A stretch of DNA of 64,000 nucleotides, taken from the NCBI RefSeq assembly GCF_000152705.1, contig NZ_CH672413.1, positions 3,875,046 through 3,939,045 on the forward strand, written 5' to 3'. The translations under genes and the position numbers were made by a program. The first letter of the stretch is position 1; each line of letters starts with the position of its first letter. The notes under the pieces are model-generated. The model worked only from the letters and a program-made list of their open reading frames with translations. It was not told the DNA's origin and ran no database searches. This stretch comes from Janibacter sp. HTCC2649 (GTDB taxonomy: Bacteria; Actinomycetota; Actinomycetes; Actinomycetales; Dermatophilaceae). Positions 1-64,000 of this stretch are shown here, one piece after another.

Positions 1-46
1 ACAAGTCGGGGTAGCAACTCCACCCTGCGGCCAGCGCTGTGTGTGC

Positions 47-448
47 TCAGGTCGGCAGGTGTGCGATGGCTTCGATCGAGACGAGGAGTCCGCGGGGCAG
101 CGCGACGTTCGCGGGCGCAGATCGGGCAGGTGCGGGTTCGGGCATGAACCGGGAGTACACCTCGTTGAGCTTCGCGAAGTCCTTCACGTCGGCATAGAAG
201 ATCGTGGTCTTCACGAGATCCACCAAGGACGCACCCGCGGCTTCGAGGATCGCCGAGATGTTGCGCAGCGCCTGCTCGGTCTGCGCCTCAATGCCGTCGG
301 CAACCTCACCGGTGTGTGGGTCGATACCGGGTGTACCCGACACGAAGACGAACCCGCCGGCGACGATCGCTTGGCTGTAGGGACCCAGTGCTGCGGGAGC
401 GTCGTCCGTTGCGACTGAAGCCCTCGACGAACTGCGCTGATCGCCCAT
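47..448 (-). CDS. RidA family reactive-intermediate deaminase
   Basis: This 133-residue protein matches the YjgF/YER057c/UK114 (RidA) family. Members hydrolyse reactive enamine/imine intermediates released by PLP enzymes, as cytosolic trimers. Family signatures visible are GPYSQAI near the N-terminus, the FVSGTPGIDP turn, the QTEQALRNI helix and a PAPARSAP segment carrying the conserved arginine, ending in the usual hydrophobic strand (VSIEAIAHL). The frame opens further upstream, but I chose the ATG at 448 because it gives the normal family length and lies 7 bases after a TAGTCT hexamer, a leaderless start. It is monocistronic as far as can be seen and faces away from the cell-wall gene downstream. 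Substrate specificity cannot be read from sequence. Confidence 0.9.
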   Translation of the reverse strand: MGDQRSSSRASVATDDAPAALGPYSQAIVAGGFVFVSGTPGIDPHTGEVADGIEAQTEQALRNISAILEAAGASLVDLVKTTIFYADVKDFAKLNEVYSRFMPEPAPARSAPANVALPRGLLVSIEAIAHLPT

Positions 449-455
449 GACTTCG

Positions 456-461
456 AGACTA
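456..461 (-). promoter_or_regulatory. -10 hexamer TAGTCT of the RidA gene
   Basis: On the minus strand TAGTCT is followed by 7 bases and then the ATG at 448. This fits a leaderless sigma-A-type promoter, a spacing repeated at many genes in this window. No good -35 was recognised. Confidence 0.45.
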
Positions 462-534
462 GCGGGGGTGGGCGAGAGCCCACAGTGCATTGAGGATCTG
501 CCACCGGCCGTCAGCATGACCCAACGGAAAGGCT

Positions 535-597
535 GGGTATGCCGGGAGGTGAACTCCCGGCATACCCGGCCCTGTCGTTTCGGTCAGGGGACCGAAA
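535..597 (-). terminator. double hairpin at the 3' end of the peptidoglycan-active protein gene
   Basis: Two perfect stem-loops lie just past the stop at 600. The first is an 8-bp stem (578-585 with 590-597). The second is a 14-bp stem, GGGTATGCCGGGAG at 535-548 pairing with 554-567 around a 5-base loop, followed on the minus strand by a short pyrimidine run. The larger stem contains the over-represented octamer GTATGCCG in both arms. It probably terminates the minus-strand transcript. Confidence 0.7.
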
Positions 598-599
598 GG

Positions 600-1526
600 T
601 CACAGACCCTTGTAGCGCTCCCACCACGTGAACGGCATCCGGTAGGACGTCGGGGTGTTGTCGGCCGAGTGGCTCGCGAGCCCGTTCTTGCCGATGTAGT
701 AGTCGCAGACCTGGTCGCGGGCGACGTGGCCGCCGTCCTTCTGCCAGATGTCGGGGTCAGCGATCGCCACGGCGTGGATGTGATAGCTGAATCCCTGCGC
801 GGGGGTGCGCAGCCAGGCCGCGAAACCGACCGTGCGCAGCGCCTTGACCTGCTGCCAACGCTGGGTCTCGGACAGGCCCGCCACGGAGATGTCGACGACG
901 CCGCCACCATCGTGGGTGCCGGCCGAAGCGCCCACGCCACCGGGGTTGTAGCTGCCCTGGACGAGGCTGAAGTTCCAGCGGGGGAGCAGGTTGTCGGCCG
1001 CCTGGAGCATGTTCTTGGTGCGGGTGTTGACGCGCTTGCCGCCGTAGGAGTCGGTGGTGCTGCCGGCAGTGACCTTGTGCGCGACGGTGAAACGGTTGGC
1101 GCCGAGCTTGGTCAGGGACGTGGGGCCCGGCAGGCCGTTGGCGTCGATGCCGCTGTAGCCGAGCTTGCGCTGCCACGTCGTGTAGGAGCTCGTCGTGCCG
1201 TTGCCGTACCAGCCGTCGGCCGTGGTCGCGATGCCCTTGGCCTTGAGTGCGGACTGCACGCGGATCGTCGAGGTGTTGTCGGACAGGCCGGAGCGCTGGC
1301 CGCAGCGCGGCTCGACCTGGGCGGCCGCGAGGACGCGGGCCATGTCGACGGTCGGCAGGGCCGTGGCCGCAGTGGCCGCCGTGGTGACGGTGTTGTTCGT
1401 GCTGGCCGTGGGCGTCGCGGCGGTCGACGGTGCGGCTGCTGCCACACCGAGCGCAAGGGCGCTCGCGGCGGCGACGGCGAGTGGTGCCGCGACGGCGTGC
1501 CTGCGGCTGATCTTCCGGTGCTTCAT
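600..1526 (-). CDS. secreted peptidoglycan-binding protein with M15-like peptidase domain
   Basis: This 308-residue exported protein starts with a basic stretch and hydrophobic signal peptide (about residues 1-40, AAAAPSTAATP before cleavage) and an Ala/Thr-rich linker. A peptidoglycan-binding-like repeat follows at about 80-140 (VQSALKAKGI, TADGWYGNGT, WQRKLGYSG). The C-terminal half resembles the D-Ala-D-Ala carboxypeptidase/M15 fold: THDGGGVVDI and YHIHAVAI supply the His, Asp and His expected for zinc binding. The start at 1526 has a GGAGGGG ribosome site 6 bases upstream. The open frame extends to 2612, but that part overlaps mtrA and is spurious. It is divergent from mtrA and may belong to the MtrA cell-wall regulon, since MtrA controls peptidoglycan hydrolases in relatives; that is inference. 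Confidence 0.8.
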   Translation of the reverse strand: MKHRKISRRHAVAAPLAVAAASALALGVAAAAPSTAATPTASTNNTVTTAATAATALPTVDMARVLAAAQVEPRCGQRSGLSDNTSTIRVQSALKAKGIATTADGWYGNGTTSSYTTWQRKLGYSGIDANGLPGPTSLTKLGANRFTVAHKVTAGSTTDSYGGKRVNTRTKNMLQAADNLLPRWNFSLVQGSYNPGGVGASAGTHDGGGVVDISVAGLSETQRWQQVKALRTVGFAAWLRTPAQGFSYHIHAVAIADPDIWQKDGGHVARDQVCDYYIGKNGLASHSADNTPTSYRMPFTWWERYKGL

Positions 1527-1627
1527 GGTTTTCCCCTCCATGGTCTGGGCCTGCCCGATGTCTCGAGCCTCACGCCGAGTGGCGTGCCCGGGGCCGAACG
1601 TAGGTCCGCACTGCGGTCCTTGCCCAT

Positions 1628-1685
1628 GGGGAGAGCTCCCCGTGGAGGCCCGGTCAGCACGAGGGGAGGACTCCCCGTGCAGGCC
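1628..1685. promoter_or_regulatory. twin operator-like dyads between mtrA and the cell-wall gene
   Basis: Two copies of GGGGAG-NN-CTCCCC occur at 1628-1641 and 1663-1676. Each is followed by GTG(G/C)AGGCC, giving a 23-base unit repeated with a 35-base period in the 249-base divergent intergenic region. The regular spacing suggests paired binding sites for a dimeric regulator. The identity of the regulator is unknown, and I see no classical MtrA box. Confidence 0.5.
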
Positions 1686-1775
1686 AAGGTGAACGGCCCA
1701 TGCACCTCGCTGTGGGATCATGAGGAATCGGCGCGGGGACAGCGCCGCATCACTTGTGCCACTTAAGGAGTGACC

Positions 1776-2453
1776 GTGAAGGGTCGCGTGCTCGTCGTCG
1801 ACGACGATCTCGCTCTCGCGGAGATGCTGGGCATCGTGCTGCGCAACGAGGGCCTCGAAGTTGACCACGTCGCCGACGGCTCCGGAGCGCTCGCGGCCTT
1901 CCGCGAGACGCGCCCCGATGTCGTCCTCCTCGACGTCATGCTCCCGGGCATTGACGGACTCGAGGTGTGCCGTCGCATCCGCGCTGAGTCCGGCGTCCCG
2001 ATCGTGATGCTCACCGCCCGCACCGACACGATCGATGTCGTCGTGGGCCTGGAGTCCGGCGCCGATGACTACGTCGTCAAGCCGTTCAAGCCCCAGGAGC
2101 TCATCGCCCGCGTCCGCGCCCGACTGCGTCGCGGTGACGACGTCGAGCCCGAACGCCTCACCATCGGCGATCTCGTCATCGACGTCGCCGGTCACTCGGT
2201 CAAGCGCGAGGGCGAGTCCCTCAGCCTGACGCCGCTCGAGTTCGACCTCCTGGTGGCGCTGGCGCGCAAGCCGTGGCAGGTCTTCACCCGCGAGGTGTTG
2301 CTCGAGCAGGTGTGGGGCTACCGCCACGCCGGCGACACGCGCCTCGTCAACGTGCACGTCCAGCGCTTGCGCTCCAAGATCGAGAAGGACCCGGAGCGGC
2401 CCGAGATCGTCGTCACGGTGCGTGGCGTGGGCTACCGGGCGGGGCCGGCCTGA
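1776..2453 (+). CDS. mtrA: response regulator MtrA
   Basis: OmpR-family response regulator of 225 residues, the DNA-binding partner of MtrB, controlling cell-wall metabolism and division genes in Actinobacteria. The receiver domain (about 1-115) has the acidic pair at VVDDD, phospho-acceptor D53 in LLDVMLPG, T80 and K102. The winged helix (about 130-225) contains LTPLEFDLL, VNVHVQRLRSKIE and the final VRGVGYR. An in-frame GTG at 1770 exists, but AAGGAG at 1765-1770 is correctly spaced (5 bases) for GTG 1776, which gives the family N-terminus KGRVLVVDDD. mtrB starts two bases after the stop, so the pair is an operon, followed by lpqB. Confidence 0.97.
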   Translation: MKGRVLVVDDDLALAEMLGIVLRNEGLEVDHVADGSGALAAFRETRPDVVLLDVMLPGIDGLEVCRRIRAESGVPIVMLTARTDTIDVVVGLESGADDYVVKPFKPQELIARVRARLRRGDDVEPERLTIGDLVIDVAGHSVKREGESLSLTPLEFDLLVALARKPWQVFTREVLLEQVWGYRHAGDTRLVNVHVQRLRSKIEKDPERPEIVVTVRGVGYRAGPA

Positions 2454-2455
2454 CC

Positions 2456-4150
2456 ATGGCGGCAACGCCGACCAGGACGTCGGCCGCGTCATCGGCAGCG
2501 ACGTCTTCCGGCTCGTCCCCCACGTTGGCGCGGCAGGTCCAGCACCTGAGCAGGCGGGCCATGAGCCTCTTGCGCCAGGTGGGTCGGATCGTGGTCGCCG
2601 CGACCAGGGCACTCAGGCGAACCTGGCGGCGTTCACTGCAGTTCCGGGTCGTCACCACCACGGTGATCCTCGGCCTCGTCGTCGTGTCGTTGCTCGGCTC
2701 CTACCTGTACAACGAGATCGCGACCGGCCTGGAGAACGACAAGATCCAGACGAGCGAGTACGAAGCCCGTGGTCTCACTGCCACTGCCCAGGAGCAGTGG
2801 GAGAACACGACGGTGACGACGGCGCAGGAGCTCAACCAGGTGGCCCAGGACATCATGGGCTCGAAGCTGACGCCCCCGGGTCCCGAACCGTCGCGCTACG
2901 TCGTCATGCTGCGCGGGGTCAAGAACACCTCACCCACCCAGCTCAACGCGCTCGAGTCCAACAAGGTCGGCCTCTCCTCGGTCACCCAGGACATCCGCCA
3001 GAAGGTGGCCGCCGACCCGACCCACCAGCAGAAGATGGTCAGCGACGTCATCATCGACGGGAAGCAGGTGCCCGCGGTCTTCATCGGGACCGGAGTCGAT
3101 GTGCCGATCGCTGGCCGTTACGACCTCTACTACATCTATCCGATGACGCAGGAACTCGGGACGATGAGCCTGATCTCCACGGCCTTCGGCATCGCCGGGC
3201 TGATCCTCACCTTCCTCGTCGGCGTCGTCGCGTGGGTCGTCACCAAGCAGGTCGTCTCGCCCGTGCGTCGTGCCGCCGAAGTCGCCGAACGTCTCGCCTC
3301 GGGCAAGCTCAACGAACGCATGGCGTCGCGCGGCGAGGACGACCTCGCCCTGCTCGGCACGTCGTTCAACGCGATGGCTGACAGCCTGCAGGCGCAGATC
3401 CGCCAGCTCGAGGGCCTGAGCCGGGTGCAGCAGCGCTTCGTCTCCGACGTCTCGCACGAACTGCGGACCCCGTTGACGACGATTCGCATGGCCGGTGACC
3501 TCCTCTACGACTCGCGCACCGACTTCGACCCCATCGTCGGGCGCTCCGCCGAGCTGCTCCAGGGTGAGCTCGACCGCTTCGAGCTGCTGCTGTCCGACCT
3601 CCTCGAGATCAGCCGGTTCGACGCCGGCGCGGCGGCCCTCGACCTTGCCCCGGTCGACCTGCGCGGCACGGTCGCGGGAGTCGTCGCCGCGACCCAGCCC
3701 CTCGCGGACCGGCGTGGCTCGACCATCGAGATCGTCGCGTCGGGGCCGATCCAGGCCGAGGTCGACGAGCGGCGGGTCGAACGCATCCTGCGCAACCTCG
3801 TCGTCAACGCCATCGAACACGGCGACGGCAAGCCCATCACCGTGCACCTGCGCGAGGGGGACGGCGCTGTCGCGGTCGTGGTGGAGGACCACGGGGTCGG
3901 GCTGCGTCAGGGCGAGGCATCCATGGTCTTCACCCGGTTCTGGCGGGCCGATCCCGCGCGTGCCCGCACCACGGGAGGCACGGGTCTCGGACTCGCCATC
4001 GCCCTCGAGGACGCTCGTCTGCACAGCGGCTGGCTCCAGGCATGGGGTGAGCCGGGCGTCGGGGCCCGCTTCAGGCTCACCCTCCCGCAGAGGTCCGGTG
4101 AGTCCCTGACCTCGTCGCCGCTGGCGTTGTCACCCGGGGAGCGGACGTGA
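2456..4150 (+). CDS. mtrB: sensor histidine kinase MtrB
   Basis: Membrane histidine kinase of 564 residues, close to the usual length of about 567, cognate to MtrA. TM1 lies at about residues 65-85, an extracytoplasmic sensor of about 150 residues follows, and TM2 is at about 236-262. Then come HAMP (VVSPVRRAAEVAERLASG), HisKA with phospho-accepting H334 in SDVSHELRTPLTT, and HATPase_c with NLVVNAIEHG (N box), DHGVGL and GGTGLGLAIA (G boxes). The ATG at 2456 lies two bases after the mtrA stop. The 3' end overlaps the lpqB GTG by 4 bases, indicating translational coupling. In this family LpqB binds the MtrB sensor domain. Confidence 0.97.
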   Translation: MAATPTRTSAASSAATSSGSSPTLARQVQHLSRRAMSLLRQVGRIVVAATRALRRTWRRSLQFRVVTTTVILGLVVVSLLGSYLYNEIATGLENDKIQTSEYEARGLTATAQEQWENTTVTTAQELNQVAQDIMGSKLTPPGPEPSRYVVMLRGVKNTSPTQLNALESNKVGLSSVTQDIRQKVAADPTHQQKMVSDVIIDGKQVPAVFIGTGVDVPIAGRYDLYYIYPMTQELGTMSLISTAFGIAGLILTFLVGVVAWVVTKQVVSPVRRAAEVAERLASGKLNERMASRGEDDLALLGTSFNAMADSLQAQIRQLEGLSRVQQRFVSDVSHELRTPLTTIRMAGDLLYDSRTDFDPIVGRSAELLQGELDRFELLLSDLLEISRFDAGAAALDLAPVDLRGTVAGVVAATQPLADRRGSTIEIVASGPIQAEVDERRVERILRNLVVNAIEHGDGKPITVHLREGDGAVAVVVEDHGVGLRQGEASMVFTRFWRADPARARTTGGTGLGLAIALEDARLHSGWLQAWGEPGVGARFRLTLPQRSGESLTSSPLALSPGERT

Positions 4151-5955
4151 GTTCCGTTGCGCGACAGGCAGAGCCAGACCGTCGCTCGCGCTCTCGCACA
4201 CGCACCGCCCTCGCGATCCTGCTCACGATGGTGAGCATGCTGCTGGTGGGCTGCAGCAGCGTGGGCCGGGCCAGGGAGGCAGAGCCCGGCCTCGAGGTGC
4301 GGGGCGGCGATCCAGAGCCCGTGCGAGCGATCTATCCCCGCCCCGTCGCCGGTGCGACCCAGCAGCAGATCGTGGCCGGCTTCGTCCGGGCCGGTGCCGC
4401 GAGCGATGGCAACTACGAGACCGCTCGCAGCTTCCTCACCCCCGAAGCCGCGAAGTCGTGGGTCGCCGAGGGTGAGATCGTCCTCTACTCCACGACCACG
4501 CCCCTCGTCGTCACGCCGCAGGCGCCCAACGCCGCCGTGCTCAAGGGCGGCATCGAGGGAACCATCGGCACGGACGGTCGCTACATCAACGCGGCGCCGA
4601 CCGCGAGCCGCCAGGTCACCTTCGAGTTCGCCCGCATCAACAACGAGTGGCGCATCAGCAACCTCCCCAAGGAGTTCGGTCGCTGGATCACCACGTCCGA
4701 CCTCGGCCGCCTCCTCAAGCCCTACACGCTCCACTACGTGGCCACCGACCGTCGCTCCCTGGTCCCCGACCGACGGTGGTTCCCGCGCGACCACCTGGCC
4801 ACCCGACTGGCACGCGCCCAGCTCGCCGACCCACCGGCATACCTGCGTGGTGCCGTGCGCAACGACATCCCGCGCGGTTCGCGCCTCACGGCCGACTCGG
4901 TCTCCGTCATCGACGGGATCGCGCGCGTCGAGATCACGGGGAGCGTCCCCACGGCCAAGGTGCAGCGAGAGAACGTCTGGGCCGAACTCGTGTCCACCCT
5001 TCTCCAGGATCCCTCCGTCCAGGGCGTCACCATCCGCGTCCAGGACGTCACGCTCGAGCTTCCCGACGTCGACCTCCCGGTGCGCACGATCGAGCAGGTG
5101 GGCTTCCCGGTGACGCCCGCGCAGGTCCCCGGCAAGCCCGTCGTGCGTCGTGGCGCCTCCCTCTACTTCCTGCCGAGCACGAGTGACGTCGACAAGGACC
5201 CCACCAAGTCCGGGCACCCCGACATCCAGCCCACCTTCCACTCCCTCGCCCTGTCGGCCGACGGCTCGGAGCTGGCGGCGGTGGACCCCGACGGTCAGGG
5301 GATCTCGCGCTTCCGCGGCAAGACGCAGTACGAGATGCCGTTCTTCGGCACCGCCGTCGGCCACCCGACCTACGACACCCGCGGCTACATCTGGGTCGGC
5401 GGCACCGGCATCGATGACGAGTCCAACCTCAGGTTGTGGACCTTCAGCACCGCAGGCGACCCGGCCATCCAGCGCCAGCCGACGGCCAAGCCGGTCGGCG
5501 CCGACTGGCTCGCCAAGCGTCGGGTCATCGAGGTCAAGCCCTCGCCACAGGGGGACCGGGTCGCGGTGCTGCACAGCGCCGAGAACGGGACCGATGCCCG
5601 GATCGACCTCGCCGGCGTCATCCGCACCTCCGCCGGGGAGCCGCAGGGACTGTCCGCCCCCTTGCGCCTCGGGTCCAACCTGACCGAGCCCGCTGGCCTC
5701 GTGTGGCTCTCCGACGTCACGATCGCCACGCTCGCTCGCCGGGCCGGTGGCACGGAGCAGCGGCGCCCCTACGTCATCTCCGTCGACGGTGAGGAGCAGA
5801 CGCTCACCGAGGTGCCCAAGGGTGCTGCCATCACCTCCGCCGGGGGCGAACGCGACATCCTCGTGACCACCACACCCGGCACCGTCCTCAGCCGGGCCGG
5901 ACAGCAGTGGCTCTCGCTCGGCCGCGGCACCGACGTTGCCATCGCCGCCCGCTGA
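4147..5955 (+). CDS. lpqB: lipoprotein LpqB, MtrAB accessory protein
   Basis: 602-residue lipoprotein with an N-terminal basic segment, a hydrophobic core and lipobox LLVGC, predicted to be lipidated on C36. The middle (about 190-300) is the GerMN domain (LVSTLLQDP, VRIQDV-type strands). The C-terminal half is the beta-propeller-like LpqB domain (LALSADGSELAAV, VKPSPQGDRVAVL). In mycobacteria LpqB binds MtrB outside the membrane and tunes MtrA phosphorylation and multidrug tolerance. Its GTG start overlaps the mtrB stop. It ends the mtrA-mtrB-lpqB operon. Confidence 0.96.
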   Translation: MSSVARQAEPDRRSRSRTRTALAILLTMVSMLLVGCSSVGRAREAEPGLEVRGGDPEPVRAIYPRPVAGATQQQIVAGFVRAGAASDGNYETARSFLTPEAAKSWVAEGEIVLYSTTTPLVVTPQAPNAAVLKGGIEGTIGTDGRYINAAPTASRQVTFEFARINNEWRISNLPKEFGRWITTSDLGRLLKPYTLHYVATDRRSLVPDRRWFPRDHLATRLARAQLADPPAYLRGAVRNDIPRGSRLTADSVSVIDGIARVEITGSVPTAKVQRENVWAELVSTLLQDPSVQGVTIRVQDVTLELPDVDLPVRTIEQVGFPVTPAQVPGKPVVRRGASLYFLPSTSDVDKDPTKSGHPDIQPTFHSLALSADGSELAAVDPDGQGISRFRGKTQYEMPFFGTAVGHPTYDTRGYIWVGGTGIDDESNLRLWTFSTAGDPAIQRQPTAKPVGADWLAKRRVIEVKPSPQGDRVAVLHSAENGTDARIDLAGVIRTSAGEPQGLSAPLRLGSNLTEPAGLVWLSDVTIATLARRAGGTEQRRPYVISVDGEEQTLTEVPKGAAITSAGGERDILVTTTPGTVLSRAGQQWLSLGRGTDVAIAAR

Positions 5956-5957
5956 CC

Positions 5958-5994
5958 CGTCCACAGCCGTGACGTCTCGGCGGCGTTGTCCACA
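5958..5994 (+). promoter_or_regulatory. DnaA-box-like words in the lpqB-comF gap
   Basis: The 91-base gap holds an exact TTGTCCACA at 5986-5994 and a shorter GTCCACAG just upstream (about 5959-5966), both on the plus strand. TTGTCCACA is the preferred DnaA box in high-GC actinobacteria. Whether DnaA binds here is inference. Confidence 0.35.
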
Positions 5995-6046
5995 GATCCG
6001 CGCGTGACGCTGGCGCCGGCTCGTGGGTGCGCGACAGGGTCGAGGG

Positions 6047-6766
6047 ATGCTCTCGGATCTCGTCGACCTCGTCCTCCCGGCGTCGTGCGCGCTCTGCCAC
6101 CGACCCGCCGGCCCGTTGTGCCCGGACTGCCGACGTGCCGTCGACGACTGCCTCCATCCCTCGCCTCGCCTTGCGCTTCCCTCACCCCTCCCACCGGGTA
6201 TGCCGTCGTGCTGGGTTTCCGGGGAAGCGAGCGGAGCGCTGCGCGCGGTCGTCACGGCATACAAGGATGAAAACCGACGGGACCTGCGCCAAACGCTCGG
6301 CGCCTGGCTGGCTCCCGCAATGCGAGCAGCACTGGGAGACAGCGCCCCTGCGCTTCGGGCGATGCGGGGCCGGGGGCTGGTCGTCGTTCCGGTTCCGGGC
6401 TCTCCACGCGCGCGCCGACGACGCGGTGACGTGCCGCTCATGCCCCTCGTGACGTCGGCCGTGGTCGGGCTCGGCGGTTGCGTCGTCGTGGCCGACGTGC
6501 TGTCCGCGACGCGGGTGACCCGCGACCAGTCCACTCTCGACGCGGGGGAGAGGGCGAGCAATCTGGCCGGCGCGATGGCGGTGCGGGCACGTCATCGGCC
6601 GAGCCTCGAAGGCGCGGTCTGCGTCGTCGTCGACGACCTCGTGACGACGGGAGCGACCCTCGCGGAGGCGGCGCGTGCGCTGCGTGAGGCGGGTGCCGGT
6701 GAGGTGCTCAGCGCCGCGATCGGGGCGACGCGCAAGCGCGCCGGGCCTGTCAGGACATTCCCATGA
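6047..6766 (+). CDS. comF: ComF family amidophosphoribosyltransferase-like protein
   Basis: 239-residue ComF homolog. The N-terminus has a four-cysteine zinc motif (C14, C17, C25, C28 in CALC and CPDC). The C-terminal PRTase domain contains the PRPP loop VVVDDLVTTGAT and the preceding VTRDQSTLDAGER segment. ComF proteins are needed for natural transformation, acting with ComFA/PriA on incoming single-stranded DNA, but are also conserved in non-competent bacteria. A GTG at 6023 is possible. I prefer ATG 6047 because it lies 6 bases after CAGGGT, matching the leaderless spacing seen elsewhere. The position between lpqB and hpf is the M. tuberculosis Rv3242c order. Confidence 0.88.
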   Translation: MLSDLVDLVLPASCALCHRPAGPLCPDCRRAVDDCLHPSPRLALPSPLPPGMPSCWVSGEASGALRAVVTAYKDENRRDLRQTLGAWLAPAMRAALGDSAPALRAMRGRGLVVVPVPGSPRARRRRGDVPLMPLVTSAVVGLGGCVVVADVLSATRVTRDQSTLDAGERASNLAGAMAVRARHRPSLEGAVCVVVDDLVTTGATLAEAARALREAGAGEVLSAAIGATRKRAGPVRTFP

Positions 6767-6774
6767 GCCTGCCC

Positions 6775-6803
6775 TTGAAAGGGGGTGCGGACAGGTCTAA
6801 CGT
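6775..6803 (+). promoter_or_regulatory. hpf promoter (TTGAAA-N17-TAACGT)
   Basis: A near-consensus pair, -35 TTGAAA at 6775-6780 and -10 TAACGT at 6798-6803 with a 17-base spacer, predicts transcription from about 6810. This leaves a leader of about 93 bases that contains a small hairpin (6821-6833) and a duplicated CGACAGGCA word. hpf is typically stress and stationary-phase induced, so leader control is plausible. Confidence 0.6.
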
Positions 6804-6902
6804 CGGTGCATGAGACGCATCCTCCCTGGGAGGTGGTGCCGCCGCCTTTAGCCCCCGACAGGCAAAACGACAGGCACGCCCACCCGACATTTTGGAGGAC
6901 AA

Positions 6903-7601
6903 GTGGACATCGTCGTCACCGGACGCCACACAACCGTCTCGGACCGATTCAGGGAGCACATCGCGGAGAAGTTGGACAAGGTCCAGCAGCTCGCCCCGCG
7001 CACGCGCCGGATCGAAGTCGTCATCAGCCACGAGGCGAACCGCCGCCAGGCCAAGGCGTGTGACCGCGTGGAGATCACGTGCCACATCAAGGGCCCGGTC
7101 GTGCGCGCCGAGGCCTGCCAGGAGGACAAGTACGCCGCCCTCGACGTCGCCCTCGAGAAACTCCTCGAGCGCCTGCGTCGCAAGCACGACCGCACCGTGC
7201 GCCGTGGACGCCACGCCTCCGAGTCGGTTGCCAGCGCGACCGCCTTCGTCCCCGCCGAGACGGGTCCCGACGAAGCAGCAGAGTCCGATGACGTCGGCCC
7301 CTTCGGCGACTCGCCGATCGAGGTCCGCGAGAAGGTGCACATGTCGGCGCCGATGAGCCTCGAACAGGCACTGCGCGAGATGGAGCTCGTGGGCCACGAC
7401 TTCTATCTCTTCCACGACACCGAGACCGACAAGGCGAGCGTCGTCTACCGCCGTCGCGGTTGGTCCTACGGAGTCCTCCACCTCGACCTCAACGGGCAGC
7501 TGCCCGACTCCGCGGCCGAGCCCGACGAGGGCTATGACGAGCTCGAGGACCCGGGTCCTCCGGTCCAGGGAACTGTCGCCGAGCGCGCTGAGGCGTCCTG
7601 A
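6903..7601 (+). CDS. hpf: long-form ribosome hibernation promoting factor
   Basis: 232-residue long HPF/YfiA protein. The N-terminal S30AE domain (about 1-100) begins DIVVTGRHTTVSDRFREH and binds the decoding region of the 30S subunit. A charged linker (about 105-160) connects to the C-terminal dimerisation domain (VREKVHMSAPMSLEQALR, VYRRRGWSYGVLHL), which lets long HPF dimerise 70S ribosomes into 100S particles. GTG at 6903 has a good GGAGG site. It lies between comF and a response regulator, with secA further on, as in mycobacteria. Confidence 0.95.
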   Translation: MDIVVTGRHTTVSDRFREHIAEKLDKVQQLAPRTRRIEVVISHEANRRQAKACDRVEITCHIKGPVVRAEACQEDKYAALDVALEKLLERLRRKHDRTVRRGRHASESVASATAFVPAETGPDEAAESDDVGPFGDSPIEVREKVHMSAPMSLEQALREMELVGHDFYLFHDTETDKASVVYRRRGWSYGVLHLDLNGQLPDSAAEPDEGYDELEDPGPPVQGTVAERAEAS

Positions 7602-7660
7602 CCCATCCGTCGGGGTGACCTCTGTCTCGCTCCGCGCGAGATAGCCCAAAGGCACTACGT

Positions 7661-7701
7661 GGACGGACTCACCGTGTCACTATGACCGAGTGAGTCCGTC
7701 C
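7661..7701 (+). promoter_or_regulatory. perfect 12-bp inverted repeat centred on the -10 of the NarL-type regulator gene
   Basis: GGACGGACTCAC (7661-7672) and GTGAGTCCGTCC (7690-7701) form a perfect inverted repeat with a 17-base spacer. The spacer contains CACTAT at 7678-7683, 6 bases before the GTG at 7690, so the dyad centre coincides with a likely -10. The right arm is the first codons of the gene. This looks like an operator, possibly for autoregulation. Confidence 0.6.
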
Positions 7702-8406
7702 ATGCCTGATCAGGGTTCTCGGGCCTCCGCCTTGGGGGAGGCACGTGACCGCATCCGAATCGTCATCGCCGATGACCATGACCTTTACCGTCGAGGTATG
7801 CAGGCCGTCATCGGTCTCGAACCCGACCTTGAAATCGTCGCCGAAGCCTCATCCGGTGGCGAGGCCGTCGAGAAGTGCTTCGAGTTCGATCCCGACGTCG
7901 TCCTTCTCGACGTCCGCATGCCGGGCAACAGCGGCATCGAGGCCTGCACGGCCATCAAGGAAAAAGCGCCGCGCACCAAGATCCTCATCCTGACTGCGTC
8001 CGACGACGAGTCCGACCTCTTCGCTGCCATCAAGGCGGGCGCGAGCGGTTATCTCCTCAAGGACCTGCCGACCGAGCAGATCGCCGAGTCGGTGCGCATG
8101 GCGCACACCGGTCAGTCGATGATCCCGCCGCACATGGCCAGCCAGCTCATCGCCGAGTTCTCTCGGTTGAGCAACGAGCCGCCCAAGGAAGCCACGGCCG
8201 GTCCGCGGCTCACCGAGCGCGAGCTCGAGGTCCTCGGTCTCGTCGCCCGCGGCAAGGCCAACAAGGAGATCGCGACTCAGCTGTTCATCAGCGAGAACAC
8301 GGTCAAGAACCACGTGCGCAACATCCTCGAGAAGCTCCAGCTCCACTCGCGGGTCGAGGCGGCGCTCTATGCCATGCGGCGCAACCTGATCGAGCCCGAA
8401 GCCTGA
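7690..8406 (+). CDS. NarL/LuxR-family response regulator (orphan)
   Basis: 238-residue response regulator. The receiver spans about residues 22-138, with the acidic pair at IADDHD, phospho-acceptor D74 in VLLDVRMPG, and a lysine in GYLLKDLP. The LuxR/GerE helix-turn-helix is at about 172-235 (LTERELEVLGLVARG, NKEIATQLFISENTVKNHV). No histidine kinase is adjacent, so it is an orphan here. Candidate starts are GTG 7690 (leaderless spacing to CACTAT) and ATG 7702. The first codons coincide with the right arm of a perfect inverted repeat. Targets are unknown; LuxR-type regulators bind dyads, so autoregulation is an attractive inference. Confidence 0.9.
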   Translation: MSPSMPDQGSRASALGEARDRIRIVIADDHDLYRRGMQAVIGLEPDLEIVAEASSGGEAVEKCFEFDPDVVLLDVRMPGNSGIEACTAIKEKAPRTKILILTASDDESDLFAAIKAGASGYLLKDLPTEQIAESVRMAHTGQSMIPPHMASQLIAEFSRLSNEPPKEATAGPRLTERELEVLGLVARGKANKEIATQLFISENTVKNHVRNILEKLQLHSRVEAALYAMRRNLIEPEA

Positions 8407-8449
8407 TCCGCTCCTCCGACCACCTCGGACGGTGTCGGAGGTGACCGCC

Positions 8450-9652
8450 ATGATGGGGTCCATGCGACTCAGCACCGTGGCGGCCCGTCGGATCGCGCTC
8501 GCGGCCCAGGGCTTCGGCGTCTCGAAGCCCGAGCCGTGGACCGCGACCTCGCGGCACGTCCAGCGGGTCATCGACACCGTGGGCATCGTGCAGATCGACA
8601 GTGTCAACGTCGTCTCGCGCAGCCACTACCTGCCGTTCTACTCGCGACTCGGGCCGCACGACAGTGCGCTCGTCGACCGGGCGCGTGACCGGGCGCCTCG
8701 TCGCGTGGTGGAGTACTGGGCGCACGAAGCCTCGCTCATCCCGCCGTCGACCTGGCCGCTCCTGGACTTCCGCATGCGCCGTGCCCACGACGAGTCCTGG
8801 GGCGGCATGCAGAGGGTCAAGCGCGAGCACCCCGAGCTCGTCGACGCCGTCCTGGCCGAGGTTGCGGCGAGGGGGCCGATGACGAGCCGCGAGCTCGAGA
8901 TCGCTCTGGCCCACGATCTGCCTCGCGACCGTGAGCAGTGGGGCTGGAACTGGTCGCTGGCGAAGTCAGCACTGGAGCACCTCTTCTGGGCCGGCGAGGT
9001 CAGTTCTGCCGGGCGCACCAGCCAGTTCGAACGTCGGTATGCCGTGCCCTCCCGCGTGCTGCCACCACACCTTCGCGAGCTGGCCGAGTCACCGGCGGCG
9101 CGCCCTTCGGATGAGGATGCGTTCGTCGAGCTGATCCGCATTGCGGCCCGGGCCCACGGTGTGGGTACCCAGCAGTGCCTGCGCGACTACTTCCGGCTCA
9201 AGCCGCACCAGGCCGACCCGGCGATTGCCTCGCTCGTGAAGGCGGGAGAGCTGGAACCGGTGACGATTGAGGGATGGAAGCGGCCGGCATACCTGCATCC
9301 GAGCGCGCGACGACCACGACGGATCTCGGCGCGGGCACTGTTGTCTCCGTTCGATTCGCTGGTGTGGCAGCGGGATCGGACGTCGGCACTGTTCGGATTC
9401 GACTACCGGCTCGAGATCTATGTGCCCGAGGAGAAGCGCGTCCACGGCTACTACGTGCTGCCGTTCCTCCTCGGTGAGGACCTCGTGGCGCGCGTCGACC
9501 TCAAGGCCGACCGAGTCGGTGGGCGGTTGCTCGCGCGACGGGTGACCTGGGAGGCGGGTCGTGGGGGAGTCGACGACTCTCGAGAGCTGCTCGCGGAGCT
9601 CGGGTCCATGGCGTCGTGGCTCGGGCTGTCGAGCGTCGAGGTCCCTGCGTGA
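8450..9652 (+). CDS. winged-helix YcaQ/AlkX-type DNA glycosylase
   Basis: 400-residue member of the HTH_42 (PF06224) family, built from tandem winged helices. Its first helix region contains Q-I-D (VQIDSVNVVSRSHY, residues about 48-50). In the family, Q-x-D marks the YcaQ/AlkX branch, which unhooks DNA interstrand crosslinks, whereas Q-x-Q marks the AlkZ branch. Other conserved stretches are YWAHEASLIP, LSPFDSLVWQRDR and GYYVLPFLLG. ATG 8450 has GGAGGTG 6 bases upstream. The stop overlaps the GTG of the next gene. Function in crosslink repair is inferred from the motif; many homologs are unstudied. Confidence 0.8.
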   Translation: MMGSMRLSTVAARRIALAAQGFGVSKPEPWTATSRHVQRVIDTVGIVQIDSVNVVSRSHYLPFYSRLGPHDSALVDRARDRAPRRVVEYWAHEASLIPPSTWPLLDFRMRRAHDESWGGMQRVKREHPELVDAVLAEVAARGPMTSRELEIALAHDLPRDREQWGWNWSLAKSALEHLFWAGEVSSAGRTSQFERRYAVPSRVLPPHLRELAESPAARPSDEDAFVELIRIAARAHGVGTQQCLRDYFRLKPHQADPAIASLVKAGELEPVTIEGWKRPAYLHPSARRPRRISARALLSPFDSLVWQRDRTSALFGFDYRLEIYVPEEKRVHGYYVLPFLLGEDLVARVDLKADRVGGRLLARRVTWEAGRGGVDDSRELLAELGSMASWLGLSSVEVPA

Positions 9653-10656
9653 GCTGGCTGCCGCGCCTGCCGACCTGGCGTATGCCGTCCGGTCCGGCCG
9701 GTGCCATCACGGACGTTCCCGGGGTGCGGGTGGGGCACGCGACCGTGGTGGACGCGTCCCGCGGTGTCGCGACCGGTGTGACGGTGATCGTTCCGGAGGG
9801 CGTCGAGCAGCGCCCGCTACCGGCGGCGAGTCATGTCATCAACGGTTACGGCAAGTCGGTGGGGCTGATGCAGGTCGACGAGCTCGGCACCCTCGAATCG
9901 GTCATCGCGATGTCGAGTGTCTTTGCCGCGCCCTCCGTCCAGGCGGCGATGCTGCGTCGGCGGCTGGCCGAAGAGGCGGATCTGGGTGGGAGTGCGGGCG
10001 GGCGTTCGGTGAACCTCGTCGTCCTCGAGTGCAATGACGCGTTCGTCAACGACCCGCGCGAACACACCTGCGGTGAGGCCGAACTCGCGACGGCACTCGC
10101 TGCGGCTAGCGATGGAGTGGTGGCCGAGGGGACGGTCGGCGCCGGGACGGGCATGAGGACGTTCGGGCTGTCGGGCGGGTTCGGCACGGCGTCCCGCCTC
10201 CTCGAGACGGGGGAGAGCGCGTATGTCCTGGGTGTCGCGCTCGTGAGCAACTTCGGAGTGTGGGGCGACCTCACTGTCGGCGGTCAGCTGGTCCAGCCGG
10301 CCGCCGAAGCCGTGTCCGACGAGCCGTCGGGATCGGTGGTCATCGTCGTCGCGACCGACGCGCCGTTCGACAGCGCCACCCTGCGCCGGGTCGCGGCTCG
10401 CGCCCAGAACGGGCTGGCCCGCACCGGCTGCGTGACAACTCACGGCAGCGGCGAACTCGTCCTCGCCTTCAGCACCACGACGACCCCCGCCGAGCAGCCG
10501 GAGGTCGGGCTCCTCAACTCAGCCTTCCGCGCAGTGGCCGAGGCCGTCGAGGAAGCCGTCCTCAGCGGACTCGCCGACGCCGCCCCGGTCACGGGTCGCG
10601 AGGGCCGCTGCCTCCCCACCCTCCGCGAGCTGACCCAGCCATTGCCCGGCCCCTGA
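9649..10656 (+). CDS. P1 (S58/DmpA) family aminopeptidase
   Basis: 335-residue P1-family peptidase of the DmpA superfamily, whose members are N-terminal nucleophile hydrolases self-cleaved before a serine. Family blocks visible are GAITDVPGVRVGHAT at the N-terminus, LECNDAFVNDPREHTCGEAE, GTVGAGTGMRTFGLSGG, and the GSVVIVVATDAP block where cleavage is expected (G228-S229). Substrates may be small peptides or beta-aminoacyl compounds. The GTG start overlaps the stop of the glycosylase gene by 3 bases, giving ordinary coupling. It converges on the GNAT gene, with an unusual inverted and tandem repeat between them. Confidence 0.85.
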   Translation: MSWLPRLPTWRMPSGPAGAITDVPGVRVGHATVVDASRGVATGVTVIVPEGVEQRPLPAASHVINGYGKSVGLMQVDELGTLESVIAMSSVFAAPSVQAAMLRRRLAEEADLGGSAGGRSVNLVVLECNDAFVNDPREHTCGEAELATALAAASDGVVAEGTVGAGTGMRTFGLSGGFGTASRLLETGESAYVLGVALVSNFGVWGDLTVGGQLVQPAAEAVSDEPSGSVVIVVATDAPFDSATLRRVAARAQNGLARTGCVTTHGSGELVLAFSTTTTPAEQPEVGLLNSAFRAVAEAVEEAVLSGLADAAPVTGREGRCLPTLRELTQPLPGP

Positions 10657-10660
10657 CTGA

Positions 10661-10789
10661 TCGTCTTCGTGCCCCGCACGGACAACTCGCTGGCGCTCGT
10701 TGTCCGTGCGGGGCACGAAGACGAACCGCGTCGTGTCCGTGCGGGGCACGAAGACGAACCGCGTCGTGTCCGTGCGGGGCACGAAGACG
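10661..10789. repeat. 25-bp hairpin plus two extra tandem arms (CTTCGTGCCCC family)
   Basis: A perfect 25-bp inverted repeat (10661-10685 and 10700-10724, loop 14) follows the peptidase stop. Its right arm is then repeated twice more in direct orientation (10734-10757 and 10767-10789), separated by ACCGCGTCG, with a 33-base period. The core TTCGTGCCCC is shared with repeats at 23423 and 51277. It lies between convergent genes and probably acts as a bidirectional terminator. Confidence 0.8.
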
Positions 10790-10824
10790 GGCGCGGGCTG
10801 TCCCCAACTCACCCAATTGGACGG

Positions 10825-11943
10825 TCAGGGACGGAGGAGTTCCCAGTGGTCGGCGGGGCCGATGGAGCCGTCGGGGGCCTGGGCAGCGGCCTCGTGGCCC
10901 CACTTGGTGAAACCGACCGACGCGAGGATCGCGTTGCTCGCGGCGTTGTCTGCCGCGGTCTCGGCGACGAGACGGCGCAGGCCCATGCCGCCGTCGTCCT
11001 TGCTGGTGAAGGTGTGCTGGACCGCGAGGCGGGAGGCCGTCTTGGCCGCGCCCCGTCCGCGCGCCCGTGGGAACAGGTAGTAGCCGAGCTCAGCAGTGTC
11101 ACTGTCAAGGATCGCTCCACCGTGGACGAAGACGAGGACCTCACCCAATGCCTCATCGGTCGTCGCGTCCGCGATGCACCAGTTGAAGCTCAGCCCGCGT
11201 GCCATGACGAGCCGGCGCCGAAGGAGCCAGTCGTCCCAGGTCTCCGGCGTGGGGATGGCTCCGGCCGGGACGAAGTGTGAGGGGTGGTTTGTCGCCTCGG
11301 CACTCGCCCCGTCCTCCGCGCGCCATGGTCGCAGCCGAATCCCGTCCGCCTCGAGGACCGGGGGAGTGATCCACGCGGCTCGTGGCTCCATCGCGTCCTC
11401 GCGCCCCAGGGTTCCGAACCAGGCGTCGACGAGCCCGCCCTCGCCATGCGCCGCGTGCTCGGGCAGGGTCGTGAGGAAGTCGAAGCCAGCCGCGCGAGCC
11501 GGACCCCACGAGGCGAAGTTGCCGCGCTCGGCGTACCAGTCGACGCGCTGGCCGCCGCCGTCGAACCAGTACTGGCAGACGAGCTTGAGTGCCCGTGCCA
11601 TGAGGCCGCGCCCGCGACCCTCGGGGTGCAGGCCGTAGCCGATCTCGGCGCGCCCCGCCGCCCGCGGACGCAGGTCGATCGTCCCGAGGAACAACCCATC
11701 GCCACCCCCCACAGTGATCTCTTCGATGGCCCAGAGCTGGTCGCCGCCCTCGTCCCAGCCCTTGGCGATGGCGGGGATCCACTCGCGGGCCATCTCGACG
11801 GTGTAGCCGCGCGGGACCTGGGTCCACCGCACGCTCTCGGAGTCGGTGCACTGCTCGACGATGCGGTCGACGTCGCGCTCGTTGTGTGCGCGAAGGCGCA
11901 CCACACCATCGGTGAGGATCGGGACGGAGTCTGGGAACGGCAT
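10825..11943 (-). CDS. tandem GNAT acetyltransferase
   Basis: 372 residues made of two GNAT folds. Domain 1 (about 8-175) has the RimJ-like start [13 protein letters not shown] and an acetyl-CoA loop [20 protein letters not shown]. Domain 2 (about 200-372) starts [10 protein letters not shown] and carries [18 protein letters not shown] and an [18 protein letters not shown] motif. Both halves retain the Q/RxxGxG/A acetyl-CoA signature, so both could be active on small molecules or protein N-termini. The substrate is unknown. It starts at ATG 11943 and is divergent from secA. Confidence 0.85.
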
Positions 11944-12124
11944 ACCCGAATGTCATCACGAAGGCGGACAGCCCGGAACCGAATTACCCGAGCCCCTCGT
12001 TGGAGAGCGATGGAGTGCCGTATCAGATGTGGCCTCGCCGTTTGGCTCGACTACCCTTGGCAGGTCTCGTGGAGTGCCAGTGGGACAGCCGAGTGACACA
12101 TTGCATGAACGAGGAGTCCTACCC

Positions 12125-15004
<2,880 letters not shown>

Positions 15005-15033
15005 CCGGCCTTCTGTCGACCAGTGGTCCTGGC

Positions 15034-15579
15034 TCAGCCGATCTGGAGGGCTTCGACGCGCCAGCGACCGTCCTGACCGCTGAGGCGCAGCGCCATGGCC
15101 CGCACGCGCACACCCTCACTCACGACGACGCTGCATTCGGCGACGCCGTCGGCGGGCTCGCACACGTGGACCGAGCGCACCACGGCGCGCTGGGTGACGG
15201 CGCGAGTCCTGGCTGCCCGGCGCCGAGCTGCCAGGGCGCCGCGTCGGGCGATCACGGCATACACCTGCGGTGTCGTCCAACGGACGACCTGCGGCGCCGG
15301 GCGCAGACCGGACATGACCTCGACGATGGCCTGCGCGATCTGGCCTGCCCACGGCTCGGGGTCGGGGAGGTCGGAACGGGACGTGCTCTGGGGCCCGAAG
15401 ATCTGCTCGTCGCTCGCGTGCGCGAGGTCCACGGCCAAGGAATCCTGGATGTATGCCGGGTGGCCGAGTTCGTCGCCCGACCTCCGGAGCGCTTCGGCCA
15501 GGGGGATGGCTGGTGGGCGCGTCGTCACGGGTGCGTGGACCTTGACGGACCGGAGGTGGGAGATGGTCGTGGGGCTCAT
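15034..15579 (-). CDS. Rv3235-like conserved protein
   Basis: 181-residue protein of the small actinobacterial Rv3235/DUF6459 type found near secA. It has an N-terminal disordered part, a predicted helix (WAGQIAQAIVEVMSGLRP), and strands around APQVVRWTTPQVYAVIARR and SVVVSEGVRVRAMALRL, ending in RWRVEALQIG. The fold resembles a small alpha/beta ligand-binding or NTF2-like domain, but function is not established. The ATG at 15579 overlaps the stop of the LysM gene (ATGA), so the two are co-translated. It converges on secA. Confidence 0.75.
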   Translation of the reverse strand: MSPTTISHLRSVKVHAPVTTRPPAIPLAEALRRSGDELGHPAYIQDSLAVDLAHASDEQIFGPQSTSRSDLPDPEPWAGQIAQAIVEVMSGLRPAPQVVRWTTPQVYAVIARRGALAARRRAARTRAVTQRAVVRSVHVCEPADGVAECSVVVSEGVRVRAMALRLSGQDGRWRVEALQIG

Positions 15580-16460
15580 CGGTGCACACTCGCTGTCTGG
15601 TCGGCGCCGGGGACGCGCAGGATCTGGCCGGGGAGGATGAGGTCGGGGTCGTCGCCGATGAGGGCGCGATTGAGGTCGAACCAGCGGGGCCACGCCCGGG
15701 CGATCTCGGCGTCGGAGGCTTGCGGGCCGAGGTGACGGGCGGCGATCGACCAGAGGGTGTCGCCGCGGTGGACCACGACCTCGGTGTCGGTGCTCGGCGC
15801 GACCCGGCTGCCCAGCAGACCCGGGTCGGCCTGCGGTCGCACGCGCGGGGCGGTGGGCGTGAAGCCGGGTGTCGCGGGCTCGGACGTGAAGCCCGGGGTG
15901 GCGGGGGTGGTCGGCGTGGGGGAGAAGCCGGGACCAATCGGGGTGGGGGCGAAACCCGGATCAGGTGCGGAGACATCGGGCGCCGACTGGGTGGGGACGA
16001 ACCCCGGGTCGGCGACGGATGAGGCGGTGGTCGAGGCGGTGGTCGAGGGCCGCGGGCTGGCGACGGCCTGGCTCGGACCGCCGGCGACGCCCACGCCCAC
16101 TCCGAGGACGAAGGCGGCAACGCGCCGGGCCAGGGCGGGTGTCAGGCGATCGGCCCAGACCTGGGCGGCCCGTCCGACGCGACCGGGCGCGTGGGCGAGG
16201 ACCTCGAGGACCGTCCCGAGGACCAGCCACGCGGCAATGGCCAGGGCGAGGGTGGCGGCGGCCAGGGCGAGCAGCTCGTCGGCGGACGCCGGGCCAGGTG
16301 CCGTGACGTTGGCCCGAGCCGCGATCCAGGCGGTCGCAAGGATCCACGCGGCGGTGGAGCCGACGACGAGGGAGGCCGAGGCGACGGCGACGACGCGCAC
16401 CACGACATGCGCCAGTGAGGCACTTTCATGTCGTTTGGTGTCGTTTGGTGCGGTTTGCAT
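15576..16460 (-). CDS. LysM-domain membrane protein
   Basis: 294 residues. Three hydrophobic segments lie at about 17-50, 60-90 and 111-128. A proline-rich stretch with repeated PGF(A/S/T)PTP units covers about 150-205. A C-terminal LysM domain (about 230-285: VVVHRGDTLWSIAARHLG and LPGQILRVP) should bind peptidoglycan or chitin-like glycans outside the membrane. It may anchor an envelope complex to the wall. ATG 16460 lies 7 bases after a TATCGT hexamer, a leaderless start. The first codons contain a repeated ACCAAACGACA word. It is operonic with the Rv3235-like gene. Confidence 0.8.
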   Translation of the reverse strand: MQTAPNDTKRHESASLAHVVVRVVAVASASLVVGSTAAWILATAWIAARANVTAPGPASADELLALAAATLALAIAAWLVLGTVLEVLAHAPGRVGRAAQVWADRLTPALARRVAAFVLGVGVGVAGGPSQAVASPRPSTTASTTASSVADPGFVPTQSAPDVSAPDPGFAPTPIGPGFSPTPTTPATPGFTSEPATPGFTPTAPRVRPQADPGLLGSRVAPSTDTEVVVHRGDTLWSIAARHLGPQASDAEIARAWPRWFDLNRALIGDDPDLILPGQILRVPGADQTASVHR

Positions 16461-16533
16461 GCGAGTGACGATATTTCATGTCGCTTGTGGATGCAACAGG
16501 AAGCCTCGGCACGCTGGGACTTACGCTCCGACC
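16461..16533. promoter_or_regulatory. compact divergent leaderless promoters (LysM gene / Sm-like gene)
   Basis: Minus-strand TATCGT (16468-16473) sits 7 bases before the ATG at 16460, and plus-strand TACGCT (16522-16527) sits 6 bases before the ATG at 16534. The two -10 hexamers are about 50 bases apart in a 73-base gap, so the promoters overlap. No Shine-Dalgarno is visible for either gene. Confidence 0.45.
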
Positions 16534-17076
16534 ATGCGGTGGGACCAGCTCTTTGACGACCTCGAGGCACAGCTCGGCGCCGAGGAACGCCGCGAACGCG
16601 ACTCCGAGGTCGCTGATCGGACGCGCCGCGAGCGAGCCACCGTCGAGCTGGGTGCGCGCCTGGCGGCAGCCGTCGGCTCAGTGCTCCGGCTGCGCCTGAC
16701 GTCGGGAGCACAGGTGCACGGCGAACTCCTCGATCTCGGCGAGGACTGGTTGCTCGTGCAGCTCGAGAACGCCAGACAGGCAGTGATCCCGCTGTGTGCC
16801 GTCGCAGGCGTGGCTGGCCTTCCGGTGCGCGCCGCGTCGGCCCGCACGGCCCGGCGGTTCGCGTTGGGCTATGCGTTGCGGGGGCTGTCGCGCGATCGCG
16901 CGGCCGTGGCCCTGACCGACACGAGCGGGCAGGTGCTCACCGGCACGATCGACGTCGTCGGAGCGGACTCGCTCGATCTGGCCGAGCACGCCATCGGGGA
17001 CAGTCGTCGACCGGAGAACCTGCGCGGCCGTCAGACGGTGCCGTTCTGGGCGGTCGTGCTCGTCGAGGCTCGCTGA
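16534..17076 (+). CDS. conserved protein with Sm-like (SH3-barrel) segments
   Basis: 180-residue protein of an actinobacterial family without an established role. After a charged helix (DDLEAQLGAEERRERD) it has two similar beta-rich segments. The first is LRLRLTSGAQVHGELLDLG followed by EDWLLVQLENARQAVIPL. The second is LTGTIDVVGADSLDLAEH followed by VPFWAVVLVEAR. Such G-x-L-x-x-(G/V)-x-D-x-L patterns resemble Sm/LSm or small SH3-like barrels, so nucleic-acid or protein binding is possible but not shown. It is followed convergently by the small HTH gene. Confidence 0.65.
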   Translation: MRWDQLFDDLEAQLGAEERRERDSEVADRTRRERATVELGARLAAAVGSVLRLRLTSGAQVHGELLDLGEDWLLVQLENARQAVIPLCAVAGVAGLPVRAASARTARRFALGYALRGLSRDRAAVALTDTSGQVLTGTIDVVGADSLDLAEHAIGDSRRPENLRGRQTVPFWAVVLVEAR

Positions 17077-17106
17077 CCTTGCGCGTCAGCGCTCGGGCGT
17101 GAGGGT

Positions 17107-17319
17107 TCAGGCCTCGCCCTGCGTGCGGACGAAGTCGCGTGTTTGGGAGTACATCCGCTGGATGTAGTCCTCGAGCGCAGTGGTCTCGACGCGCCACTGA
17201 CCGCGGCCGCCGACCTTGATCGCGGGGAGCTCTCCGGAACGCACGAGCGCGTAGGCCTGCGCCGAGGAGATGTCGAGAATCTCGGACACCTCGGTGAGCG
17301 GGATGAACCGCTTGGCCAC
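17107..17319 (-). CDS. excisionase-type small helix-turn-helix protein
   Basis: 70-residue HTH_17/excisionase-family DNA-binding protein (FIPLTEVSEILDISSAQAYAL, then GELPAIKVGGRGQWRVE, then LEDYIQRMY). Such stand-alone MerR-like half domains act as regulators or architectural factors in Actinobacteria (BldC is a related example, not an ortholog). GTG 17319 has AGGAG 7 bases upstream. The open frame continues far upstream, but that part covers the SAF gene on the other strand and is not used. It is divergent from the SAF/CpaE-like operon, with two DnaA-box-like words between. Confidence 0.85.
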   Translation of the reverse strand: MAKRFIPLTEVSEILDISSAQAYALVRSGELPAIKVGGRGQWRVETTALEDYIQRMYSQTRDFVRTQGEA

Positions 17320-17384
17320 GGGCTGGCTCCTCTCGTCGTCTGCGACGCACAGTCTGCCACGACACGCTGCTCGCCCCACCGGAC

Positions 17385-17475
17385 TTGTCCACAGGCTCGC
17401 CAACTGCGTGAGGTTGTCCACAGGGAGCCGGTCTCCGCGCGCGCAACCGGTCGTTCTGGGCCACAATTTCTGTGG
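17385..17475 (+). promoter_or_regulatory. paired DnaA-box-like sites and a small dyad upstream of the SAF gene
   Basis: TTGTCCACAGG occurs twice, at 17385 and 17414, 29 bases apart and in the same orientation. CCACA-ATTTC-TGTGG follows at 17461-17475. All lie in the 222-base divergent region between the HTH and SAF genes. The pair matches the actinobacterial DnaA box exactly. Confidence 0.45.
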
Positions 17476-17541
17476 GGGATGGGTGCGGCGATCCCTCGAC
17501 CATGTCCGGCCGCCGAGTACCCACGACACGGAGCACACCCG

Positions 17542-18219
17542 ATGAGCGACCTGCCCCATCCCACAGCCCAACGGCTGCGCAAGCCGTCGTGGCGCGACAG
17601 CCGTCTCCTCATCGGGCTGCTGCTCGTCCTCGCCTCCACGGCCATCGGTGCCTACGCCATGAGCCGCGCCGACGACCGTGTCCCGATGTATGCCGCGAAG
17701 GCCGGCCTGATGGCCGGCCAGCCGCTCACCTCCGAGGACGTCGTCCGGGTCGACGCGCAGCTCGGTGATGCGGGACGCGACTACCTCAGCGCGGAGGGAG
17801 GTCTGCCCGCGCAGTTCTTCGTGCTGCGGGAGGTGCGCGCCGGCGAGCTCATCCCGATGAGTGCCGTCGGGCCACGCGACAAGGCCACCGCCCAACCGGT
17901 CACCCTCCAGGTCGACGCGACCTCGGCGTCCACGCTGCAGGCCGGGTCGGTGGTCGACGTCTACGTCAACCGTCCGGCTGCGCCGGTGAAGGGTTCGGTC
18001 GGGTCAACGGACTTCGCCGGCCCCAACCTCGCTCTTGAGGGCGTCACGGTCGTGGGCCTGTCACAGGACGACAACGTCATGGGAGGTGCCGGGGACACGC
18101 GCCCCGTCCAGGTCATGGTGCCCAAGGACAAGGTGCAGACCCTGGTGGGTGACGTCGACCTCGGCGCCAAGATCACCCTCGTCGCCGTGCCCGGCGCAGT
18201 GGCGCCCAAGACCTCATGA
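17542..18219 (+). CDS. SAF-domain protein (CpaB/RcpC-like)
   Basis: 225 residues: a short cytoplasmic N-terminus, one transmembrane segment (about 22-42, LLIGLLLVLASTAIGAYAM), then a SAF domain (YAAKAGLMAGQPLTSEDVV) and a C-terminal beta region (VTLQVDATSASTLQAGSVVDVYV). CpaB/RcpC proteins of this architecture assist Tad/Flp pilus secretion by interacting with the secretin or the wall. Pairing with a CpaE-like ATPase supports a Tad-like role, but no pilin, TadA or TadB genes lie nearby. Its stop overlaps the next ATG (ATGA). Confidence 0.75.
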   Translation: MSDLPHPTAQRLRKPSWRDSRLLIGLLLVLASTAIGAYAMSRADDRVPMYAAKAGLMAGQPLTSEDVVRVDAQLGDAGRDYLSAEGGLPAQFFVLREVRAGELIPMSAVGPRDKATAQPVTLQVDATSASTLQAGSVVDVYVNRPAAPVKGSVGSTDFAGPNLALEGVTVVGLSQDDNVMGGAGDTRPVQVMVPKDKVQTLVGDVDLGAKITLVAVPGAVAPKTS

Positions 18220-19712
18220 CGACGGCGGTCATCACGGGGGTCACGCACCACCACGAACAAGAACTCGTCACCACGGTCGAGGCGGCGGCGGGCGTGAACG
18301 TCGTGCGCCGGTGCGCCGACGTTGCCGAGCTCCTGTCCACCGGAGCCTCGGGCATCGCCGACGTCGCCATCGTGTCCGCCGACTTCCGAGGCCTCGATCG
18401 TGATGCGTTGCGTCACCTCGCTGGTCACGGCGTCCGCGTCGCAGCCTTCGTCGCTGCCGGAGACGAAGCCGGTGAGGCCCGTCTGCGCCAGCTCGGCGTC
18501 ACCACCCTCATCCGGCCCGGCACCGATCCCGAGGAACTGGCCCGCGTCGTCGTCGAGCTGGCGGAGGGCACTGGCCGGGCGGCTCCCGCTTCGGGTCCCA
18601 CCTCTGCCGGCGCGACCGCAGTCACCGACGCCGACCTCGCGCGCTGGCTCGAGGACCCCTCCGCCCCGACTGCCCGCACCGGCCCCACCGACCCCCCAGG
18701 CCCCTCAGGCCCGACGGCTCTGGCCTCGTCCACCGAGGGCGGAGGCCCCTCGACGCCCGCCGGCGACGACAGCGGTCGCGAGGAGTCAGGCGACAGCACC
18801 GCGCGGGGCTCGGACGCTGGCGCCCCCGCCGCCGGGTTGGGTCGTGCGCGCATCACGGCCGTCTGGGGCCCGTCAGGAGCACCCGGGCGCACCACGATCG
18901 CCGTCACCCTCGCGGCCGATCTCGCGGCCCGCGGGCTCCGGACACTCCTCGTCGACCTCGACACGTGGGGTGCCAGCGTCGCCCAGGCTCTCGCCCTCAT
19001 CGACGAAGCGCCCGGGGTCGCCGCGGCCGCTCGCGCGTCCGAGCAGGGCACGCTCGACCGGGCCTCCCTGTCTCGAGTGGCACCCGAGGTGAGTTCAGGA
19101 CTCAGGGTGCTCACCGGCATACCCAAGCCTGAGAGGTGGCCGGAACTCAGAGCCGCGGCGATCGAGGACGTCCTCGAGAAGTCGCGCGGCCTCGTCGACC
19201 ACGTCGTCGTCGACTGCGGGTTCTCCATCGAGGACGACGAAGAGCTGAGCTACGACACGGCGGCCCCACGACGCAACGCGACGACGCTCACCGCCCTCGA
19301 GGTCAGCGACAGCCTCGTGGTCGTCGGAGGGGCCGACCCCATCGGTCTCCAACGTCTCGTTCGCGCTGTCCAGGACGTCGGCGTCGTGCCGTCGCCCGAG
19401 CCGATCATCGTCGTCAACAAGGTCCGCGCGTCGGCCACCGGAGCCAAGCCCGAGAAGGCGATCGCCGACGTCCTCGGCCGGTTCGCCGGGCTCGAGTCGC
19501 CGATCTTCGTGCCCTGGGCACCCGACGAATGCGATGCCGCCCTGCTCGCCGGACGCAGCCTCGTCGAGTCCGCACCAGCCGCACCCGTGACGCGCGCCGT
19601 CGCCCGGATCGCCGAAGCCGTGCGCCCCGATGCCGTCCTCGTGGGGGAGACGAGGGTTGGTCGCGCCCGGGCCCGGCCCCGGTTCGGACGAGGATCACGT
19701 CGATCCGGATGA
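18216..19712 (+). CDS. CpaE-like MinD/ParA-family ATPase
   Basis: 498 residues. The N-terminal region (about 1-118) resembles a degenerate receiver (VADVAIVSADFRGLDRD). A Pro/Ala/Ser-rich linker follows to about 210, then a MinD/ParA-like ATPase domain. The P-loop reads WGPSGAPGRTT (W217-T227), with Arg225 where most ATPases have Lys and no signature lysine at the start of the motif. Walker B-type strands are LLVDLDTWGASVAQAL and VVDCGFSIEDD. A basic tail ends the protein. CpaE proteins position Tad pilus or other machines. It is translationally coupled to the SAF gene. Confidence 0.78.
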   Translation: MTTAVITGVTHHHEQELVTTVEAAAGVNVVRRCADVAELLSTGASGIADVAIVSADFRGLDRDALRHLAGHGVRVAAFVAAGDEAGEARLRQLGVTTLIRPGTDPEELARVVVELAEGTGRAAPASGPTSAGATAVTDADLARWLEDPSAPTARTGPTDPPGPSGPTALASSTEGGGPSTPAGDDSGREESGDSTARGSDAGAPAAGLGRARITAVWGPSGAPGRTTIAVTLAADLAARGLRTLLVDLDTWGASVAQALALIDEAPGVAAAARASEQGTLDRASLSRVAPEVSSGLRVLTGIPKPERWPELRAAAIEDVLEKSRGLVDHVVVDCGFSIEDDEELSYDTAAPRRNATTLTALEVSDSLVVVGGADPIGLQRLVRAVQDVGVVPSPEPIIVVNKVRASATGAKPEKAIADVLGRFAGLESPIFVPWAPDECDAALLAGRSLVESAPAAPVTRAVARIAEAVRPDAVLVGETRVGRARARPRFGRGSRRSG

Positions 19713-19755
19713 CGGTCCGGCTTGGTGCGGCGGTTCGATCTGCGAGCATGGGGCC

Positions 19756-21186
19756 GTGTCTGACCGCCTGAGCACCCTCGACAGCAGCTTCCTCGCCCTC
19801 GAGGAGCCGACCACACCGATGCACACCGGTTCGGTCATGGTCTTCAACGCGCCCTCCGAGGGCTTCGACTACGACCGGCTCGTCGGCATCATCGAGCGCC
19901 GCATCGCCTACATCCCGCGCTATCGGCAGCGCGTCAGGTTCGTGCCGGGACGCCTCGCCAACCCGGTGTGGATCGATGACGAGCGCTTCGACGTGACCTA
20001 TCACGTGCGCCGCTCCGCCCTGCCCAGCCCCGGTGGTGACGAGCAGCTCGAGGAGCTCATCGCCCGCATCCAACCGCGCCCGCTCGACCGCAGCCGTCCG
20101 CTGTGGGAGGTCTACCTCGTCGAGGGTCTGGCGGAGGACCGGTTCGCGATCATCACCAAGACCCACCAGGCGCTCGTCGATGGTGTCCACGCCGTCGACA
20201 TCGCCCACCTCATCCTCGAGGACTCCCAGTCGCCGAGCGCCGAGAGCGTCGCCGACACGTGGCGGCCCAGCCGCGAGCCGACCCAGACCGAGCTCGTCGT
20301 GAGTGCCCTCGCCGACTCGGTGCGCACGCCGAGCCAGGTCGTCGAGACCGTCCAGTCCGGCATCACCGACGTCAAGGCCACGGCCGGCCGCCTGCTCGGT
20401 GCCGCCGGTGAGCTCGCCTCGACCCTGGCGCGCGCCTCGACGAGCCCGGCGCCCACCTCACCCCTCAATGCCAACGTCGGTCGGGCCCGCCGCTTCGTCA
20501 TGGTCGGTACCGACCTCGATGACTACAAGAAGATCCGCACGCGCCTCACCAAGGGCGCGTTCGCCGAGGACGTCTCGATCAACGACGTCATCCTCGCCAC
20601 CGTCACCGGCGCCTTCCGGACGTGGCTCATGGCCCGCGGTGAGAGCGTTCACGGCGGGACGACCGTTCGCGCGATGGTGCCGGTGAGTGTTCAGAGCGAC
20701 GACTCGGAGTTGTCGGCCGGACGTCAGCTCACGGCCTGCTTCGTGGACCTGCCGGTGGGGGAGCCGGGTGCCTCGATGCGCCTGCACCAGATCGCCTTCG
20801 CGATGCGCCAGCAGATGGAAGCCGGTCGCGCGGTCGGAGCCGACACCCTCTCCGGCCTCGGTGGTTTCGCTCCGCCGACGATGCACACCCTCGCGGCTCG
20901 CCTCGGTGGCGCCGTGTCACGTCGTCTCTACAACGTCGCCGTCACCAACGTTCCCGGCCCGCAGCACCCGCTCTACGTCGCCGGCGCGCAGATGGCCTCG
21001 ACCTATCCGGTCATGCCGCTGAGCCAGTCCAAGGCGCTGTCGATCGGCCTCACGTCCTACGACGGCGGTGTCTACTACGGGCTCTACGCCGACCGTGACG
21101 CCCTACCCGACGTCGACGTCCTCGGTCAGTCGATCGTCGACGCCCTCCAGGAGCTGCTCGAGGCTCCGCGCTCCCGAGCCCGCTGA
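19756..21186 (+). CDS. wax ester synthase/diacylglycerol acyltransferase family protein
   Basis: 476-residue WS/DGAT protein, of the usual size, related to mycobacterial Tgs enzymes that esterify acyl-CoA onto diacylglycerol or fatty alcohol. It starts SDRLSTLDSSFLALEEPTTPMH. The active-site motif HHxxxDG appears as HQALVDG (H137, Q138, D142, G143), so the second, normally catalytic, histidine is Gln. Conserved downstream blocks include NDVILATVTGAF, MVPVSV and VTNVPGPQHPLYVAGA. Position after the Rv3235 neighbourhood matches Rv3234c (tgs3). GTG 19756 is chosen. DUF6912 follows after 11 bases. Activity with Gln is uncertain. Confidence 0.85.
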   Translation: MSDRLSTLDSSFLALEEPTTPMHTGSVMVFNAPSEGFDYDRLVGIIERRIAYIPRYRQRVRFVPGRLANPVWIDDERFDVTYHVRRSALPSPGGDEQLEELIARIQPRPLDRSRPLWEVYLVEGLAEDRFAIITKTHQALVDGVHAVDIAHLILEDSQSPSAESVADTWRPSREPTQTELVVSALADSVRTPSQVVETVQSGITDVKATAGRLLGAAGELASTLARASTSPAPTSPLNANVGRARRFVMVGTDLDDYKKIRTRLTKGAFAEDVSINDVILATVTGAFRTWLMARGESVHGGTTVRAMVPVSVQSDDSELSAGRQLTACFVDLPVGEPGASMRLHQIAFAMRQQMEAGRAVGADTLSGLGGFAPPTMHTLAARLGGAVSRRLYNVAVTNVPGPQHPLYVAGAQMASTYPVMPLSQSKALSIGLTSYDGGVYYGLYADRDALPDVDVLGQSIVDALQELLEAPRSRAR

Positions 21187-21197
21187 AAGGACTTTTC

Positions 21198-21614
21198 GTG
21201 CCGCTCGTTCGCGTCTACCTCCCGCTCGACCCCGCTGCGCTCGCGACCCTGCGCCAGGTTGGCGAGGTCGGGCCCGCACCTGTCGCCGGGCATGCTGCGC
21301 TCCCGGCGAGCGCCCGCCCCGGCATCGGCAATGACGACGAAGAACGCGAGTATGCCGCGTGGTCGGCTGCCGCGACGGACGCCGCCGTGCGTGCGGCTGG
21401 CGGAGGCAGGCGGGTCATCGCCTCCGCCGATGTCGACGCCGCCATGGTGCAGCGCACGTCCGAGGACGGGACCGCGGTCGAGCTCGACTCCGTCGTGGCC
21501 CTCCCACGCATCGCGTCGTTCCACATCGACGAGGAGCCGGGCAGCGACATCTCGGACCTGCTCTGGTACGACGTCACCGAACTCGACGACGTCGTCACCC
21601 TCCTCCAGAACTGA
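21198..21614 (+). CDS. DUF6912-type conserved protein
   Basis: 138-residue protein of the actinobacterial DUF6912 type, recognised by the PLVRVYLPLDPAALATLRQ start, an EYAAWSAAATDA helix, RVIASADV and the C-terminal DLLWYDVTELDDVVTLL. No characterised role. AAAGGA precedes the GTG at 21198. It lies 11 bases after the WS/DGAT gene and is presumably co-transcribed. Confidence 0.7.
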   Translation: MPLVRVYLPLDPAALATLRQVGEVGPAPVAGHAALPASARPGIGNDDEEREYAAWSAAATDAAVRAAGGGRRVIASADVDAAMVQRTSEDGTAVELDSVVALPRIASFHIDEEPGSDISDLLWYDVTELDDVVTLLQN

Positions 21615-21634
21615 GCGGCGCCAGCCCTCACCCG

Positions 21635-21682
21635 TTGCGTCTGCGGATGTGGTGGATAGAACAGCCATCGGCGCAGACGCAA
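21635..21682 (+). promoter_or_regulatory. 11-bp inverted repeat overlapping a putative pruA promoter
   Basis: TTGCGTCTGCG (21635-21645) and CGCAGACGCAA (21672-21682) form a perfect inverted repeat with a 26-base spacer. The left arm supplies a -35-like TTGCGT, and TAGAAC at 21657-21662, 16 bases on, could be the -10. It could be an operator for pruA, or a terminator for the gene upstream. Confidence 0.45.
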
Positions 21683-21777
21683 GGGGGCGGGGAGGGAGAG
21701 TCTCGCCGGTCACACCCGTGGGAGAATGGGGGCGAACCACGCTCTCCATTCCCAACCCTGAATCGAGGAAGCCACCG

Positions 21778-23409
<1,632 letters not shown>

Positions 23410-23422
23410 CCCTCACACCACG

Positions 23423-23498
23423 CGACTTCGTGCCCCGGACGGACACGGTGACGGAGGCCTTCGGCCGACGGAACGTGTCCGTCCGGGGCACAAAGTCG
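23423..23498. repeat. 25-bp inverted repeat (CGACTTCGTGCCCC family)
   Basis: Arms 23423-23447 and 23474-23498 match at 24 of 25 positions around a 26-base loop. They begin CGACTTCGTGCCCC, as does the repeat at 51277. The element lies between convergent pruA and the SRPBCC gene, and is likely a bidirectional terminator or dispersed repeat. Confidence 0.75.
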
Positions 23499-23511
23499 AT
23501 CTTGGGGTTGG

Positions 23512-24000
23512 TCAGCTGACGCGCTGGCGGAGCAGGTCCGTCTCGGTCCTGGCCGCGAACAACAGCGGGTCCGACGCGGCCTTCTCGAGCTTGCCGCCGA
23601 TGAGGGGAACGCTGACCTTGAGGTCCCCGTCGATCTCCTGAACGCTGCCAGAAGCGCTGGGGGACAACCGAACCGTGCCCTTGAGGGTCATCGGCGCGCC
23701 CTTGATCTGCACCTGCAGGTCGCCCGTCCGCGAGCCGTCGGCGGCCGGGGGTCCCCACACCTGGACCTCGGCGATCGTCAGGGTCGGCCCGACAAAGGTC
23801 TTCGCGATGTCGGGCAGGTCGTCGGTCGGGAGCACCCGCTCGCTCACGATCCTGGTCTTGTCGCCCGCCGTGGAGACGGTCGAGGACCAGTCGCCGGTCG
23901 TGGTCGCCTCGCACTTCGCGTTCTGGAAGTCCTGGGTGCTCATGACTGCCCAGACCTCGTCAGCGGTGGCGGGGTACTCGGCTCGATGGGTGAACTTCAC
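23512..24000 (-). CDS. DUF2505 (SRPBCC/START-like) protein
   Basis: 162-residue DUF2505 protein of the SRPBCC superfamily, whose helix-grip fold forms a hydrophobic ligand pocket. Typical start: MKFTHRAEYPATADEVWAVM. Later strands include TLTIAEVQVWG, GDLQVQIKGAPMTLKGTVRL and DGDLKVSVPLIGGKLEKA, with a C-terminal helix. The ligand is unknown. GTG 24000 has GAGGAG upstream. It ends 14 bases from the inverted repeat shared with pruA. Confidence 0.8.
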   Translation of the reverse strand: MKFTHRAEYPATADEVWAVMSTQDFQNAKCEATTTGDWSSTVSTAGDKTRIVSERVLPTDDLPDIAKTFVGPTLTIAEVQVWGPPAADGSRTGDLQVQIKGAPMTLKGTVRLSPSASGSVQEIDGDLKVSVPLIGGKLEKAASDPLLFAARTETDLLRQRVS

Positions 24001-24045
24001 TGCAACTCCTCACGTGGCGGGAACTGATCTTCTCACTGGGGCCTC

Positions 24046-24570
24046 TCACCGAAGGCGCAGGTTGCCCGCGACCTCGGCGAGCTCGCGCGTCGACGTGAGG
24101 ACCTCGGCGAGGAGCCGGTCCCGTCGTCGCCGGTGCTGGGCCGTGAGTCCGTCGAGCTCGGTCTGCAGCGTGCTCACGAGCGCCGCGGTGTCGCGGGCGG
24201 CGTCGAGGTCGGCCTCGCCGGTGACACCCCACCCGAGCCCGACCTGTCCGTGCTCGATGACGAGCCCGGCCGTGTCTGCGGCGTCGACCACCCGCCGAGC
24301 GCGAGCCTGCAGCTCGCTCAGCTCCGCGGCATACGTCTGAAGGGCAGCGCCGACAACGTCGGCCTGACGCCCGCTCTCGGTGAGCGCTGCGATCGAACGC
24401 TGTCCCTCCTTGCGGAGGCGCACCGACGTCGAGGTGCCCCACGAGTCCTTGAGAGCGGCGTATGCCGTCGTGCCGCCTTCGCTGGCAGCGGCCAGTTCGC
24501 GCGCTGCCCGTCGGGCGGCCGTGCCGGCCGCCGTGACAGAGCCCGGGTCTCCGGGGACCTGGCTCCTCAT
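24046..24570 (-). CDS. helical protein with a WxG-like turn (hypothetical)
   Basis: 174-residue, almost entirely alpha-helical protein. An Ala-rich helix (about 13-38), a short loop with DSWGTS (about 42-48), and a long second helix region (IAALTESGRQADVVGAAL, then YAAELSELQARARRVVDAA) give a helix-WxG-like turn-helix plan reminiscent of WXG100/ESX substrates, but no canonical W-x-G at mid-length of a 100-residue protein is present. It overlaps the upstream 104-residue gene by 4 bases, so the two form an operon. I do not assign a function; a type VII secretion link is only a hypothesis. Confidence 0.6.
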   Translation of the reverse strand: MRSQVPGDPGSVTAAGTAARRAARELAAASEGGTTAYAALKDSWGTSTSVRLRKEGQRSIAALTESGRQADVVGAALQTYAAELSELQARARRVVDAADTAGLVIEHGQVGLGWGVTGEADLDAARDTAALVSTLQTELDGLTAQHRRRRDRLLAEVLTSTRELAEVAGNLRLR

Positions 24571-24878
24571 CGCTGCTCCACCGGCAGGGTGGCGTCGTGC
24601 TGCTCGGCCGCCGTGAGGTCCTCGGACGTGTCACGGTCACCGAGCCGGGTGGAGACTCGCGACAGGGTGGAGAGGTGCTGGCCGGTGACCTCGTCGACGG
24701 CGCGCAGCAGGTCGACGACCTGGTCGACCCAGGCATCGACGGTGCGCTGGGGGTCTGGCTCACCCATGACGACGAGGCAGGACAGGAGGTCGTCCTCGAC
24801 TGCGGCCACGGTCTGCGACAGGCCCTCGAGAACTGCACTCACCTGGGTGAGTGCAGGGGTGTCGGCGGGCCTGGGCAC
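24567..24878 (-). CDS. small helical protein (hypothetical), partner of the 174-residue protein
   Basis: 103-residue helical, acidic protein (SAVLEGLSQTVAAVEDDLL, then WVDQVVDLLRAVDEVTGQHL). Two adjacent GTG codons are available. I prefer GTG 24878 because TAGAGT lies exactly 6 bases upstream, as in the leaderless starts elsewhere. Its stop overlaps the ATG of the next gene (ATGA). Paired small helical genes are a pattern of ESX-like substrates and also of toxin-antitoxin and many other systems. The family was not recognised. Confidence 0.55.
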   Translation of the reverse strand: MPRPADTPALTQVSAVLEGLSQTVAAVEDDLLSCLVVMGEPDPQRTVDAWVDQVVDLLRAVDEVTGQHLSTLSRVSTRLGDRDTSEDLTAAEQHDATLPVEQR

Positions 24879-24884
24879 CACGTC

Positions 24885-24890
24885 ACTCTA
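24885..24890 (-). promoter_or_regulatory. -10 hexamer TAGAGT of the small helical gene pair
   Basis: Minus-strand TAGAGT ends 6 bases before the GTG at 24878. This supports that start over the GTG at 24881 and suggests leaderless transcription. Confidence 0.45.
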
Positions 24891-25021
24891 GTGCTCACGT
24901 GTCACGCGCCCGGCCCCTCATCCACAGCCACCGCGAGGTGAGTAGTCTCGTTGTCGGACACAGCGACGTGTCCCGCCGAGGCCTTCGGTGACGCCAAAAC
25001 TCAAAGGATCTGCAGCGCACC

Positions 25022-28000
25022 ATGACGGAGTCATCGGTCCACCCCCGATCGACCACGCTCGACACCATCATCACGGCGTTTGCCGACCTCGACGACCGCC
25101 CGGACGGGCCTGTCGTCGTGAGTCGCTACTACCGCCATGTGCCCGATGAGGAGCTCCGCTCGCGACCCGCGCTGACCCTCGCAGGGACGGTGAAGTCCCA
25201 CCTCGAGATCGCCCAGACGCGCGCGCCCGGCGCCGGGCTCGTGCGGGTCTTCAACCCCACGACCGAGAGCGATGGCTGGTCCAGCGCGCGCACGGTGATC
25301 CAGGTCGTCACCGATGACATGCCGTTCCTCGTCGACTCCGTCACCTCCGCGCTCGTCCAGCGCGACATCGACATCCACCTCGTCGTGCACCCGCAGCTGC
25401 GGGTCCGACGAGACGCCTCCGGGCAGCTCATCGAGACGTGCGACGAGGACTGCGCCACCGCCGCCACGGACGATGGAACAGGTGTCCTCTCCGAGTCCTG
25501 GATCCTGCTCACCATCGACCGTGAGAGCGACGAGGCCGGACGCGAAGAGCTCCAGGCCATCCTCGAGAACGTCCTCGGGGACGTCCGTGAGGCTGTCGCG
25601 GACTGGCCCCGGATGCGCACCAAGTGCCTCGTCCTCGCGGCCGAGCTCGAGGGTGAGCCACCGGCCGGTGTCGATCGCGACGAGGTCGGACAGGCCGTGG
25701 CGTTCCTGCGCTGGATGGCCAACAACCACTTCACCTTCCTCGGCTATCGCGAGTACTCCCTCGAAGCCACCGATGACGGAGACGTCATCCGGCCGCTCAA
25801 CGGCACCGGCCTCGGCATGCTCCAGAAGGACCGACCGGCGGACAAGGCCCTCGTTCCCTTGTCCCCGCAGTCGAGCAAGAAGGCACGCGAACGCGGCGTC
25901 CTCGTCCTCACCAAGGCGAACTCGCGCTCGACGGTGCACCGCCCGGCATACCTCGACTATGTCGGTGTCCGGACCTATTCAGCGGACGGACAGACCTTGG
26001 GGGAGAAGCGCTTCCTCGGCCTCTATGCCTCGACGGCCTACACCGAGTCGGTGCTGCGGCTGCCCGTCGTCGCCGAGAAGGTTGCCGCTGTCCTCGAGCG
26101 TTCCGGCCTCGCGGCCGACTCGCACACCGGCAAGGACCTCGTCGAGGTGCTCGAGACCTATCCGCGCGACGAGCTCATCCAGGCCAGCCCTGACCAGCTG
26201 TTCGAGACCGCGATGGCCGTCACCCAGCTGCAGGAGCGTCGACGCACCAAGCTCTTCCTGCGCGAGGACGACTTCGGGCGCTTCGTGTCCTGTCAGGTCT
26301 ACATTCCACGCGACCGCTACAACACCGGCGTGCGCACACGCATGGCCGCGATCCTCAAGGACGCCTTCCACGGTGAGAGCGTCGAGTTCACAGCTCGCGT
26401 GAGCGAACGCGCCCTGTCCAGACTGCAGTTCGTCGTCCGGGTTCCCGTCGGTCAGCGCATCCAGTCGCTCGACGAGACCCAACGCGCCGACCTCGAGCGC
26501 AGCCTCGTGGAGGTCAGCCGCAACTGGTCCGACCGCCTCGGTGACGGGCTGCGTGGTCGACTCGGTGAGGTCGAGGGCGACCGGCTGCTCGACAAGTTCG
26601 GGCGCGGATTCCCCACCGGCTACGAAGAGACGTTCTCCGTCGTCCAGGGTGTGGCCGACCTGCACCACCTGGACCGCCTCGGCGACGACCGGCGCACCAG
26701 CGTCGCGCTGTATCGCCCGGCCGACTCGGCCGAGAACCTCCGCCGGTTCAAGCTCTTCCGCATCGACCCGTTGTCGTTGACCGACATCCTCCCGATCTTC
26801 ACCGACATGGGTGTCGAGGTCGTCGACGAGCAGCCCTACGAGGTCACCCGATCCGACGGCTCACCCCTGCACGTCTACGACTTCGGCCTGCGCGTCAACG
26901 ACGCGGCGATCTGGTCCGGGGTGACGCACGAAGATCTCCGTGACCTCTTCGAGGGCGCCGTGCTCGCCGTCTGGGACGGGCGCGCCGAGTCGGACGGGTT
27001 CAACCAGCTCGTCCTCGCCGCTCGCCTCACCTGGCGCCAGGTCGTCATCCTGCGCACCGTCGCGAAGTACCTCCGCCAGACGCAGGCGACGTTCAGCCAG
27101 TCCTACTTCGAGGACGCCCTCGTCTCCAACCCGACGATCGCCACCGACCTCGTCGCCTTCTTCGAGGCCCGGTTCGACCCGGACCGCTTCGACGGAGAGG
27201 CGACGGACGAGCGCGAGGCCGCCGCGAAGGAGATCGCCGACCGCATCACCGGTGCCCTCGACGACGTCAGCTCGCTCGACGAGGACCGCATCATCCGTTC
27301 CTTCCTCGCCGTGATGACCGCAACCCTGCGCACCAACTTCTTCCAGACCGTCGCAATGACCGAGGTCGCCGCCGAGGAAGACGTCGCAGAATCCAAGCCG
27401 TACGTCTCCCTCAAGCTCAACCCCAAGGCGATACCCGACCTCCCGGCTCCTCGGCCGGCATACGAGATCTGGGTCTACAGCCCCCAGGTCGAAGGTGTGC
27501 ACCTGCGGTTCGGTTCGGTCGCCCGCGGTGGTCTGCGTTGGAGCGACCGGCGCGAGGACTTCCGGACCGAGATCCTGGGACTGGTCAAGGCGCAGATGGT
27601 CAAGAACGCCGTCATCGTGCCGACCGGCTCCAAGGGTGGGTTCTATGCCAAGGACCTCCCCGACCCCGCAGTGTCACGCGAGAAGTGGCTCGAGGAGGGC
27701 CAGTCCGCCTACCGCACCTTCATCTCGGGTCTGCTCGACCTGACGGACAACCGCGTCGGCACCGAGATCACCGCACCGGAGCGGGTCGTCAGGCATGACG
27801 GCGACGATTCCTATCTCGTCGTGGCGGCGGACAAGGGGACGGCGACGTTCTCGGACATCGCCAACGGTGTCGCCCAGTCCTACGGCTTCTGGCTCGACGA
27901 CGCCTTCGCGTCGGGTGGCTCGGCCGGCTACGACCACAAGGCCATGGGCATCACCGCCCGGGGCGCGTGGGAGTCGGTCAAGCGTCACTTCCGCGAGATG

Positions 28001-29950
28001 GGCGTCGACAGCCAGTCGCAGGACTTCACCGTCGTCGGTGTCGGCGACATGAGCGGTGACGTCTTCGGCAACGGCATGCTGCTGTCCGAGCACATCCGTC
28101 TCGTCGCCGCGTTCGACCACCGCCACATCTTCATCGACCCTGAACCCGTTGCGGCACAGTCGTTCCAGGAGCGAGCACGGCTCTTTGCGCTGCCACGTTC
28201 ATCGTGGGACGACTATGACCGTTCGCTCATCTCGGAGGGCGGTGGCGTCTTCCCGAGGACGCTGAAGTCCATCGCGATCACCCCGCAGATGCGAGCGGCC
28301 CTGGGTCTGCCCGACGACACGACGATGATGACTCCGACAGAGCTCATCCACGCGATCGTCCTCGCGCCGGCGGACCTGTTCTGGAACGGTGGCATCGGCA
28401 CCTACGTCAAGGCGTCCAGCGAGAGCCACCTCGAGATCGGCGACCGCGCCAACGACGCCATCCGCGTCAACGGCAACGAGCTCCGGGTCAAGGTCGTGGG
28501 CGAGGGCGGCAACCTCGGCCTCTCGCAGCTGGGCCGGATCGAGGCGGCCCTCTCGGGGGTTCGCGTCAACACCGACGCCATCGACAACAGTGCGGGCGTC
28601 GACACGTCCGACCACGAGGTCAACATCAAGATCCTTCTGGGCGACGTCGTCCGACGCGGTGACCTCACCACCGAGGAGCGCAACACCCTCCTCGCGTCGA
28701 TGACCGACGACGTGGCCGAGCACGTGCTCCGCGACAACTACGAGCAGAACGTCCTCCTCGGCAACGCCCGGGCGCAGGAGGTCTCCATGGTGTCCGTGCA
28801 CCAGCGGCTCATGGGCTGGCTCGAGGAGCGCGGCGAGCTCGACCGGGCCCTGGAGTTCCTGCCGACCGACGCCGAGATCGAGAAGCGCGCCTCCGAAGGT
28901 ATTGGCCTGAAGTCCCCGGAGTTCGCGGTGCTCGTCGCCTACGCCAAGCTCGCGCTCAAGAAGGACATCCTCGAGAGCGACCTTCCGGACGACCCGTACT
29001 TCGAGGCGACGCTCGCCGACTACTTCCCGGCAGCACTGCGGGAGGCGTATGCCGCGGAGCTGGGTGAGCATCCCCTGCGCCGTGAGATCGTCACCAACTC
29101 CGTCGTGAACTCGATGGTCAACCGTGGCGGCATCACCTTCGCCTTCCGGGCGACGGAGGAGGCCGCCGGCAGCCCCGAGCAGGTGGCTCGCGCCTACGTC
29201 GTGTGCCGTGAGGTCTTCGACCTGCGCGGCCACGTCGAGGCCGTCGAGGCGCTCGACAACGTCCTGCCGACCTCGGTGCAGACGGAGCTCTACCTCGAGT
29301 TCCGGCGGCTGCTCGACCGGGCCGTCCGCTGGCTGCTGGTCGCTCGCCCGAACCGACTCGACATCACCACCGAGGTCGAGCGGTTCGCCCCGGTTGTCGC
29401 CGCGCTCGCGCCGCGCATCCCCGAGCTGCTCCAGGGGACCGAGCGTGAACGCGTCGTCGCCCAGGCGGCGCACTGGGAGGCCGCCGGTGTGCCGACCGAC
29501 CTGGCCAAGCGGGCGGCATCACTTCTCGACTCCTACTCACTGCTCGACGTCGTCGACATCGCCTCCGATCTCGACCGCACACCCAGCGACGTCGCCGAGG
29601 TCTACTTCCGGATGTCGGAGCGGTTCGGCATCGACGGCATGCTCACCCGGGTGGCCCGCCTGCCCCGTGACGACCGCTGGGATGCGCTTGCTCGTGGAGC
29701 GCTGCGCGACGACCTCTACGGCGTGCTCGAGGCGTTCACCCGCAGTGCCTTCGAGTTCGAGGAGGATCTCGACGGCGACGGCACGGTGACTGCCGAGGAA
29801 CGCATCGAGTCGTGGAGCCTGGCCAACGCGGACGGTCTGGCGCGCGCGGCAACCCAGCTCACCGGCATCCGTTCGCTCGAAAAGCCCAACATCGCGGCAC
29901 TCTCTGTCGCGTTGCGTGCGCTCCGATCCATGGTCCGCTCCGGGAAGTGA
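25022..29950 (+). CDS. gdh: NAD-specific glutamate dehydrogenase, large (180-kDa) type
   Basis: 1642-residue glutamate dehydrogenase of the large L_180 class (M. tuberculosis Rv2476c type), converting glutamate to 2-oxoglutarate and ammonium with NAD+. The N-terminal third carries ACT-like regulatory modules (VTDDMPFLVDSVTSALVQ). The catalytic core begins around residue 800 with FGSVARGGLRWSDRREDF, the substrate lysine region TGSKGGFYAKDLP, and VVAADKGTATFSDIAN. The nucleotide-binding part includes VVGVGDMSGDVFGNGML and VVGEGGNLGLSQ. The leader has a possible -10 TAGTCT at 24943-24948 but no clear -35. With pruA nearby, it suggests amino-acid carbon use. Confidence 0.96.
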   Translation: MTESSVHPRSTTLDTIITAFADLDDRPDGPVVVSRYYRHVPDEELRSRPALTLAGTVKSHLEIAQTRAPGAGLVRVFNPTTESDGWSSARTVIQVVTDDMPFLVDSVTSALVQRDIDIHLVVHPQLRVRRDASGQLIETCDEDCATAATDDGTGVLSESWILLTIDRESDEAGREELQAILENVLGDVREAVADWPRMRTKCLVLAAELEGEPPAGVDRDEVGQAVAFLRWMANNHFTFLGYREYSLEATDDGDVIRPLNGTGLGMLQKDRPADKALVPLSPQSSKKARERGVLVLTKANSRSTVHRPAYLDYVGVRTYSADGQTLGEKRFLGLYASTAYTESVLRLPVVAEKVAAVLERSGLAADSHTGKDLVEVLETYPRDELIQASPDQLFETAMAVTQLQERRRTKLFLREDDFGRFVSCQVYIPRDRYNTGVRTRMAAILKDAFHGESVEFTARVSERALSRLQFVVRVPVGQRIQSLDETQRADLERSLVEVSRNWSDRLGDGLRGRLGEVEGDRLLDKFGRGFPTGYEETFSVVQGVADLHHLDRLGDDRRTSVALYRPADSAENLRRFKLFRIDPLSLTDILPIFTDMGVEVVDEQPYEVTRSDGSPLHVYDFGLRVNDAAIWSGVTHEDLRDLFEGAVLAVWDGRAESDGFNQLVLAARLTWRQVVILRTVAKYLRQTQATFSQSYFEDALVSNPTIATDLVAFFEARFDPDRFDGEATDEREAAAKEIADRITGALDDVSSLDEDRIIRSFLAVMTATLRTNFFQTVAMTEVAAEEDVAESKPYVSLKLNPKAIPDLPAPRPAYEIWVYSPQVEGVHLRFGSVARGGLRWSDRREDFRTEILGLVKAQMVKNAVIVPTGSKGGFYAKDLPDPAVSREKWLEEGQSAYRTFISGLLDLTDNRVGTEITAPERVVRHDGDDSYLVVAADKGTATFSDIANGVAQSYGFWLDDAFASGGSAGYDHKAMGITARGAWESVKRHFREMGVDSQSQDFTVVGVGDMSGDVFGNGMLLSEHIRLVAAFDHRHIFIDPEPVAAQSFQERARLFALPRSSWDDYDRSLISEGGGVFPRTLKSIAITPQMRAALGLPDDTTMMTPTELIHAIVLAPADLFWNGGIGTYVKASSESHLEIGDRANDAIRVNGNELRVKVVGEGGNLGLSQLGRIEAALSGVRVNTDAIDNSAGVDTSDHEVNIKILLGDVVRRGDLTTEERNTLLASMTDDVAEHVLRDNYEQNVLLGNARAQEVSMVSVHQRLMGWLEERGELDRALEFLPTDAEIEKRASEGIGLKSPEFAVLVAYAKLALKKDILESDLPDDPYFEATLADYFPAALREAYAAELGEHPLRREIVTNSVVNSMVNRGGITFAFRATEEAAGSPEQVARAYVVCREVFDLRGHVEAVEALDNVLPTSVQTELYLEFRRLLDRAVRWLLVARPNRLDITTEVERFAPVVAALAPRIPELLQGTERERVVAQAAHWEAAGVPTDLAKRAASLLDSYSLLDVVDIASDLDRTPSDVAEVYFRMSERFGIDGMLTRVARLPRDDRWDALARGALRDDLYGVLEAFTRSAFEFEEDLDGDGTVTAEERIESWSLANADGLARAATQLTGIRSLEKPNIAALSVALRALRSMVRSGK

Positions 29951-29963
29951 GGGACCCACGATC

Positions 29964-29969
29964 TAGGCT
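29964..29969 (+). promoter_or_regulatory. -10 hexamer TAGGCT of pdtaS
   Basis: TAGGCT ends 6 bases before the GTG at 29976, consistent with a leaderless transcript. It lies in the 25-base gap after gdh. Confidence 0.5.
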
Positions 29970-29975
29970 CGGCCC

Positions 29976-31460
29976 GTGAGCACCCTTGCCGAATCCCTCC
30001 GCGCCTCAACCACGCTGGAGGATGCCGACATCGAGTGGGTCCACTTGGTTGTCGGCGACTGGCAGCTCATCGCGGACCTGTCGTTCGCCGACCTCGTCCT
30101 GTGGGTTCCGTCGGGCCTCGACGGGTGGCGGGCCGTGGCCCACGTGCGGCCCAACACGGGACCGATGGTCTTCTACGACGACGTCGTCGGCAGGACCTCC
30201 GGGCGATGGCGCGACCCGATTCTCGATGAGGCCTATCGGCACCGACGGATCGTCGCCGCGCGCGAGCCGGAGCGGCAGGGTGAGATGGCCGTGCGTGAGC
30301 ACGCCATCCCCGTCGTCAAAGAGGGCCGTGCGCTCGCGGTCATCACCCGGCACGCCAACGTCGTCACCGGTCGGACCCCGAGCCGGCTCGAGCTGACCTA
30401 TCGGCACCTCGCCGACGCCCTCACGCGGATGATCGCGGCGGGGGAGTTCCCGAGCACCGCGGCCCCCACCGGGGCTCGTCGGGGGGCCCCTCGCGTCGGC
30501 GACGGTGTCGTCCACCTCGACACCGACGGGGCAGTGCTCTACGCCAGCCCCAACGCGATCAGCGCCATCCACCGTCTCGGGCATCGCGGCGACGTGATCG
30601 GTGAGGTCCTGTCCACTGTCGTCGCCGAGCTGTTGCAGTCCTCTGGCTCTGCGGTCGACGAGTCACTCGCCGTGGTCATCACCGGCCGGGCGCCCTGGTG
30701 GACCGAGATCTCGACGACGTCGGCGAGTGTCACGTTGCGGGCGATCCCACTCACCGCGGCGGGCAGTCGCGAAGGCGCCATGCTCCTGCTGCGCGACGTC
30801 TCCGAGTTGCGCCGCCGGGAGCAGGAGCTCATCACCAAGGACGCGACGATCCGCGAGATCCATCACCGGGTCAAGAACAACCTCCAGACCGTCGCGGCCC
30901 TCCTGCGGCTGCAGTCCCGGCGGGTGCCCGACCAGGGCGCTCGCAATGCCCTCGACGAGGCCGTGCGTCGGGTCGGAACGATCGCCCTCGTCCACGAGAC
31001 CCTGAGCCAGGGGATCGACGAGACGGTCGACTTCGACGAGATCGCGGTGCGTGGGCTGAGGGCCGTCGTCGACATCGCCGTCACCGAGCACCGCGTCGAC
31101 TCCACGGTGATCGGGTCCTTTGGCCGGATGCGCGCCGAGGATGCGACCTCGCTCGCCATGATCGTGTCCGAGCTCGTCCAGAATGCCGTCGAGCACGGCC
31201 TCGCCTCGCGTGGGGGCTCGATCTCGATCGAGGTCGAGCGGCGCGAGGTCGAGCAGGGCGTCGATGGACTCACTGTGACGATCACGGATGACGGCACCGG
31301 CCTGCCGGCCGGGTTCCGACCCGTGCTCGCAGGGCTCGGCACGCGCATCGTCACGTCGCTGGTCCAGGACCTGCAGGGCCGGATCCGGTGGGAACCGGCG
31401 TCACCGCAGGGAACTCGCGTCGAGTTCACTGCCCGGTTGCGCCCGCTGACCCGCCACTAG
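29976..31460 (+). CDS. pdtaS: sensor histidine kinase PdtaS
   Basis: 494-residue soluble kinase. It has an N-terminal GAF-like domain, a PAS domain (about 170-275), a HisKA_2 dimerisation helix with the phospho-site at H296/H297 (REIHHRVKNNLQTVAALLRLQ), and a HATPase (SELVQNAVEHGLASRGG, DDGTGLPAG). PdtaS in M. tuberculosis (Rv3220c) phosphorylates PdtaR, an ANTAR RNA-binding antiterminator, and senses nitric oxide and copper-type signals. No pdtaR is in the window. The neighbour whiB1 matches the mycobacterial order, here separated by an inserted DUF222-HNH gene. Confidence 0.93.
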   Translation: MSTLAESLRASTTLEDADIEWVHLVVGDWQLIADLSFADLVLWVPSGLDGWRAVAHVRPNTGPMVFYDDVVGRTSGRWRDPILDEAYRHRRIVAAREPERQGEMAVREHAIPVVKEGRALAVITRHANVVTGRTPSRLELTYRHLADALTRMIAAGEFPSTAAPTGARRGAPRVGDGVVHLDTDGAVLYASPNAISAIHRLGHRGDVIGEVLSTVVAELLQSSGSAVDESLAVVITGRAPWWTEISTTSASVTLRAIPLTAAGSREGAMLLLRDVSELRRREQELITKDATIREIHHRVKNNLQTVAALLRLQSRRVPDQGARNALDEAVRRVGTIALVHETLSQGIDETVDFDEIAVRGLRAVVDIAVTEHRVDSTVIGSFGRMRAEDATSLAMIVSELVQNAVEHGLASRGGSISIEVERREVEQGVDGLTVTITDDGTGLPAGFRPVLAGLGTRIVTSLVQDLQGRIRWEPASPQGTRVEFTARLRPLTRH

Positions 31461-31707
31461 ATCACCCCCACCCCGGCGGGGTATGCCGTCCGCTCACCTT
31501 TCGATCTCGCTGGTGGTCTCCCAGATGAGGAGGTCAGCGCATCGGTTGGGGGCCCCTTGTGGGGTGGCCGGCGTCTGAGAAGCCGGTGTCGGTGGTCGTT
31601 GTTAACGTGATTTCGGTCGGGGTTGCGCCTCGGTCCGGTGTCGGGTGCTTTCGCGCGAATTCGGTTGTGCCAGTGCGGAATTCAGCCCAGAGCGTAGCCG
31701 AAAACAC

Positions 31708-31737
31708 TTGACAGTCGAACGTGAGTTCTAGGACAAT
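31708..31737 (+). promoter_or_regulatory. SOS-type promoter: LexA box between -35 and -10
   Basis: TTGACA (31708-31713) and GACAAT (31732-31737) with an 18-base spacer flank TCGAACGTGAGTTCTA (31715-31730), which matches the actinobacterial LexA box CGAAC-N4-GTTC. The ATG at 31745 is 7 bases after the -10, so the message is probably leaderless. The remaining 31461-31707 shows nothing beyond one GTATGCCG copy at 31491 and G/C-rich short hairpins. Confidence 0.75.
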
Positions 31738-31744
31738 TGAGGGC

Positions 31745-33451
31745 ATGAACGAGACACCCGCAACCGACATTGCGCGACTGCGCGCAGCGTTGGAGGGTGC
31801 CCGTGACGCGTTGGTTTCGGACGGCTCGGGGGCGGGGCCGTTGGGGGATGTGTTGACCCGGTTGAACGGGCCGGAGTTGGCGGAGTTCATGGCGTTGATG
31901 GATGACGTGAAAGCACGTGCGGCTGCGGGTCAGATCCGGGTGACGGCGGAGGCGTCGCACCGGGGTGAGTTCACGTCCGCTCGTCGCGGGGAGGGTTCGG
32001 TGCATTCCTGGGTGCGGGAGCATGCACCGTCGTTGCAGCAGGACGGTGCGGGTCAGGTTGCGCAGTTGGCGCAGGATGTGGCGTGTTCGGTGCCGGGTGG
32101 GTTGTGGTCGACGGCGGGTCCTGGGGTGGGGGCGTACGCGGACCCGGAGAAGCCTGAAGGGATTGTGTGGGCGCGGGTGCTCACCGGTGAGGTGGGGGCG
32201 AAGCTGGCGCTCAAGGTGTTGCGGGAGGCTGCCCGGTTGGAAGACATGTTGGCGCCGGAGGCGGTGCCCACGGTCGCGAAGGCGATGTGCGACTTCGGGG
32301 TGGCCTGGGGTGCGGGCGAAGTGCCGAAGCTGCGTCATGAGTTGATTGCCCGGTTCGGGCGTGAGGGTGAGTTCGATGACGTGCAGGACCGGTTGCGGTC
32401 CGGGGCGTACCTGTCCAGTCCTCGTATCCAGGATGGGGATGTCACGGCGTACGAGTTGGCTTTGACTCCGGAGCAGGCGGCGATGTTGGAGGCCGCGATC
32501 GGCCCGTTGTCCCAGCCCGCCCCCAACGAGGTCACGGGGGAGCGGGACCACCGCCCGGCGGGACAACGTCGCGCGGAGGCGTTGGCTGCGGTGTGTGGGC
32601 GGGTCGCGGGGGAAGACGCCGCGGCGCAGGATTCACCGGGTGGGGCGGACACGACGGTGCACGTGAACATGGACTTCGATGACCTCCTGGCCCACTTCCC
32701 CGACCACGAAGACACTGACACTGCGCCTGACCTCGACCGTGAAACTGAGGGTTCCGGGTGTGGGCGAGTGATGGTGTCGCGGGCTCAGGCCACGATGCTG
32801 TCCCCGGCGATCGTGCGCCAGCTCGCGTGCGACGCCGACATCCTCCCGGTCGTGTTCGGCTCGAACGGGGAAATCTTGGACGTGGGGCGCGCGGTCAGGT
32901 TGTTCACCAAGGCTCAGCGCCGCGCCCTGTGGCACAGGGACAAGCACTGCACCTATCCCGGCTGTGATGTTCCGGCCGGGTGGGCCAAGGCGCACCACCT
33001 GGTTCATTGGGTCGATGGTGGCGATTCGGACCTGGCCAACGCGGCCCTGCTGTGTCAACGCCACCACACCCACGTCCACGACAAGCGGTTCATCGCGACC
33101 GTGCACCCACCCGACGAACACGGCCGGTGCGTCACCTGGGACCTCACTCCCGGCTCCTACGACCGGGACCTCCCCGCCCGCCTGAACCGCATCCACCGCG
33201 AACGCGCGAAGCAACGTGCCACCGCGGAGCAGGGGGCGGCCGAACGCGCCCGCCTCGACACCGGACCACCCGACCCCTGGGCCAACGAACCACCCGAGGA
33301 CGTCATCGAAGCCTGGATCGATGAGTGGACCGCCGAAGAGCAGGACCGCGAACGCCTCGAAGCCCAACGAGAGGCGCAGATCGACGACGCCCTCGCCACC
33401 ATGCTCGACGAAGAACGCACACTCGGTGAATCACGGGCCAACACCGGCTGA
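31745..33451 (+). CDS. DUF222 HNH endonuclease (13E12 repeat family)
   Basis: 568-residue protein with an N-terminal DUF222 domain (about 40-330) and a C-terminal HNH nuclease: CTYPGCDVPAGWAKAHHLVHW, then DLANAALLCQRHHTHVH (about 405-450). This provides zinc cysteines and the catalytic HH...H. The acidic tail is helical. The family is repeated in actinobacterial genomes and several M. tuberculosis copies (13E12 repeats) have LexA boxes. Here an SOS box overlaps the promoter. Third positions contain visibly more TTG/GTG codons than neighbouring genes, suggesting a recent arrival. It sits between pdtaS and whiB1, adjacent in mycobacteria. The frame opens at 31721, but ATG 31745 is preferred. 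Confidence 0.9.
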   Translation: MNETPATDIARLRAALEGARDALVSDGSGAGPLGDVLTRLNGPELAEFMALMDDVKARAAAGQIRVTAEASHRGEFTSARRGEGSVHSWVREHAPSLQQDGAGQVAQLAQDVACSVPGGLWSTAGPGVGAYADPEKPEGIVWARVLTGEVGAKLALKVLREAARLEDMLAPEAVPTVAKAMCDFGVAWGAGEVPKLRHELIARFGREGEFDDVQDRLRSGAYLSSPRIQDGDVTAYELALTPEQAAMLEAAIGPLSQPAPNEVTGERDHRPAGQRRAEALAAVCGRVAGEDAAAQDSPGGADTTVHVNMDFDDLLAHFPDHEDTDTAPDLDRETEGSGCGRVMVSRAQATMLSPAIVRQLACDADILPVVFGSNGEILDVGRAVRLFTKAQRRALWHRDKHCTYPGCDVPAGWAKAHHLVHWVDGGDSDLANAALLCQRHHTHVHDKRFIATVHPPDEHGRCVTWDLTPGSYDRDLPARLNRIHRERAKQRATAEQGAAERARLDTGPPDPWANEPPEDVIEAWIDEWTAEEQDRERLEAQREAQIDDALATMLDEERTLGESRANTG

Positions 33452-33495
33452 TCCGGGGCTTGGGCGGTACGTGCGGTGGGGGTGGAGAGACAAGA

Positions 33496-33522
33496 ACGGC
33501 CTCGCCGCAATGGCGAGGCCGT
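33496..33522. terminator. hairpin terminator between DUF222-HNH and whiB1
   Basis: ACGGCCTCGCC and GGCGAGGCCGT form a perfect 11-bp stem with a 5-base loop. On the minus strand it is followed by TTCTTGTCT, so it mainly terminates whiB1. It can also stop the convergent HNH transcript. Confidence 0.8.
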
Positions 33523-33540
33523 CGAGTGTCGTGCTGTGAG

Positions 33541-33789
33541 TCAGCCTGCGCGGCGGGCGCGGGCGTTGCGGCGCTTGAGTGCGCGTCGCTCGTCCTCGGA
33601 GAGTCCGCCCCAGACGCCAGCGTCCTGTCCGGACTCCAGCGCCCATTTGAGGCAGGTGTCAACGACTTCACAGCGGCGGCAGACAGCCTTGGCCTCCTCG
33701 ATCTGCAGAATCGCCGGGCCGGTGTTCCCAATGGGGAAGAACAGCTCGGGATCTTCATCGAGGCAGGCAGCGCGGTCGCGCCAATCCAT
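33541..33789 (-). CDS. whiB1: WhiB-family iron-sulfur transcription factor WhiB1
   Basis: 82 residues with the complete WhiB set: C9, C37, C40, C46 for the [4Fe-4S] cluster, the GVWGG turn, and the basic C-terminal RRALKRRNARARR that binds the DNA minor groove or cooperates with sigma-A. The sequence MDWRDRAACLDEDPELFF and the SEDERRALKRRNAR block match WhiB1, the essential nitric-oxide-responsive member, rather than WhiB2/WhmD. The ATG at 33789 gives the family start; the extended frame to 33855 is leader. The leader is about 115-200 bases and contains hairpins and two possible -10 elements. The neighbour of pdtaS in mycobacteria. Confidence 0.93.
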   Translation of the reverse strand: MDWRDRAACLDEDPELFFPIGNTGPAILQIEEAKAVCRRCEVVDTCLKWALESGQDAGVWGGLSEDERRALKRRNARARRAG

Positions 33790-33844
33790 GGGTGGTGCTC
33801 CTGTTCCGTGGAGTTCATGTGGTGCTGGCCGCTTGCAGGGGTGA

Positions 33845-33875
33845 GCAAGGACCAACCGAAGGGTTGCGTCCTTGC
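33845..33875 (-). promoter_or_regulatory. 13-bp hairpin in the whiB1 leader
   Basis: As RNA from the minus strand, GCAAGGAC plus CAACC pair with GGUUG plus GUCCUUGC around a CUUC loop (or a C-UUCG-G tetraloop by shifted pairing), with a single G bulge. It lies 56-86 bases upstream of the whiB1 ATG. It could control mRNA stability or act as a protein or RNA target. Not a terminator by shape, as no U tract follows. Confidence 0.55.
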
Positions 33876-33883
33876 AAACCCAA

Positions 33884-33996
33884 CGGACGTAGACACACAG
33901 ACGTCCGAACCTTCAGTCTAGACCCCGCAACCCAATTCCGCACCGGTTCTGGGGGGTGAGATTTTCGTTCGCGAGGCGACCAAGATTTCGAGCCTA
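33884..33996 (-). promoter_or_regulatory. whiB1 promoter region: dyad and tandem -10-like elements
   Basis: The word GGGTCTAG(A/G)CT occurs twice on the minus strand. It gives TAGACT (33915-33920) and TAGGCT (33991-33996) as possible -10 hexamers 76 bases apart. Just downstream of the nearer one, CGGACGT (33884-33890) and ACGTCCG (33901-33907) form a perfect dyad placed at about +1, an operator-like location. No convincing -35 or CRP site was found. Confidence 0.45.
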
Positions 33997-34064
33997 GACC
34001 CTCAGCGGCTGCACGTCTTCCACGCGCAACGACTCAGCCACCGATTGTGTTCCGTGATGGGTCC

Positions 34065-37000
34065 TCACACGGTGAGCTGGTCGGCTGCCAGCACTCGACC
34101 GATCTGCACCTCCGTGTACTGCCGCCCGCTCACCAGCAGCGCTCGTCCGGGCAGGGCAGCGAGGCCTCTCGGAGCACGGATCGCGAACGCCTCACCATCG
34201 CTGGGGGCGCGCGGACCGAGCAGGATCCCTGACTGCTCGCGGGCGACCGTGTGGACGATCCCGCGAAAGGCCAAGGACACGGCGCTGAGGGTGGACGCGG
34301 CCACGACCAGGCCGGCATCGCGGTCGACGAGGGCGAGAATCTCCTGCAGGACCGGCTCGACCGGCGTGCCATCGAGGCGTTCGGCATCGTCAATGAGCAC
34401 GACGAGATCCGGGTGAAGATTCTTGGCGTCGATGAGTCCTTGGGAGTCCCAGGGGTCGACGCGGATCACACCGGCCGTGCGCCCGACCTCCTCGGCGCGC
34501 CCTTCCACGACGGATACCGGACGGCCGGCTGCCACTGCCGAGCGGGCGAGGGAAGCCAACGTGGTCGACCGGCCCGAGCGGGAGTGGCCCGCGACGAGAA
34601 TCCGGCGTCCGTGCCGCTCCGGGTCCAGCACCGCCGTGGCGCCCGTCTCCGCGGACAGACCGATCGGCAACTGGCCAACGGGCAAGGACTGGCCGTGTGT
34701 GCGACGCCCAGAAAGAAGGAGGGCGTGGTCCACGACATCCGGAAGCTGGGGCAGCGCGAACGGCTCCGCAGCCCCGACCGGTCGCGCGACCGCTTCGGCC
34801 AACGGATCGCGCAAGGCAAACTGCACCTCGGTCCGATCGCGCAGCCGCAAGCCGCGACCGGGCGCACGACTCGAGGGGAGATCGCTTCTCGACAGCCCCG
34901 CGTAGGTCGCGTCGGACGGGTCGGCCAGAGGCAGGACGAACGTCTCGGAGATGACCGCACTCAGCCGACCCGACAGTGCAGATCGATCACCCGTGACCAC
35001 CGCGCGCAGTCCGTTGTCGCCGCCGCGACAGAGGTCGAGCAGCTCATCGCGCAGTCCGCCGATCGCCAGATCGGCGTCAGCGTCGAGGCGCTCCCAGCCG
35101 TCGACGAGCAGCAGGGCGGGTGCAAGCGCACCGGCTGCCGTCGCAGGGCGTCGTTCCGTTCGCGACCGCAGCTGCGCGAGCAAGCGACGCACCCGCGACA
35201 CGTCGTCGGCACGCACGACGGCACCGACGTGCGGCAGGTCCGCAAGGTCAGCGAGCTCCCCGCTGGAGTCGATGACGTAGGCGTGGACGGGGTTGTTCTC
35301 GAGCGCGACCTGCGAGGCAAGGATCGTCCGCAAGCTGGTCGTGCGGCCGGACCTGGGACCCCCGACGACGAGCCAGTGACCGTGGTGATCCGCGTGGTCG
35401 AACGCGTCCTGACGCTGTTGGGCGGGGGAGTCCACCAGCCCGACGCCGGAGGCACCCAGGCCCGCCGGCTCGAGGAGGTCCGGGAGGGGCGGAAGCCAAG
35501 GGCGGTGAGGCGGTCGGACCCCCACCATCGAGGCTGCCTCCCGGGTGGTCGCGGCGAGGGCGCCGAGACCGGTCGCGTCTGCAGCCCCCTCGCCACGTGG
35601 GAGGGCGCCGGAGGTGGGGTCTGCCCCCAGAGCGACCGCCACGCGGGGCTCGCCCTCGGGCCGACCCGCCTGATCGAGAACTGTCACCGTCGTGGGGGCG
35701 GTAGCCATGCCGGAGCCGACGCGAGCGGCCTGGAACTCGAGGAGCTCACCGTCACCACCCCTGGCGAAGCCCCGACCCGGACGGGCGGTGGAGAGGTGGG
35801 CGGCATCGGGAGACCCGATGACATCAGTGGAGTCGGCGACGTCGCGCATTCGCATGGCGATGCGCAGGTTGACGTTGGCCTGGATGTCGGCGGTGATCGC
35901 GCCTGCCGGTCGCTGAGTGGCGAGCACGAGGTGAACGCCGAGCGAGCGGCCCACCGCGGCCAGGGACACCACGCCGTCGACGAAGTCGGGCAGCTCGTCG
36001 GCGAGGAGGCGGAACTCGTCGATGACGATGACGAGCCGGGGGAGGCCACGGTTTGGGGAGTCACCGACCCGCCGACGGTGGTCCGCGAAATCGCGCGCGC
36101 CCGATGCTGCCAACAGACCCTCGCGGCGCGTGATCTCGGCACCCAGGCTGATGAGGGCGCGACGAGCCAAGCCCTCGTCGAGGTTGGTCACGAGCCCCAC
36201 GGTGTGGGGCAGGTCGGCGCACTCGCCGAAGGCCGAGCCGCCCTTGTAGTCGACGAGGACGAACGTCATGTCCTCCGGTGAGCACTCCAGGGCGAGGGAC
36301 GTGACAAGCGTCCGGAGGAGCTCGGACTTGCCCGAGCCGGTCGTGCCGCCGACGAGCAGGTGAGGTCCGTCCGAGGCGAGGTCGATGGTCCACACCTCGC
36401 CCGCCAGGCGTCCGACCCGGGCGAGCGGCGCACCGCCGCCTTCACCCCAGTGCGCGGACAGCGCGGCTGGCGTCAACGACCGGGCGCCATCGAGCCACGG
36501 CAGGACGTCGAGCAGGTCCACCGAGCCGGGGACGACGTCGGCGTGGCCAGCGGCATCCTCGAACGCGGCGAGCGATCGGCCGATGCGCTCGCCCCACCAC
36601 CACCCGACCTGGTCGGGGATGAAGGCGGCGACTGGCTCGGCGCCATCGATGTCGAGTCGCGCCACCACGTCGCCCGCACGGGCACCGCCCTGCGCCCCCA
36701 CCCCCACGACGGCGCGGCACGAGGACGGGAGGGCGGCCGCGGTCCGCGCACCGACGAGGCACCACACGCCGAGGTCGCGACCGCGCTCGATGAGGTCGAC
36801 CAGCTCGCCGACGCCGAGGCCGCTCTCGGACTCGGGCAGGACCAGGAGGACTCGCGGATCGCGCGGGTTACGGCCGCGCTCGCGCTCCGCCTCGCGTGAG
36901 ACCACGAGTTGCCTCAGGGCGTCGAGACAGGTCGCCAGGTCCCCGTAGACCGCCGTGTGCGGCAGCCAGCGCGTCCAGGAGAGCGGCGCGGCAGCCTCAT

Positions 37001-38309
37001 CGCAGCCAGGGGCATCAGGGTCCTCGGAAGGGACGTCCCGACCGACCGCACGGATGAGTACGAGCACGTCGCGCGGTGAGTGCAGGGTGGCGATCTGACC
37101 GAGGACGTGTCGGATCATCGCCTCGACCTCGCAGGGGGAGCCGGCGATCCCGAGGCCACCGACGTCGTCGAACCCGACCTCGACCGGCAGTCCCGTCATC
37201 GCCGGGTGCTGCGCGTCGTGGCTGCCCGGAGGAACCCACGCGGTCCTCGTGGGAAGCGCGCCGACCCCGAGGCGGACCCGACCCAGGTCGGGCGCTCCCC
37301 GACGGCGCTCCCACAACCGGGTGCCGGGCCCGCTCGCGATGTCGAGGACCGTCGCCGGATCGGGTAGGTCGCGCCACCTCTGCTCGCGTTCCAGTCGGCG
37401 CACGGCCTCGAACTCGCCCTGACGTTCGGCCAGCTCGACCTCGTGGGCGGCGAGGTCGCGGGCGTACTCGCGTCGACCACCCCAGCGGTCGCCGAGGACG
37501 TTGCCGGCCAGCATGAGCGGCGAGAGCAGAGCGAAGGCCAGCATCTGGGGGCCGAAGAAGACGGCGAGGAGCCCCGCGAACGGAAGGGGGAGTGCCGCAG
37601 CGATCCACGGGATGCGCCCTCGCCGGGGTGGGGACGGTGGCGTGGGCGCCGTGATCGTCAACGACAGCTCGGGAGGGCGCGTTCGCGGAGACCGGTTGAC
37701 CACGATCCGCCCGTCACCACGCGGAAGCATCGACGCGGTGGTGCCGACGGCCCGCACGAGCCGCAGCAGGGAGTCGCCGATCGCGATGACGTCGGAGCCG
37801 TCGACTTCGGTGCTCGACCCGTCCTCGAGCTGCGTCGACCCACAACGGGTCCCGTTGGTCGAAGACAGGTCAGTGACGCGAAAACCATTGTCGGAGAGGG
37901 TGATTCGGGCGTGCCTACGACTGAGGCGTTCGTCGGCGAGCGTGAGACCCATGCCAGCGGACCGACCCACGACCACCCCGTCGGCCGTGAGCGGGATCCG
38001 GCGACCCGCATCCGGCCCGGCGACGACCGCGACATCCATCGGCGCGGAACCCGACCCCGATGGGCGATGAGGTTCGTCGAGAACGAGCGTGACCCCGTGC
38101 ACCAGTGGAGGCACTCCCAGCGGCGCTTGCGCCGCGACCGTCTCACCACGACAGGAGATCCGCACAGGGGCGCTGCCCATGACGTCGCAGATGAGGGGCA
38201 GGACATCCGCGAGGGTCGCGCCGTCGGGCGCGGTGAGTCGGACGTCGAGCCCGCTCGCGCGACGGCTGGGCCACCGCAGGGTGACGTCGAAGGTGATCGA
38301 GGACGGCAT
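34065..38309 (-). CDS. EssC/EccC-like FHA-FtsK/SpoIIIE triple-ATPase membrane protein
   Basis: 1414 residues. An N-terminal ubiquitin- or FHA-like segment (about 1-85) precedes an FHA domain (about 95-190: GVVVGRSAGMGLTLADERLS, RRHARI and SSTNGTRCG). Two transmembrane helices follow at about 230-270. Then come three FtsK/SpoIIIE ATPase modules. The first has an intact P-loop GGTTGSGKSELL (K661), VLVDYKGGSAF and VIVIDEFRLLADE. The second (near 985, GGPRSGRTT) and third (near 1243, GHSRSGRST) have Arg in place of the P-loop Lys. This is the architecture of EssC, the type VII secretion motor of Firmicutes, with FHA. No EccB/D/E or mycosin is adjacent. The start is leaderless (TAACGT, 6 bases, ATG). 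Confidence 0.85.
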   Translation of the reverse strand: MPSSITFDVTLRWPSRRASGLDVRLTAPDGATLADVLPLICDVMGSAPVRISCRGETVAAQAPLGVPPLVHGVTLVLDEPHRPSGSGSAPMDVAVVAGPDAGRRIPLTADGVVVGRSAGMGLTLADERLSRRHARITLSDNGFRVTDLSSTNGTRCGSTQLEDGSSTEVDGSDVIAIGDSLLRLVRAVGTTASMLPRGDGRIVVNRSPRTRPPELSLTITAPTPPSPPRRGRIPWIAAALPLPFAGLLAVFFGPQMLAFALLSPLMLAGNVLGDRWGGRREYARDLAAHEVELAERQGEFEAVRRLEREQRWRDLPDPATVLDIASGPGTRLWERRRGAPDLGRVRLGVGALPTRTAWVPPGSHDAQHPAMTGLPVEVGFDDVGGLGIAGSPCEVEAMIRHVLGQIATLHSPRDVLVLIRAVGRDVPSEDPDAPGCDEAAAPLSWTRWLPHTAVYGDLATCLDALRQLVVSREAERERGRNPRDPRVLLVLPESESGLGVGELVDLIERGRDLGVWCLVGARTAAALPSSCRAVVGVGAQGGARAGDVVARLDIDGAEPVAAFIPDQVGWWWGERIGRSLAAFEDAAGHADVVPGSVDLLDVLPWLDGARSLTPAALSAHWGEGGGAPLARVGRLAGEVWTIDLASDGPHLLVGGTTGSGKSELLRTLVTSLALECSPEDMTFVLVDYKGGSAFGECADLPHTVGLVTNLDEGLARRALISLGAEITRREGLLAASGARDFADHRRRVGDSPNRGLPRLVIVIDEFRLLADELPDFVDGVVSLAAVGRSLGVHLVLATQRPAGAITADIQANVNLRIAMRMRDVADSTDVIGSPDAAHLSTARPGRGFARGGDGELLEFQAARVGSGMATAPTTVTVLDQAGRPEGEPRVAVALGADPTSGALPRGEGAADATGLGALAATTREAASMVGVRPPHRPWLPPLPDLLEPAGLGASGVGLVDSPAQQRQDAFDHADHHGHWLVVGGPRSGRTTSLRTILASQVALENNPVHAYVIDSSGELADLADLPHVGAVVRADDVSRVRRLLAQLRSRTERRPATAAGALAPALLLVDGWERLDADADLAIGGLRDELLDLCRGGDNGLRAVVTGDRSALSGRLSAVISETFVLPLADPSDATYAGLSRSDLPSSRAPGRGLRLRDRTEVQFALRDPLAEAVARPVGAAEPFALPQLPDVVDHALLLSGRRTHGQSLPVGQLPIGLSAETGATAVLDPERHGRRILVAGHSRSGRSTTLASLARSAVAAGRPVSVVEGRAEEVGRTAGVIRVDPWDSQGLIDAKNLHPDLVVLIDDAERLDGTPVEPVLQEILALVDRDAGLVVAASTLSAVSLAFRGIVHTVAREQSGILLGPRAPSDGEAFAIRAPRGLAALPGRALLVSGRQYTEVQIGRVLAADQLTV

Positions 38310-38315
38310 ACGGGC

Positions 38316-38357
38316 ACGTTAGGCAAATCCCGAAAATCGGCCGCAGAGTTGTCCACA
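38316..38357. promoter_or_regulatory. essC-like -10 hexamer and adjacent DnaA-box-like word
   Basis: Minus-strand TAACGT (38316-38321) sits 6 bases before the ATG at 38309. An exact TTGTCCACA lies at 38349-38357 on the plus strand, in the short gap between the ATPase start and the glgX stop. Confidence 0.45.
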
Positions 38358-38398
38358 GGCCCCCAAGGAACCCGGTAGGACGCCCGAGGTGAGCGGAC

Positions 38399-40564
38399 TC
38401 AGGTCGGGTCGGTCACGGCATACGCACGCATGCTGAGCGGCGCGAGGTTCACCTCGGCGCCGGCATCCGACCGCTCGCCGTCCACCGGCCGCTCCCAGGT
38501 GCTGTCCCACAGGAGCCGGTATGCCGCGAGACCAGGTGCCGTGGGCAGGGTCACCGGTTGCTCGTGCTGGCCGCCGTGGAGAACGACGAGCACCGACTCG
38601 TGGCCCAGCCAGGCGCCGTTGACGAGCATCTGCAGCGTGCGGTTCTCGGGGGAGGTCCAGTCCTTCATCGAGGAGCCGTCGGCGCCGTACCAGGCAAGGT
38701 CGATGGACCCGTCCTCGTGCACCTCACGGCCGAGCGCCCACGTCCGCTGGCGCAGTGCCGGGTGCTCGCGGCGGATCGCGAGCAGGTGGCGGGTCGTCGC
38801 GAGGAGGTCGTCCTGCCACGGTGCGAGGTCCCAGTCGAACCACGTCGTCGCGTTGTCCTGGTTGTAGGGGTTGTTGTTGCCGTTCTGGCTGCGTCCGAAC
38901 TCATCGCCGGCGTTGATCATCGGGATGCCGGAGGACAGGAGCAGCGTGCCGAGGAGGTTGCGCATGGAACGGCGACGTCGCGTCAGGATCTGCTCGTCGT
39001 CGGTCGGACCCTCGACCCCGTGGTTCCACGAGTGGTTGCCGTTGGAGCCGTCGTTGTTGTCCTCGCCGTTGTCCTCGTTGTGTTTTTCGTCGTATGCCGT
39101 GAGGTCGGCGAGCGTGAACCCGTCGTGTGCGCAGACGAAGTTCACCGACGCGGTCGGTCCACGGTCGCGAGCACCGAAGAGGTCGCGGGACCCGGCCAAC
39201 CGCGTGGCGAGATCCTGTACGCCGTGCGGCACCTGGCCGGGCACGGACGGTCGGTGGTCGGCGAGCCAGAAGTCGCGCACGGAGTCGCGGAAGCGGTCGT
39301 TCCACTCTGAGAACGGCGGCGGGAACTGGCCGGTGCGCCAGCCGTGCATGCCGACGTCCCACGGCTCGACGATGAGCTTGGTGGCCGAGAGGATCGGGTC
39401 GGTGCGGAGTCCGACGAGGAAGGGGTGGTCGGGGTCGAACTCGTCGGTGCGCCCACGGCCCAGAGCCACGGCCAGGTCGAAGCGGAAGCCGTCGACGTGA
39501 CACTCCTGCACCCAGTAGCGCAGCGAGTCGAGGGCCAGGCGACACATGACCGGGTGCCGCAGGTCGAGCGTGTTGCCCGTCCCGGTGACGTCGATGTCGC
39601 GACCGCGTTCGTCGAGTCGGTAATAGGCGCGGTTGTCGAGGCCGCGGAACGACAGGGTCGCGCCCTTGCCGTCCTGCTCGGCCGTGTGGTTGTAGACGAC
39701 GTCGAGGAGGACCTCGAGGCCGGCGGCGTGGAGCAGCTTGACCATGCCCTTGAACTCGTCGAGAGCGCCTTGCGGATCGGTCGACGCGGCATACGCGGCG
39801 TGAGGAGCAAAGAACCCCAACGTGTTGTAGCCCCAGTGGTTGGCCAGTCCCTTCTGCACGAGGGCCGGCTCGGAGGCGAACGAGTGCACGGGCAGCAGCT
39901 CGACGGCGGTCACCCCGAGCCCGGTGAGGTAGGCGATCGTCGCGGGGTGCGCCATTCCGGCATACGTCCCACGCAGTTCCTCGGGGACGCCCGGCAGCTC
40001 CATCGTGAGGTTGCGGACGTGGGTCTCGTAGACCACCGTCTCGCTGCGGGTCACGGATGGCGGTGCATCGTCCCCCCAGTCGAAGGTCTCGTCGACGACG
40101 ACGGAGCGCGGCATGTCCGGAGCGGAGTCCGTGTCGGAGGGGGCGAAGCCGTCGCCGTGCCACGTGCTGTCGTCGACAACGTGTCCGTAGACGCTCGGTC
40201 CCCAGTGGACCTCGCCCTCGATGGCGCGGGCGTAGGGGTCCATGAGGAGCTGGTGGGGGTTGTGCCGCAAGCCCTGTTCCGGATCCCAGGCGCCCCCGAC
40301 CCGGAAGCCGTAGCGCTGCCCCACACCCACGTCGGGGACGAAGCCGAACCACCAGCCGAAGGCGTGGTCGACCAGGGGCACGCGACGCTCGGTGGCGCCC
40401 TCGGAGTCGCCGGCGTCGAAGAGGCACAGGTCCACGGATTCGGCATGTCCGGCGTAGACGCTCACCTCGATGCCCCCGTCGACGAGAGTCACGCCCGGAG
40501 CGGGCGGCAGGTCGCGGGGAACACGGAACGAGGAGGCTGTGGCGGCGGACGTCAACGGCGTCAT
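38399..40564 (-). CDS. glgX: glycogen debranching enzyme GlgX
   Basis: 721-residue GH13 isoamylase-type enzyme that cleaves alpha-1,6 branches of glycogen limit dextrins. It has an N-terminal CBM48-like beta domain (about 20-130), then the GH13 barrel: LLDVVYNHT, nucleophile D363 in DGFRFDLA, general acid Glu in KLIVEPWDVG, and the third carboxylate in FVCAHDGFT. GlgX features include ETHVRNLTM and the asparagine-rich HNEDNGEDNNDGSNGNHS stretch. Minus-strand TAGGCT lies 6 bases before the ATG. No other glycogen gene is in the window. Confidence 0.95.
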   Translation of the reverse strand: MTPLTSAATASSFRVPRDLPPAPGVTLVDGGIEVSVYAGHAESVDLCLFDAGDSEGATERRVPLVDHAFGWWFGFVPDVGVGQRYGFRVGGAWDPEQGLRHNPHQLLMDPYARAIEGEVHWGPSVYGHVVDDSTWHGDGFAPSDTDSAPDMPRSVVVDETFDWGDDAPPSVTRSETVVYETHVRNLTMELPGVPEELRGTYAGMAHPATIAYLTGLGVTAVELLPVHSFASEPALVQKGLANHWGYNTLGFFAPHAAYAASTDPQGALDEFKGMVKLLHAAGLEVLLDVVYNHTAEQDGKGATLSFRGLDNRAYYRLDERGRDIDVTGTGNTLDLRHPVMCRLALDSLRYWVQECHVDGFRFDLAVALGRGRTDEFDPDHPFLVGLRTDPILSATKLIVEPWDVGMHGWRTGQFPPPFSEWNDRFRDSVRDFWLADHRPSVPGQVPHGVQDLATRLAGSRDLFGARDRGPTASVNFVCAHDGFTLADLTAYDEKHNEDNGEDNNDGSNGNHSWNHGVEGPTDDEQILTRRRRSMRNLLGTLLLSSGIPMINAGDEFGRSQNGNNNPYNQDNATTWFDWDLAPWQDDLLATTRHLLAIRREHPALRQRTWALGREVHEDGSIDLAWYGADGSSMKDWTSPENRTLQMLVNGAWLGHESVLVVLHGGQHEQPVTLPTAPGLAAYRLLWDSTWERPVDGERSDAGAEVNLAPLSMRAYAVTDPT

Positions 40565-40570
40565 GGCGGC

Positions 40571-40576
40571 AGCCTA
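40571..40576 (-). promoter_or_regulatory. -10 hexamer TAGGCT of glgX
   Basis: TAGGCT on the minus strand followed by GCCGCC and the ATG at 40564. The 6-base spacing indicates a leaderless start, with no Shine-Dalgarno visible. Confidence 0.5.
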
Positions 40577-40650
40577 TTGAGGGCGAGGAGAAGTGGCCAC
40601 GAGCGACCACTGTCGCGCGCGTCGCGCGCGACGCATGACAAGGTGGAGTC

Positions 40651-41184
40651 ATGAGTGATCCGACTTCTCTCCCCAACTTCCCGCCGCCCGCCAACGAGCA
40701 CCCGTTGCGCGGCCGAGTCCTCGACGTGCTGGTCGATGCAGGGGCCCAGCCCAACATCGACACCGACGGCGACGTCGCCTTCCAGGCCAACGACCAGACG
40801 GTTTTCGTCCGTGTCACCGAGGGCGACCTGCCCGTCATGCGCATCTTCGGCCAGTGGACCCTGCCCGAGGAGGTCGCCGCCGACCAGGAGAAGGTCTCGG
40901 CCACCTGCAACGAGGTCAACCTCTCGCTGAACTGTGTCAAGACCGGGGTCGCCAACAACACGCTCGTCGTCACGAGCGAGCACCTCGTCACCGAGGGCGC
41001 GGACGTCGCGACCCTCGTCCAGGTGAGCACCTCGATCATCCTGTCCGGCGTCCAGCTGTGGCACGAGCGCGCGCTCGGCCTCGAGCCCGGATCGACCCAG
41101 GGCGAGGTTCCCAGCGATGCGCCCGAGGGTTCCGACCTTCCGGGCCCCGAGACCAACGGGTCCACGCCAGGTCAGGGCAGCTGA
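40651..41184 (+). CDS. YbjN-domain protein
   Basis: 177-residue protein of the YbjN/type-III-secretion-chaperone-like fold (PF10722). Core strands are VLDVLVDAGAQPNIDTDGD, VAFQANDQTVFVRV and LPVMRIFGQWTL; a helix-strand pair NEVNLSLNCVKTGVANNTL completes the fold. A low-complexity Pro/Gly/Ser tail follows. E. coli YbjN affects stress and motility; function here is unknown. ATG 40651 lies 6 bases after CAAGGT. Its TGA overlaps the ATG of the crotonase, so the two are coupled. Confidence 0.8.
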   Translation: MSDPTSLPNFPPPANEHPLRGRVLDVLVDAGAQPNIDTDGDVAFQANDQTVFVRVTEGDLPVMRIFGQWTLPEEVAADQEKVSATCNEVNLSLNCVKTGVANNTLVVTSEHLVTEGADVATLVQVSTSIILSGVQLWHERALGLEPGSTQGEVPSDAPEGSDLPGPETNGSTPGQGS

Positions 41185-41996
41185 TGTCCGAGGCGTCGGG
41201 GGCGTCGGAGTTCGTGCGTCTCGAGGTTGAGGACGGCATCGGCATCATCCGGCTCGACCGGCCGCCGATGAACGCGCTCGACGCCGACGTGCAGCGAGGC
41301 ATCATCGCCGCGTCGCAGGAGGCGTCCGAGCGCAAGGACGTCTTTGCGGTCATCGTCTACGGCGGCGAGAAGGTCTTCGCGGCGGGCGTTGACATCAAGC
41401 AGATGGCCGACTGGTCCTACACGGACATGGTCGACAACTCGCACCTCTTCCAGGACTTCACCCGAGCCCTGGCGCGCATCCCGAAGCCGACCGTCGCGGC
41501 CATCACCGGCTACGCGCTCGGTGGCGGTTGTGAGGTCACCCTCGCGTGCGACTTCCGGATTGCGGCCAGGGGCGCCAAGCTCGGCCAGCCCGAAGTCCTC
41601 CTGGGGCTCATCCCCGGCGCGGGCGGCAGCCAGCGACTGGCTCGTCTCGTCGGCCCGGCCAAGGCCAAGGACCTCATCTTCACGGGCCGGTTCATCGATG
41701 CCGACGAGGCGCTCGCGATCGGTCTCGTCGATCAGGTCGTGGACCCGGGCGAGCGGGGCAGTGAAGCTGTCCTGGCCGCCGCGAAAGAGATGATGAAGAA
41801 GTATGCCGGTGGGCCGGCCTACGCTCTCCGCGCAGCGAAGGAGGCCATCGACTCCGGTCTTGAGACCGACCTGCAGAGTGGCCTCGAGATCGAGCGCATG
41901 CTGTTTGCAGGCCTTTTCGCGACGAAGGACCGTGCCGCTGGCATGGCCTCGTTCATCGAGAGCGGTCCGGGCAAGGCCACCTTCGAAGGCGCCTGA
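41184..41996 (+). CDS. enoyl-CoA hydratase/isomerase (crotonase family)
   Basis: 270-residue crotonase. The oxyanion-hole segments FAAGVDIKQMADW and GYALGGGCEVTLACDFR, and the catalytic glutamates of GGGCE and GQPEVLLGLIPGAGG, are both present, so true enoyl-CoA hydratase activity is likely (hydration of trans-2-enoyl-CoA in beta-oxidation). The ATG at 41184 overlaps the ybjN-type gene stop. The etfBA genes 0.8 kb away would accept electrons from acyl-CoA dehydrogenases of the same pathway. Confidence 0.92.
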   Translation: MSEASGASEFVRLEVEDGIGIIRLDRPPMNALDADVQRGIIAASQEASERKDVFAVIVYGGEKVFAAGVDIKQMADWSYTDMVDNSHLFQDFTRALARIPKPTVAAITGYALGGGCEVTLACDFRIAARGAKLGQPEVLLGLIPGAGGSQRLARLVGPAKAKDLIFTGRFIDADEALAIGLVDQVVDPGERGSEAVLAAAKEMMKKYAGGPAYALRAAKEAIDSGLETDLQSGLEIERMLFAGLFATKDRAAGMASFIESGPGKATFEGA

Positions 41997-42033
41997 CGCA
42001 GCACCACGAAGTCGGTTCAGGGGTCCGTCGTCC

Positions 42034-42636
42034 TCAGCTGGTGAGGAGCCCGTCGACGAACGTCCGCAGGCCCGCGGCGTCCGTGTAGCGGTGCGAGCGG
42101 ATCCCCAGGATCTCCGCGGTGGCGACGTTCTCGGATGAGCGGTCGACGAACGCGATCTCACTGAACATCAGCCGGTTCTGCAGGGCGATGCGGCTGAACA
42201 CGTCCGGGTCTGGCTTCGTCAGCCCGATGTCGGCGCTGCTCGTCACCCCGTCGACCTCATCGGTGAGTCCGAGCCGGGCGATGTCGTCCTCGAGCCGGCT
42301 CGTGGCGTTCGTGAAGACCACGACCCGCAGCTGCGAGCGAGCCTGCCGCACGATGGCGAGCACCTCGGGGTCCACTGTGCCGGTGGGAACCATCCAGTCG
42401 TGGACCGCAGCATGGGCAGCGTCCCCGTGCTCGGCCGCGATCGCCTCGGCCACCGAGTCGCGCCACACCTGGTCGTCGACGGCACCGGTCAGTGCTGGCA
42501 TGAGCCGGTGAGGTGCGAACGCGGCCATGGACAGGGTGCCGGCGGGCAGGCCATGGGCCGTCTCGACCGCTCCGGTGTGGTCTGGATCCCAGAGGCGGAG
42601 CACCCCGTCGAGGTCGAGCAGCAGCACCTTGAACAT
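42034..42636 (-). CDS. HAD-superfamily hydrolase
   Basis: 200-residue HAD hydrolase of the epoxide-hydrolase-like/phosphatase subfamily. Motif I is DLDGV (D8 nucleophile, D10), motif II VVFTNAT, motif III Lys in TKPDPDVF, and motif IV AFVDRSSEN with one clear Asp. A helical cap of about 70 residues follows motif I, so it is type I. The frame is open back to 42738, but ATG 42636 has GGAGGAG at ideal spacing. It converges on the crotonase, with only a half copy of the CACGAAGTCG repeat word (about 42006) between them. Substrate unknown. Confidence 0.85.
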   Translation of the reverse strand: MFKVLLLDLDGVLRLWDPDHTGAVETAHGLPAGTLSMAAFAPHRLMPALTGAVDDQVWRDSVAEAIAAEHGDAAHAAVHDWMVPTGTVDPEVLAIVRQARSQLRVVVFTNATSRLEDDIARLGLTDEVDGVTSSADIGLTKPDPDVFSRIALQNRLMFSEIAFVDRSSENVATAEILGIRSHRYTDAAGLRTFVDGLLTS

Positions 42637-42847
42637 GGGGCTCTCCTCCTCGTCGTCCGCTCCTCGTGGGCTGTTCATCGCGTCCTTCGTCGATCGTCTC
42701 TCACTCGCCGCCGTGAGTGGGCGAGGAGCGCACGCCAATGAATTCTGTGCCCACCATCACGCCCGGAGGATTCTCCGGAGGGCGAGCACCCGGCATACGC
42801 TCGGGGGTGAACGTATTTACCCACCCAGAGATGAGGACGAGGCACGC

Positions 42848-43639
42848 ATGAACATCGTCGTCTGCGTCAAGTACGTGCCTGACGCACAGTCCGACCGCAC
42901 CTTCAACGAGGCCGACAGCACCACGGATCGCGAGGGCGTCGACGGTCTCCTGTCCGAGATCGACGAGTACGCCGTCGAGGAGGCTCTCAAGCTCGCCGAG
43001 GCCGGCGAGGGCGAGGTCACCGTCGTGACCGTCGGTCCCGCGCAGGCCATCGATGCGGTCAAGAAGGCACTGCAGATGGGTGCCGACAAGGCTGTGCACG
43101 TGAGCGACGAGGCCATCCACGGCTCCGACGCCGCGTCCACCTCGCTCATCCTCGCCGAGGCCATCAAGAAGACCTCCGGCGGCAACAACCCCGACCTGGT
43201 CCTCATGGGCATGTCCTCCACGGACGGTGTCATGGGTGTCGTGCCCGCGATGGTTGCCGAGCGCCTCGGCCTCCCTGCCGTGACCTACGCCTCCGAGCTC
43301 ACCCTCGACGGCCAGTCGGTCACCATCCGCCGTGACGGCGACGCCGCGTCCGAGACGATCACGTCGACGCTGCCGGCCCTCGTGTCGGTCACCGACCAGA
43401 TCAACGAGCCGCGCTACCCCTCCTTCAAGGGGATCATGGCCGCCAAGAAGAAGCCGGTCGACACCTGGACCCTCGCGGATCTTGGCGTCGACGCAGGCCT
43501 CGTGGGCCTCGACGCTGCCTGGACCAAGGTGACGTCGTTCGCCAAGCGTCCGCCGCGTGAGCAGGGCCAGATCGTCACCGACGAGGGCGACGGTGGCACC
43601 AAGCTCGCCGAGTTCCTGTCCGCCCAGAAGTTCCTCTGA
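42848..43639 (+). CDS. etfB: electron transfer flavoprotein beta subunit
   Basis: 263-residue EtfB (FixA). It starts MNIVVCVKYVPD and contains the family blocks EIDEYAVEEALKLAE, VTVGPAQAIDAVKKALQMGAD and the signature VLMGMSSTDGVMGVVPAM. EtfB binds AMP structurally and, with EtfA, shuttles electrons from acyl-CoA dehydrogenases to the quinone pool. ATG 42848 has GAGGACGAGG upstream. The 211-base upstream region holds a CCGGAG-GATT-CTCCGG dyad (42763-42778) and one GTATGCCG copy (42791). etfA follows after 13 bases. Confidence 0.96.
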   Translation: MNIVVCVKYVPDAQSDRTFNEADSTTDREGVDGLLSEIDEYAVEEALKLAEAGEGEVTVVTVGPAQAIDAVKKALQMGADKAVHVSDEAIHGSDAASTSLILAEAIKKTSGGNNPDLVLMGMSSTDGVMGVVPAMVAERLGLPAVTYASELTLDGQSVTIRRDGDAASETITSTLPALVSVTDQINEPRYPSFKGIMAAKKKPVDTWTLADLGVDAGLVGLDAAWTKVTSFAKRPPREQGQIVTDEGDGGTKLAEFLSAQKFL

Positions 43640-43652
43640 GGAGAATCCACCC

Positions 43653-44609
43653 ATGGCTGAAGTTCTCGTCCTCGTCGACCACGCTGGCGGCAAGATCCGC
43701 AAGGCGACCGCCGAGCTGCTGACCATCGCCCGCCGTCTCGGCGAGCCCTCCGCTGTCTACATCGGCCCCGGTGCCGAGACCGCGCAGGTCACCCTCGCCA
43801 AGTACGGCGCTGCCAAGGTCTACGTCTACGACGCCCCTGACGCACTCGAGTACCTCGTCGCCCCCCAGGCCGAGATCCTCGCGTCAGTCGTCGAGAAGAC
43901 CTCCCCGCTCGCCGTGCTCATCCCGAGCAACTCGGCCGGCAAGGAGATCGCGGCCCGTCTCGCGATCCGCACCGAGTCCGGTGTCATCACCGACGCCGTC
44001 GACGTCACCGCTGGTGGCGAAGGCGTGGAGACGACCCAGTCGGTCTTCGCCGGTTCCTACACGGTCAAGTCCACGATCACCAAGGGCACCGCGATCGTCG
44101 CGGTCAAGCCCAACTCGGTCGCCATCGAGCCGGCTCCGGCCGCAGGTGCCGTCGAGAAGGTCGAGATCACCCTCTCGGACAACGCCAAGGCCGCCAAGAT
44201 CACCGAGTCCAAGCCCAAGGAGGCGACGGGTCGCCCGGAGCTCACCGAGGCCAAGATCGTCGTCTCCGGCGGTCGCGGCACGGGTGGCGACTTCGGTCCG
44301 GTCGAGCAGTTCGCCGACTCCCTCGGTGCTGCCGTCGGTGCCTCGCGCGCGGCCGTCGACGCCGGTTGGTACCCGCACAGCAACCAGGTCGGCCAGACCG
44401 GCAAGCAGGTCTCGCCGCAGCTCTACGTCGCGGCGGGCATCTCCGGTGCGATCCAGCACCGCGCCGGCATGCAGACGTCCAAGACGATCATCGCGATCAA
44501 CAAGGACGAAGAGGCCCCCATCTTCGAGCTCGTCGACTTCGGTGTCGTCGGTGACCTGTTCACCGTCCTGCCGCAGGCGACCGAGGCCGTCAAGAAGGCC
44601 AAGGCCTGA
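43653..44609 (+). CDS. etfA: electron transfer flavoprotein alpha subunit
   Basis: 318-residue EtfA (FixB). The N-terminal domain shows [20 protein letters not shown] and the C-terminal FAD domain [27 protein letters not shown]-type [19 protein letters not shown] and [10 protein letters not shown]. It holds the FAD of the heterodimer. It follows etfB with GAGGAG before the ATG. A long inverted repeat follows its stop. Order etfB-etfA-iscS-mnmA matches M. tuberculosis Rv3029c-Rv3024c. Confidence 0.96.
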
Positions 44610-44623
44610 CCTCGCCTCACCCA

Positions 44624-44698
44624 CGACTAATTGCGCATTCTTGCCGTTCCGGCGCAGGGCGACCTGCCCTGTGAGCGGCAGGAATGCGCAATAAGTCG
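44624..44698. repeat. 23-bp inverted repeat after etfA (CGACTT... family, variant core)
   Basis: Arms 44624-44646 and 44676-44698 match at 21 of 23 positions (one mismatch is a G-U wobble) around a 29-base loop. The outer CGACT is shared with the CGACTTCGTGCCCC repeats, but the rest (ATTGCGCATTC) differs. It probably ends the etfBA transcript and lies against the iscS promoter. Confidence 0.7.
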
Positions 44699-44716
44699 TT
44701 ATGGGGATGGCGAACG

Positions 44717-44722
44717 TAGAAT
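44717..44722 (+). promoter_or_regulatory. -10 hexamer TAGAAT of the cysteine desulfurase gene
   Basis: TAGAAT ends 7 bases before the GTG at 44730, consistent with a leaderless start immediately downstream of the etfA inverted repeat. Confidence 0.5.
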
Positions 44723-44729
44723 TCGCGGG

Positions 44730-45932
44730 GTGAGCGCGTATCTGGACCATGCAGCAACGACCCCGATGCGGGCGTCTGCTCGTGCTGCGTGGGTCGAGCA
44801 GTCGCAGCGGGGTGGCAACCCGTCGTCGTTGCACACCTCCGGTCGCGCTGCGCGCGCCGTCGTCGAGGAGTCGCGCGAAGAGATTGCCGGTGCGCTCGGC
44901 GCCCGACCGTCCGAGGTCGTCTTCACCTCCGGTGGCACCGAAGCGGACAACCTGGCCATCAAGGGCACGTATGCCGCACGGCTGGCTTCCGTGGGAGCGC
45001 GCCGTCTCGTCGTGGGCGGGATCGAACACCACGCCGTCCTCGATCCGGTCGAGCACCTCGTCGAGACGCAGGGCGCGGAGGTCACCTGGCTCGAGCCGGA
45101 CCGCTGCGGCCACATCTCCGTCGACGACCTCAAGGTGGCGCTTGCGCCCGCGGCTGTTGCCAGCGTGACGGACGCGCTGGACGTGGCCGTCGTCAGCGTC
45201 ATGTGGGCCAACAACGAGGTGGGGACCGTGCAGCCCGTGGCTGCACTGGCCGCCGTGGCGCGCGAGGCGGGCGTGCCGTTCCACACCGACGCCGTCCAGG
45301 CCGTGGGCCAGCTGCCGGTGGACTTCGCGGCGAGTGGGGCCGACCTCATGACCGTCTCGGCGCACAAGGTCGGTGGACCCGTCGGTGTCGGAGCCCTGCT
45401 CGCGCGGCGCGATGCCAAGCTCGTGCCGCTCGCCCACGGTGGTGGGCAGGAGCGGCAGGTGCGTTCGGGCACTCTCGACGCGGCCGGCATACGCGCGTTT
45501 GCCGTTGCCCTGACCGAGGCCGTCGCCGAGCGCGAGGTCGAGGCCAAGCGGCTCACGGCCCTGCGCGACCAGCTCATCGGCCGCGCGCTGTCACTGGACC
45601 TCGGCATCAGCGTGAGTGGCTGCTGGACGGCGGGGGAGGCGACCGACCGGCTTCCGGGCAACGCGCACCTCCTCGTCCCCGGCTGTGAGGGCGACTCATT
45701 GCTCTATCTGCTCGACGCCGCTGGTGTGGAGTGCTCGACCGGCTCCGCGTGCCAGGCCGGTGTGCCACAGCCGAGCCACGTGCTGCTCGCGATGGGCTAC
45801 CCCGAAGCGGAGGCGCGTGGAGCGTTGCGGCTCTCGCTCGGACACACCTCCACCGACGCCGATGTCGACGCTTTCATCGCTGCCCTGCCCGGTGTCGTCG
45901 AGCGGGCCCGACGTGCGAGCGGAGCCGCCTGA
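44730..45932 (+). CDS. iscS: cysteine desulfurase (IscS/NifS family)
   Basis: 400-residue PLP enzyme that removes sulfur from cysteine as a persulfide. It begins [12 protein letters not shown]. The PLP lysine is K213 in [11 protein letters not shown]; the histidine is in GGIEHHAVL. The catalytic cysteine loop reads [11 protein letters not shown] (C335, C341). The gene overlaps mnmA by one base (TGATG), so sulfur is probably delivered to MnmA for 2-thiouridine, and perhaps to Fe-S assembly as well. GTG 44730 is chosen from the -10 spacing and family start. Confidence 0.93.
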
Positions 45933-47056
45933 TGCGCGTCGTCGCTGCGATGAGCGGGGGAGTGGACTCAGCCGTGGCTGCTGCCCGGATGCTCGACGCC
46001 GGCCACGAGGTCGTGGGGGTGCACCTCGCGCTGTCACGTTCGGCCGCCACCCTGCGCGAGTCGGCGCGAGGCTGCTGCACCATCGAGGACGCCGGTGACG
46101 CGCGACGGGTTGCCGATCGGCTGGGGATCCCCTTCTACGTGTGGGACATGGCGGAGCGGTTCCAGCGCGACGTCATGGACGACTTCGTCGCGGAGTACCA
46201 GGCGGGGCGCACGCCCAACCCGTGCCTGCGCTGCAACGAGTCCATCAAGTTCGCGGCCCTGCTCGACCGAGCCGTGGCTCTCGGGTTCGACGCCGTGGCG
46301 ACCGGGCACTATGCCCAGATCGTCGAGCGCGTGGATGCCGAGGGTGTGACGCATCGCGAGCTGCACCGAGCGGTCGACCCCAAGAAGGACCAGTCCTATG
46401 TCCTCGGGGTGCTCGACGACGAACAGCTGTCGCGGGCGTTCTTCCCGCTCGGTGACACGGCCAAGCCGCAGATTCGTGAAGAAGCTGCGGCACGAGGGTT
46501 CTCGATCGCGAAGAAGCCGGACTCCTATGACATCTGCTTCATCCCTGACGGCGACACCCGCGGATTTCTGACCAAGAAGCTCGGCGAGCAGCCCGGCGAG
46601 ATCGTCGACGCCGAGAGTGGCGAGGTCGTGGGTTCGCACGAGGGCGCCTATGGCTTCACGGTCGGTCAGCGACGAGGGCTCGGGCTGGATCGCTCCTCGC
46701 TCGACGCCGAGCCCCGCTACGTCGTCGGCGTCGACGCCCCGACGAACCGCGTTCTCATCGGCACCCAGGACCTGTTGGGCGTCGATGTCATCGTTGCCGA
46801 CCACGCCCGCTGGTGTGGTGACGCACCGGTCGGCGAGGTTCGGGTGGGTGCCCAGGTGCGGGCGCACGGCGAGGAGGTCCCCGCATTGGCATGGGTCGAT
46901 GAGTCCGATCCCGAGCTCGTGCACGTCCGGCTCGACGAGCGCATCCGTGGAGTCGCGCCGGGGCAGTCGGTGGTGCTCTACGACGACACCCGAGTCGTGG
47001 GTTCGGCAACCATCGCCGCGACCTCCCGCGCCGGCGCACCCGTCCCCACCAGCTGA
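45932..47056 (+). CDS. mnmA: tRNA-specific 2-thiouridylase MnmA
   Basis: 374-residue MnmA. It transfers sulfur to U34 of Lys/Glu/Gln tRNAs using ATP. The PP-loop [13 protein letters not shown] is at residues 8-20. The catalytic pair is C101 (in [13 protein letters not shown]) and C202 (in [10 protein letters not shown]). TGHYAQ and DQSYVLGVL are tRNA- and ATP-contacting blocks; the beta-barrel C-terminus has [10 protein letters not shown]. It is translationally coupled to the cysteine desulfurase that should supply sulfur. A 22-bp palindrome follows its stop. Confidence 0.96.
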
Positions 47057-47078
47057 GCGCGGCTGGCGCCAGCCGCGC
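47057..47078. terminator. 22-bp perfect palindrome after mnmA
   Basis: GCGCGGCTGGC followed directly by its reverse complement, starting one base after the mnmA stop. It can fold as a stable GC hairpin; no T tract follows. It lies between convergent mnmA and the MocR gene. The rest of the gap to 47172 shows only short GC repeats. Confidence 0.65.
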
Positions 47079-47172
47079 AGAGCGTGGTCCGCCGCGCACC
47101 CATAAGAGCGCGGGTGGTCAGGAACTGCGGCCCTCGCGCCAGCGGCGCAGAAATGCCCCGGGCAGCGACCCG

Positions 47173-48591
47173 TCAGGTGAGGCCGCGGGCGAGGGCGCGG
47201 ACCGCAGCGTCCGCGTGGGACTCGGACAGGCCGGCATACCCAATGACGAGTCCGCGGCGCACCGCCTCGACGCAGTAGGCCGACAGCGGGTTGACCGACA
47301 CCCCGTGGCGCAGGAGGGTCATCGACACCTCGTGGTCGTCGACGTCATCGGGCAGGAGCAACACGACGTGCAACCCCGCGTCGACGCCGCTGAGCCGATG
47401 GTCCGGCAGGTGACGTGCCAGGGCGGCGACGAGCCGAGCCCGGCGAGCGGCATACGTTCGGGCAGCCCGAGCGTGGTGCGCGGCCAGCGAACCGTTGGCG
47501 ATGAACTCGGCGACAGCCTCGCCGGTCATCTCGTTGACGATGAGGCTGCGGCGTTCGAGCTCGACCCGGACCGCCTCGCGAAGATGCTTCGGCGGCGCCA
47601 GCCACGAGACGCGCAGGGTGGGCACCAGGATCTTGGACGCCGTGCCGATGTAGAGGACGTGGTCGTCGGCGCCCTCGAGCGAACGCAGTGCAGGCAGTGG
47701 CGACACGTCGTAGCGGAACTCGCCGTCGTAGTCGTCCTCGATGATGAGCCCGTCCGCGGCCCGCGCCCATTCGAGCAGGGCCGTGCGCCGGGCGACGGGC
47801 ATGCGAGCGCCCAGGGGGTACTGGTGCGACGGGGTGACGTAGACCGCGGCATCGCGGCGGCGAAGCGTCGATGGATCGAGCCCGTCCTCGTCGACCGGCA
47901 GGGCAGAGATGCGAGATCCGTTGTCGGAGAACGCTGTCCACGCCTCAACGTAGCCCGGATCCTCGACAGCGACGGTTCGCCCCACGAGCCCGAGCGCGGC
48001 CGGCAGGGCCTGCAGTGTGGCGCTCACGCCGGGGGTGATGAGGAGGTCGTCGGGTTCCAGGGCGATGCCCCGGCTTCGACGGATGTGGTCGGTGAGCACC
48101 TGGCGCAGTCGCACGTGTTGTGGTCCGTGGCTGATGTCGGTCGTGGGGACCTGGGACGCGGCATGGCGCCACGCCCGCCGCCAGGCCGCCTGGTCGAGGA
48201 AGCCGATGTCCGGTCGCCCGGGACGCAGGTCGAACCGGGCCTGGGATCGGGCGGGACGAGGCGGGCCGGTGGGGAACGGCTCCATCGGATCGACCGACGA
48301 CAGGGCGCCGGCTCGCGCTGCGCGATCGGCTCCCGCAGCGATCGCCGCTCCCGAACCCGGTCGCGTCTCGATGAAACCGGCTGCCGCCAACTCGTCGTAT
48401 GCCGCGACGACCGGTCCCCGGGACACCTTCAGTTCCGTAGCGAGCACGCGGGTCGAGGGGAGCGGGTCGCCCGGTCGCAGCCGGCCCTCGCGCAGCTCGC
48501 CGACGATGGCGTCGGCGATGCGGTGTCGCAGCGGGCGATCGGAGGCGTCGAGGAGGAGAGCCATGCTGGCGGTGCGGGGAGGGCGGGGCAC
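47173..48591 (-). CDS. MocR/PdxR-type GntR regulator with aminotransferase domain
   Basis: 472 residues. An N-terminal GntR winged helix (about 10-80: LRHRIADAIVGELREGRLRPG and LATELKVSRGPVVAAYDEL) is fused to a fold-type-I aminotransferase domain. The PLP lysine lies in IGTASKILVPTLRVSW, and DDYDGEFRY is the usual MocR block. MocR proteins bind PLP or an aldimine and regulate divergent genes for vitamin B6 or amino-acid metabolism. GTG 48591 is 6 bases after TATTCT; ATG 48564 is the alternative. The divergent PPOX-fold gene is the likely target. Confidence 0.88.
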   Translation of the reverse strand: MPRPPRTASMALLLDASDRPLRHRIADAIVGELREGRLRPGDPLPSTRVLATELKVSRGPVVAAYDELAAAGFIETRPGSGAAIAAGADRAARAGALSSVDPMEPFPTGPPRPARSQARFDLRPGRPDIGFLDQAAWRRAWRHAASQVPTTDISHGPQHVRLRQVLTDHIRRSRGIALEPDDLLITPGVSATLQALPAALGLVGRTVAVEDPGYVEAWTAFSDNGSRISALPVDEDGLDPSTLRRRDAAVYVTPSHQYPLGARMPVARRTALLEWARAADGLIIEDDYDGEFRYDVSPLPALRSLEGADDHVLYIGTASKILVPTLRVSWLAPPKHLREAVRVELERRSLIVNEMTGEAVAEFIANGSLAAHHARAARTYAARRARLVAALARHLPDHRLSGVDAGLHVVLLLPDDVDDHEVSMTLLRHGVSVNPLSAYCVEAVRRGLVIGYAGLSESHADAAVRALARGLT

Positions 48592-48668
48592 GAGACCAGA
48601 ATACTGGTCCTGCTCATGAGGCAATAGTGGTTCTTGGGCATGGTCCACTTGCGGGCCAGAATGGAGCC
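48592..48668. promoter_or_regulatory. MocR/PPOX divergent promoter with operator repeats
   Basis: Minus side: TATTCT (48598-48603), 6 bases before GTG 48591. Plus side: TTGGGC (48634-48639), 17 bases, CAGAAT (48657-48662), 6 bases, ATG 48669. Candidate operators are the dyad GACCAG-AATA-CTGGTC (48594-48609), which overlaps the mocR -10, and the direct repeats ATACTGGTCC (48601) and ATAGTGGTTC (48624), 23 bases apart and just upstream of the PPOX -35. This arrangement allows autorepression and activation. Confidence 0.6.
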
Positions 48669-49310
48669 ATGCCCAACCTCACCCTGAACCGACACCGCGA
48701 GCGCGGCAGCACCGAACGCCTCATCCTTGACGATCTCCTCGACGACATCCTCGCGGGGACCTTGAGCACCGTCGTCGATGGCGAGCCGTGGGTGGTGCCG
48801 ATGCTCTTCGCCCGACAGGGAGACCGCATCCTGCTGCACGGTTCCACCGGAGCGGGGGCGCTGCGCCACGTCGCCGCCGGGGCACCCGCCGCCCTGGCCG
48901 TCATTGCGGTCGACGCCCTCATCGTCGGCCACACGACCTTCGACTCCTCGGCCAACTACCGGTCTGCCGTCGTCCACGGAAAGCTCACCCCCCTGCCCGA
49001 CGACGAGAGGCCGGCAGCGCTGGACGCCCTGTCGGAGCGGATCCTGCCGGGTCGTGCGCGTGAGGTCAGGCCGATGACGCGCCAGGAGATGGCCAAGACG
49101 ATGGTGGTGTCCCTGCCGATCACCGAAGGCGCCTTCCTCGTCAAGACGAGGACCGGAACGGCCAGTGCACCCGACGAGGAGACCACCGCCTGGCACGGTC
49201 ACGTGGAGCTGCGCACGGTCGCGCTGGAGCCCGTGACGGCACCCACCTCAACGACCTCCGAGGTCCCGCAATCGGTGCGCGACTTCGCGGGTGCGAGGGT
49301 TCTCGTGTGA
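48669..49310 (+). CDS. pyridoxamine 5'-phosphate oxidase-fold flavoprotein
   Basis: 213-residue split-barrel FMN protein of the PPOX/FMN-binding superfamily (HRERGSTERLILDDLLDDIL, then VVDGEPWVVPMLFARQGD and ILLHGSTGAGALRHV). Related proteins bind FMN, F420 or heme; true pyridoxamine-phosphate oxidase activity is not implied. Its divergence from a MocR regulator suggests a link to B6 or amino-acid metabolism. The TGA overlaps the GTG of the next gene, so it heads a three-gene run (PPOX, MetE-like, EamA). Confidence 0.82.
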   Translation: MPNLTLNRHRERGSTERLILDDLLDDILAGTLSTVVDGEPWVVPMLFARQGDRILLHGSTGAGALRHVAAGAPAALAVIAVDALIVGHTTFDSSANYRSAVVHGKLTPLPDDERPAALDALSERILPGRAREVRPMTRQEMAKTMVVSLPITEGAFLVKTRTGTASAPDEETTAWHGHVELRTVALEPVTAPTSTTSEVPQSVRDFAGARVLV

Positions 49311-50308
49311 CCCACGTTTCCGGAGTTGGCTCCTGGCCCGGCGAGTCGTCGCGCGAGGCCATCATCACGGTCCGCGACCTGCTCACCGATGTCGAAGGAC
49401 TCGGCCTGCCGTACCTGCCCGAACTGCCCTCTCGCGGTCCGGGCGCTGACATCATCGGTCGTTCCGCGGCGCTGCTCGCGGACCTGTCTGTGGACCTCCA
49501 GCCCTCGGGCTGGCGCTTCACCGATCGCCCGGGTCGCGACATGCTCCGCGCTCGCGCCCACCTCCGACAGGACCTCGATGAGCTCGCCGAGGCCTACGAC
49601 GGGTATGCCGGCCCGCTCAAGATCCAGGTCGCCGGGCCGTGGACGCTCGGGGCGTCCATCGAGCTCAACCGGGGGGAGCGCTCGCTCACGGATGGGGGTG
49701 CGCGACGCGACCTCGTCGGATCGCTCGCCGAGGGCGTGCGCCGCCACATCGCCGACGTGCAGCGGCTCGTTCCCGGCGCGGTCATCACGGTTCAGCTCGA
49801 CGAGCCGTCGGTCGTGTCCGTCCTGCGCGGCGAGCTGCCGACAGCGTCCGGCTACGGACGCGTTCGTGCGGTCGACCGCGTGGAGGTGGCACGCGGCATA
49901 CAGGACGTTCGCGAAGCGCATGACGGCGACGTCGTCCTGCACTCGTGCCACCCCGCAGCCCCGGTGGAGCTGCTCGCGGCCACGGGCGTCACCGCCCTCG
50001 CGCTCGACCTCACCGAGTCGTCACCGCAGCGTTGGGAGGCGATCGCCGAGGCCGTCGAGTCCGGCACTCGCCTCTGGGCAGGGGTCGTGCCGACGACGGC
50101 CGTCACCTCGTCGGCGGACGCGGTCCGGACCGCCACCGCCCTTGTCCTGGACGGCTTCTCACGCGTCGGACTTCCGACCTCGTCGCTCGCCGATGTCACC
50201 GTGACACCGACGTGCGGACTTCCCTCACTCACACCCCGGGGGGCCGTGGACGTTCAACGGGTGGCGATCGCTGTCGCCGCCGAGTTGACCGAGAAGGAGA
50301 ACGACTGA
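49307..50308 (+). CDS. MetE-like (UROD/MetE superfamily) protein
   Basis: 333 residues resembling the C-terminal catalytic barrel of cobalamin-independent methionine synthase (M. tuberculosis Rv3015c type). It begins THVSGVGSWPG. Zinc-type ligands are in VLHSCHP and VTPTCGLPSL, and a DEPSVV segment lies mid-protein, but it lacks the N-terminal MetE domain, so full methionine synthesis is unlikely. The substrate is unknown. Coupled to both neighbours by start/stop overlaps. In mycobacteria the ortholog lies just upstream of ligA, as it does here after an inserted region. Confidence 0.8.
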   Translation: MTHVSGVGSWPGESSREAIITVRDLLTDVEGLGLPYLPELPSRGPGADIIGRSAALLADLSVDLQPSGWRFTDRPGRDMLRARAHLRQDLDELAEAYDGYAGPLKIQVAGPWTLGASIELNRGERSLTDGGARRDLVGSLAEGVRRHIADVQRLVPGAVITVQLDEPSVVSVLRGELPTASGYGRVRAVDRVEVARGIQDVREAHDGDVVLHSCHPAAPVELLAATGVTALALDLTESSPQRWEAIAEAVESGTRLWAGVVPTTAVTSSADAVRTATALVLDGFSRVGLPTSSLADVTVTPTCGLPSLTPRGAVDVQRVAIAVAAELTEKEND

Positions 50309-51381
50309 TGTCACCCGCACCCAGGGTCCCGTGGCAGGCCAAGTTCATGGCACTCGTCTTCATCTGGGGCTCGAGCTTTCTGCTCATGAAGGTCGGCCTC
50401 GAGTCCCTCTCAGCCGTGCAGATCGCAGCCCTGAGGCTCGTCACCGGTGCGGCCACGATCCTCGTGCTCCTGTGGATCCGGGGTGGGTCCCTGCCGCAGG
50501 AACGCTGGGTGTGGAAGCACCTCATCGTCACCGGACTGCTGCTCGGCACACTGCCGTTCACCCTTTTCGCCCTCTCCGAGACACGGGTGAGCTCGGCTCT
50601 CGCCGGCATCGGCAACGCGACCACGCCCATCGCCACCGTCCTCGCGACGATGGCCTTCCTTCCCGGCGCCCGCGCGACCCGGCCCAAGGTCATCGCCGTC
50701 GTCATCGGCTTCATCGGGGTGGTGACGATCATGCAGCCGTGGGCGTCGGGCCGACCCGATCTCGTCGGCTTCGGCATGGCCCTCGCCGGTGGCGTCTGCT
50801 ACGGCATCGGGTGGACCTACAACCGGCGCTTCCTGGCCGGTGCCGACCTCGGCGGGCTCAGCCAGCCGGCCGCGACGCTGCTCATGGGGTGCGTTCTCAT
50901 GGTGCCCGTGATCCTCGTGTGGGGTGCGCTCCAGCCGGGCGGCATCGGGGCGATCTGGGCCTATGACAGGGCCCGCCTCGGCACCTCGCAGATCGAGGCG
51001 GGCAGCGCCGGCGGGGGCTGGATCTGGTTGCCGCTGCTCTGCATCCTGGCGCTCGGCATCGTCGGGACGGGTGCGGCCTACATCCTGCAGTTCGACGTCG
51101 TTCGCGGCGCCGGACCGGTGATCGGTTCGACGATCACCTACCTCATCCCGATCGTCTCGGTGCTGCTCGGAGTCCTCGTCCTGGGCGAGTCACTCGGGCT
51201 GTTCGAGGTCATCGGCTTCGTCATCGTCCTGGCCGCCGCGGCCGTCATCAATGCCCCGGCTCGGCGACCACGACCGCGACTTCGTGCCCCATTGGGACGT
51301 TCCAGCGTTGTGGCACCTGACCCGGAAACGGTCCCAATGGGGCACGAAGTCGAAGGGGTCAGTCAGCCGCGGGTGCCTTGA
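50308..51381 (+). CDS. EamA/DMT-family transporter
   Basis: 357-residue drug/metabolite transporter with about ten hydrophobic helices in two EamA repeats (FMALVFIWGSSFLLMKVG and GMALAGGVCYGIGWTYNRRF). The ligand is unknown; family members export amino acids, nucleosides or drugs. The last about 35 residues, after VINAPA, do not look like a transporter tail. They are encoded by the inverted repeat 51277-51352 and read RPRPRLRAPLGRSSVV and onwards. The stop lies inside the convergent acyl-CoA ligase gene, a 23-base overlap. Confidence 0.88.
   Translation: MSPAPRVPWQAKFMALVFIWGSSFLLMKVGLESLSAVQIAALRLVTGAATILVLLWIRGGSLPQERWVWKHLIVTGLLLGTLPFTLFALSETRVSSALAGIGNATTPIATVLATMAFLPGARATRPKVIAVVIGFIGVVTIMQPWASGRPDLVGFGMALAGGVCYGIGWTYNRRFLAGADLGGLSQPAATLLMGCVLMVPVILVWGALQPGGIGAIWAYDRARLGTSQIEAGSAGGGWIWLPLLCILALGIVGTGAAYILQFDVVRGAGPVIGSTITYLIPIVSVLLGVLVLGESLGLFEVIGFVIVLAAAAVINAPARRPRPRLRAPLGRSSVVAPDPETVPMGHEVEGVSQPRVP
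51277..51352. repeat. 22-bp perfect inverted repeat inside the EamA 3' end
   Basis: CGACTTCGTGCCCC plus ATTGGGAC (51277-51298) pairs perfectly with 51331-51352 around a 32-base loop. It is the same outer sequence as the repeat at 23423, but here it lies within an open reading frame and forms its C-terminal codons. It is positioned between convergent genes, so a bidirectional terminator role is likely. Confidence 0.8.
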
Positions 51382-52882
51382 CCTCGCGACGCAGGATCTT
51401 GCCGGTCGGGCCCTTGGGCAGTGCGTCGAGGAGCCAGACGCTGCGGGGGTACTTGTAGGCCGCGATGCGCTCCTTGGTGAACGCGATGATGTCGTCGGTG
51501 GTGGCCGTCGAACCCTCGCGCAGGACCACGCCCGCACCGACCTGCTCGCCGAGCAGGTCGTCGGGCACGGCGACGACCGCCACCTCGAGGATGTCGGGGT
51601 GCTGGTAGATGACCTCTTCGACCTCACGCGGATAGACGTTCATGCCACCGCGCAGGATCATGTCCTTCTTGCGGTCCACGATGGTGAAGTAGCCCTCGTC
51701 GTCCTGAGTGGCCATGTCTCCGGTGCGGAACCAGCCGTCCGGGATCGCCTCGGCCGTGGCCTCGGGGTTGGCCCAGTAGCCCTTCATGACGTTGTCGCCG
51801 CGGATCGCGATCTCGCCGACCTCACCATGCTCGACCTCGGCGCCGTCGATGTCGATGACGCGCATCTCGCAGCCCGGGATGGCCAGGCCGATCGTGCCGG
51901 GCTTGCGCTCGTGGCCGGGCAGGTTGAACGACGCGACAGGGGAGGTCTCGGACAGGCCGTAACCCTCGAGGATCATGCAGCCGAACTTCTCCTCGAAGGC
52001 CTTCATCACCTCGAGCGGCATCGCCGATCCACCCGACGCGCACACGCGCAGCGACGATGCGTCGAGACTGTCCGAGTCCGGGTGGTTGAGGATCGCGGCG
52101 TACATCGTCGGCACGCCCTGCATCACGGTGACCTTCTCGTCGCCGATGACCTTGATCGCGGCCGCCGGGTCGAAGCGGGGGATGAGGGCGAGTGAGGCGC
52201 CGACGCGGACGGCGGCGTTGAGCCCGACGACGAGGCCGAAGACGTGGAAGAGCGGCAGGCAGCCCATGATCACGTCGTCCTCGGTCAGCTCCTGGATGAC
52301 CTCGGCGCACCGCATGGCGTTGAGGCTCACGTTGTCGTGGGTGAGCTCGGCGCCCTTGGGCCGGCCGGTCGTGCCCGAGGTGTAGAGGATGATCGCCGTG
52401 TCGTCGCCCTCACGATCGGCGGGCACCACAATCGGCTCAGGGATCGGTTCACCGGTGCCGAACGCGCCTTCGTCCGGGCCCATGGGACCGCACTGAACGA
52501 TCGTGGTCCCAGAGTTCACGGCTCCCTTGGTGGCCTCGTCCACGAAGTCCGGCCACACGAACGCGACCTTGGCTCCGGAGTTGGTGAAGAAGAAGTCGAT
52601 CTCGCCGGACTTGAGCAGCGGGTTCATCGGGACGACGACGCCACCTGCGAGGAGCGTGGCGAAGAACGCGACCGGAAACGCCGGGACGTTGGGCAGGATG
52701 AGGGCGACGCGGTCACCGGGCTCAATTCCGTTGGCGCGCAACGTTCCTGCGAGCTTTGCCGACATGGCGTGGAGCTGCTGGTAGGTGATGTCCTGCCCGT
52801 TGATCTTCAGGGCCGGCCGGTCCGGCATCGTGCTCGCCGTGCGGACGAGTGCTGATGCGAGGTTGGAGTCTGCGCTGCCCAT
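51359..52882 (-). CDS. long-chain acyl-CoA synthetase / AMP-dependent ligase
   Basis: 507-residue ANL-superfamily enzyme (FadD-like). It adenylates a fatty or carboxylic acid and transfers it to CoA. The P-loop is ILYTSGTTGRPKGAELTH. Other motifs are YGLSETSPV, YFTIVDRKKDMILRGGMNVYPREVEEV and the C-terminal catalytic lysine in GPTGKILRREV. The start at ATG 52882 follows AAGGAG. It is divergent from the molybdo-enzyme operon, with a 164-base gap containing one GTATGCCG copy. Acyl-chain preference cannot be inferred. Confidence 0.92.
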   Translation of the reverse strand: MGSADSNLASALVRTASTMPDRPALKINGQDITYQQLHAMSAKLAGTLRANGIEPGDRVALILPNVPAFPVAFFATLLAGGVVVPMNPLLKSGEIDFFFTNSGAKVAFVWPDFVDEATKGAVNSGTTIVQCGPMGPDEGAFGTGEPIPEPIVVPADREGDDTAIILYTSGTTGRPKGAELTHDNVSLNAMRCAEVIQELTEDDVIMGCLPLFHVFGLVVGLNAAVRVGASLALIPRFDPAAAIKVIGDEKVTVMQGVPTMYAAILNHPDSDSLDASSLRVCASGGSAMPLEVMKAFEEKFGCMILEGYGLSETSPVASFNLPGHERKPGTIGLAIPGCEMRVIDIDGAEVEHGEVGEIAIRGDNVMKGYWANPEATAEAIPDGWFRTGDMATQDDEGYFTIVDRKKDMILRGGMNVYPREVEEVIYQHPDILEVAVVAVPDDLLGEQVGAGVVLREGSTATTDDIIAFTKERIAAYKYPRSVWLLDALPKGPTGKILRREVKAPAAD

Positions 52883-53032
52883 GATGTGTGGCTCCTTTGC
52901 CGTGATGTGTTGCTCGCCATTGTGGTCCGTGCACCGATCCCTTGGGGCGGAAGGTGATGTGCAAGCCTCAGCGCGGGCGGCATACGCGAGCGGAGCGGTC
53001 CACAGCCACCCAGTGTGCGAAGGCACTGTCGA

Positions 53033-53038
53033 TAGGAT
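53033..53038 (+). promoter_or_regulatory. -10 hexamer TAGGAT of the xdh operon
   Basis: TAGGAT ends 8 bases before the ATG at 53047, with no Shine-Dalgarno. CAGTG-N8-CACTG (about 53011-53028) lies just upstream and could be an operator. Confidence 0.45.
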
Positions 53039-53046
53039 CGGCAATC

Positions 53047-54525
53047 ATGACGAGCGTGACGAACGTGAGCGGGACGACGGCCTCCCTGACCCTCAACGGC
53101 TCGTCCGTGCCGCTGGGTGATTCGACCACGCCGCACACGACGACGCTGGACTGGTTGCGCGACCAAGGTCTCACCGGGAGCAAGGAAGGCTGCGCCGAGG
53201 GGGAGTGCGGCGCCTGCGCCATCATGGTGGCCCGACCCGGGGCCGACGGGACGTCTGCGACCGAATGGGTCGCCGTCAACTCCTGCCTCGTGCCCGTTGC
53301 AGCCCTGGATGGACAGGACGTCGTGACGGTCGAGGGGCTCGGAACCATCGACCGGCTGCACCCCGTGCAGCAGGAGCTGGCCGATCGCGGAGGCTCCCAG
53401 TGCGGCTACTGCACCCCGGGCTTCGTCTGCTCGATGGCGGCAGAGTTCTACCGCGGCGGGCGTGCTCGCGCTGAACCCCACCACGCGGCCGGCCAGATCG
53501 GGCCCAACGGCTTCGACCTGCATGCGGTGTCGGGAAACCTCTGCCGGTGCACCGGCTACCGCCCCATCCGTGACGCAGCCTTCGCGCTCGGCCTGCCGGA
53601 GGACTCGGATCCGCTGGCGCAGCGGTGCCACGCCGAGCCGACCCCGGCACGGCACACCCGACTCGTGGGCGACGGCGCCGAGTTCGTGCGCCCGGCTGAC
53701 CTCCCCGAGGCGCTGCGGCTCCTCGCCGAACGCCCCGACGCGGTCCTGCTGGCCGGTTCCACCGATGTCGGAGTGGAGCTCAACCTTCGCGGCTCACGCC
53801 CCAAGGTCCTCATCGCCGTGGACCGGCTGCCCGAGCTGCGTGGGCTGCAGTTCGCCGACGACGAGGTGAGGATCGGCGCAGCACTGACCCTGACCGAGAT
53901 CGAGCGCAAGCTCGACGGGCGGGTGCCCCTGCTGACCCAGCTGTTCCCCCAGTTCGCCTCACCCCTCATCCGAGGTGGTGCCACTCTCGGCGGCAACCTC
54001 GGCACCGCGTCGCCCATCGGCGACGCCACGGCTGCGCTGCTGGCACTCGAAGCCAGCCTCGTGCTGTCCGGCTCCGGTGGCGAGCGGGTGGTGCCCCTGT
54101 CCGACTACTTCACCGGCTACCGGAAGACTCTCCGCCGTCCGGACGAACTCATCCGCGAGATTCGGATCCCCCTGCCACTCGCCGGGCTCACCGCCTTCCA
54201 CAAGATCGCCAAACGCCGCTTCGACGACATCTCCGGCGTGGCCGTCGCGTTCGCCCTGGACGTGGTCGACGGCACCGTGGCGCGGGCTCGGATCGGCCTG
54301 GGCGGTGTGGCAGCGACGCCGATCCGTGCGCTGCGCACCGAGTCGGCCCTCGAGGGCATGCCCTGGACGCGCGAGAGCGTCGAAGCCGTCGCGAGCGTCC
54401 TCGCCGCCGAAGGAACGCCGCTGTCCGACCACCGAGCGAGCGGCCCATACCGCAGCGCCATGCTCGGGCAGTCGCTCCTCAAGCTGCACGCCCAGTCGGG
54501 CACGACACCGCAGGATGTCCGGTGA
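53047..54525 (+). CDS. xdhA: xanthine dehydrogenase small subunit (2Fe-2S + FAD)
   Basis: 492-residue XdhA. Two [2Fe-2S] clusters: plant-type C49, C54, C57, C80 (GCAEGECGACA), and C119, C122, C166, C168 (CGYCTPGF and NLCRCTGY). The FAD domain follows (about 205-490) with LLAGSTDVGVELN and GGATLGGNLGTASPIGD. It transfers electrons from the molybdenum site of XdhB to NAD+ (or another acceptor) during hypoxanthine/xanthine oxidation. Its stop overlaps the XdhB start by 4 bases. The xdhA-xdhB-xdhC operon order is canonical. Confidence 0.94.
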   Translation: MTSVTNVSGTTASLTLNGSSVPLGDSTTPHTTTLDWLRDQGLTGSKEGCAEGECGACAIMVARPGADGTSATEWVAVNSCLVPVAALDGQDVVTVEGLGTIDRLHPVQQELADRGGSQCGYCTPGFVCSMAAEFYRGGRARAEPHHAAGQIGPNGFDLHAVSGNLCRCTGYRPIRDAAFALGLPEDSDPLAQRCHAEPTPARHTRLVGDGAEFVRPADLPEALRLLAERPDAVLLAGSTDVGVELNLRGSRPKVLIAVDRLPELRGLQFADDEVRIGAALTLTEIERKLDGRVPLLTQLFPQFASPLIRGGATLGGNLGTASPIGDATAALLALEASLVLSGSGGERVVPLSDYFTGYRKTLRRPDELIREIRIPLPLAGLTAFHKIAKRRFDDISGVAVAFALDVVDGTVARARIGLGGVAATPIRALRTESALEGMPWTRESVEAVASVLAAEGTPLSDHRASGPYRSAMLGQSLLKLHAQSGTTPQDVR

Positions 54526-56966
54526 GCCAGTTGTCGCAGCGGCCGTCCGACGCCGCCGTGGGCCGGTCCCTGCGGCACGAGTCCGCGGGGCTGCACGTCA
54601 CCGGTCGGGCGCTCTACACCGACGACCTCCACCCGCGCACCAAGGATGTGCTGCACGCCTGGCCCGTGCAGGCGCCGCACGCGCACGCTCGCATCACAGC
54701 GCTCCGGGTGCAACCGGCATACGCCGTTCCGGGAGTCGTGCGCGTGCTGACCGCGAAGGACGTTCCCGGCATCAATGACGCCGGCATCAAGCACGATGAG
54801 CCGCTCTTCCCGAGCGAGGTGTCCTTCCACGGCCACGCGGTCTGCTGGGTGCTCGGTGAGAGTCTCGAGGCCGCCCGTCGCGGGTCCCTCGCCGTGGAGG
54901 TCGACTACGAGCCGCTCCCGTCGATCATCACGCTGGCCGAGGCGATCGACGCCGAAAGCTTCCAAGGGGCTCAGCCCACCATCCGCCGGGGGGATGCGCA
55001 GGCAGCGCTCGAGCGGTCGGCCCACGTCTTCCACGGCGAGATCGAGCTCGCCGGCCAGGAGCACTTCTACCTCGAGACGCACGCTGCGCTGGCCACCGTC
55101 GAGGACGACGGCCGCATCTTCGTGCAGAGCAGCACCCAGCACCCGACCGAGACCCAGGAGATCGTCGCCCACGTCCTCGGCCTGAGCAGCAACCAGGTCA
55201 CCGTCCAGTGCCTGCGCATGGGCGGCGGTTTCGGTGGCAAGGAGATGCAACCGCACGGGTATGCCGCGATCGCGGCTCTCGGGGCGACGCTCACCGGCCG
55301 CCCCGTTCGCCTGCGGCTCAACCGAACCCAGGACCTCACGATGTCGGGCAAGCGCCACGGATTCCACGCGCAGTGGCGCGTCGGCTTCGACGAGGGGGGT
55401 CTCCTGCAGGGGCTCGAGGCGACGTTGACCTCCGACGGCGGCTGGAGCCTGGACCTGTCGGAACCCGTGCTCGCGCGAGCGCTGTGCCACGTCGACAACA
55501 ACTACTGGATTCCTGACATCCGGGTCACCGGTCGGGTCGCCCGCACCCACAAGACGTCGCAGACCGCCTTCCGTGGCTTCGGTGGACCGCAGGGGATGCT
55601 CGTGATCGAGGACATCCTCGGTCGGTGCGCGCCCCTGCTCGGCATCGAGCCCCACGAGCTGCGACGCCGCAACTTCTACGAGGACGGTCAGACCACGCCG
55701 TACGGCCAGCTCATCACCCAGGCCGAGCGGGTGCAGCGCGCGTGGGAGCAGGTCGCCGTGAATGCAGACCTCGTCCGCCGCCGGGTCGAGATCGCGGAGT
55801 TCAACGCAACGCACGAGCACGTCAAGAGGGCGGTGGCGGTCACACCGGTCAAGTTCGGGATCTCCTTCAACCTCACGGCCTTCAATCAGGCCGGGGCCCT
55901 CGTGCACGTCTACAAGGACGGGTCGGTGCTCATCAACCACGGTGGCACCGAGATGGGTCAGGGCCTGCACACCAAGATGCTCCAGGTCGCGGCAACCGCG
56001 CTGGGCGTGCCCCTCGACATCGTGCGGCTCGCACCCACCCGCACCGACAAGGTGCCAAACACCTCGGCGACCGCGGCGTCATCGGGGACCGACCTCAACG
56101 GCGGAGCGGTCAAGAACGCCTGTGAGCAGCTCCGCGGCCGACTCGCCGAGGTGGCCGCCCAGCGCCTGGGCGTGCCGGCCTCGGACGTGCGCTTCGTCGA
56201 TGGAACCGTCTCCGGGTCCGGCACCGATGAGACCGTGTCGTGGGCGCTCCTGGTCCACGCGGCCTACTTCGCGCGGATCCAGCTCTTCGCGGCCGGCTAC
56301 TACCGCACCGAGGGGCTGCACTGGGATTCCACCGTCATGCAGGGCAGCCCGTTCAAGTACTTCGCGCACGGGGTCGCCGCGACGGAGGTCGAGGTCGACG
56401 GCTTCACGGGCGCCCACCGCACCCTGCGCGTCGACATCGTCCACGACGTCGGCGACAGCCTGTCGCCGTTGGTTGACATCGGTCAGATCGAGGGCGCCTA
56501 CGTCCAGGGGGCGGGGTGGCTCACCCTTGAGGACCTGCGCTGGGAGACCGGTGACGGTGAGCACCGAGGCCGCCTGGCCACCGCATCCGCCAGCACCTAC
56601 AAGCTGCCGAGCCTCTCCGAGATGCCCGAGGTCTTCAACGTCGATCTGCTCGCGCGCGCTCACGAGGAGGGTGCCGTCTACGGATCCAAGGCCGTCGGGG
56701 AGCCGCCCCTCATGTTGGCCTTCGCGGTCCGAGAGGCGCTGCGCCAGGCCTGCGCGGCCTTCGGTCCCGAGGGCACGAGCGTTGACCTGCCGAGCCCGGC
56801 GACCCCCGAGGCGGTGTTCTGGGCACTGCAGGACGCCCGGGCCGGGCACGACCCGGACCACGAGGTCGCGCCGGGCGCGGGACCCACCCCACCGGAGGCC
56901 GACCCGACAGCGCCCACCCGACACCCGGAGTCCGAGTCCGCCCTGCAGCGCCTCTCGGAGGCATGA
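54522..56966 (+). CDS. xdhB: xanthine dehydrogenase molybdopterin-binding subunit
   Basis: 814-residue large subunit holding the molybdenum cofactor. It begins RSLRHESAGLHVTGRALYTDDL. Cofactor-contact blocks are RMGGGFGGKEMQ, TAFRGFGGPQGM and NHGGTEMGQGLHTKMLQVA. The catalytic Glu is in KAVGEPPLMLA near the C-terminus. A Pro/Glu-rich tail closes the protein. Purine specificity is inferred from the xdhC partner and the EPPL motif, but related aldehyde oxidases share these. GTG 54522 overlaps xdhA. Confidence 0.94.
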   Translation: MSQLSQRPSDAAVGRSLRHESAGLHVTGRALYTDDLHPRTKDVLHAWPVQAPHAHARITALRVQPAYAVPGVVRVLTAKDVPGINDAGIKHDEPLFPSEVSFHGHAVCWVLGESLEAARRGSLAVEVDYEPLPSIITLAEAIDAESFQGAQPTIRRGDAQAALERSAHVFHGEIELAGQEHFYLETHAALATVEDDGRIFVQSSTQHPTETQEIVAHVLGLSSNQVTVQCLRMGGGFGGKEMQPHGYAAIAALGATLTGRPVRLRLNRTQDLTMSGKRHGFHAQWRVGFDEGGLLQGLEATLTSDGGWSLDLSEPVLARALCHVDNNYWIPDIRVTGRVARTHKTSQTAFRGFGGPQGMLVIEDILGRCAPLLGIEPHELRRRNFYEDGQTTPYGQLITQAERVQRAWEQVAVNADLVRRRVEIAEFNATHEHVKRAVAVTPVKFGISFNLTAFNQAGALVHVYKDGSVLINHGGTEMGQGLHTKMLQVAATALGVPLDIVRLAPTRTDKVPNTSATAASSGTDLNGGAVKNACEQLRGRLAEVAAQRLGVPASDVRFVDGTVSGSGTDETVSWALLVHAAYFARIQLFAAGYYRTEGLHWDSTVMQGSPFKYFAHGVAATEVEVDGFTGAHRTLRVDIVHDVGDSLSPLVDIGQIEGAYVQGAGWLTLEDLRWETGDGEHRGRLATASASTYKLPSLSEMPEVFNVDLLARAHEEGAVYGSKAVGEPPLMLAFAVREALRQACAAFGPEGTSVDLPSPATPEAVFWALQDARAGHDPDHEVAPGAGPTPPEADPTAPTRHPESESALQRLSEA

Positions 56967-56969
56967 GCC

Positions 56970-57833
56970 GTGCGCTGGCTTCGAGCGGTCGAGCAGCTGC
57001 GCACCGGGGGCGAGCCGGGCGTGCTCGTGACCCTGACGTCGGTCAGGGGGCACGCGCCCCGCGAGGCGGGGGCCAAGATGGTCGTGGGCCGGACGCGGAC
57101 ATGGGACACGATCGGCGGCGGCAACCTCGAGGCGGTGGCCGTCGAGCGCGCCCGCTCCATGATCGAGGAGGGGAGGACGGTCCCCGAGACGTTCATGTCG
57201 TCGCTGTCGGACAAGGCGCCCTTCCAGCACGGCATGCAGTGCTGCGGTGGCGAGGTCGGTGTGCTCCTCGAGCCCCTCGCGGTGGCGCCCGTCGTCGCCA
57301 TCTTCGGCATGGGCCACGTCGGTCACGAGCTCGCCCGAATCCTCGCCCGCCACGACCTCGACCTGCACCTCGTCGACTCGCGCCCGGAGGCTCTGGACGC
57401 GGACGCCCTCGCTCCGCTGGCCGACGCGAATGCCCGGGTGCACGCTCACTCCGTGCCAGTCCTGCCCGAGCTCGTCCTCGGGGAACTGCCCTCTGGGGCA
57501 CATGTGCTCGTCATGACCCACGACCACGCGGAGGACGCCGCCATCCTCGATGCGGCGCTGCGCACGACAGGCCTCGGCTCGGTGGGGCTCATCGGGTCGA
57601 GTGCCAAGTGGACCCGGCTGCGACATCGGCTGGCGACCGAGGGCGGACTCCCCGTGCAGGACCTCGACCGGGTCGCGACGCCGATCGGGATCCCGCACCT
57701 TGTCGGCAAGGATCCGGCGACGATCGCGGTGGGGGTGGCGGCAGACCTGCTCATCCGGTTCACGGCTGCCGTGCCGAAACCCGAGGGGGAGGGCGAGAGC
57801 TCGGCCGACGGGAGAAGTACGGTCGACGTATAG
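56970..57833 (+). CDS. xdhC: XdhC, molybdenum cofactor insertion protein
   Basis: 287-residue XdhC/CoxI-family chaperone that binds and sulfurates the molybdenum cofactor for XdhB. XdhC_CoxI motifs are VTLTSVRGHAPREAGAKM and IGGGNLEA in the N-terminal part with QHGMQCCGGEVGVL. A Rossmann-like C-terminal domain follows: VVAIFGMGHVGHELARIL, VMTHDHAEDAAIL and GLIGSSAKWTRLR. GTG 56970 lies 3 bases after xdhB. It ends the operon, and the glycosyltransferase gene follows with its own promoter. Confidence 0.92.
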   Translation: MRWLRAVEQLRTGGEPGVLVTLTSVRGHAPREAGAKMVVGRTRTWDTIGGGNLEAVAVERARSMIEEGRTVPETFMSSLSDKAPFQHGMQCCGGEVGVLLEPLAVAPVVAIFGMGHVGHELARILARHDLDLHLVDSRPEALDADALAPLADANARVHAHSVPVLPELVLGELPSGAHVLVMTHDHAEDAAILDAALRTTGLGSVGLIGSSAKWTRLRHRLATEGGLPVQDLDRVATPIGIPHLVGKDPATIAVGVAADLLIRFTAAVPKPEGEGESSADGRSTVDV

Positions 57834-57853
57834 GGTTTGTACAAGGTTTGGCC

Positions 57854-57859
57854 TACCAT
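57854..57859 (+). promoter_or_regulatory. -10 hexamer TACCAT of the glycosyltransferase gene
   Basis: TACCAT ends 6 bases before the GTG at 57866, indicating a leaderless start separate from xdhC. A palindromic TTGTACAA lies at 57837-57844. Confidence 0.45.
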
Positions 57860-57865
57860 GCGAGG

Positions 57866-59824
57866 GTGACCCACACTCTTGCGACGCCGACCCTGGGGAT
57901 CCTCGACGCGGTCCGAAGGGCGCCGTCCTTCCTCGACGCGATTGACTTCATCGACCCGCTCGTGGCGTCCGTGCGCGACGAGGGCGACGACGCCAACCAC
58001 GTCGACACGACGACGGCAGCGCTGCGCGAAGCCATCGACGATGGCACCGACCAGCTGACGGCGATCGCGGCGGTGCATGCAGCCGCTGCTGGGGGAGCAG
58101 CCATGGCGGAAGCACTCGTCGTGCCGCTGCTGACCTCTCCCGTGGCCCACCTCCGGGAGCACGCTGCGTGGGCACTGCGTTCGTCCGCGCTGCGCGCAGG
58201 TGCCGTTGCCCCGTTGCGCGGGCTGATGGAGGAGGGCGGCTTCGTGGGCATGCTCGCCGAGGCGACGCTCGAGGCCTGGGGACTCGTCGAGCTCAATGAG
58301 GACGATGAGGACGATGGCCTGGATCCTCCGGGCGTGCGTCCTTCCGAATCCGACGAGTCCGACGAGTCCGACGACTCCACCGACTCCGGCCGGGACGGCC
58401 TGACGGTCGCCCAGCTGTTCCTCCACGCCGACATCGACGGGAGCCTGCGCAACGCCGGCAAGGGTGACACCGGCGGGATCGCGACCCTGCTCGTCCACCT
58501 CGGCGATGCCCTCGTCGCCGAGCCCGGAGTCTCGCGGGTGCTGACCCTCTCGCGCAGCCACCGCCACGGGGAGCGGGGACCCGGCGACTGCCTGGCGCCC
58601 GGTCACCACTACCTCGGCCTGCCCCTTCCGGGGCCGCCGCGACCGTCCGCCGACACCTGGCCAATGCGGGTCGGCATCCGGCGCGGACTCCGGCAGGCAC
58701 TCCTGGCCGCGGGTCCGGTCGACGTCCTCCACCTGCGCATGGCCGACGTGGGGTCGTGGGCGGCGTCCGAGGTGGCGAAGGAGCTGGGCATCCCCACCGT
58801 GCTGACCCTGGCTCCGGACCCGCACGCGCTCATCGCTGCCCGGGAGGCCTCGGGTGCGCTCACCCGGGCCACCTTCGGCGCGGCGGACCACGCGGAGCAC
58901 CTCGTCTTCCGGGTCCGACTCCTGCGCGACCTCGCGGACCAGGCAGCCCACCTCGTCGCCTTCCCCCGGCCACGGCTGGACCGCGATCTGCGTGAGCTCC
59001 TCCACCTCGACCCGGACGCGGGCGACCGGTCGCTCACGGTGGTCCCCGAGGGCATCGACCTCGCCCCGATCGACCGCGCGGCACGGGAGGTGGCGGACGC
59101 CACCCGGGGGCACGCCGTCCCGACGGCCACGGGTCGGGCTCTCGCCGAGCTGGACGCCCTGCTCGGGACGCTCCCACCGGAACGCCGGAACCTGCCACTC
59201 GTGGTCACGGTCGGGCGCCTGCACCGGGTGAAGGGGATGGCCACGCTCGTGGAGGCATGGGCGTCCGATCCCGCGGCCGTCCAGGGCTCCAACCTGCTCG
59301 TCGTCGGAGGTGACCTGGACGACCCGACGTCCGACGAGGCGGAACAGCTCTCCCGCATCTGCACGTCGGTCGCCCGCGTCGACGCCGCCGACCGGGGCCT
59401 GCTCCTGGCCGGACACCGCCCGAACGGGGTGGTCGCCACGTGGTTGGCGGCAGTGCGGCTGGGGCGGCCCGGGCTCAGCGGGCCGGGTGGCATCTATGTC
59501 TCCGCCAGCCTCAAGGAAGAGTTCGGCATCGCCATCCTCGAGGCGATGGCGTCCGGGCTCGTCGTCGTCACGCCCCGAGAGGGCGGGCCCGCGACCTACG
59601 TCGAACAGGGCGTGACCGGGCTGTTGATCGACACCACCTCGCCCACCGCCCTCTCGGGGGCGGTGGTCGCCGCGCTCGAGCTGGCGGCGGCGCCGGATGC
59701 CGCAGCGCGTGCCGACCACGCCCGGAGCCGGGTGGCCAAGGAGTTCGGCATCGCCACCATGGCCTCGTCCCTCGCCGCCATCTACTCGGAGGTCTCCCGT
59801 GACGCTTCTCGTCATCAGTCCTGA
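57866..59824 (+). CDS. GT4-family glycosyltransferase with N-terminal HEAT-like domain
   Basis: 652 residues. The first about 145 residues are helical repeats reminiscent of HEAT/armadillo (TAIAAVHAAAAGGAAMAE, then VAHLREHAAWALRSSALRAG), followed by a very acidic linker (ELNEDDEDD, then SESDESDESDDSTDS). The remainder is a GT-B glycosyltransferase 4 domain with GGIATLLVHLGDAL, PEGIDLAPIDRA, VTVGRLHRVKGMATLVEA and the E-x7-E motif KEEFGIAILEAM. It would transfer sugar from a nucleotide donor to an unknown acceptor. The 3' end overlaps the next glycosyltransferase gene by 26 bases. Confidence 0.82.
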   Translation: MTHTLATPTLGILDAVRRAPSFLDAIDFIDPLVASVRDEGDDANHVDTTTAALREAIDDGTDQLTAIAAVHAAAAGGAAMAEALVVPLLTSPVAHLREHAAWALRSSALRAGAVAPLRGLMEEGGFVGMLAEATLEAWGLVELNEDDEDDGLDPPGVRPSESDESDESDDSTDSGRDGLTVAQLFLHADIDGSLRNAGKGDTGGIATLLVHLGDALVAEPGVSRVLTLSRSHRHGERGPGDCLAPGHHYLGLPLPGPPRPSADTWPMRVGIRRGLRQALLAAGPVDVLHLRMADVGSWAASEVAKELGIPTVLTLAPDPHALIAAREASGALTRATFGAADHAEHLVFRVRLLRDLADQAAHLVAFPRPRLDRDLRELLHLDPDAGDRSLTVVPEGIDLAPIDRAAREVADATRGHAVPTATGRALAELDALLGTLPPERRNLPLVVTVGRLHRVKGMATLVEAWASDPAAVQGSNLLVVGGDLDDPTSDEAEQLSRICTSVARVDAADRGLLLAGHRPNGVVATWLAAVRLGRPGLSGPGGIYVSASLKEEFGIAILEAMASGLVVVTPREGGPATYVEQGVTGLLIDTTSPTALSGAVVAALELAAAPDAAARADHARSRVAKEFGIATMASSLAAIYSEVSRDASRHQS

Positions 59825-61136
59825 CTACGCGTCCCACCTGTTGCCCCTCGCCACGGTGGCCACGGCGTGGGCCGAGGCAGGCGAGCGGGTCGTCGTCGCC
59901 ACGGGCCCCGCGACGGACGCGATCGTGCGCAGGTTCGGCTTCGAGCGCGAGCACCTCCAGCTCGGGCGCGGATCCAACCCCGGCGTCATCCGCGCCGAGG
60001 ACCAGCCGAGCGGCGAGGACGACGCCTTGCGAGGGTTCTTCGACGCGACCCGCCTCGGGGCCGTCCCGACCCTCGCGTTCCAGGCGGCAGCCCGCGGAGC
60101 AGACCTGCTCTGGGAGCCGCTGCGGGTCGCCCGCGAGGTGCACCGCGTCGTGGAGCGGGTGCAGCCCGACCACGTCATCGTCGACCACCTCGCCTTCAGC
60201 GCCCGTCTGGGTCTCACCGGGGCGGGGGTGCGGCACGCCGACGTCGTCCTGGGCCACCCGTCCGCGCTGACCGTGGGCGACGAGGTCTACGGCTACCCGC
60301 CGGCCTGGCCCCGGCGCCTCCAACCGACCCGTACCTCTCTCGTCGACCTCCGGCGCCAGTGCGAGGGCGTGCGCGACGTCTTCACGCACGAGTGGAACAC
60401 GGTGCTTGCCGCCCTCGACCCGGGAGCGCCCGCCAGCGAGGACGCCTTCGCGCAGACGGGCGATCTCCTGCTCCTCAACTACCCCGGCGAGCTGCATCCT
60501 CCCGAGCGCACGGCACTGCTGAGCCCGCACGCCTTCCTCGGTTCCGCCGTCCGCACCGAGGAGCCCGACGCGGAGGTGGACGCCTGGCTGGCGCGCCACG
60601 ACGGGCCGATCGTCTACGTGAGCCTCGGCAGTTTCCTCTCGGTGCGGTCGGACGTGCTGGGCCGCATCGCGCAGGCCCTGAGAGGCATGGACGTGCGGGT
60701 CGCCCTGGCCGCCGGGTCGACGTCGCGTGACGCACTGGGCCCCATCCCGCCGTCGTGGCTGGTCCGGGCCGAGCTTCCTCAGCCCACGCTGCTGGAGCGC
60801 GCCGTGCTCGCGGTGTCCCACGGAGGCAACAACAGCGTCACCGAGGCGTTGACCGCGGGCGTGCCGCTGCTGCTCCTGCCGATGTCGACCGACCAGTTCG
60901 CCGGCGCTGCCTCGCTCGAGACGGCCGGACTGGCGGAGGCGCTCGACCCGAACTCGGCCACCCCCGAGGAACTGCGAGCCGCCGCCGAACGACTCCTCTC
61001 CTTGGACCCCGACATCTCAGCCCGCCTCGCCCGGTTGTCCGGGGAGCTCACCCGCACCTCGGGTGCGCAACGGGCCAGAGCGGCGATGCTCGCCGTGAGC
61101 GAGGATCCGGAGCCGGTCATACACTCCCGCGTGTGA
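59799..61136 (+). CDS. GT1 (UDP-glycosyltransferase-like) glycosyltransferase
   Basis: 445-residue GT-B glycosyltransferase of the MGT/GT1 type. It begins TLLVISPDYASHLLPLATVA. The C-terminal donor domain shows PIVYVSLGSFLSVR, LPQPTLLERAVLAVSHGGNNSVTEAL and GVPLLLLPMSTDQFAGA. The first Asn after HGG replaces the Gly usual in macrolide transferases. Acceptor and sugar are unknown. GTG 59799 follows CGGAGG and overlaps the upstream GT4 gene, suggesting a shared glycoconjugate. It overlaps the DinB gene by 4 bases. Confidence 0.85.
   Translation: MTLLVISPDYASHLLPLATVATAWAEAGERVVVATGPATDAIVRRFGFEREHLQLGRGSNPGVIRAEDQPSGEDDALRGFFDATRLGAVPTLAFQAAARGADLLWEPLRVAREVHRVVERVQPDHVIVDHLAFSARLGLTGAGVRHADVVLGHPSALTVGDEVYGYPPAWPRRLQPTRTSLVDLRRQCEGVRDVFTHEWNTVLAALDPGAPASEDAFAQTGDLLLLNYPGELHPPERTALLSPHAFLGSAVRTEEPDAEVDAWLARHDGPIVYVSLGSFLSVRSDVLGRIAQALRGMDVRVALAAGSTSRDALGPIPPSWLVRAELPQPTLLERAVLAVSHGGNNSVTEALTAGVPLLLLPMSTDQFAGAASLETAGLAEALDPNSATPEELRAAAERLLSLDPDISARLARLSGELTRTSGAQRARAAMLAVSEDPEPVIHSRV
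61120..61125 (+). promoter_or_regulatory. -10-like TACACT before the DinB gene
   Basis: TACACT lies 7 bases before the GTG at 61133, inside the end of the upstream gene. This could allow independent leaderless expression of the DinB-fold protein. Confidence 0.35.
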
Positions 61137-61591
61137 TCAGCATCGACGAATACCTCACCTTCTGTGACCGGTCCCTGGACGGGTATGCCGCGTGCGTGCG
61201 TGAGTTGGGCGATGCTCACGTCAACCGTTCGCTCACCGGTGTGGAGGGCTCGAACTCCGCCTTCGCGCTCGTGGCCCACGTCGTCGGGGTCATGGGTCGT
61301 TGGGGTCGCACCGTGAACCGAGGCATCGTCGTCCCACGCGATCGTGACGCGGAGTTCACGTCGACCGGGACGGTCGAGGAGGCCCTCGCACTCCTCGCGT
61401 TAGGGCGCGCGCGGCTGCACGAGGATGCCCACGCAGCAGACCTTGGGGCACCGCCGGCGAACCCGCCCAGCGGACGGGACCGGACGGCATACGCGACGCA
61501 GGGAGCCGTTCTTCTGCACGTCCACGAGGAACTGGCCCAACACCTCGGCCACCTCGAGGTCACCCGAGACGTCCTTCTCGCCTCGGGCTGA
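61133..61591 (+). CDS. DinB/mycothiol-dependent maleylpyruvate isomerase-like protein
   Basis: 152-residue four-helix DinB-fold protein (MDMPI_N/DUF664 type). The metal-binding histidines sit in FALVAHVVGV and the C-terminal HVHEELAQHLGHLEVTRDV helix. Members use bacillithiol or mycothiol as cofactor for transfers or isomerisation. Here the substrate is unknown. GTG 61133 overlaps the glycosyltransferase stop by 4 bases. Confidence 0.8.
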   Translation: MISIDEYLTFCDRSLDGYAACVRELGDAHVNRSLTGVEGSNSAFALVAHVVGVMGRWGRTVNRGIVVPRDRDAEFTSTGTVEEALALLALGRARLHEDAHAADLGAPPANPPSGRDRTAYATQGAVLLHVHEELAQHLGHLEVTRDVLLASG

Positions 61592-61594
61592 GCC

Positions 61595-61768
61595 TCACTC
61601 GTCGCGCCTGTCCCGAATGGGGTTGCGGCGGATGTTGCGCAGCAGCGGCGGGACGCCCGCTAGCACGGCCGCGAACACGGCGATGCGCAGTGCCACCCAC
61701 AGGGAGTGGAGCAGGTGGATCCTGTGTGATCGGTGAGGGGGGTCGGTCTGGCGTTCGTCGTGTGACAC
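61595..61768 (-). CDS. small single-pass membrane protein (hypothetical)
   Basis: 57-residue protein with a hydrophilic N-terminus (MSHDERQTDPPHRSHRIHLL), one hydrophobic helix (LWVALRIAVFAAVLAGVPPLL) and a basic tail (RNIRRNPIRDRRDE). The helix and positive tail suggest an inner-membrane microprotein. The longer open frame to 62152 is not credible beyond this part. Its GTG start (61768) overlaps the GTG start of the divergent gene (61762). The family was not recognised. Confidence 0.5.
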   Translation of the reverse strand: MSHDERQTDPPHRSHRIHLLHSLWVALRIAVFAAVLAGVPPLLRNIRRNPIRDRRDE

Positions 61769-62116
61769 CCCGGGCGTGGCCGCTGGCGCACGTGGGGTCT
61801 CCTGGGTTTCGGGCTTGCCCTGGCGAGCGGACTCGGCCAGATGGCCATCAGCGCGAGTTTCCTGAACCAGCCGGACCTGGGCAGCGGGTGGTTCACGTTC
61901 GTCATCGGACCGGGGTCTCTGGTCCTTCAACTCATGTCCCTGACCGGAGCGGGGTTCGTCGTGGCCGCCGTCGTCGCGGACCGCCGCGAGGTCCCGCAAC
62001 CCGATGACGAAGTGCAGGGCGCCGCTGCCGACCAGCCCTCGGCAAGCCACGTCGTCGTGGAGGACCCGCTCGCCTACGACCCGGCGGACTTCGAGCCACC
62101 GCGCCTCATGTCCTGA
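61762..62116 (+). pseudogene. membrane protein gene with a likely +1 frameshift
   Basis: A GTG at 61762 opens VTPRAWPLAHVG. At about 61793-61799 (GTGGGGTCTCC) the hydrophobic reading continues only in the next frame: LLGFGLALASGLGQMAISAS, then FLNQPDLGSGWFTFVIGPGS and a second helix, ending PPRLMS. In that second frame the only upstream boundary is a stop at 61763 and no ATG/GTG before ATG 61841. A single extra base in the GGGGT run would restore one about 118-residue two-helix membrane protein. It may be a real frameshift, a sequencing error, or a true start at 61841 (91 residues). Confidence 0.5.
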
Positions 62117-62133
62117 TGAAGCTCCTATGTCTG

Positions 62134-64000
<1,867 letters not shown>

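Follow-up and report, generated by a model that had tools for sequence, protein, structure and literature searches.

A putative DNA uptake sequence, with related words among its relatives, in the chromosome of Janibacter sp. HTCC2649

The non-palindromic octamer GTATGCCG was found 2,982 times in the genome of Janibacter sp. HTCC2649 (1,486 plus-strand and 1,496 minus-strand copies), a density of about one per 1.4 kb, as compared to 59 copies (35 and 24 by strand) of the reversed word used as a control. In slightly different forms from genus to genus, the word occurs thousands of times per chromosome in many related actinobacteria. We regard it, with good confidence, as a putative DNA uptake sequence (DUS) of Gram-positive bacteria, kept by biased uptake through a machine of Tad, ComEA and ComEC proteins.

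Abundance, placement and maintenance of the octamer

The window, the whole 64,000-nt stretch of DNA analysed, contained 42 exact copies of GTATGCCG (19 plus, 23 minus), against 2.3 expected from composition, in line with the value of about 2 given in the initial annotation, and 1.0-1.6 expected from Markov models of order 2-3. That annotation recognized the abundance of the word correctly, but its count of 41 overlooked the minus-strand copy at 4835, and two of its positions (31491 and 61495) are corrected below; all others were right. The features of the window are as follows.

531..571, no strand, hairpin with 18-pair stem containing an inverted GTATGCCG pair, predicted terminator-like (522-582 folds at -45.7 kcal/mol, with a z of -7.7)
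537..544, plus, GTATGCCG, left hairpin arm
558..565, minus, GTATGCCG, right hairpin arm
4835..4842, minus, GTATGCCG, overlooked earlier
6198..6205, plus, GTATGCCG, intergenic, opposed pair with 6255
6255..6262, minus, GTATGCCG, intergenic, opposed pair with 6198
9037..9044, plus, GTATGCCG
9285..9292, minus, GTATGCCG
9680..9687, plus, GTATGCCG
11938..11945, minus, GTATGCCG
13405..13412, plus, GTATGCCG
15255..15262, minus, GTATGCCG
15451..15458, plus, GTATGCCG
17688..17695, plus, GTATGCCG
19115..19122, minus, GTATGCCG
21350..21357, plus, GTATGCCG
22175..22182, minus, GTATGCCG
24327..24334, minus, GTATGCCG
24460..24467, plus, GTATGCCG
25944..25951, minus, GTATGCCG
27456..27463, minus, GTATGCCG
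29047..29054, plus, GTATGCCG
31481..31488, plus, GTATGCCG, intergenic (formerly 31491)
38304..38311, minus, GTATGCCG, intergenic
38416..38423, minus, GTATGCCG
38519..38526, plus, GTATGCCG
39092..39099, plus, GTATGCCG
39787..39794, minus, GTATGCCG
39958..39965, minus, GTATGCCG
41801..41808, plus, GTATGCCG
42791..42798, minus, GTATGCCG, intergenic
44969..44976, plus, GTATGCCG
45485..45492, minus, GTATGCCG
47232..47239, minus, GTATGCCG
47448..47455, minus, GTATGCCG
48397..48404, plus, GTATGCCG
49603..49610, plus, GTATGCCG
49894..49901, minus, GTATGCCG
52978..52985, minus, GTATGCCG, intergenic
54715..54722, minus, GTATGCCG
55259..55266, plus, GTATGCCG
61183..61190, plus, GTATGCCG
61485..61492, minus, GTATGCCG (formerly 61495)

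A 464 kb sample of the same genome, made up of the window and 20 spaced 20-kb stretches, held 330 copies where 2.6-5.5 were expected (motif masked). The 8-mer is sharply defined. Its 24 single-base variants summed to 297 against about 216 expected, and among 8-mers above set count cut-offs the word ranked first both in ratio to and in excess over a Markov-2 model. Over-representation on both strands and a balanced orientation had been claimed from the window; both hold genome-wide, the former more strongly than claimed. Two outcomes had been named as speaking against the claim, a genome-wide frequency near expectation and a complete explanation by codon pairs, and neither was borne out. No longer repeat is shared around the copies and flank preferences are weak. 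Replichore skew was absent (65/77 and 75/71) when two sets of ten spaced stretches were compared without locating the origin itself.

Neighbouring copies are arranged non-randomly. Within 60 bp of each other, 23 inverted neighbours were observed against 5.7 when positions were drawn uniformly at random (at most 14 in 1,000 draws), and direct neighbours numbered 2 against 5.8. Some copies lie between genes or inside hairpins, as had been reported; examples are the copy at 31481 and the pair 537/558, whose hairpin has a terminator-like predicted fold.

The initial annotation suggested selection on the word as DNA rather than as protein. Codon context, the density in non-coding DNA and conservation between genomes all confirm this, and the word overrides codon choice. 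In the 464 kb sample, 248 of the 330 copies lay inside genes and 81 were non-coding, yet the density was 1.6 per kb in non-coding and 0.6 per kb in coding DNA, a 2.7-fold difference. Most copies are indeed TAT-GCC or GCA-TAC codon pairs (200/330), but all six reading frames are used. The disfavoured codon TAT was chosen for 124 of 137 tyrosines in G-TAY-GCC-G contexts and for 0 of 19 where only the base after GCC differed. Likewise, GCA was found in 74 of 113 CG-GCN-TAC contexts and in only 3 of 185 cases where the two bases before GCN-TAC were not CG. Of 81 sites aligned between Knoellia-group genomes, 70 were conserved where 20 were expected, in comparisons that are not independent of one another.

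Related words in the family and mobile DNA

At a threshold of at least 150 copies per Mb, GTATGCCG was present in 81 of 149 family genomes, representing 30 of 53 genera, and in 0 of 229 genomes from 19 other families of the same order. One-base variants, GGATGCCG, GAATGCCG and GTATGACG, were abundant in relatives. Because an apparently codon-driven background already gives GGATGCCG some 240-1,240 copies in a genome, only strong excesses count, such as the 3,816-3,949 copies in each of three genomes and the 2,099-4,480 copies in four genomes of genus g58; two dialects coexist in one genome of that genus. In genome G047 GGATGCCG showed a non-coding excess and 13 inverted pairs (196 kb), while its non-coding excess was hardly detectable in G024 and absent in G009. 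Its status as a dialect in G009 (1,336 copies) and G150 (1,210) is doubtful. GAATGCCG reached 3,135 copies in G020, and GTATGACG 1,954 in G048, 1,557 in G011 and 834 in G012; no non-coding excess of GTATGCCG was seen in G011 or G012. Otherwise motif-rich genera include genomes without the word (G089 in g39, G142 in g49). The family's related words, roughly GNATGNCG, most likely represent a set of DUS dialects.

A further word, GTACGCCG, appeared dialect-like in 20 kb of G061 but was rejected; over 196 kb its non-coding density was lower than its coding density, and it is therefore read as a codon-pair word. The same word in G069 was rejected by likeness to G061 only.

One mobile element was clearly poor in the motif. 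A conjugative element of about 94 kb elsewhere in the genome, selected after its gap showed in the genome-wide copy list, carried 8 copies in 93.7 kb where 66 were expected. The IS110 in the window (transposase gene 62134-63345) does lack the word, as had been stated; its absence from 1.2 kb proves nothing alone, and the conjugative element says more.

Competence genes and the proposed uptake system

The genome of the window encodes comEC, a Tad cluster and a comEA whose product carries HhH and SLBB domains, although the TadE match falls below its cut-off. The four ATPase loci above the cut-off resemble Tad clusters, not a ComP-type pilus. Of the 149 family genomes, 145 have ComEC and 142 match a Tad-type ATPase. 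Both are equally present in genomes where no motif was found; the genes therefore do not follow the motif in their distribution, and absence of ComEC or Tad was rejected as a cause of motif absence. A DUS system need not show such tracking, as relatives may be competent and yet have no word. No clear receptor determinant was seen by eye across dialects in TadE-like proteins (21/25 loci) or the ComEA HhH domain (19/20 loci).

From these observations we infer natural competence of these species, biased uptake and the nature of a receptor. A competence surface protein, either a Tad/Flp pilus subunit such as a TadE-like protein or ComEA, would prefer DNA carrying the motif; the bound DNA would be handed to ComEA/ComEC and then recombined into the chromosome. 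Because kin fragments with the motif would be preferentially imported, mutated sites would be repaired and new ones would spread, and thus the word would build up to its present density wherever proteins and terminators allow, while mobile DNA moving by other routes would remain motif-poor. As receptor specificity drifted, the dialect would follow. It seems likely that this self-recognizing system evolved independently in monoderm actinobacteria, via the Tad pilus, and that its GNATGNCG dialects split, mixed and vanished within one family.

Micrococcus luteus belongs to the same order, Micrococcales. Excerpts of two papers describe its transformation as requiring tad genes (PMC4322843) and its competence as involving ComEA/ComEC along with them (PMC4322843, PMC6370729), a likeness in another actinobacterium; in contrast to the GTATGCCG bacteria, an uptake word is not mentioned for it in these two papers, in which the terms 'uptake sequence' and 'sequence-specific' do not occur.

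The USS of Pasteurellaceae, also an abundant uptake word, shares with GTATGCCG flank preferences that are weak and lie about one helical turn from the word, but the word is unrelated and its hosts are Gram-negative. For its receptor, PMC12616744 gives the minor pilin ComN as a prediction. Closer is the DUS of Neisseriaceae, by which bacteria such as Neisseria tell their own DNA from other DNA in natural transformation, and for which excerpts of PMC3630211 give 943-5,918 copies, eight dialects and inverted pairs in all DUS genomes. Both systems have a short non-palindromic word present roughly one thousand to six thousand times, inverted pairs that lie in hairpins, dialects that keep a common core from one related genus to the next, some relatives without the word and, for the DUS according to PMC7371117, an atypical distribution in conjugative elements. 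The words themselves are unrelated, the shared core being ATG in the GTATGCCG family and not CTG, and here the hosts are monoderm, Tad/Flp genes stand in place of a ComP-bearing type IV pilus, and a role in uptake is predicted.

The literature describes self-specific uptake words for two Gram-negative families (PMC12616744, PMC10526031), and a 2023 paper states that none had been reported for mycobacteria (PMC10526031). Among the best matches listed from one open-access library (without bioRxiv and most subscription journals), no paper dealt with such a sequence for Actinobacteria, Intrasporangiaceae or Knoellia, and of 643 matches to the letters of GTATGCCG, the best 15 were unrelated by title. 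If the uptake reading is true, an independent actinobacterial case would mean that uptake words arise repeatedly, and at least 30 genera of a single family would be predicted to be naturally competent. Genetic engineers would gain a transformation tag for these bacteria, and the several dialect switches could be used to find the receptor by co-variation.

Alternative explanations

Among the functions offered by the initial annotation, an uptake signal fits best; methylation is retained as a rival, with no association for the one methyltransferase family examined, and both the inverted pairs and the lack of skew speak against a skewed or Chi-like organizer. The rival that survives best, though improbable, is a HIP1-like word, created or maintained by DNA methylation or methylation-guided repair: a methyltransferase would recognize it, and repair or selection would enrich it. 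Excerpts of PMC4390886 describe cyanobacterial HIP words as abundant, replaced by others in some lineages and accompanied by cognate methyltransferases; GTATGCCG is similarly abundant and replaced, and has potentially methylatable adenines on both strands. HIPs, however, are palindromic, unlike GTATGCCG. A search for N6_N4_Mtase (PF01555) matched nothing in the window's genome, and this family showed no association with the motif: it was matched in 2 of the 11 genomes that carry the motif or a dialect and in 4 of the 8 that lack a clear motif. Nor would inverted pairing and one-base dialects be expected of a methylation word.

Much less probable is a Chi-like or other recombination or repair hotspot read by a helicase-nuclease. 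A non-palindromic 8-mer, found genome-wide and sparse in one mobile element, would suit it, but Chi in E. coli shows a replication-strand bias that GTATGCCG lacks, inverted pairing and non-coding excess are left unexplained, and for dialects to arise a core recombination enzyme would have had to alter its specificity from one related genus to another. We give as little credence to a site where a nucleoid protein binds for chromosome organization or segregation: the word is spread over the whole chromosome, about once per 1.4 kb, yet the 20 spaced stretches revealed no orientation pattern, and the genomes without the word in g39 and g49 make an essential organizer unlikely. A REP-like element, either a dispersed repeat or a terminator, that had spread by copying would account for the copies in hairpins, but the predominance of copies inside genes, the weak flank preferences and the lack of a longer shared repeat render it very remote. 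Tyr-Ala/Ala-Tyr codon-pair usage, for all that it matches most copies, is of negligible probability and was rejected on non-coding density and flank-dependent codon choice, as disfavoured codons dominate only where both flanks complete the 8-mer. A word read as a codon-pair word, GTACGCCG in G061, is by contrast denser in coding than in non-coding DNA.

Abundance of GTATGCCG and selection on DNA

Exact copies of GTATGCCG number 42 in the window (19 forward, 23 reverse), where Markov models of order 2-3 predict 1.0-1.6, and none of its single-base variants shows a comparable excess there. The abundance reported in the initial annotation stands, although its count of 41 does not and two of its coordinates were off by ten. 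In 464 kb of the same genome, 330 copies were found versus 2.6-5.5 expected with the motif masked; the 24 one-base variants examined there sum to 297 versus about 216 expected. Genome-wide, 1,486 forward and 1,496 reverse copies were counted; the control, GTATGCCG read backwards, occurred 35 and 24 times, respectively. Each of 20 sampled 20-kb stretches held 11-19 copies, gaps between copies were near random (coefficient of variation 0.96), and two groups of ten stretches each did not differ in orientation (65/77 versus 75/71).

Coding frames for the 330 copies in 464 kb were assigned by a codon-score model. Non-coding DNA (50.6 kb) held 81 copies, or 1.6 per kb, as compared to 248, or 0.6 per kb, in coding DNA (413 kb); one further copy straddled a boundary. 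Sorted by frame, the coding copies fell into six classes of 126, 74, 21, 19, 6, and 2. Tyrosine was encoded by TAT in 124 of 137 G-TAY-GCC-G contexts and in 0 of 19 where only the base after GCC was changed; across ten other tyrosine contexts the TAT share was 6-38%, and only classes of 8-42 codons exceeded 18%. GCA encoded alanine in 74 of 113 CG-GCN-TAC contexts and in 3 of 185 where the two preceding bases were not CG. In eight pairwise alignments among six loci from Knoellia and same-genus genomes, 70 of 81 motif sites were identical versus 20 expected from background 8-mer conservation, these alignments not being independent (two pairs were counted in both directions); identity in the flanks was near background. 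Codon context, non-coding density, and site conservation together bear out the earlier proposal that selection acts on the DNA and not on protein.

Flank preferences are weak and present in several frame classes: of 329 copies, 174 have G at the second base upstream, just 11 have A directly downstream, and 123 have T at the eleventh base downstream. Neighbors within 60 bp were in opposite orientation 23 times versus 5.7 at random (maximum 14 in 1,000 uniform trials, which ignore non-coding clustering) and in the same orientation twice versus 5.8; the 23:2 ratio is independent of the uniform-placement model. The forward copy came first in 17 of the 23 inverted pairs. Among 29 neighbor pairs less than 80 bp apart, 19 were opposed with both copies non-coding. 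The one pair that was folded (window 522-582) gave an 18-pair stem at 531-571 (-45.7 kcal/mol, z -7.7). In Neisseriaceae, every genome with a dialect of the DNA uptake sequence (DUS) is reported to contain inverted pairs (PMC3630211).

Distribution and dialects among relatives

By cut-offs of our own choice, GTATGCCG reached at least 150 copies per Mb in 81 of 149 family genomes (own included), 40-150 in 15, and fewer than 40 in 53; 30 of 53 genera had at least one genome above 150 and 18 had only genomes below 40. All nine surveyed genomes of the window's genus, its own included, were strong, and two genomes of otherwise strong genera lacked the word (G089 in g39, G142 in g49). Among 229 genomes from 19 other families of the order, surveyed for GTATGCCG only and with the counts read by eye, none reached 150 per Mb. 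Genome G023, with 1,142 copies overall, had 8 in 36 kb (L035, L108), at 1.71 per kb non-coding versus 0.03 coding.

Three Knoellia loci of about 21 kb each held 14, 19, and 20 copies, and a Phycicoccus locus (L161) fewer than 3 in 21 kb. The conserved Tad ATPase of the window's genome had its best named matches in Knoellia subterranea, K. sinensis, and K. remsis (71-74%); identity to eight same-genus genomes spanned a comparable 70-80%. This one protein and the motif suggest that the genome may belong to Knoellia, which is classified in Intrasporangiaceae, Micrococcales.

Relatives carry variants of the word, here treated as candidate dialects. GGATGCCG, with a baseline of about 240-1,240 copies per genome, rose to 3,816 in G024, 3,838 in G085, and 3,949 in G047; 196 kb of G047 held 193 copies versus 16-21 expected, at 2.57 per kb non-coding versus 0.71 coding, with 13 inverted pairs. 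Two further words were counted in 14 genomes chosen from the 149. GAATGCCG occurred 3,135 times in G020 (1.28 per kb non-coding versus 0.61 coding in 70 kb), 12-352 times in the 13 others, and 99 times in the window's genome. GTATGACG occurred 1,954 times in G048, 1,557 in G011, and 834 in G012, as compared to 13-597 in the 11 others and 35 in the window's genome; since GTATGGCG and, less so, GTATGTCG were also raised in those three, the dialect there reads roughly GTATGNCG. GTATGCGG was raised in G123 (11 versus 0.6 expected in 36 kb). In genus g58, two genomes carried both words (GTATGCCG 1,217 and 1,189; GGATGCCG 2,195 and 2,099) and two mainly GGATGCCG (4,480 and 3,619, with GTATGCCG at 361 and 288), possibly a dialect switch in progress.

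A non-coding excess of GTATGCCG was absent in G011 (0.31 versus 0.65 per kb coding) and G012 (0.73 versus 0.84), and that of GGATGCCG was unconvincing in G024 (0.85 versus 0.76) and G009 (0.47 versus 0.47). As a dialect of G061, GTACGCCG was rejected because it reads as a codon-pair word, an outcome indicating that the non-coding test discriminates.

The first 20 kb of the GGATGCCG-dialect genome G122 (L059, G122:C1:1-20000) held 13 GTATGCCG and 2 GGATGCCG, with 361 and 4,480 genome-wide; this start may have been imported recently or may reflect the assembly. Words unrelated to the motif were also over-represented in single 20-kb stretches: GAAGGGGG in L049 of G059 (23 copies versus 1.3 expected), and several 8-mers, e.g. 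CAGTTCGA and CCCTCCTA, strongly so in L043 (G044) and L051 (G062), perhaps as local repeats.

Putative uptake machinery and motif-poor mobile DNA

In the window's genome, a ComEA gene (HHH_3, SLBB) adjoins a ComEC gene (Competence, Lactamase_B), and four secretion-ATPase loci above the cut-off are Tad-cluster-like by layout, including:
G000:C1:3859001-3877000 (L118, its end within the window), Tad/Flp-like pilus cluster immediately upstream of the window, containing two Flp-like genes that resemble each other
L119, Tad-like locus with a Flp-like gene (DUF4244), a TadE-like gene (below the Pfam cut-off), and a Tad-family gene

The tad genes are required for transformation of M. luteus (PMC4322843), and Tad/ComEA/ComEC uptake machinery is plausible here from gene content. 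ComEC was present in 145 of 149 family genomes and a conserved Tad ATPase match (E <= 1e-50, the weakest maybe paralogues) in 142, with and without the motif alike, so presence of the machinery does not explain the motif's distribution. Word specificity, if machinery-based, would have to lie in a variable part; TadE-like proteins appear variable, the ComEA HhH domain much less so, and this comparison singled out no receptor.

In the anatomical respects tested, uneven non-coding excess apart, GTATGCCG is like a Neisseriaceae DUS; we regard it as a candidate for that functional class, one that would work in like manner. Full-text searches of an open-access library, several of them giving just the highest-ranked part of a longer list, showed no published uptake word in Actinobacteria among the papers listed. 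Molecular drive via biased uptake would account for the remaining features, including the repair of mutated sites. Were GTATGCCG instead a methylation site, a Chi site, or a chromosome organiser, the inverted pairs or the dialects would be left unexplained.

Genome-wide positions of GTATGCCG show a gap near 142-239 kb, and the word is absent from the window's IS110 gene, as the first reading had it:
G000:C1 about 144,000-237,700 (L121, L138-L140, and the first 15.7 kb of L141; limits set by eye), motif-poor region of ~94 kb
Window 62134-63345, reverse strand, IS110-family transposase gene

The region holds 8 copies in 93.7 kb versus 66 expected. In Neisseriaceae, conjugative elements have been detected from atypical DUS distributions (PMC7371117). 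The region here is probably an integrated conjugative element, whose scarcity of motifs biased uptake would likewise explain. Its genes include, by Pfam, a TrwC-type relaxase, a TraG/VirD4-type coupling protein, and a tyrosine integrase and, by eye, metal-resistance-like and insertion-sequence-like genes; it also carries a Tad-like cluster of its own.
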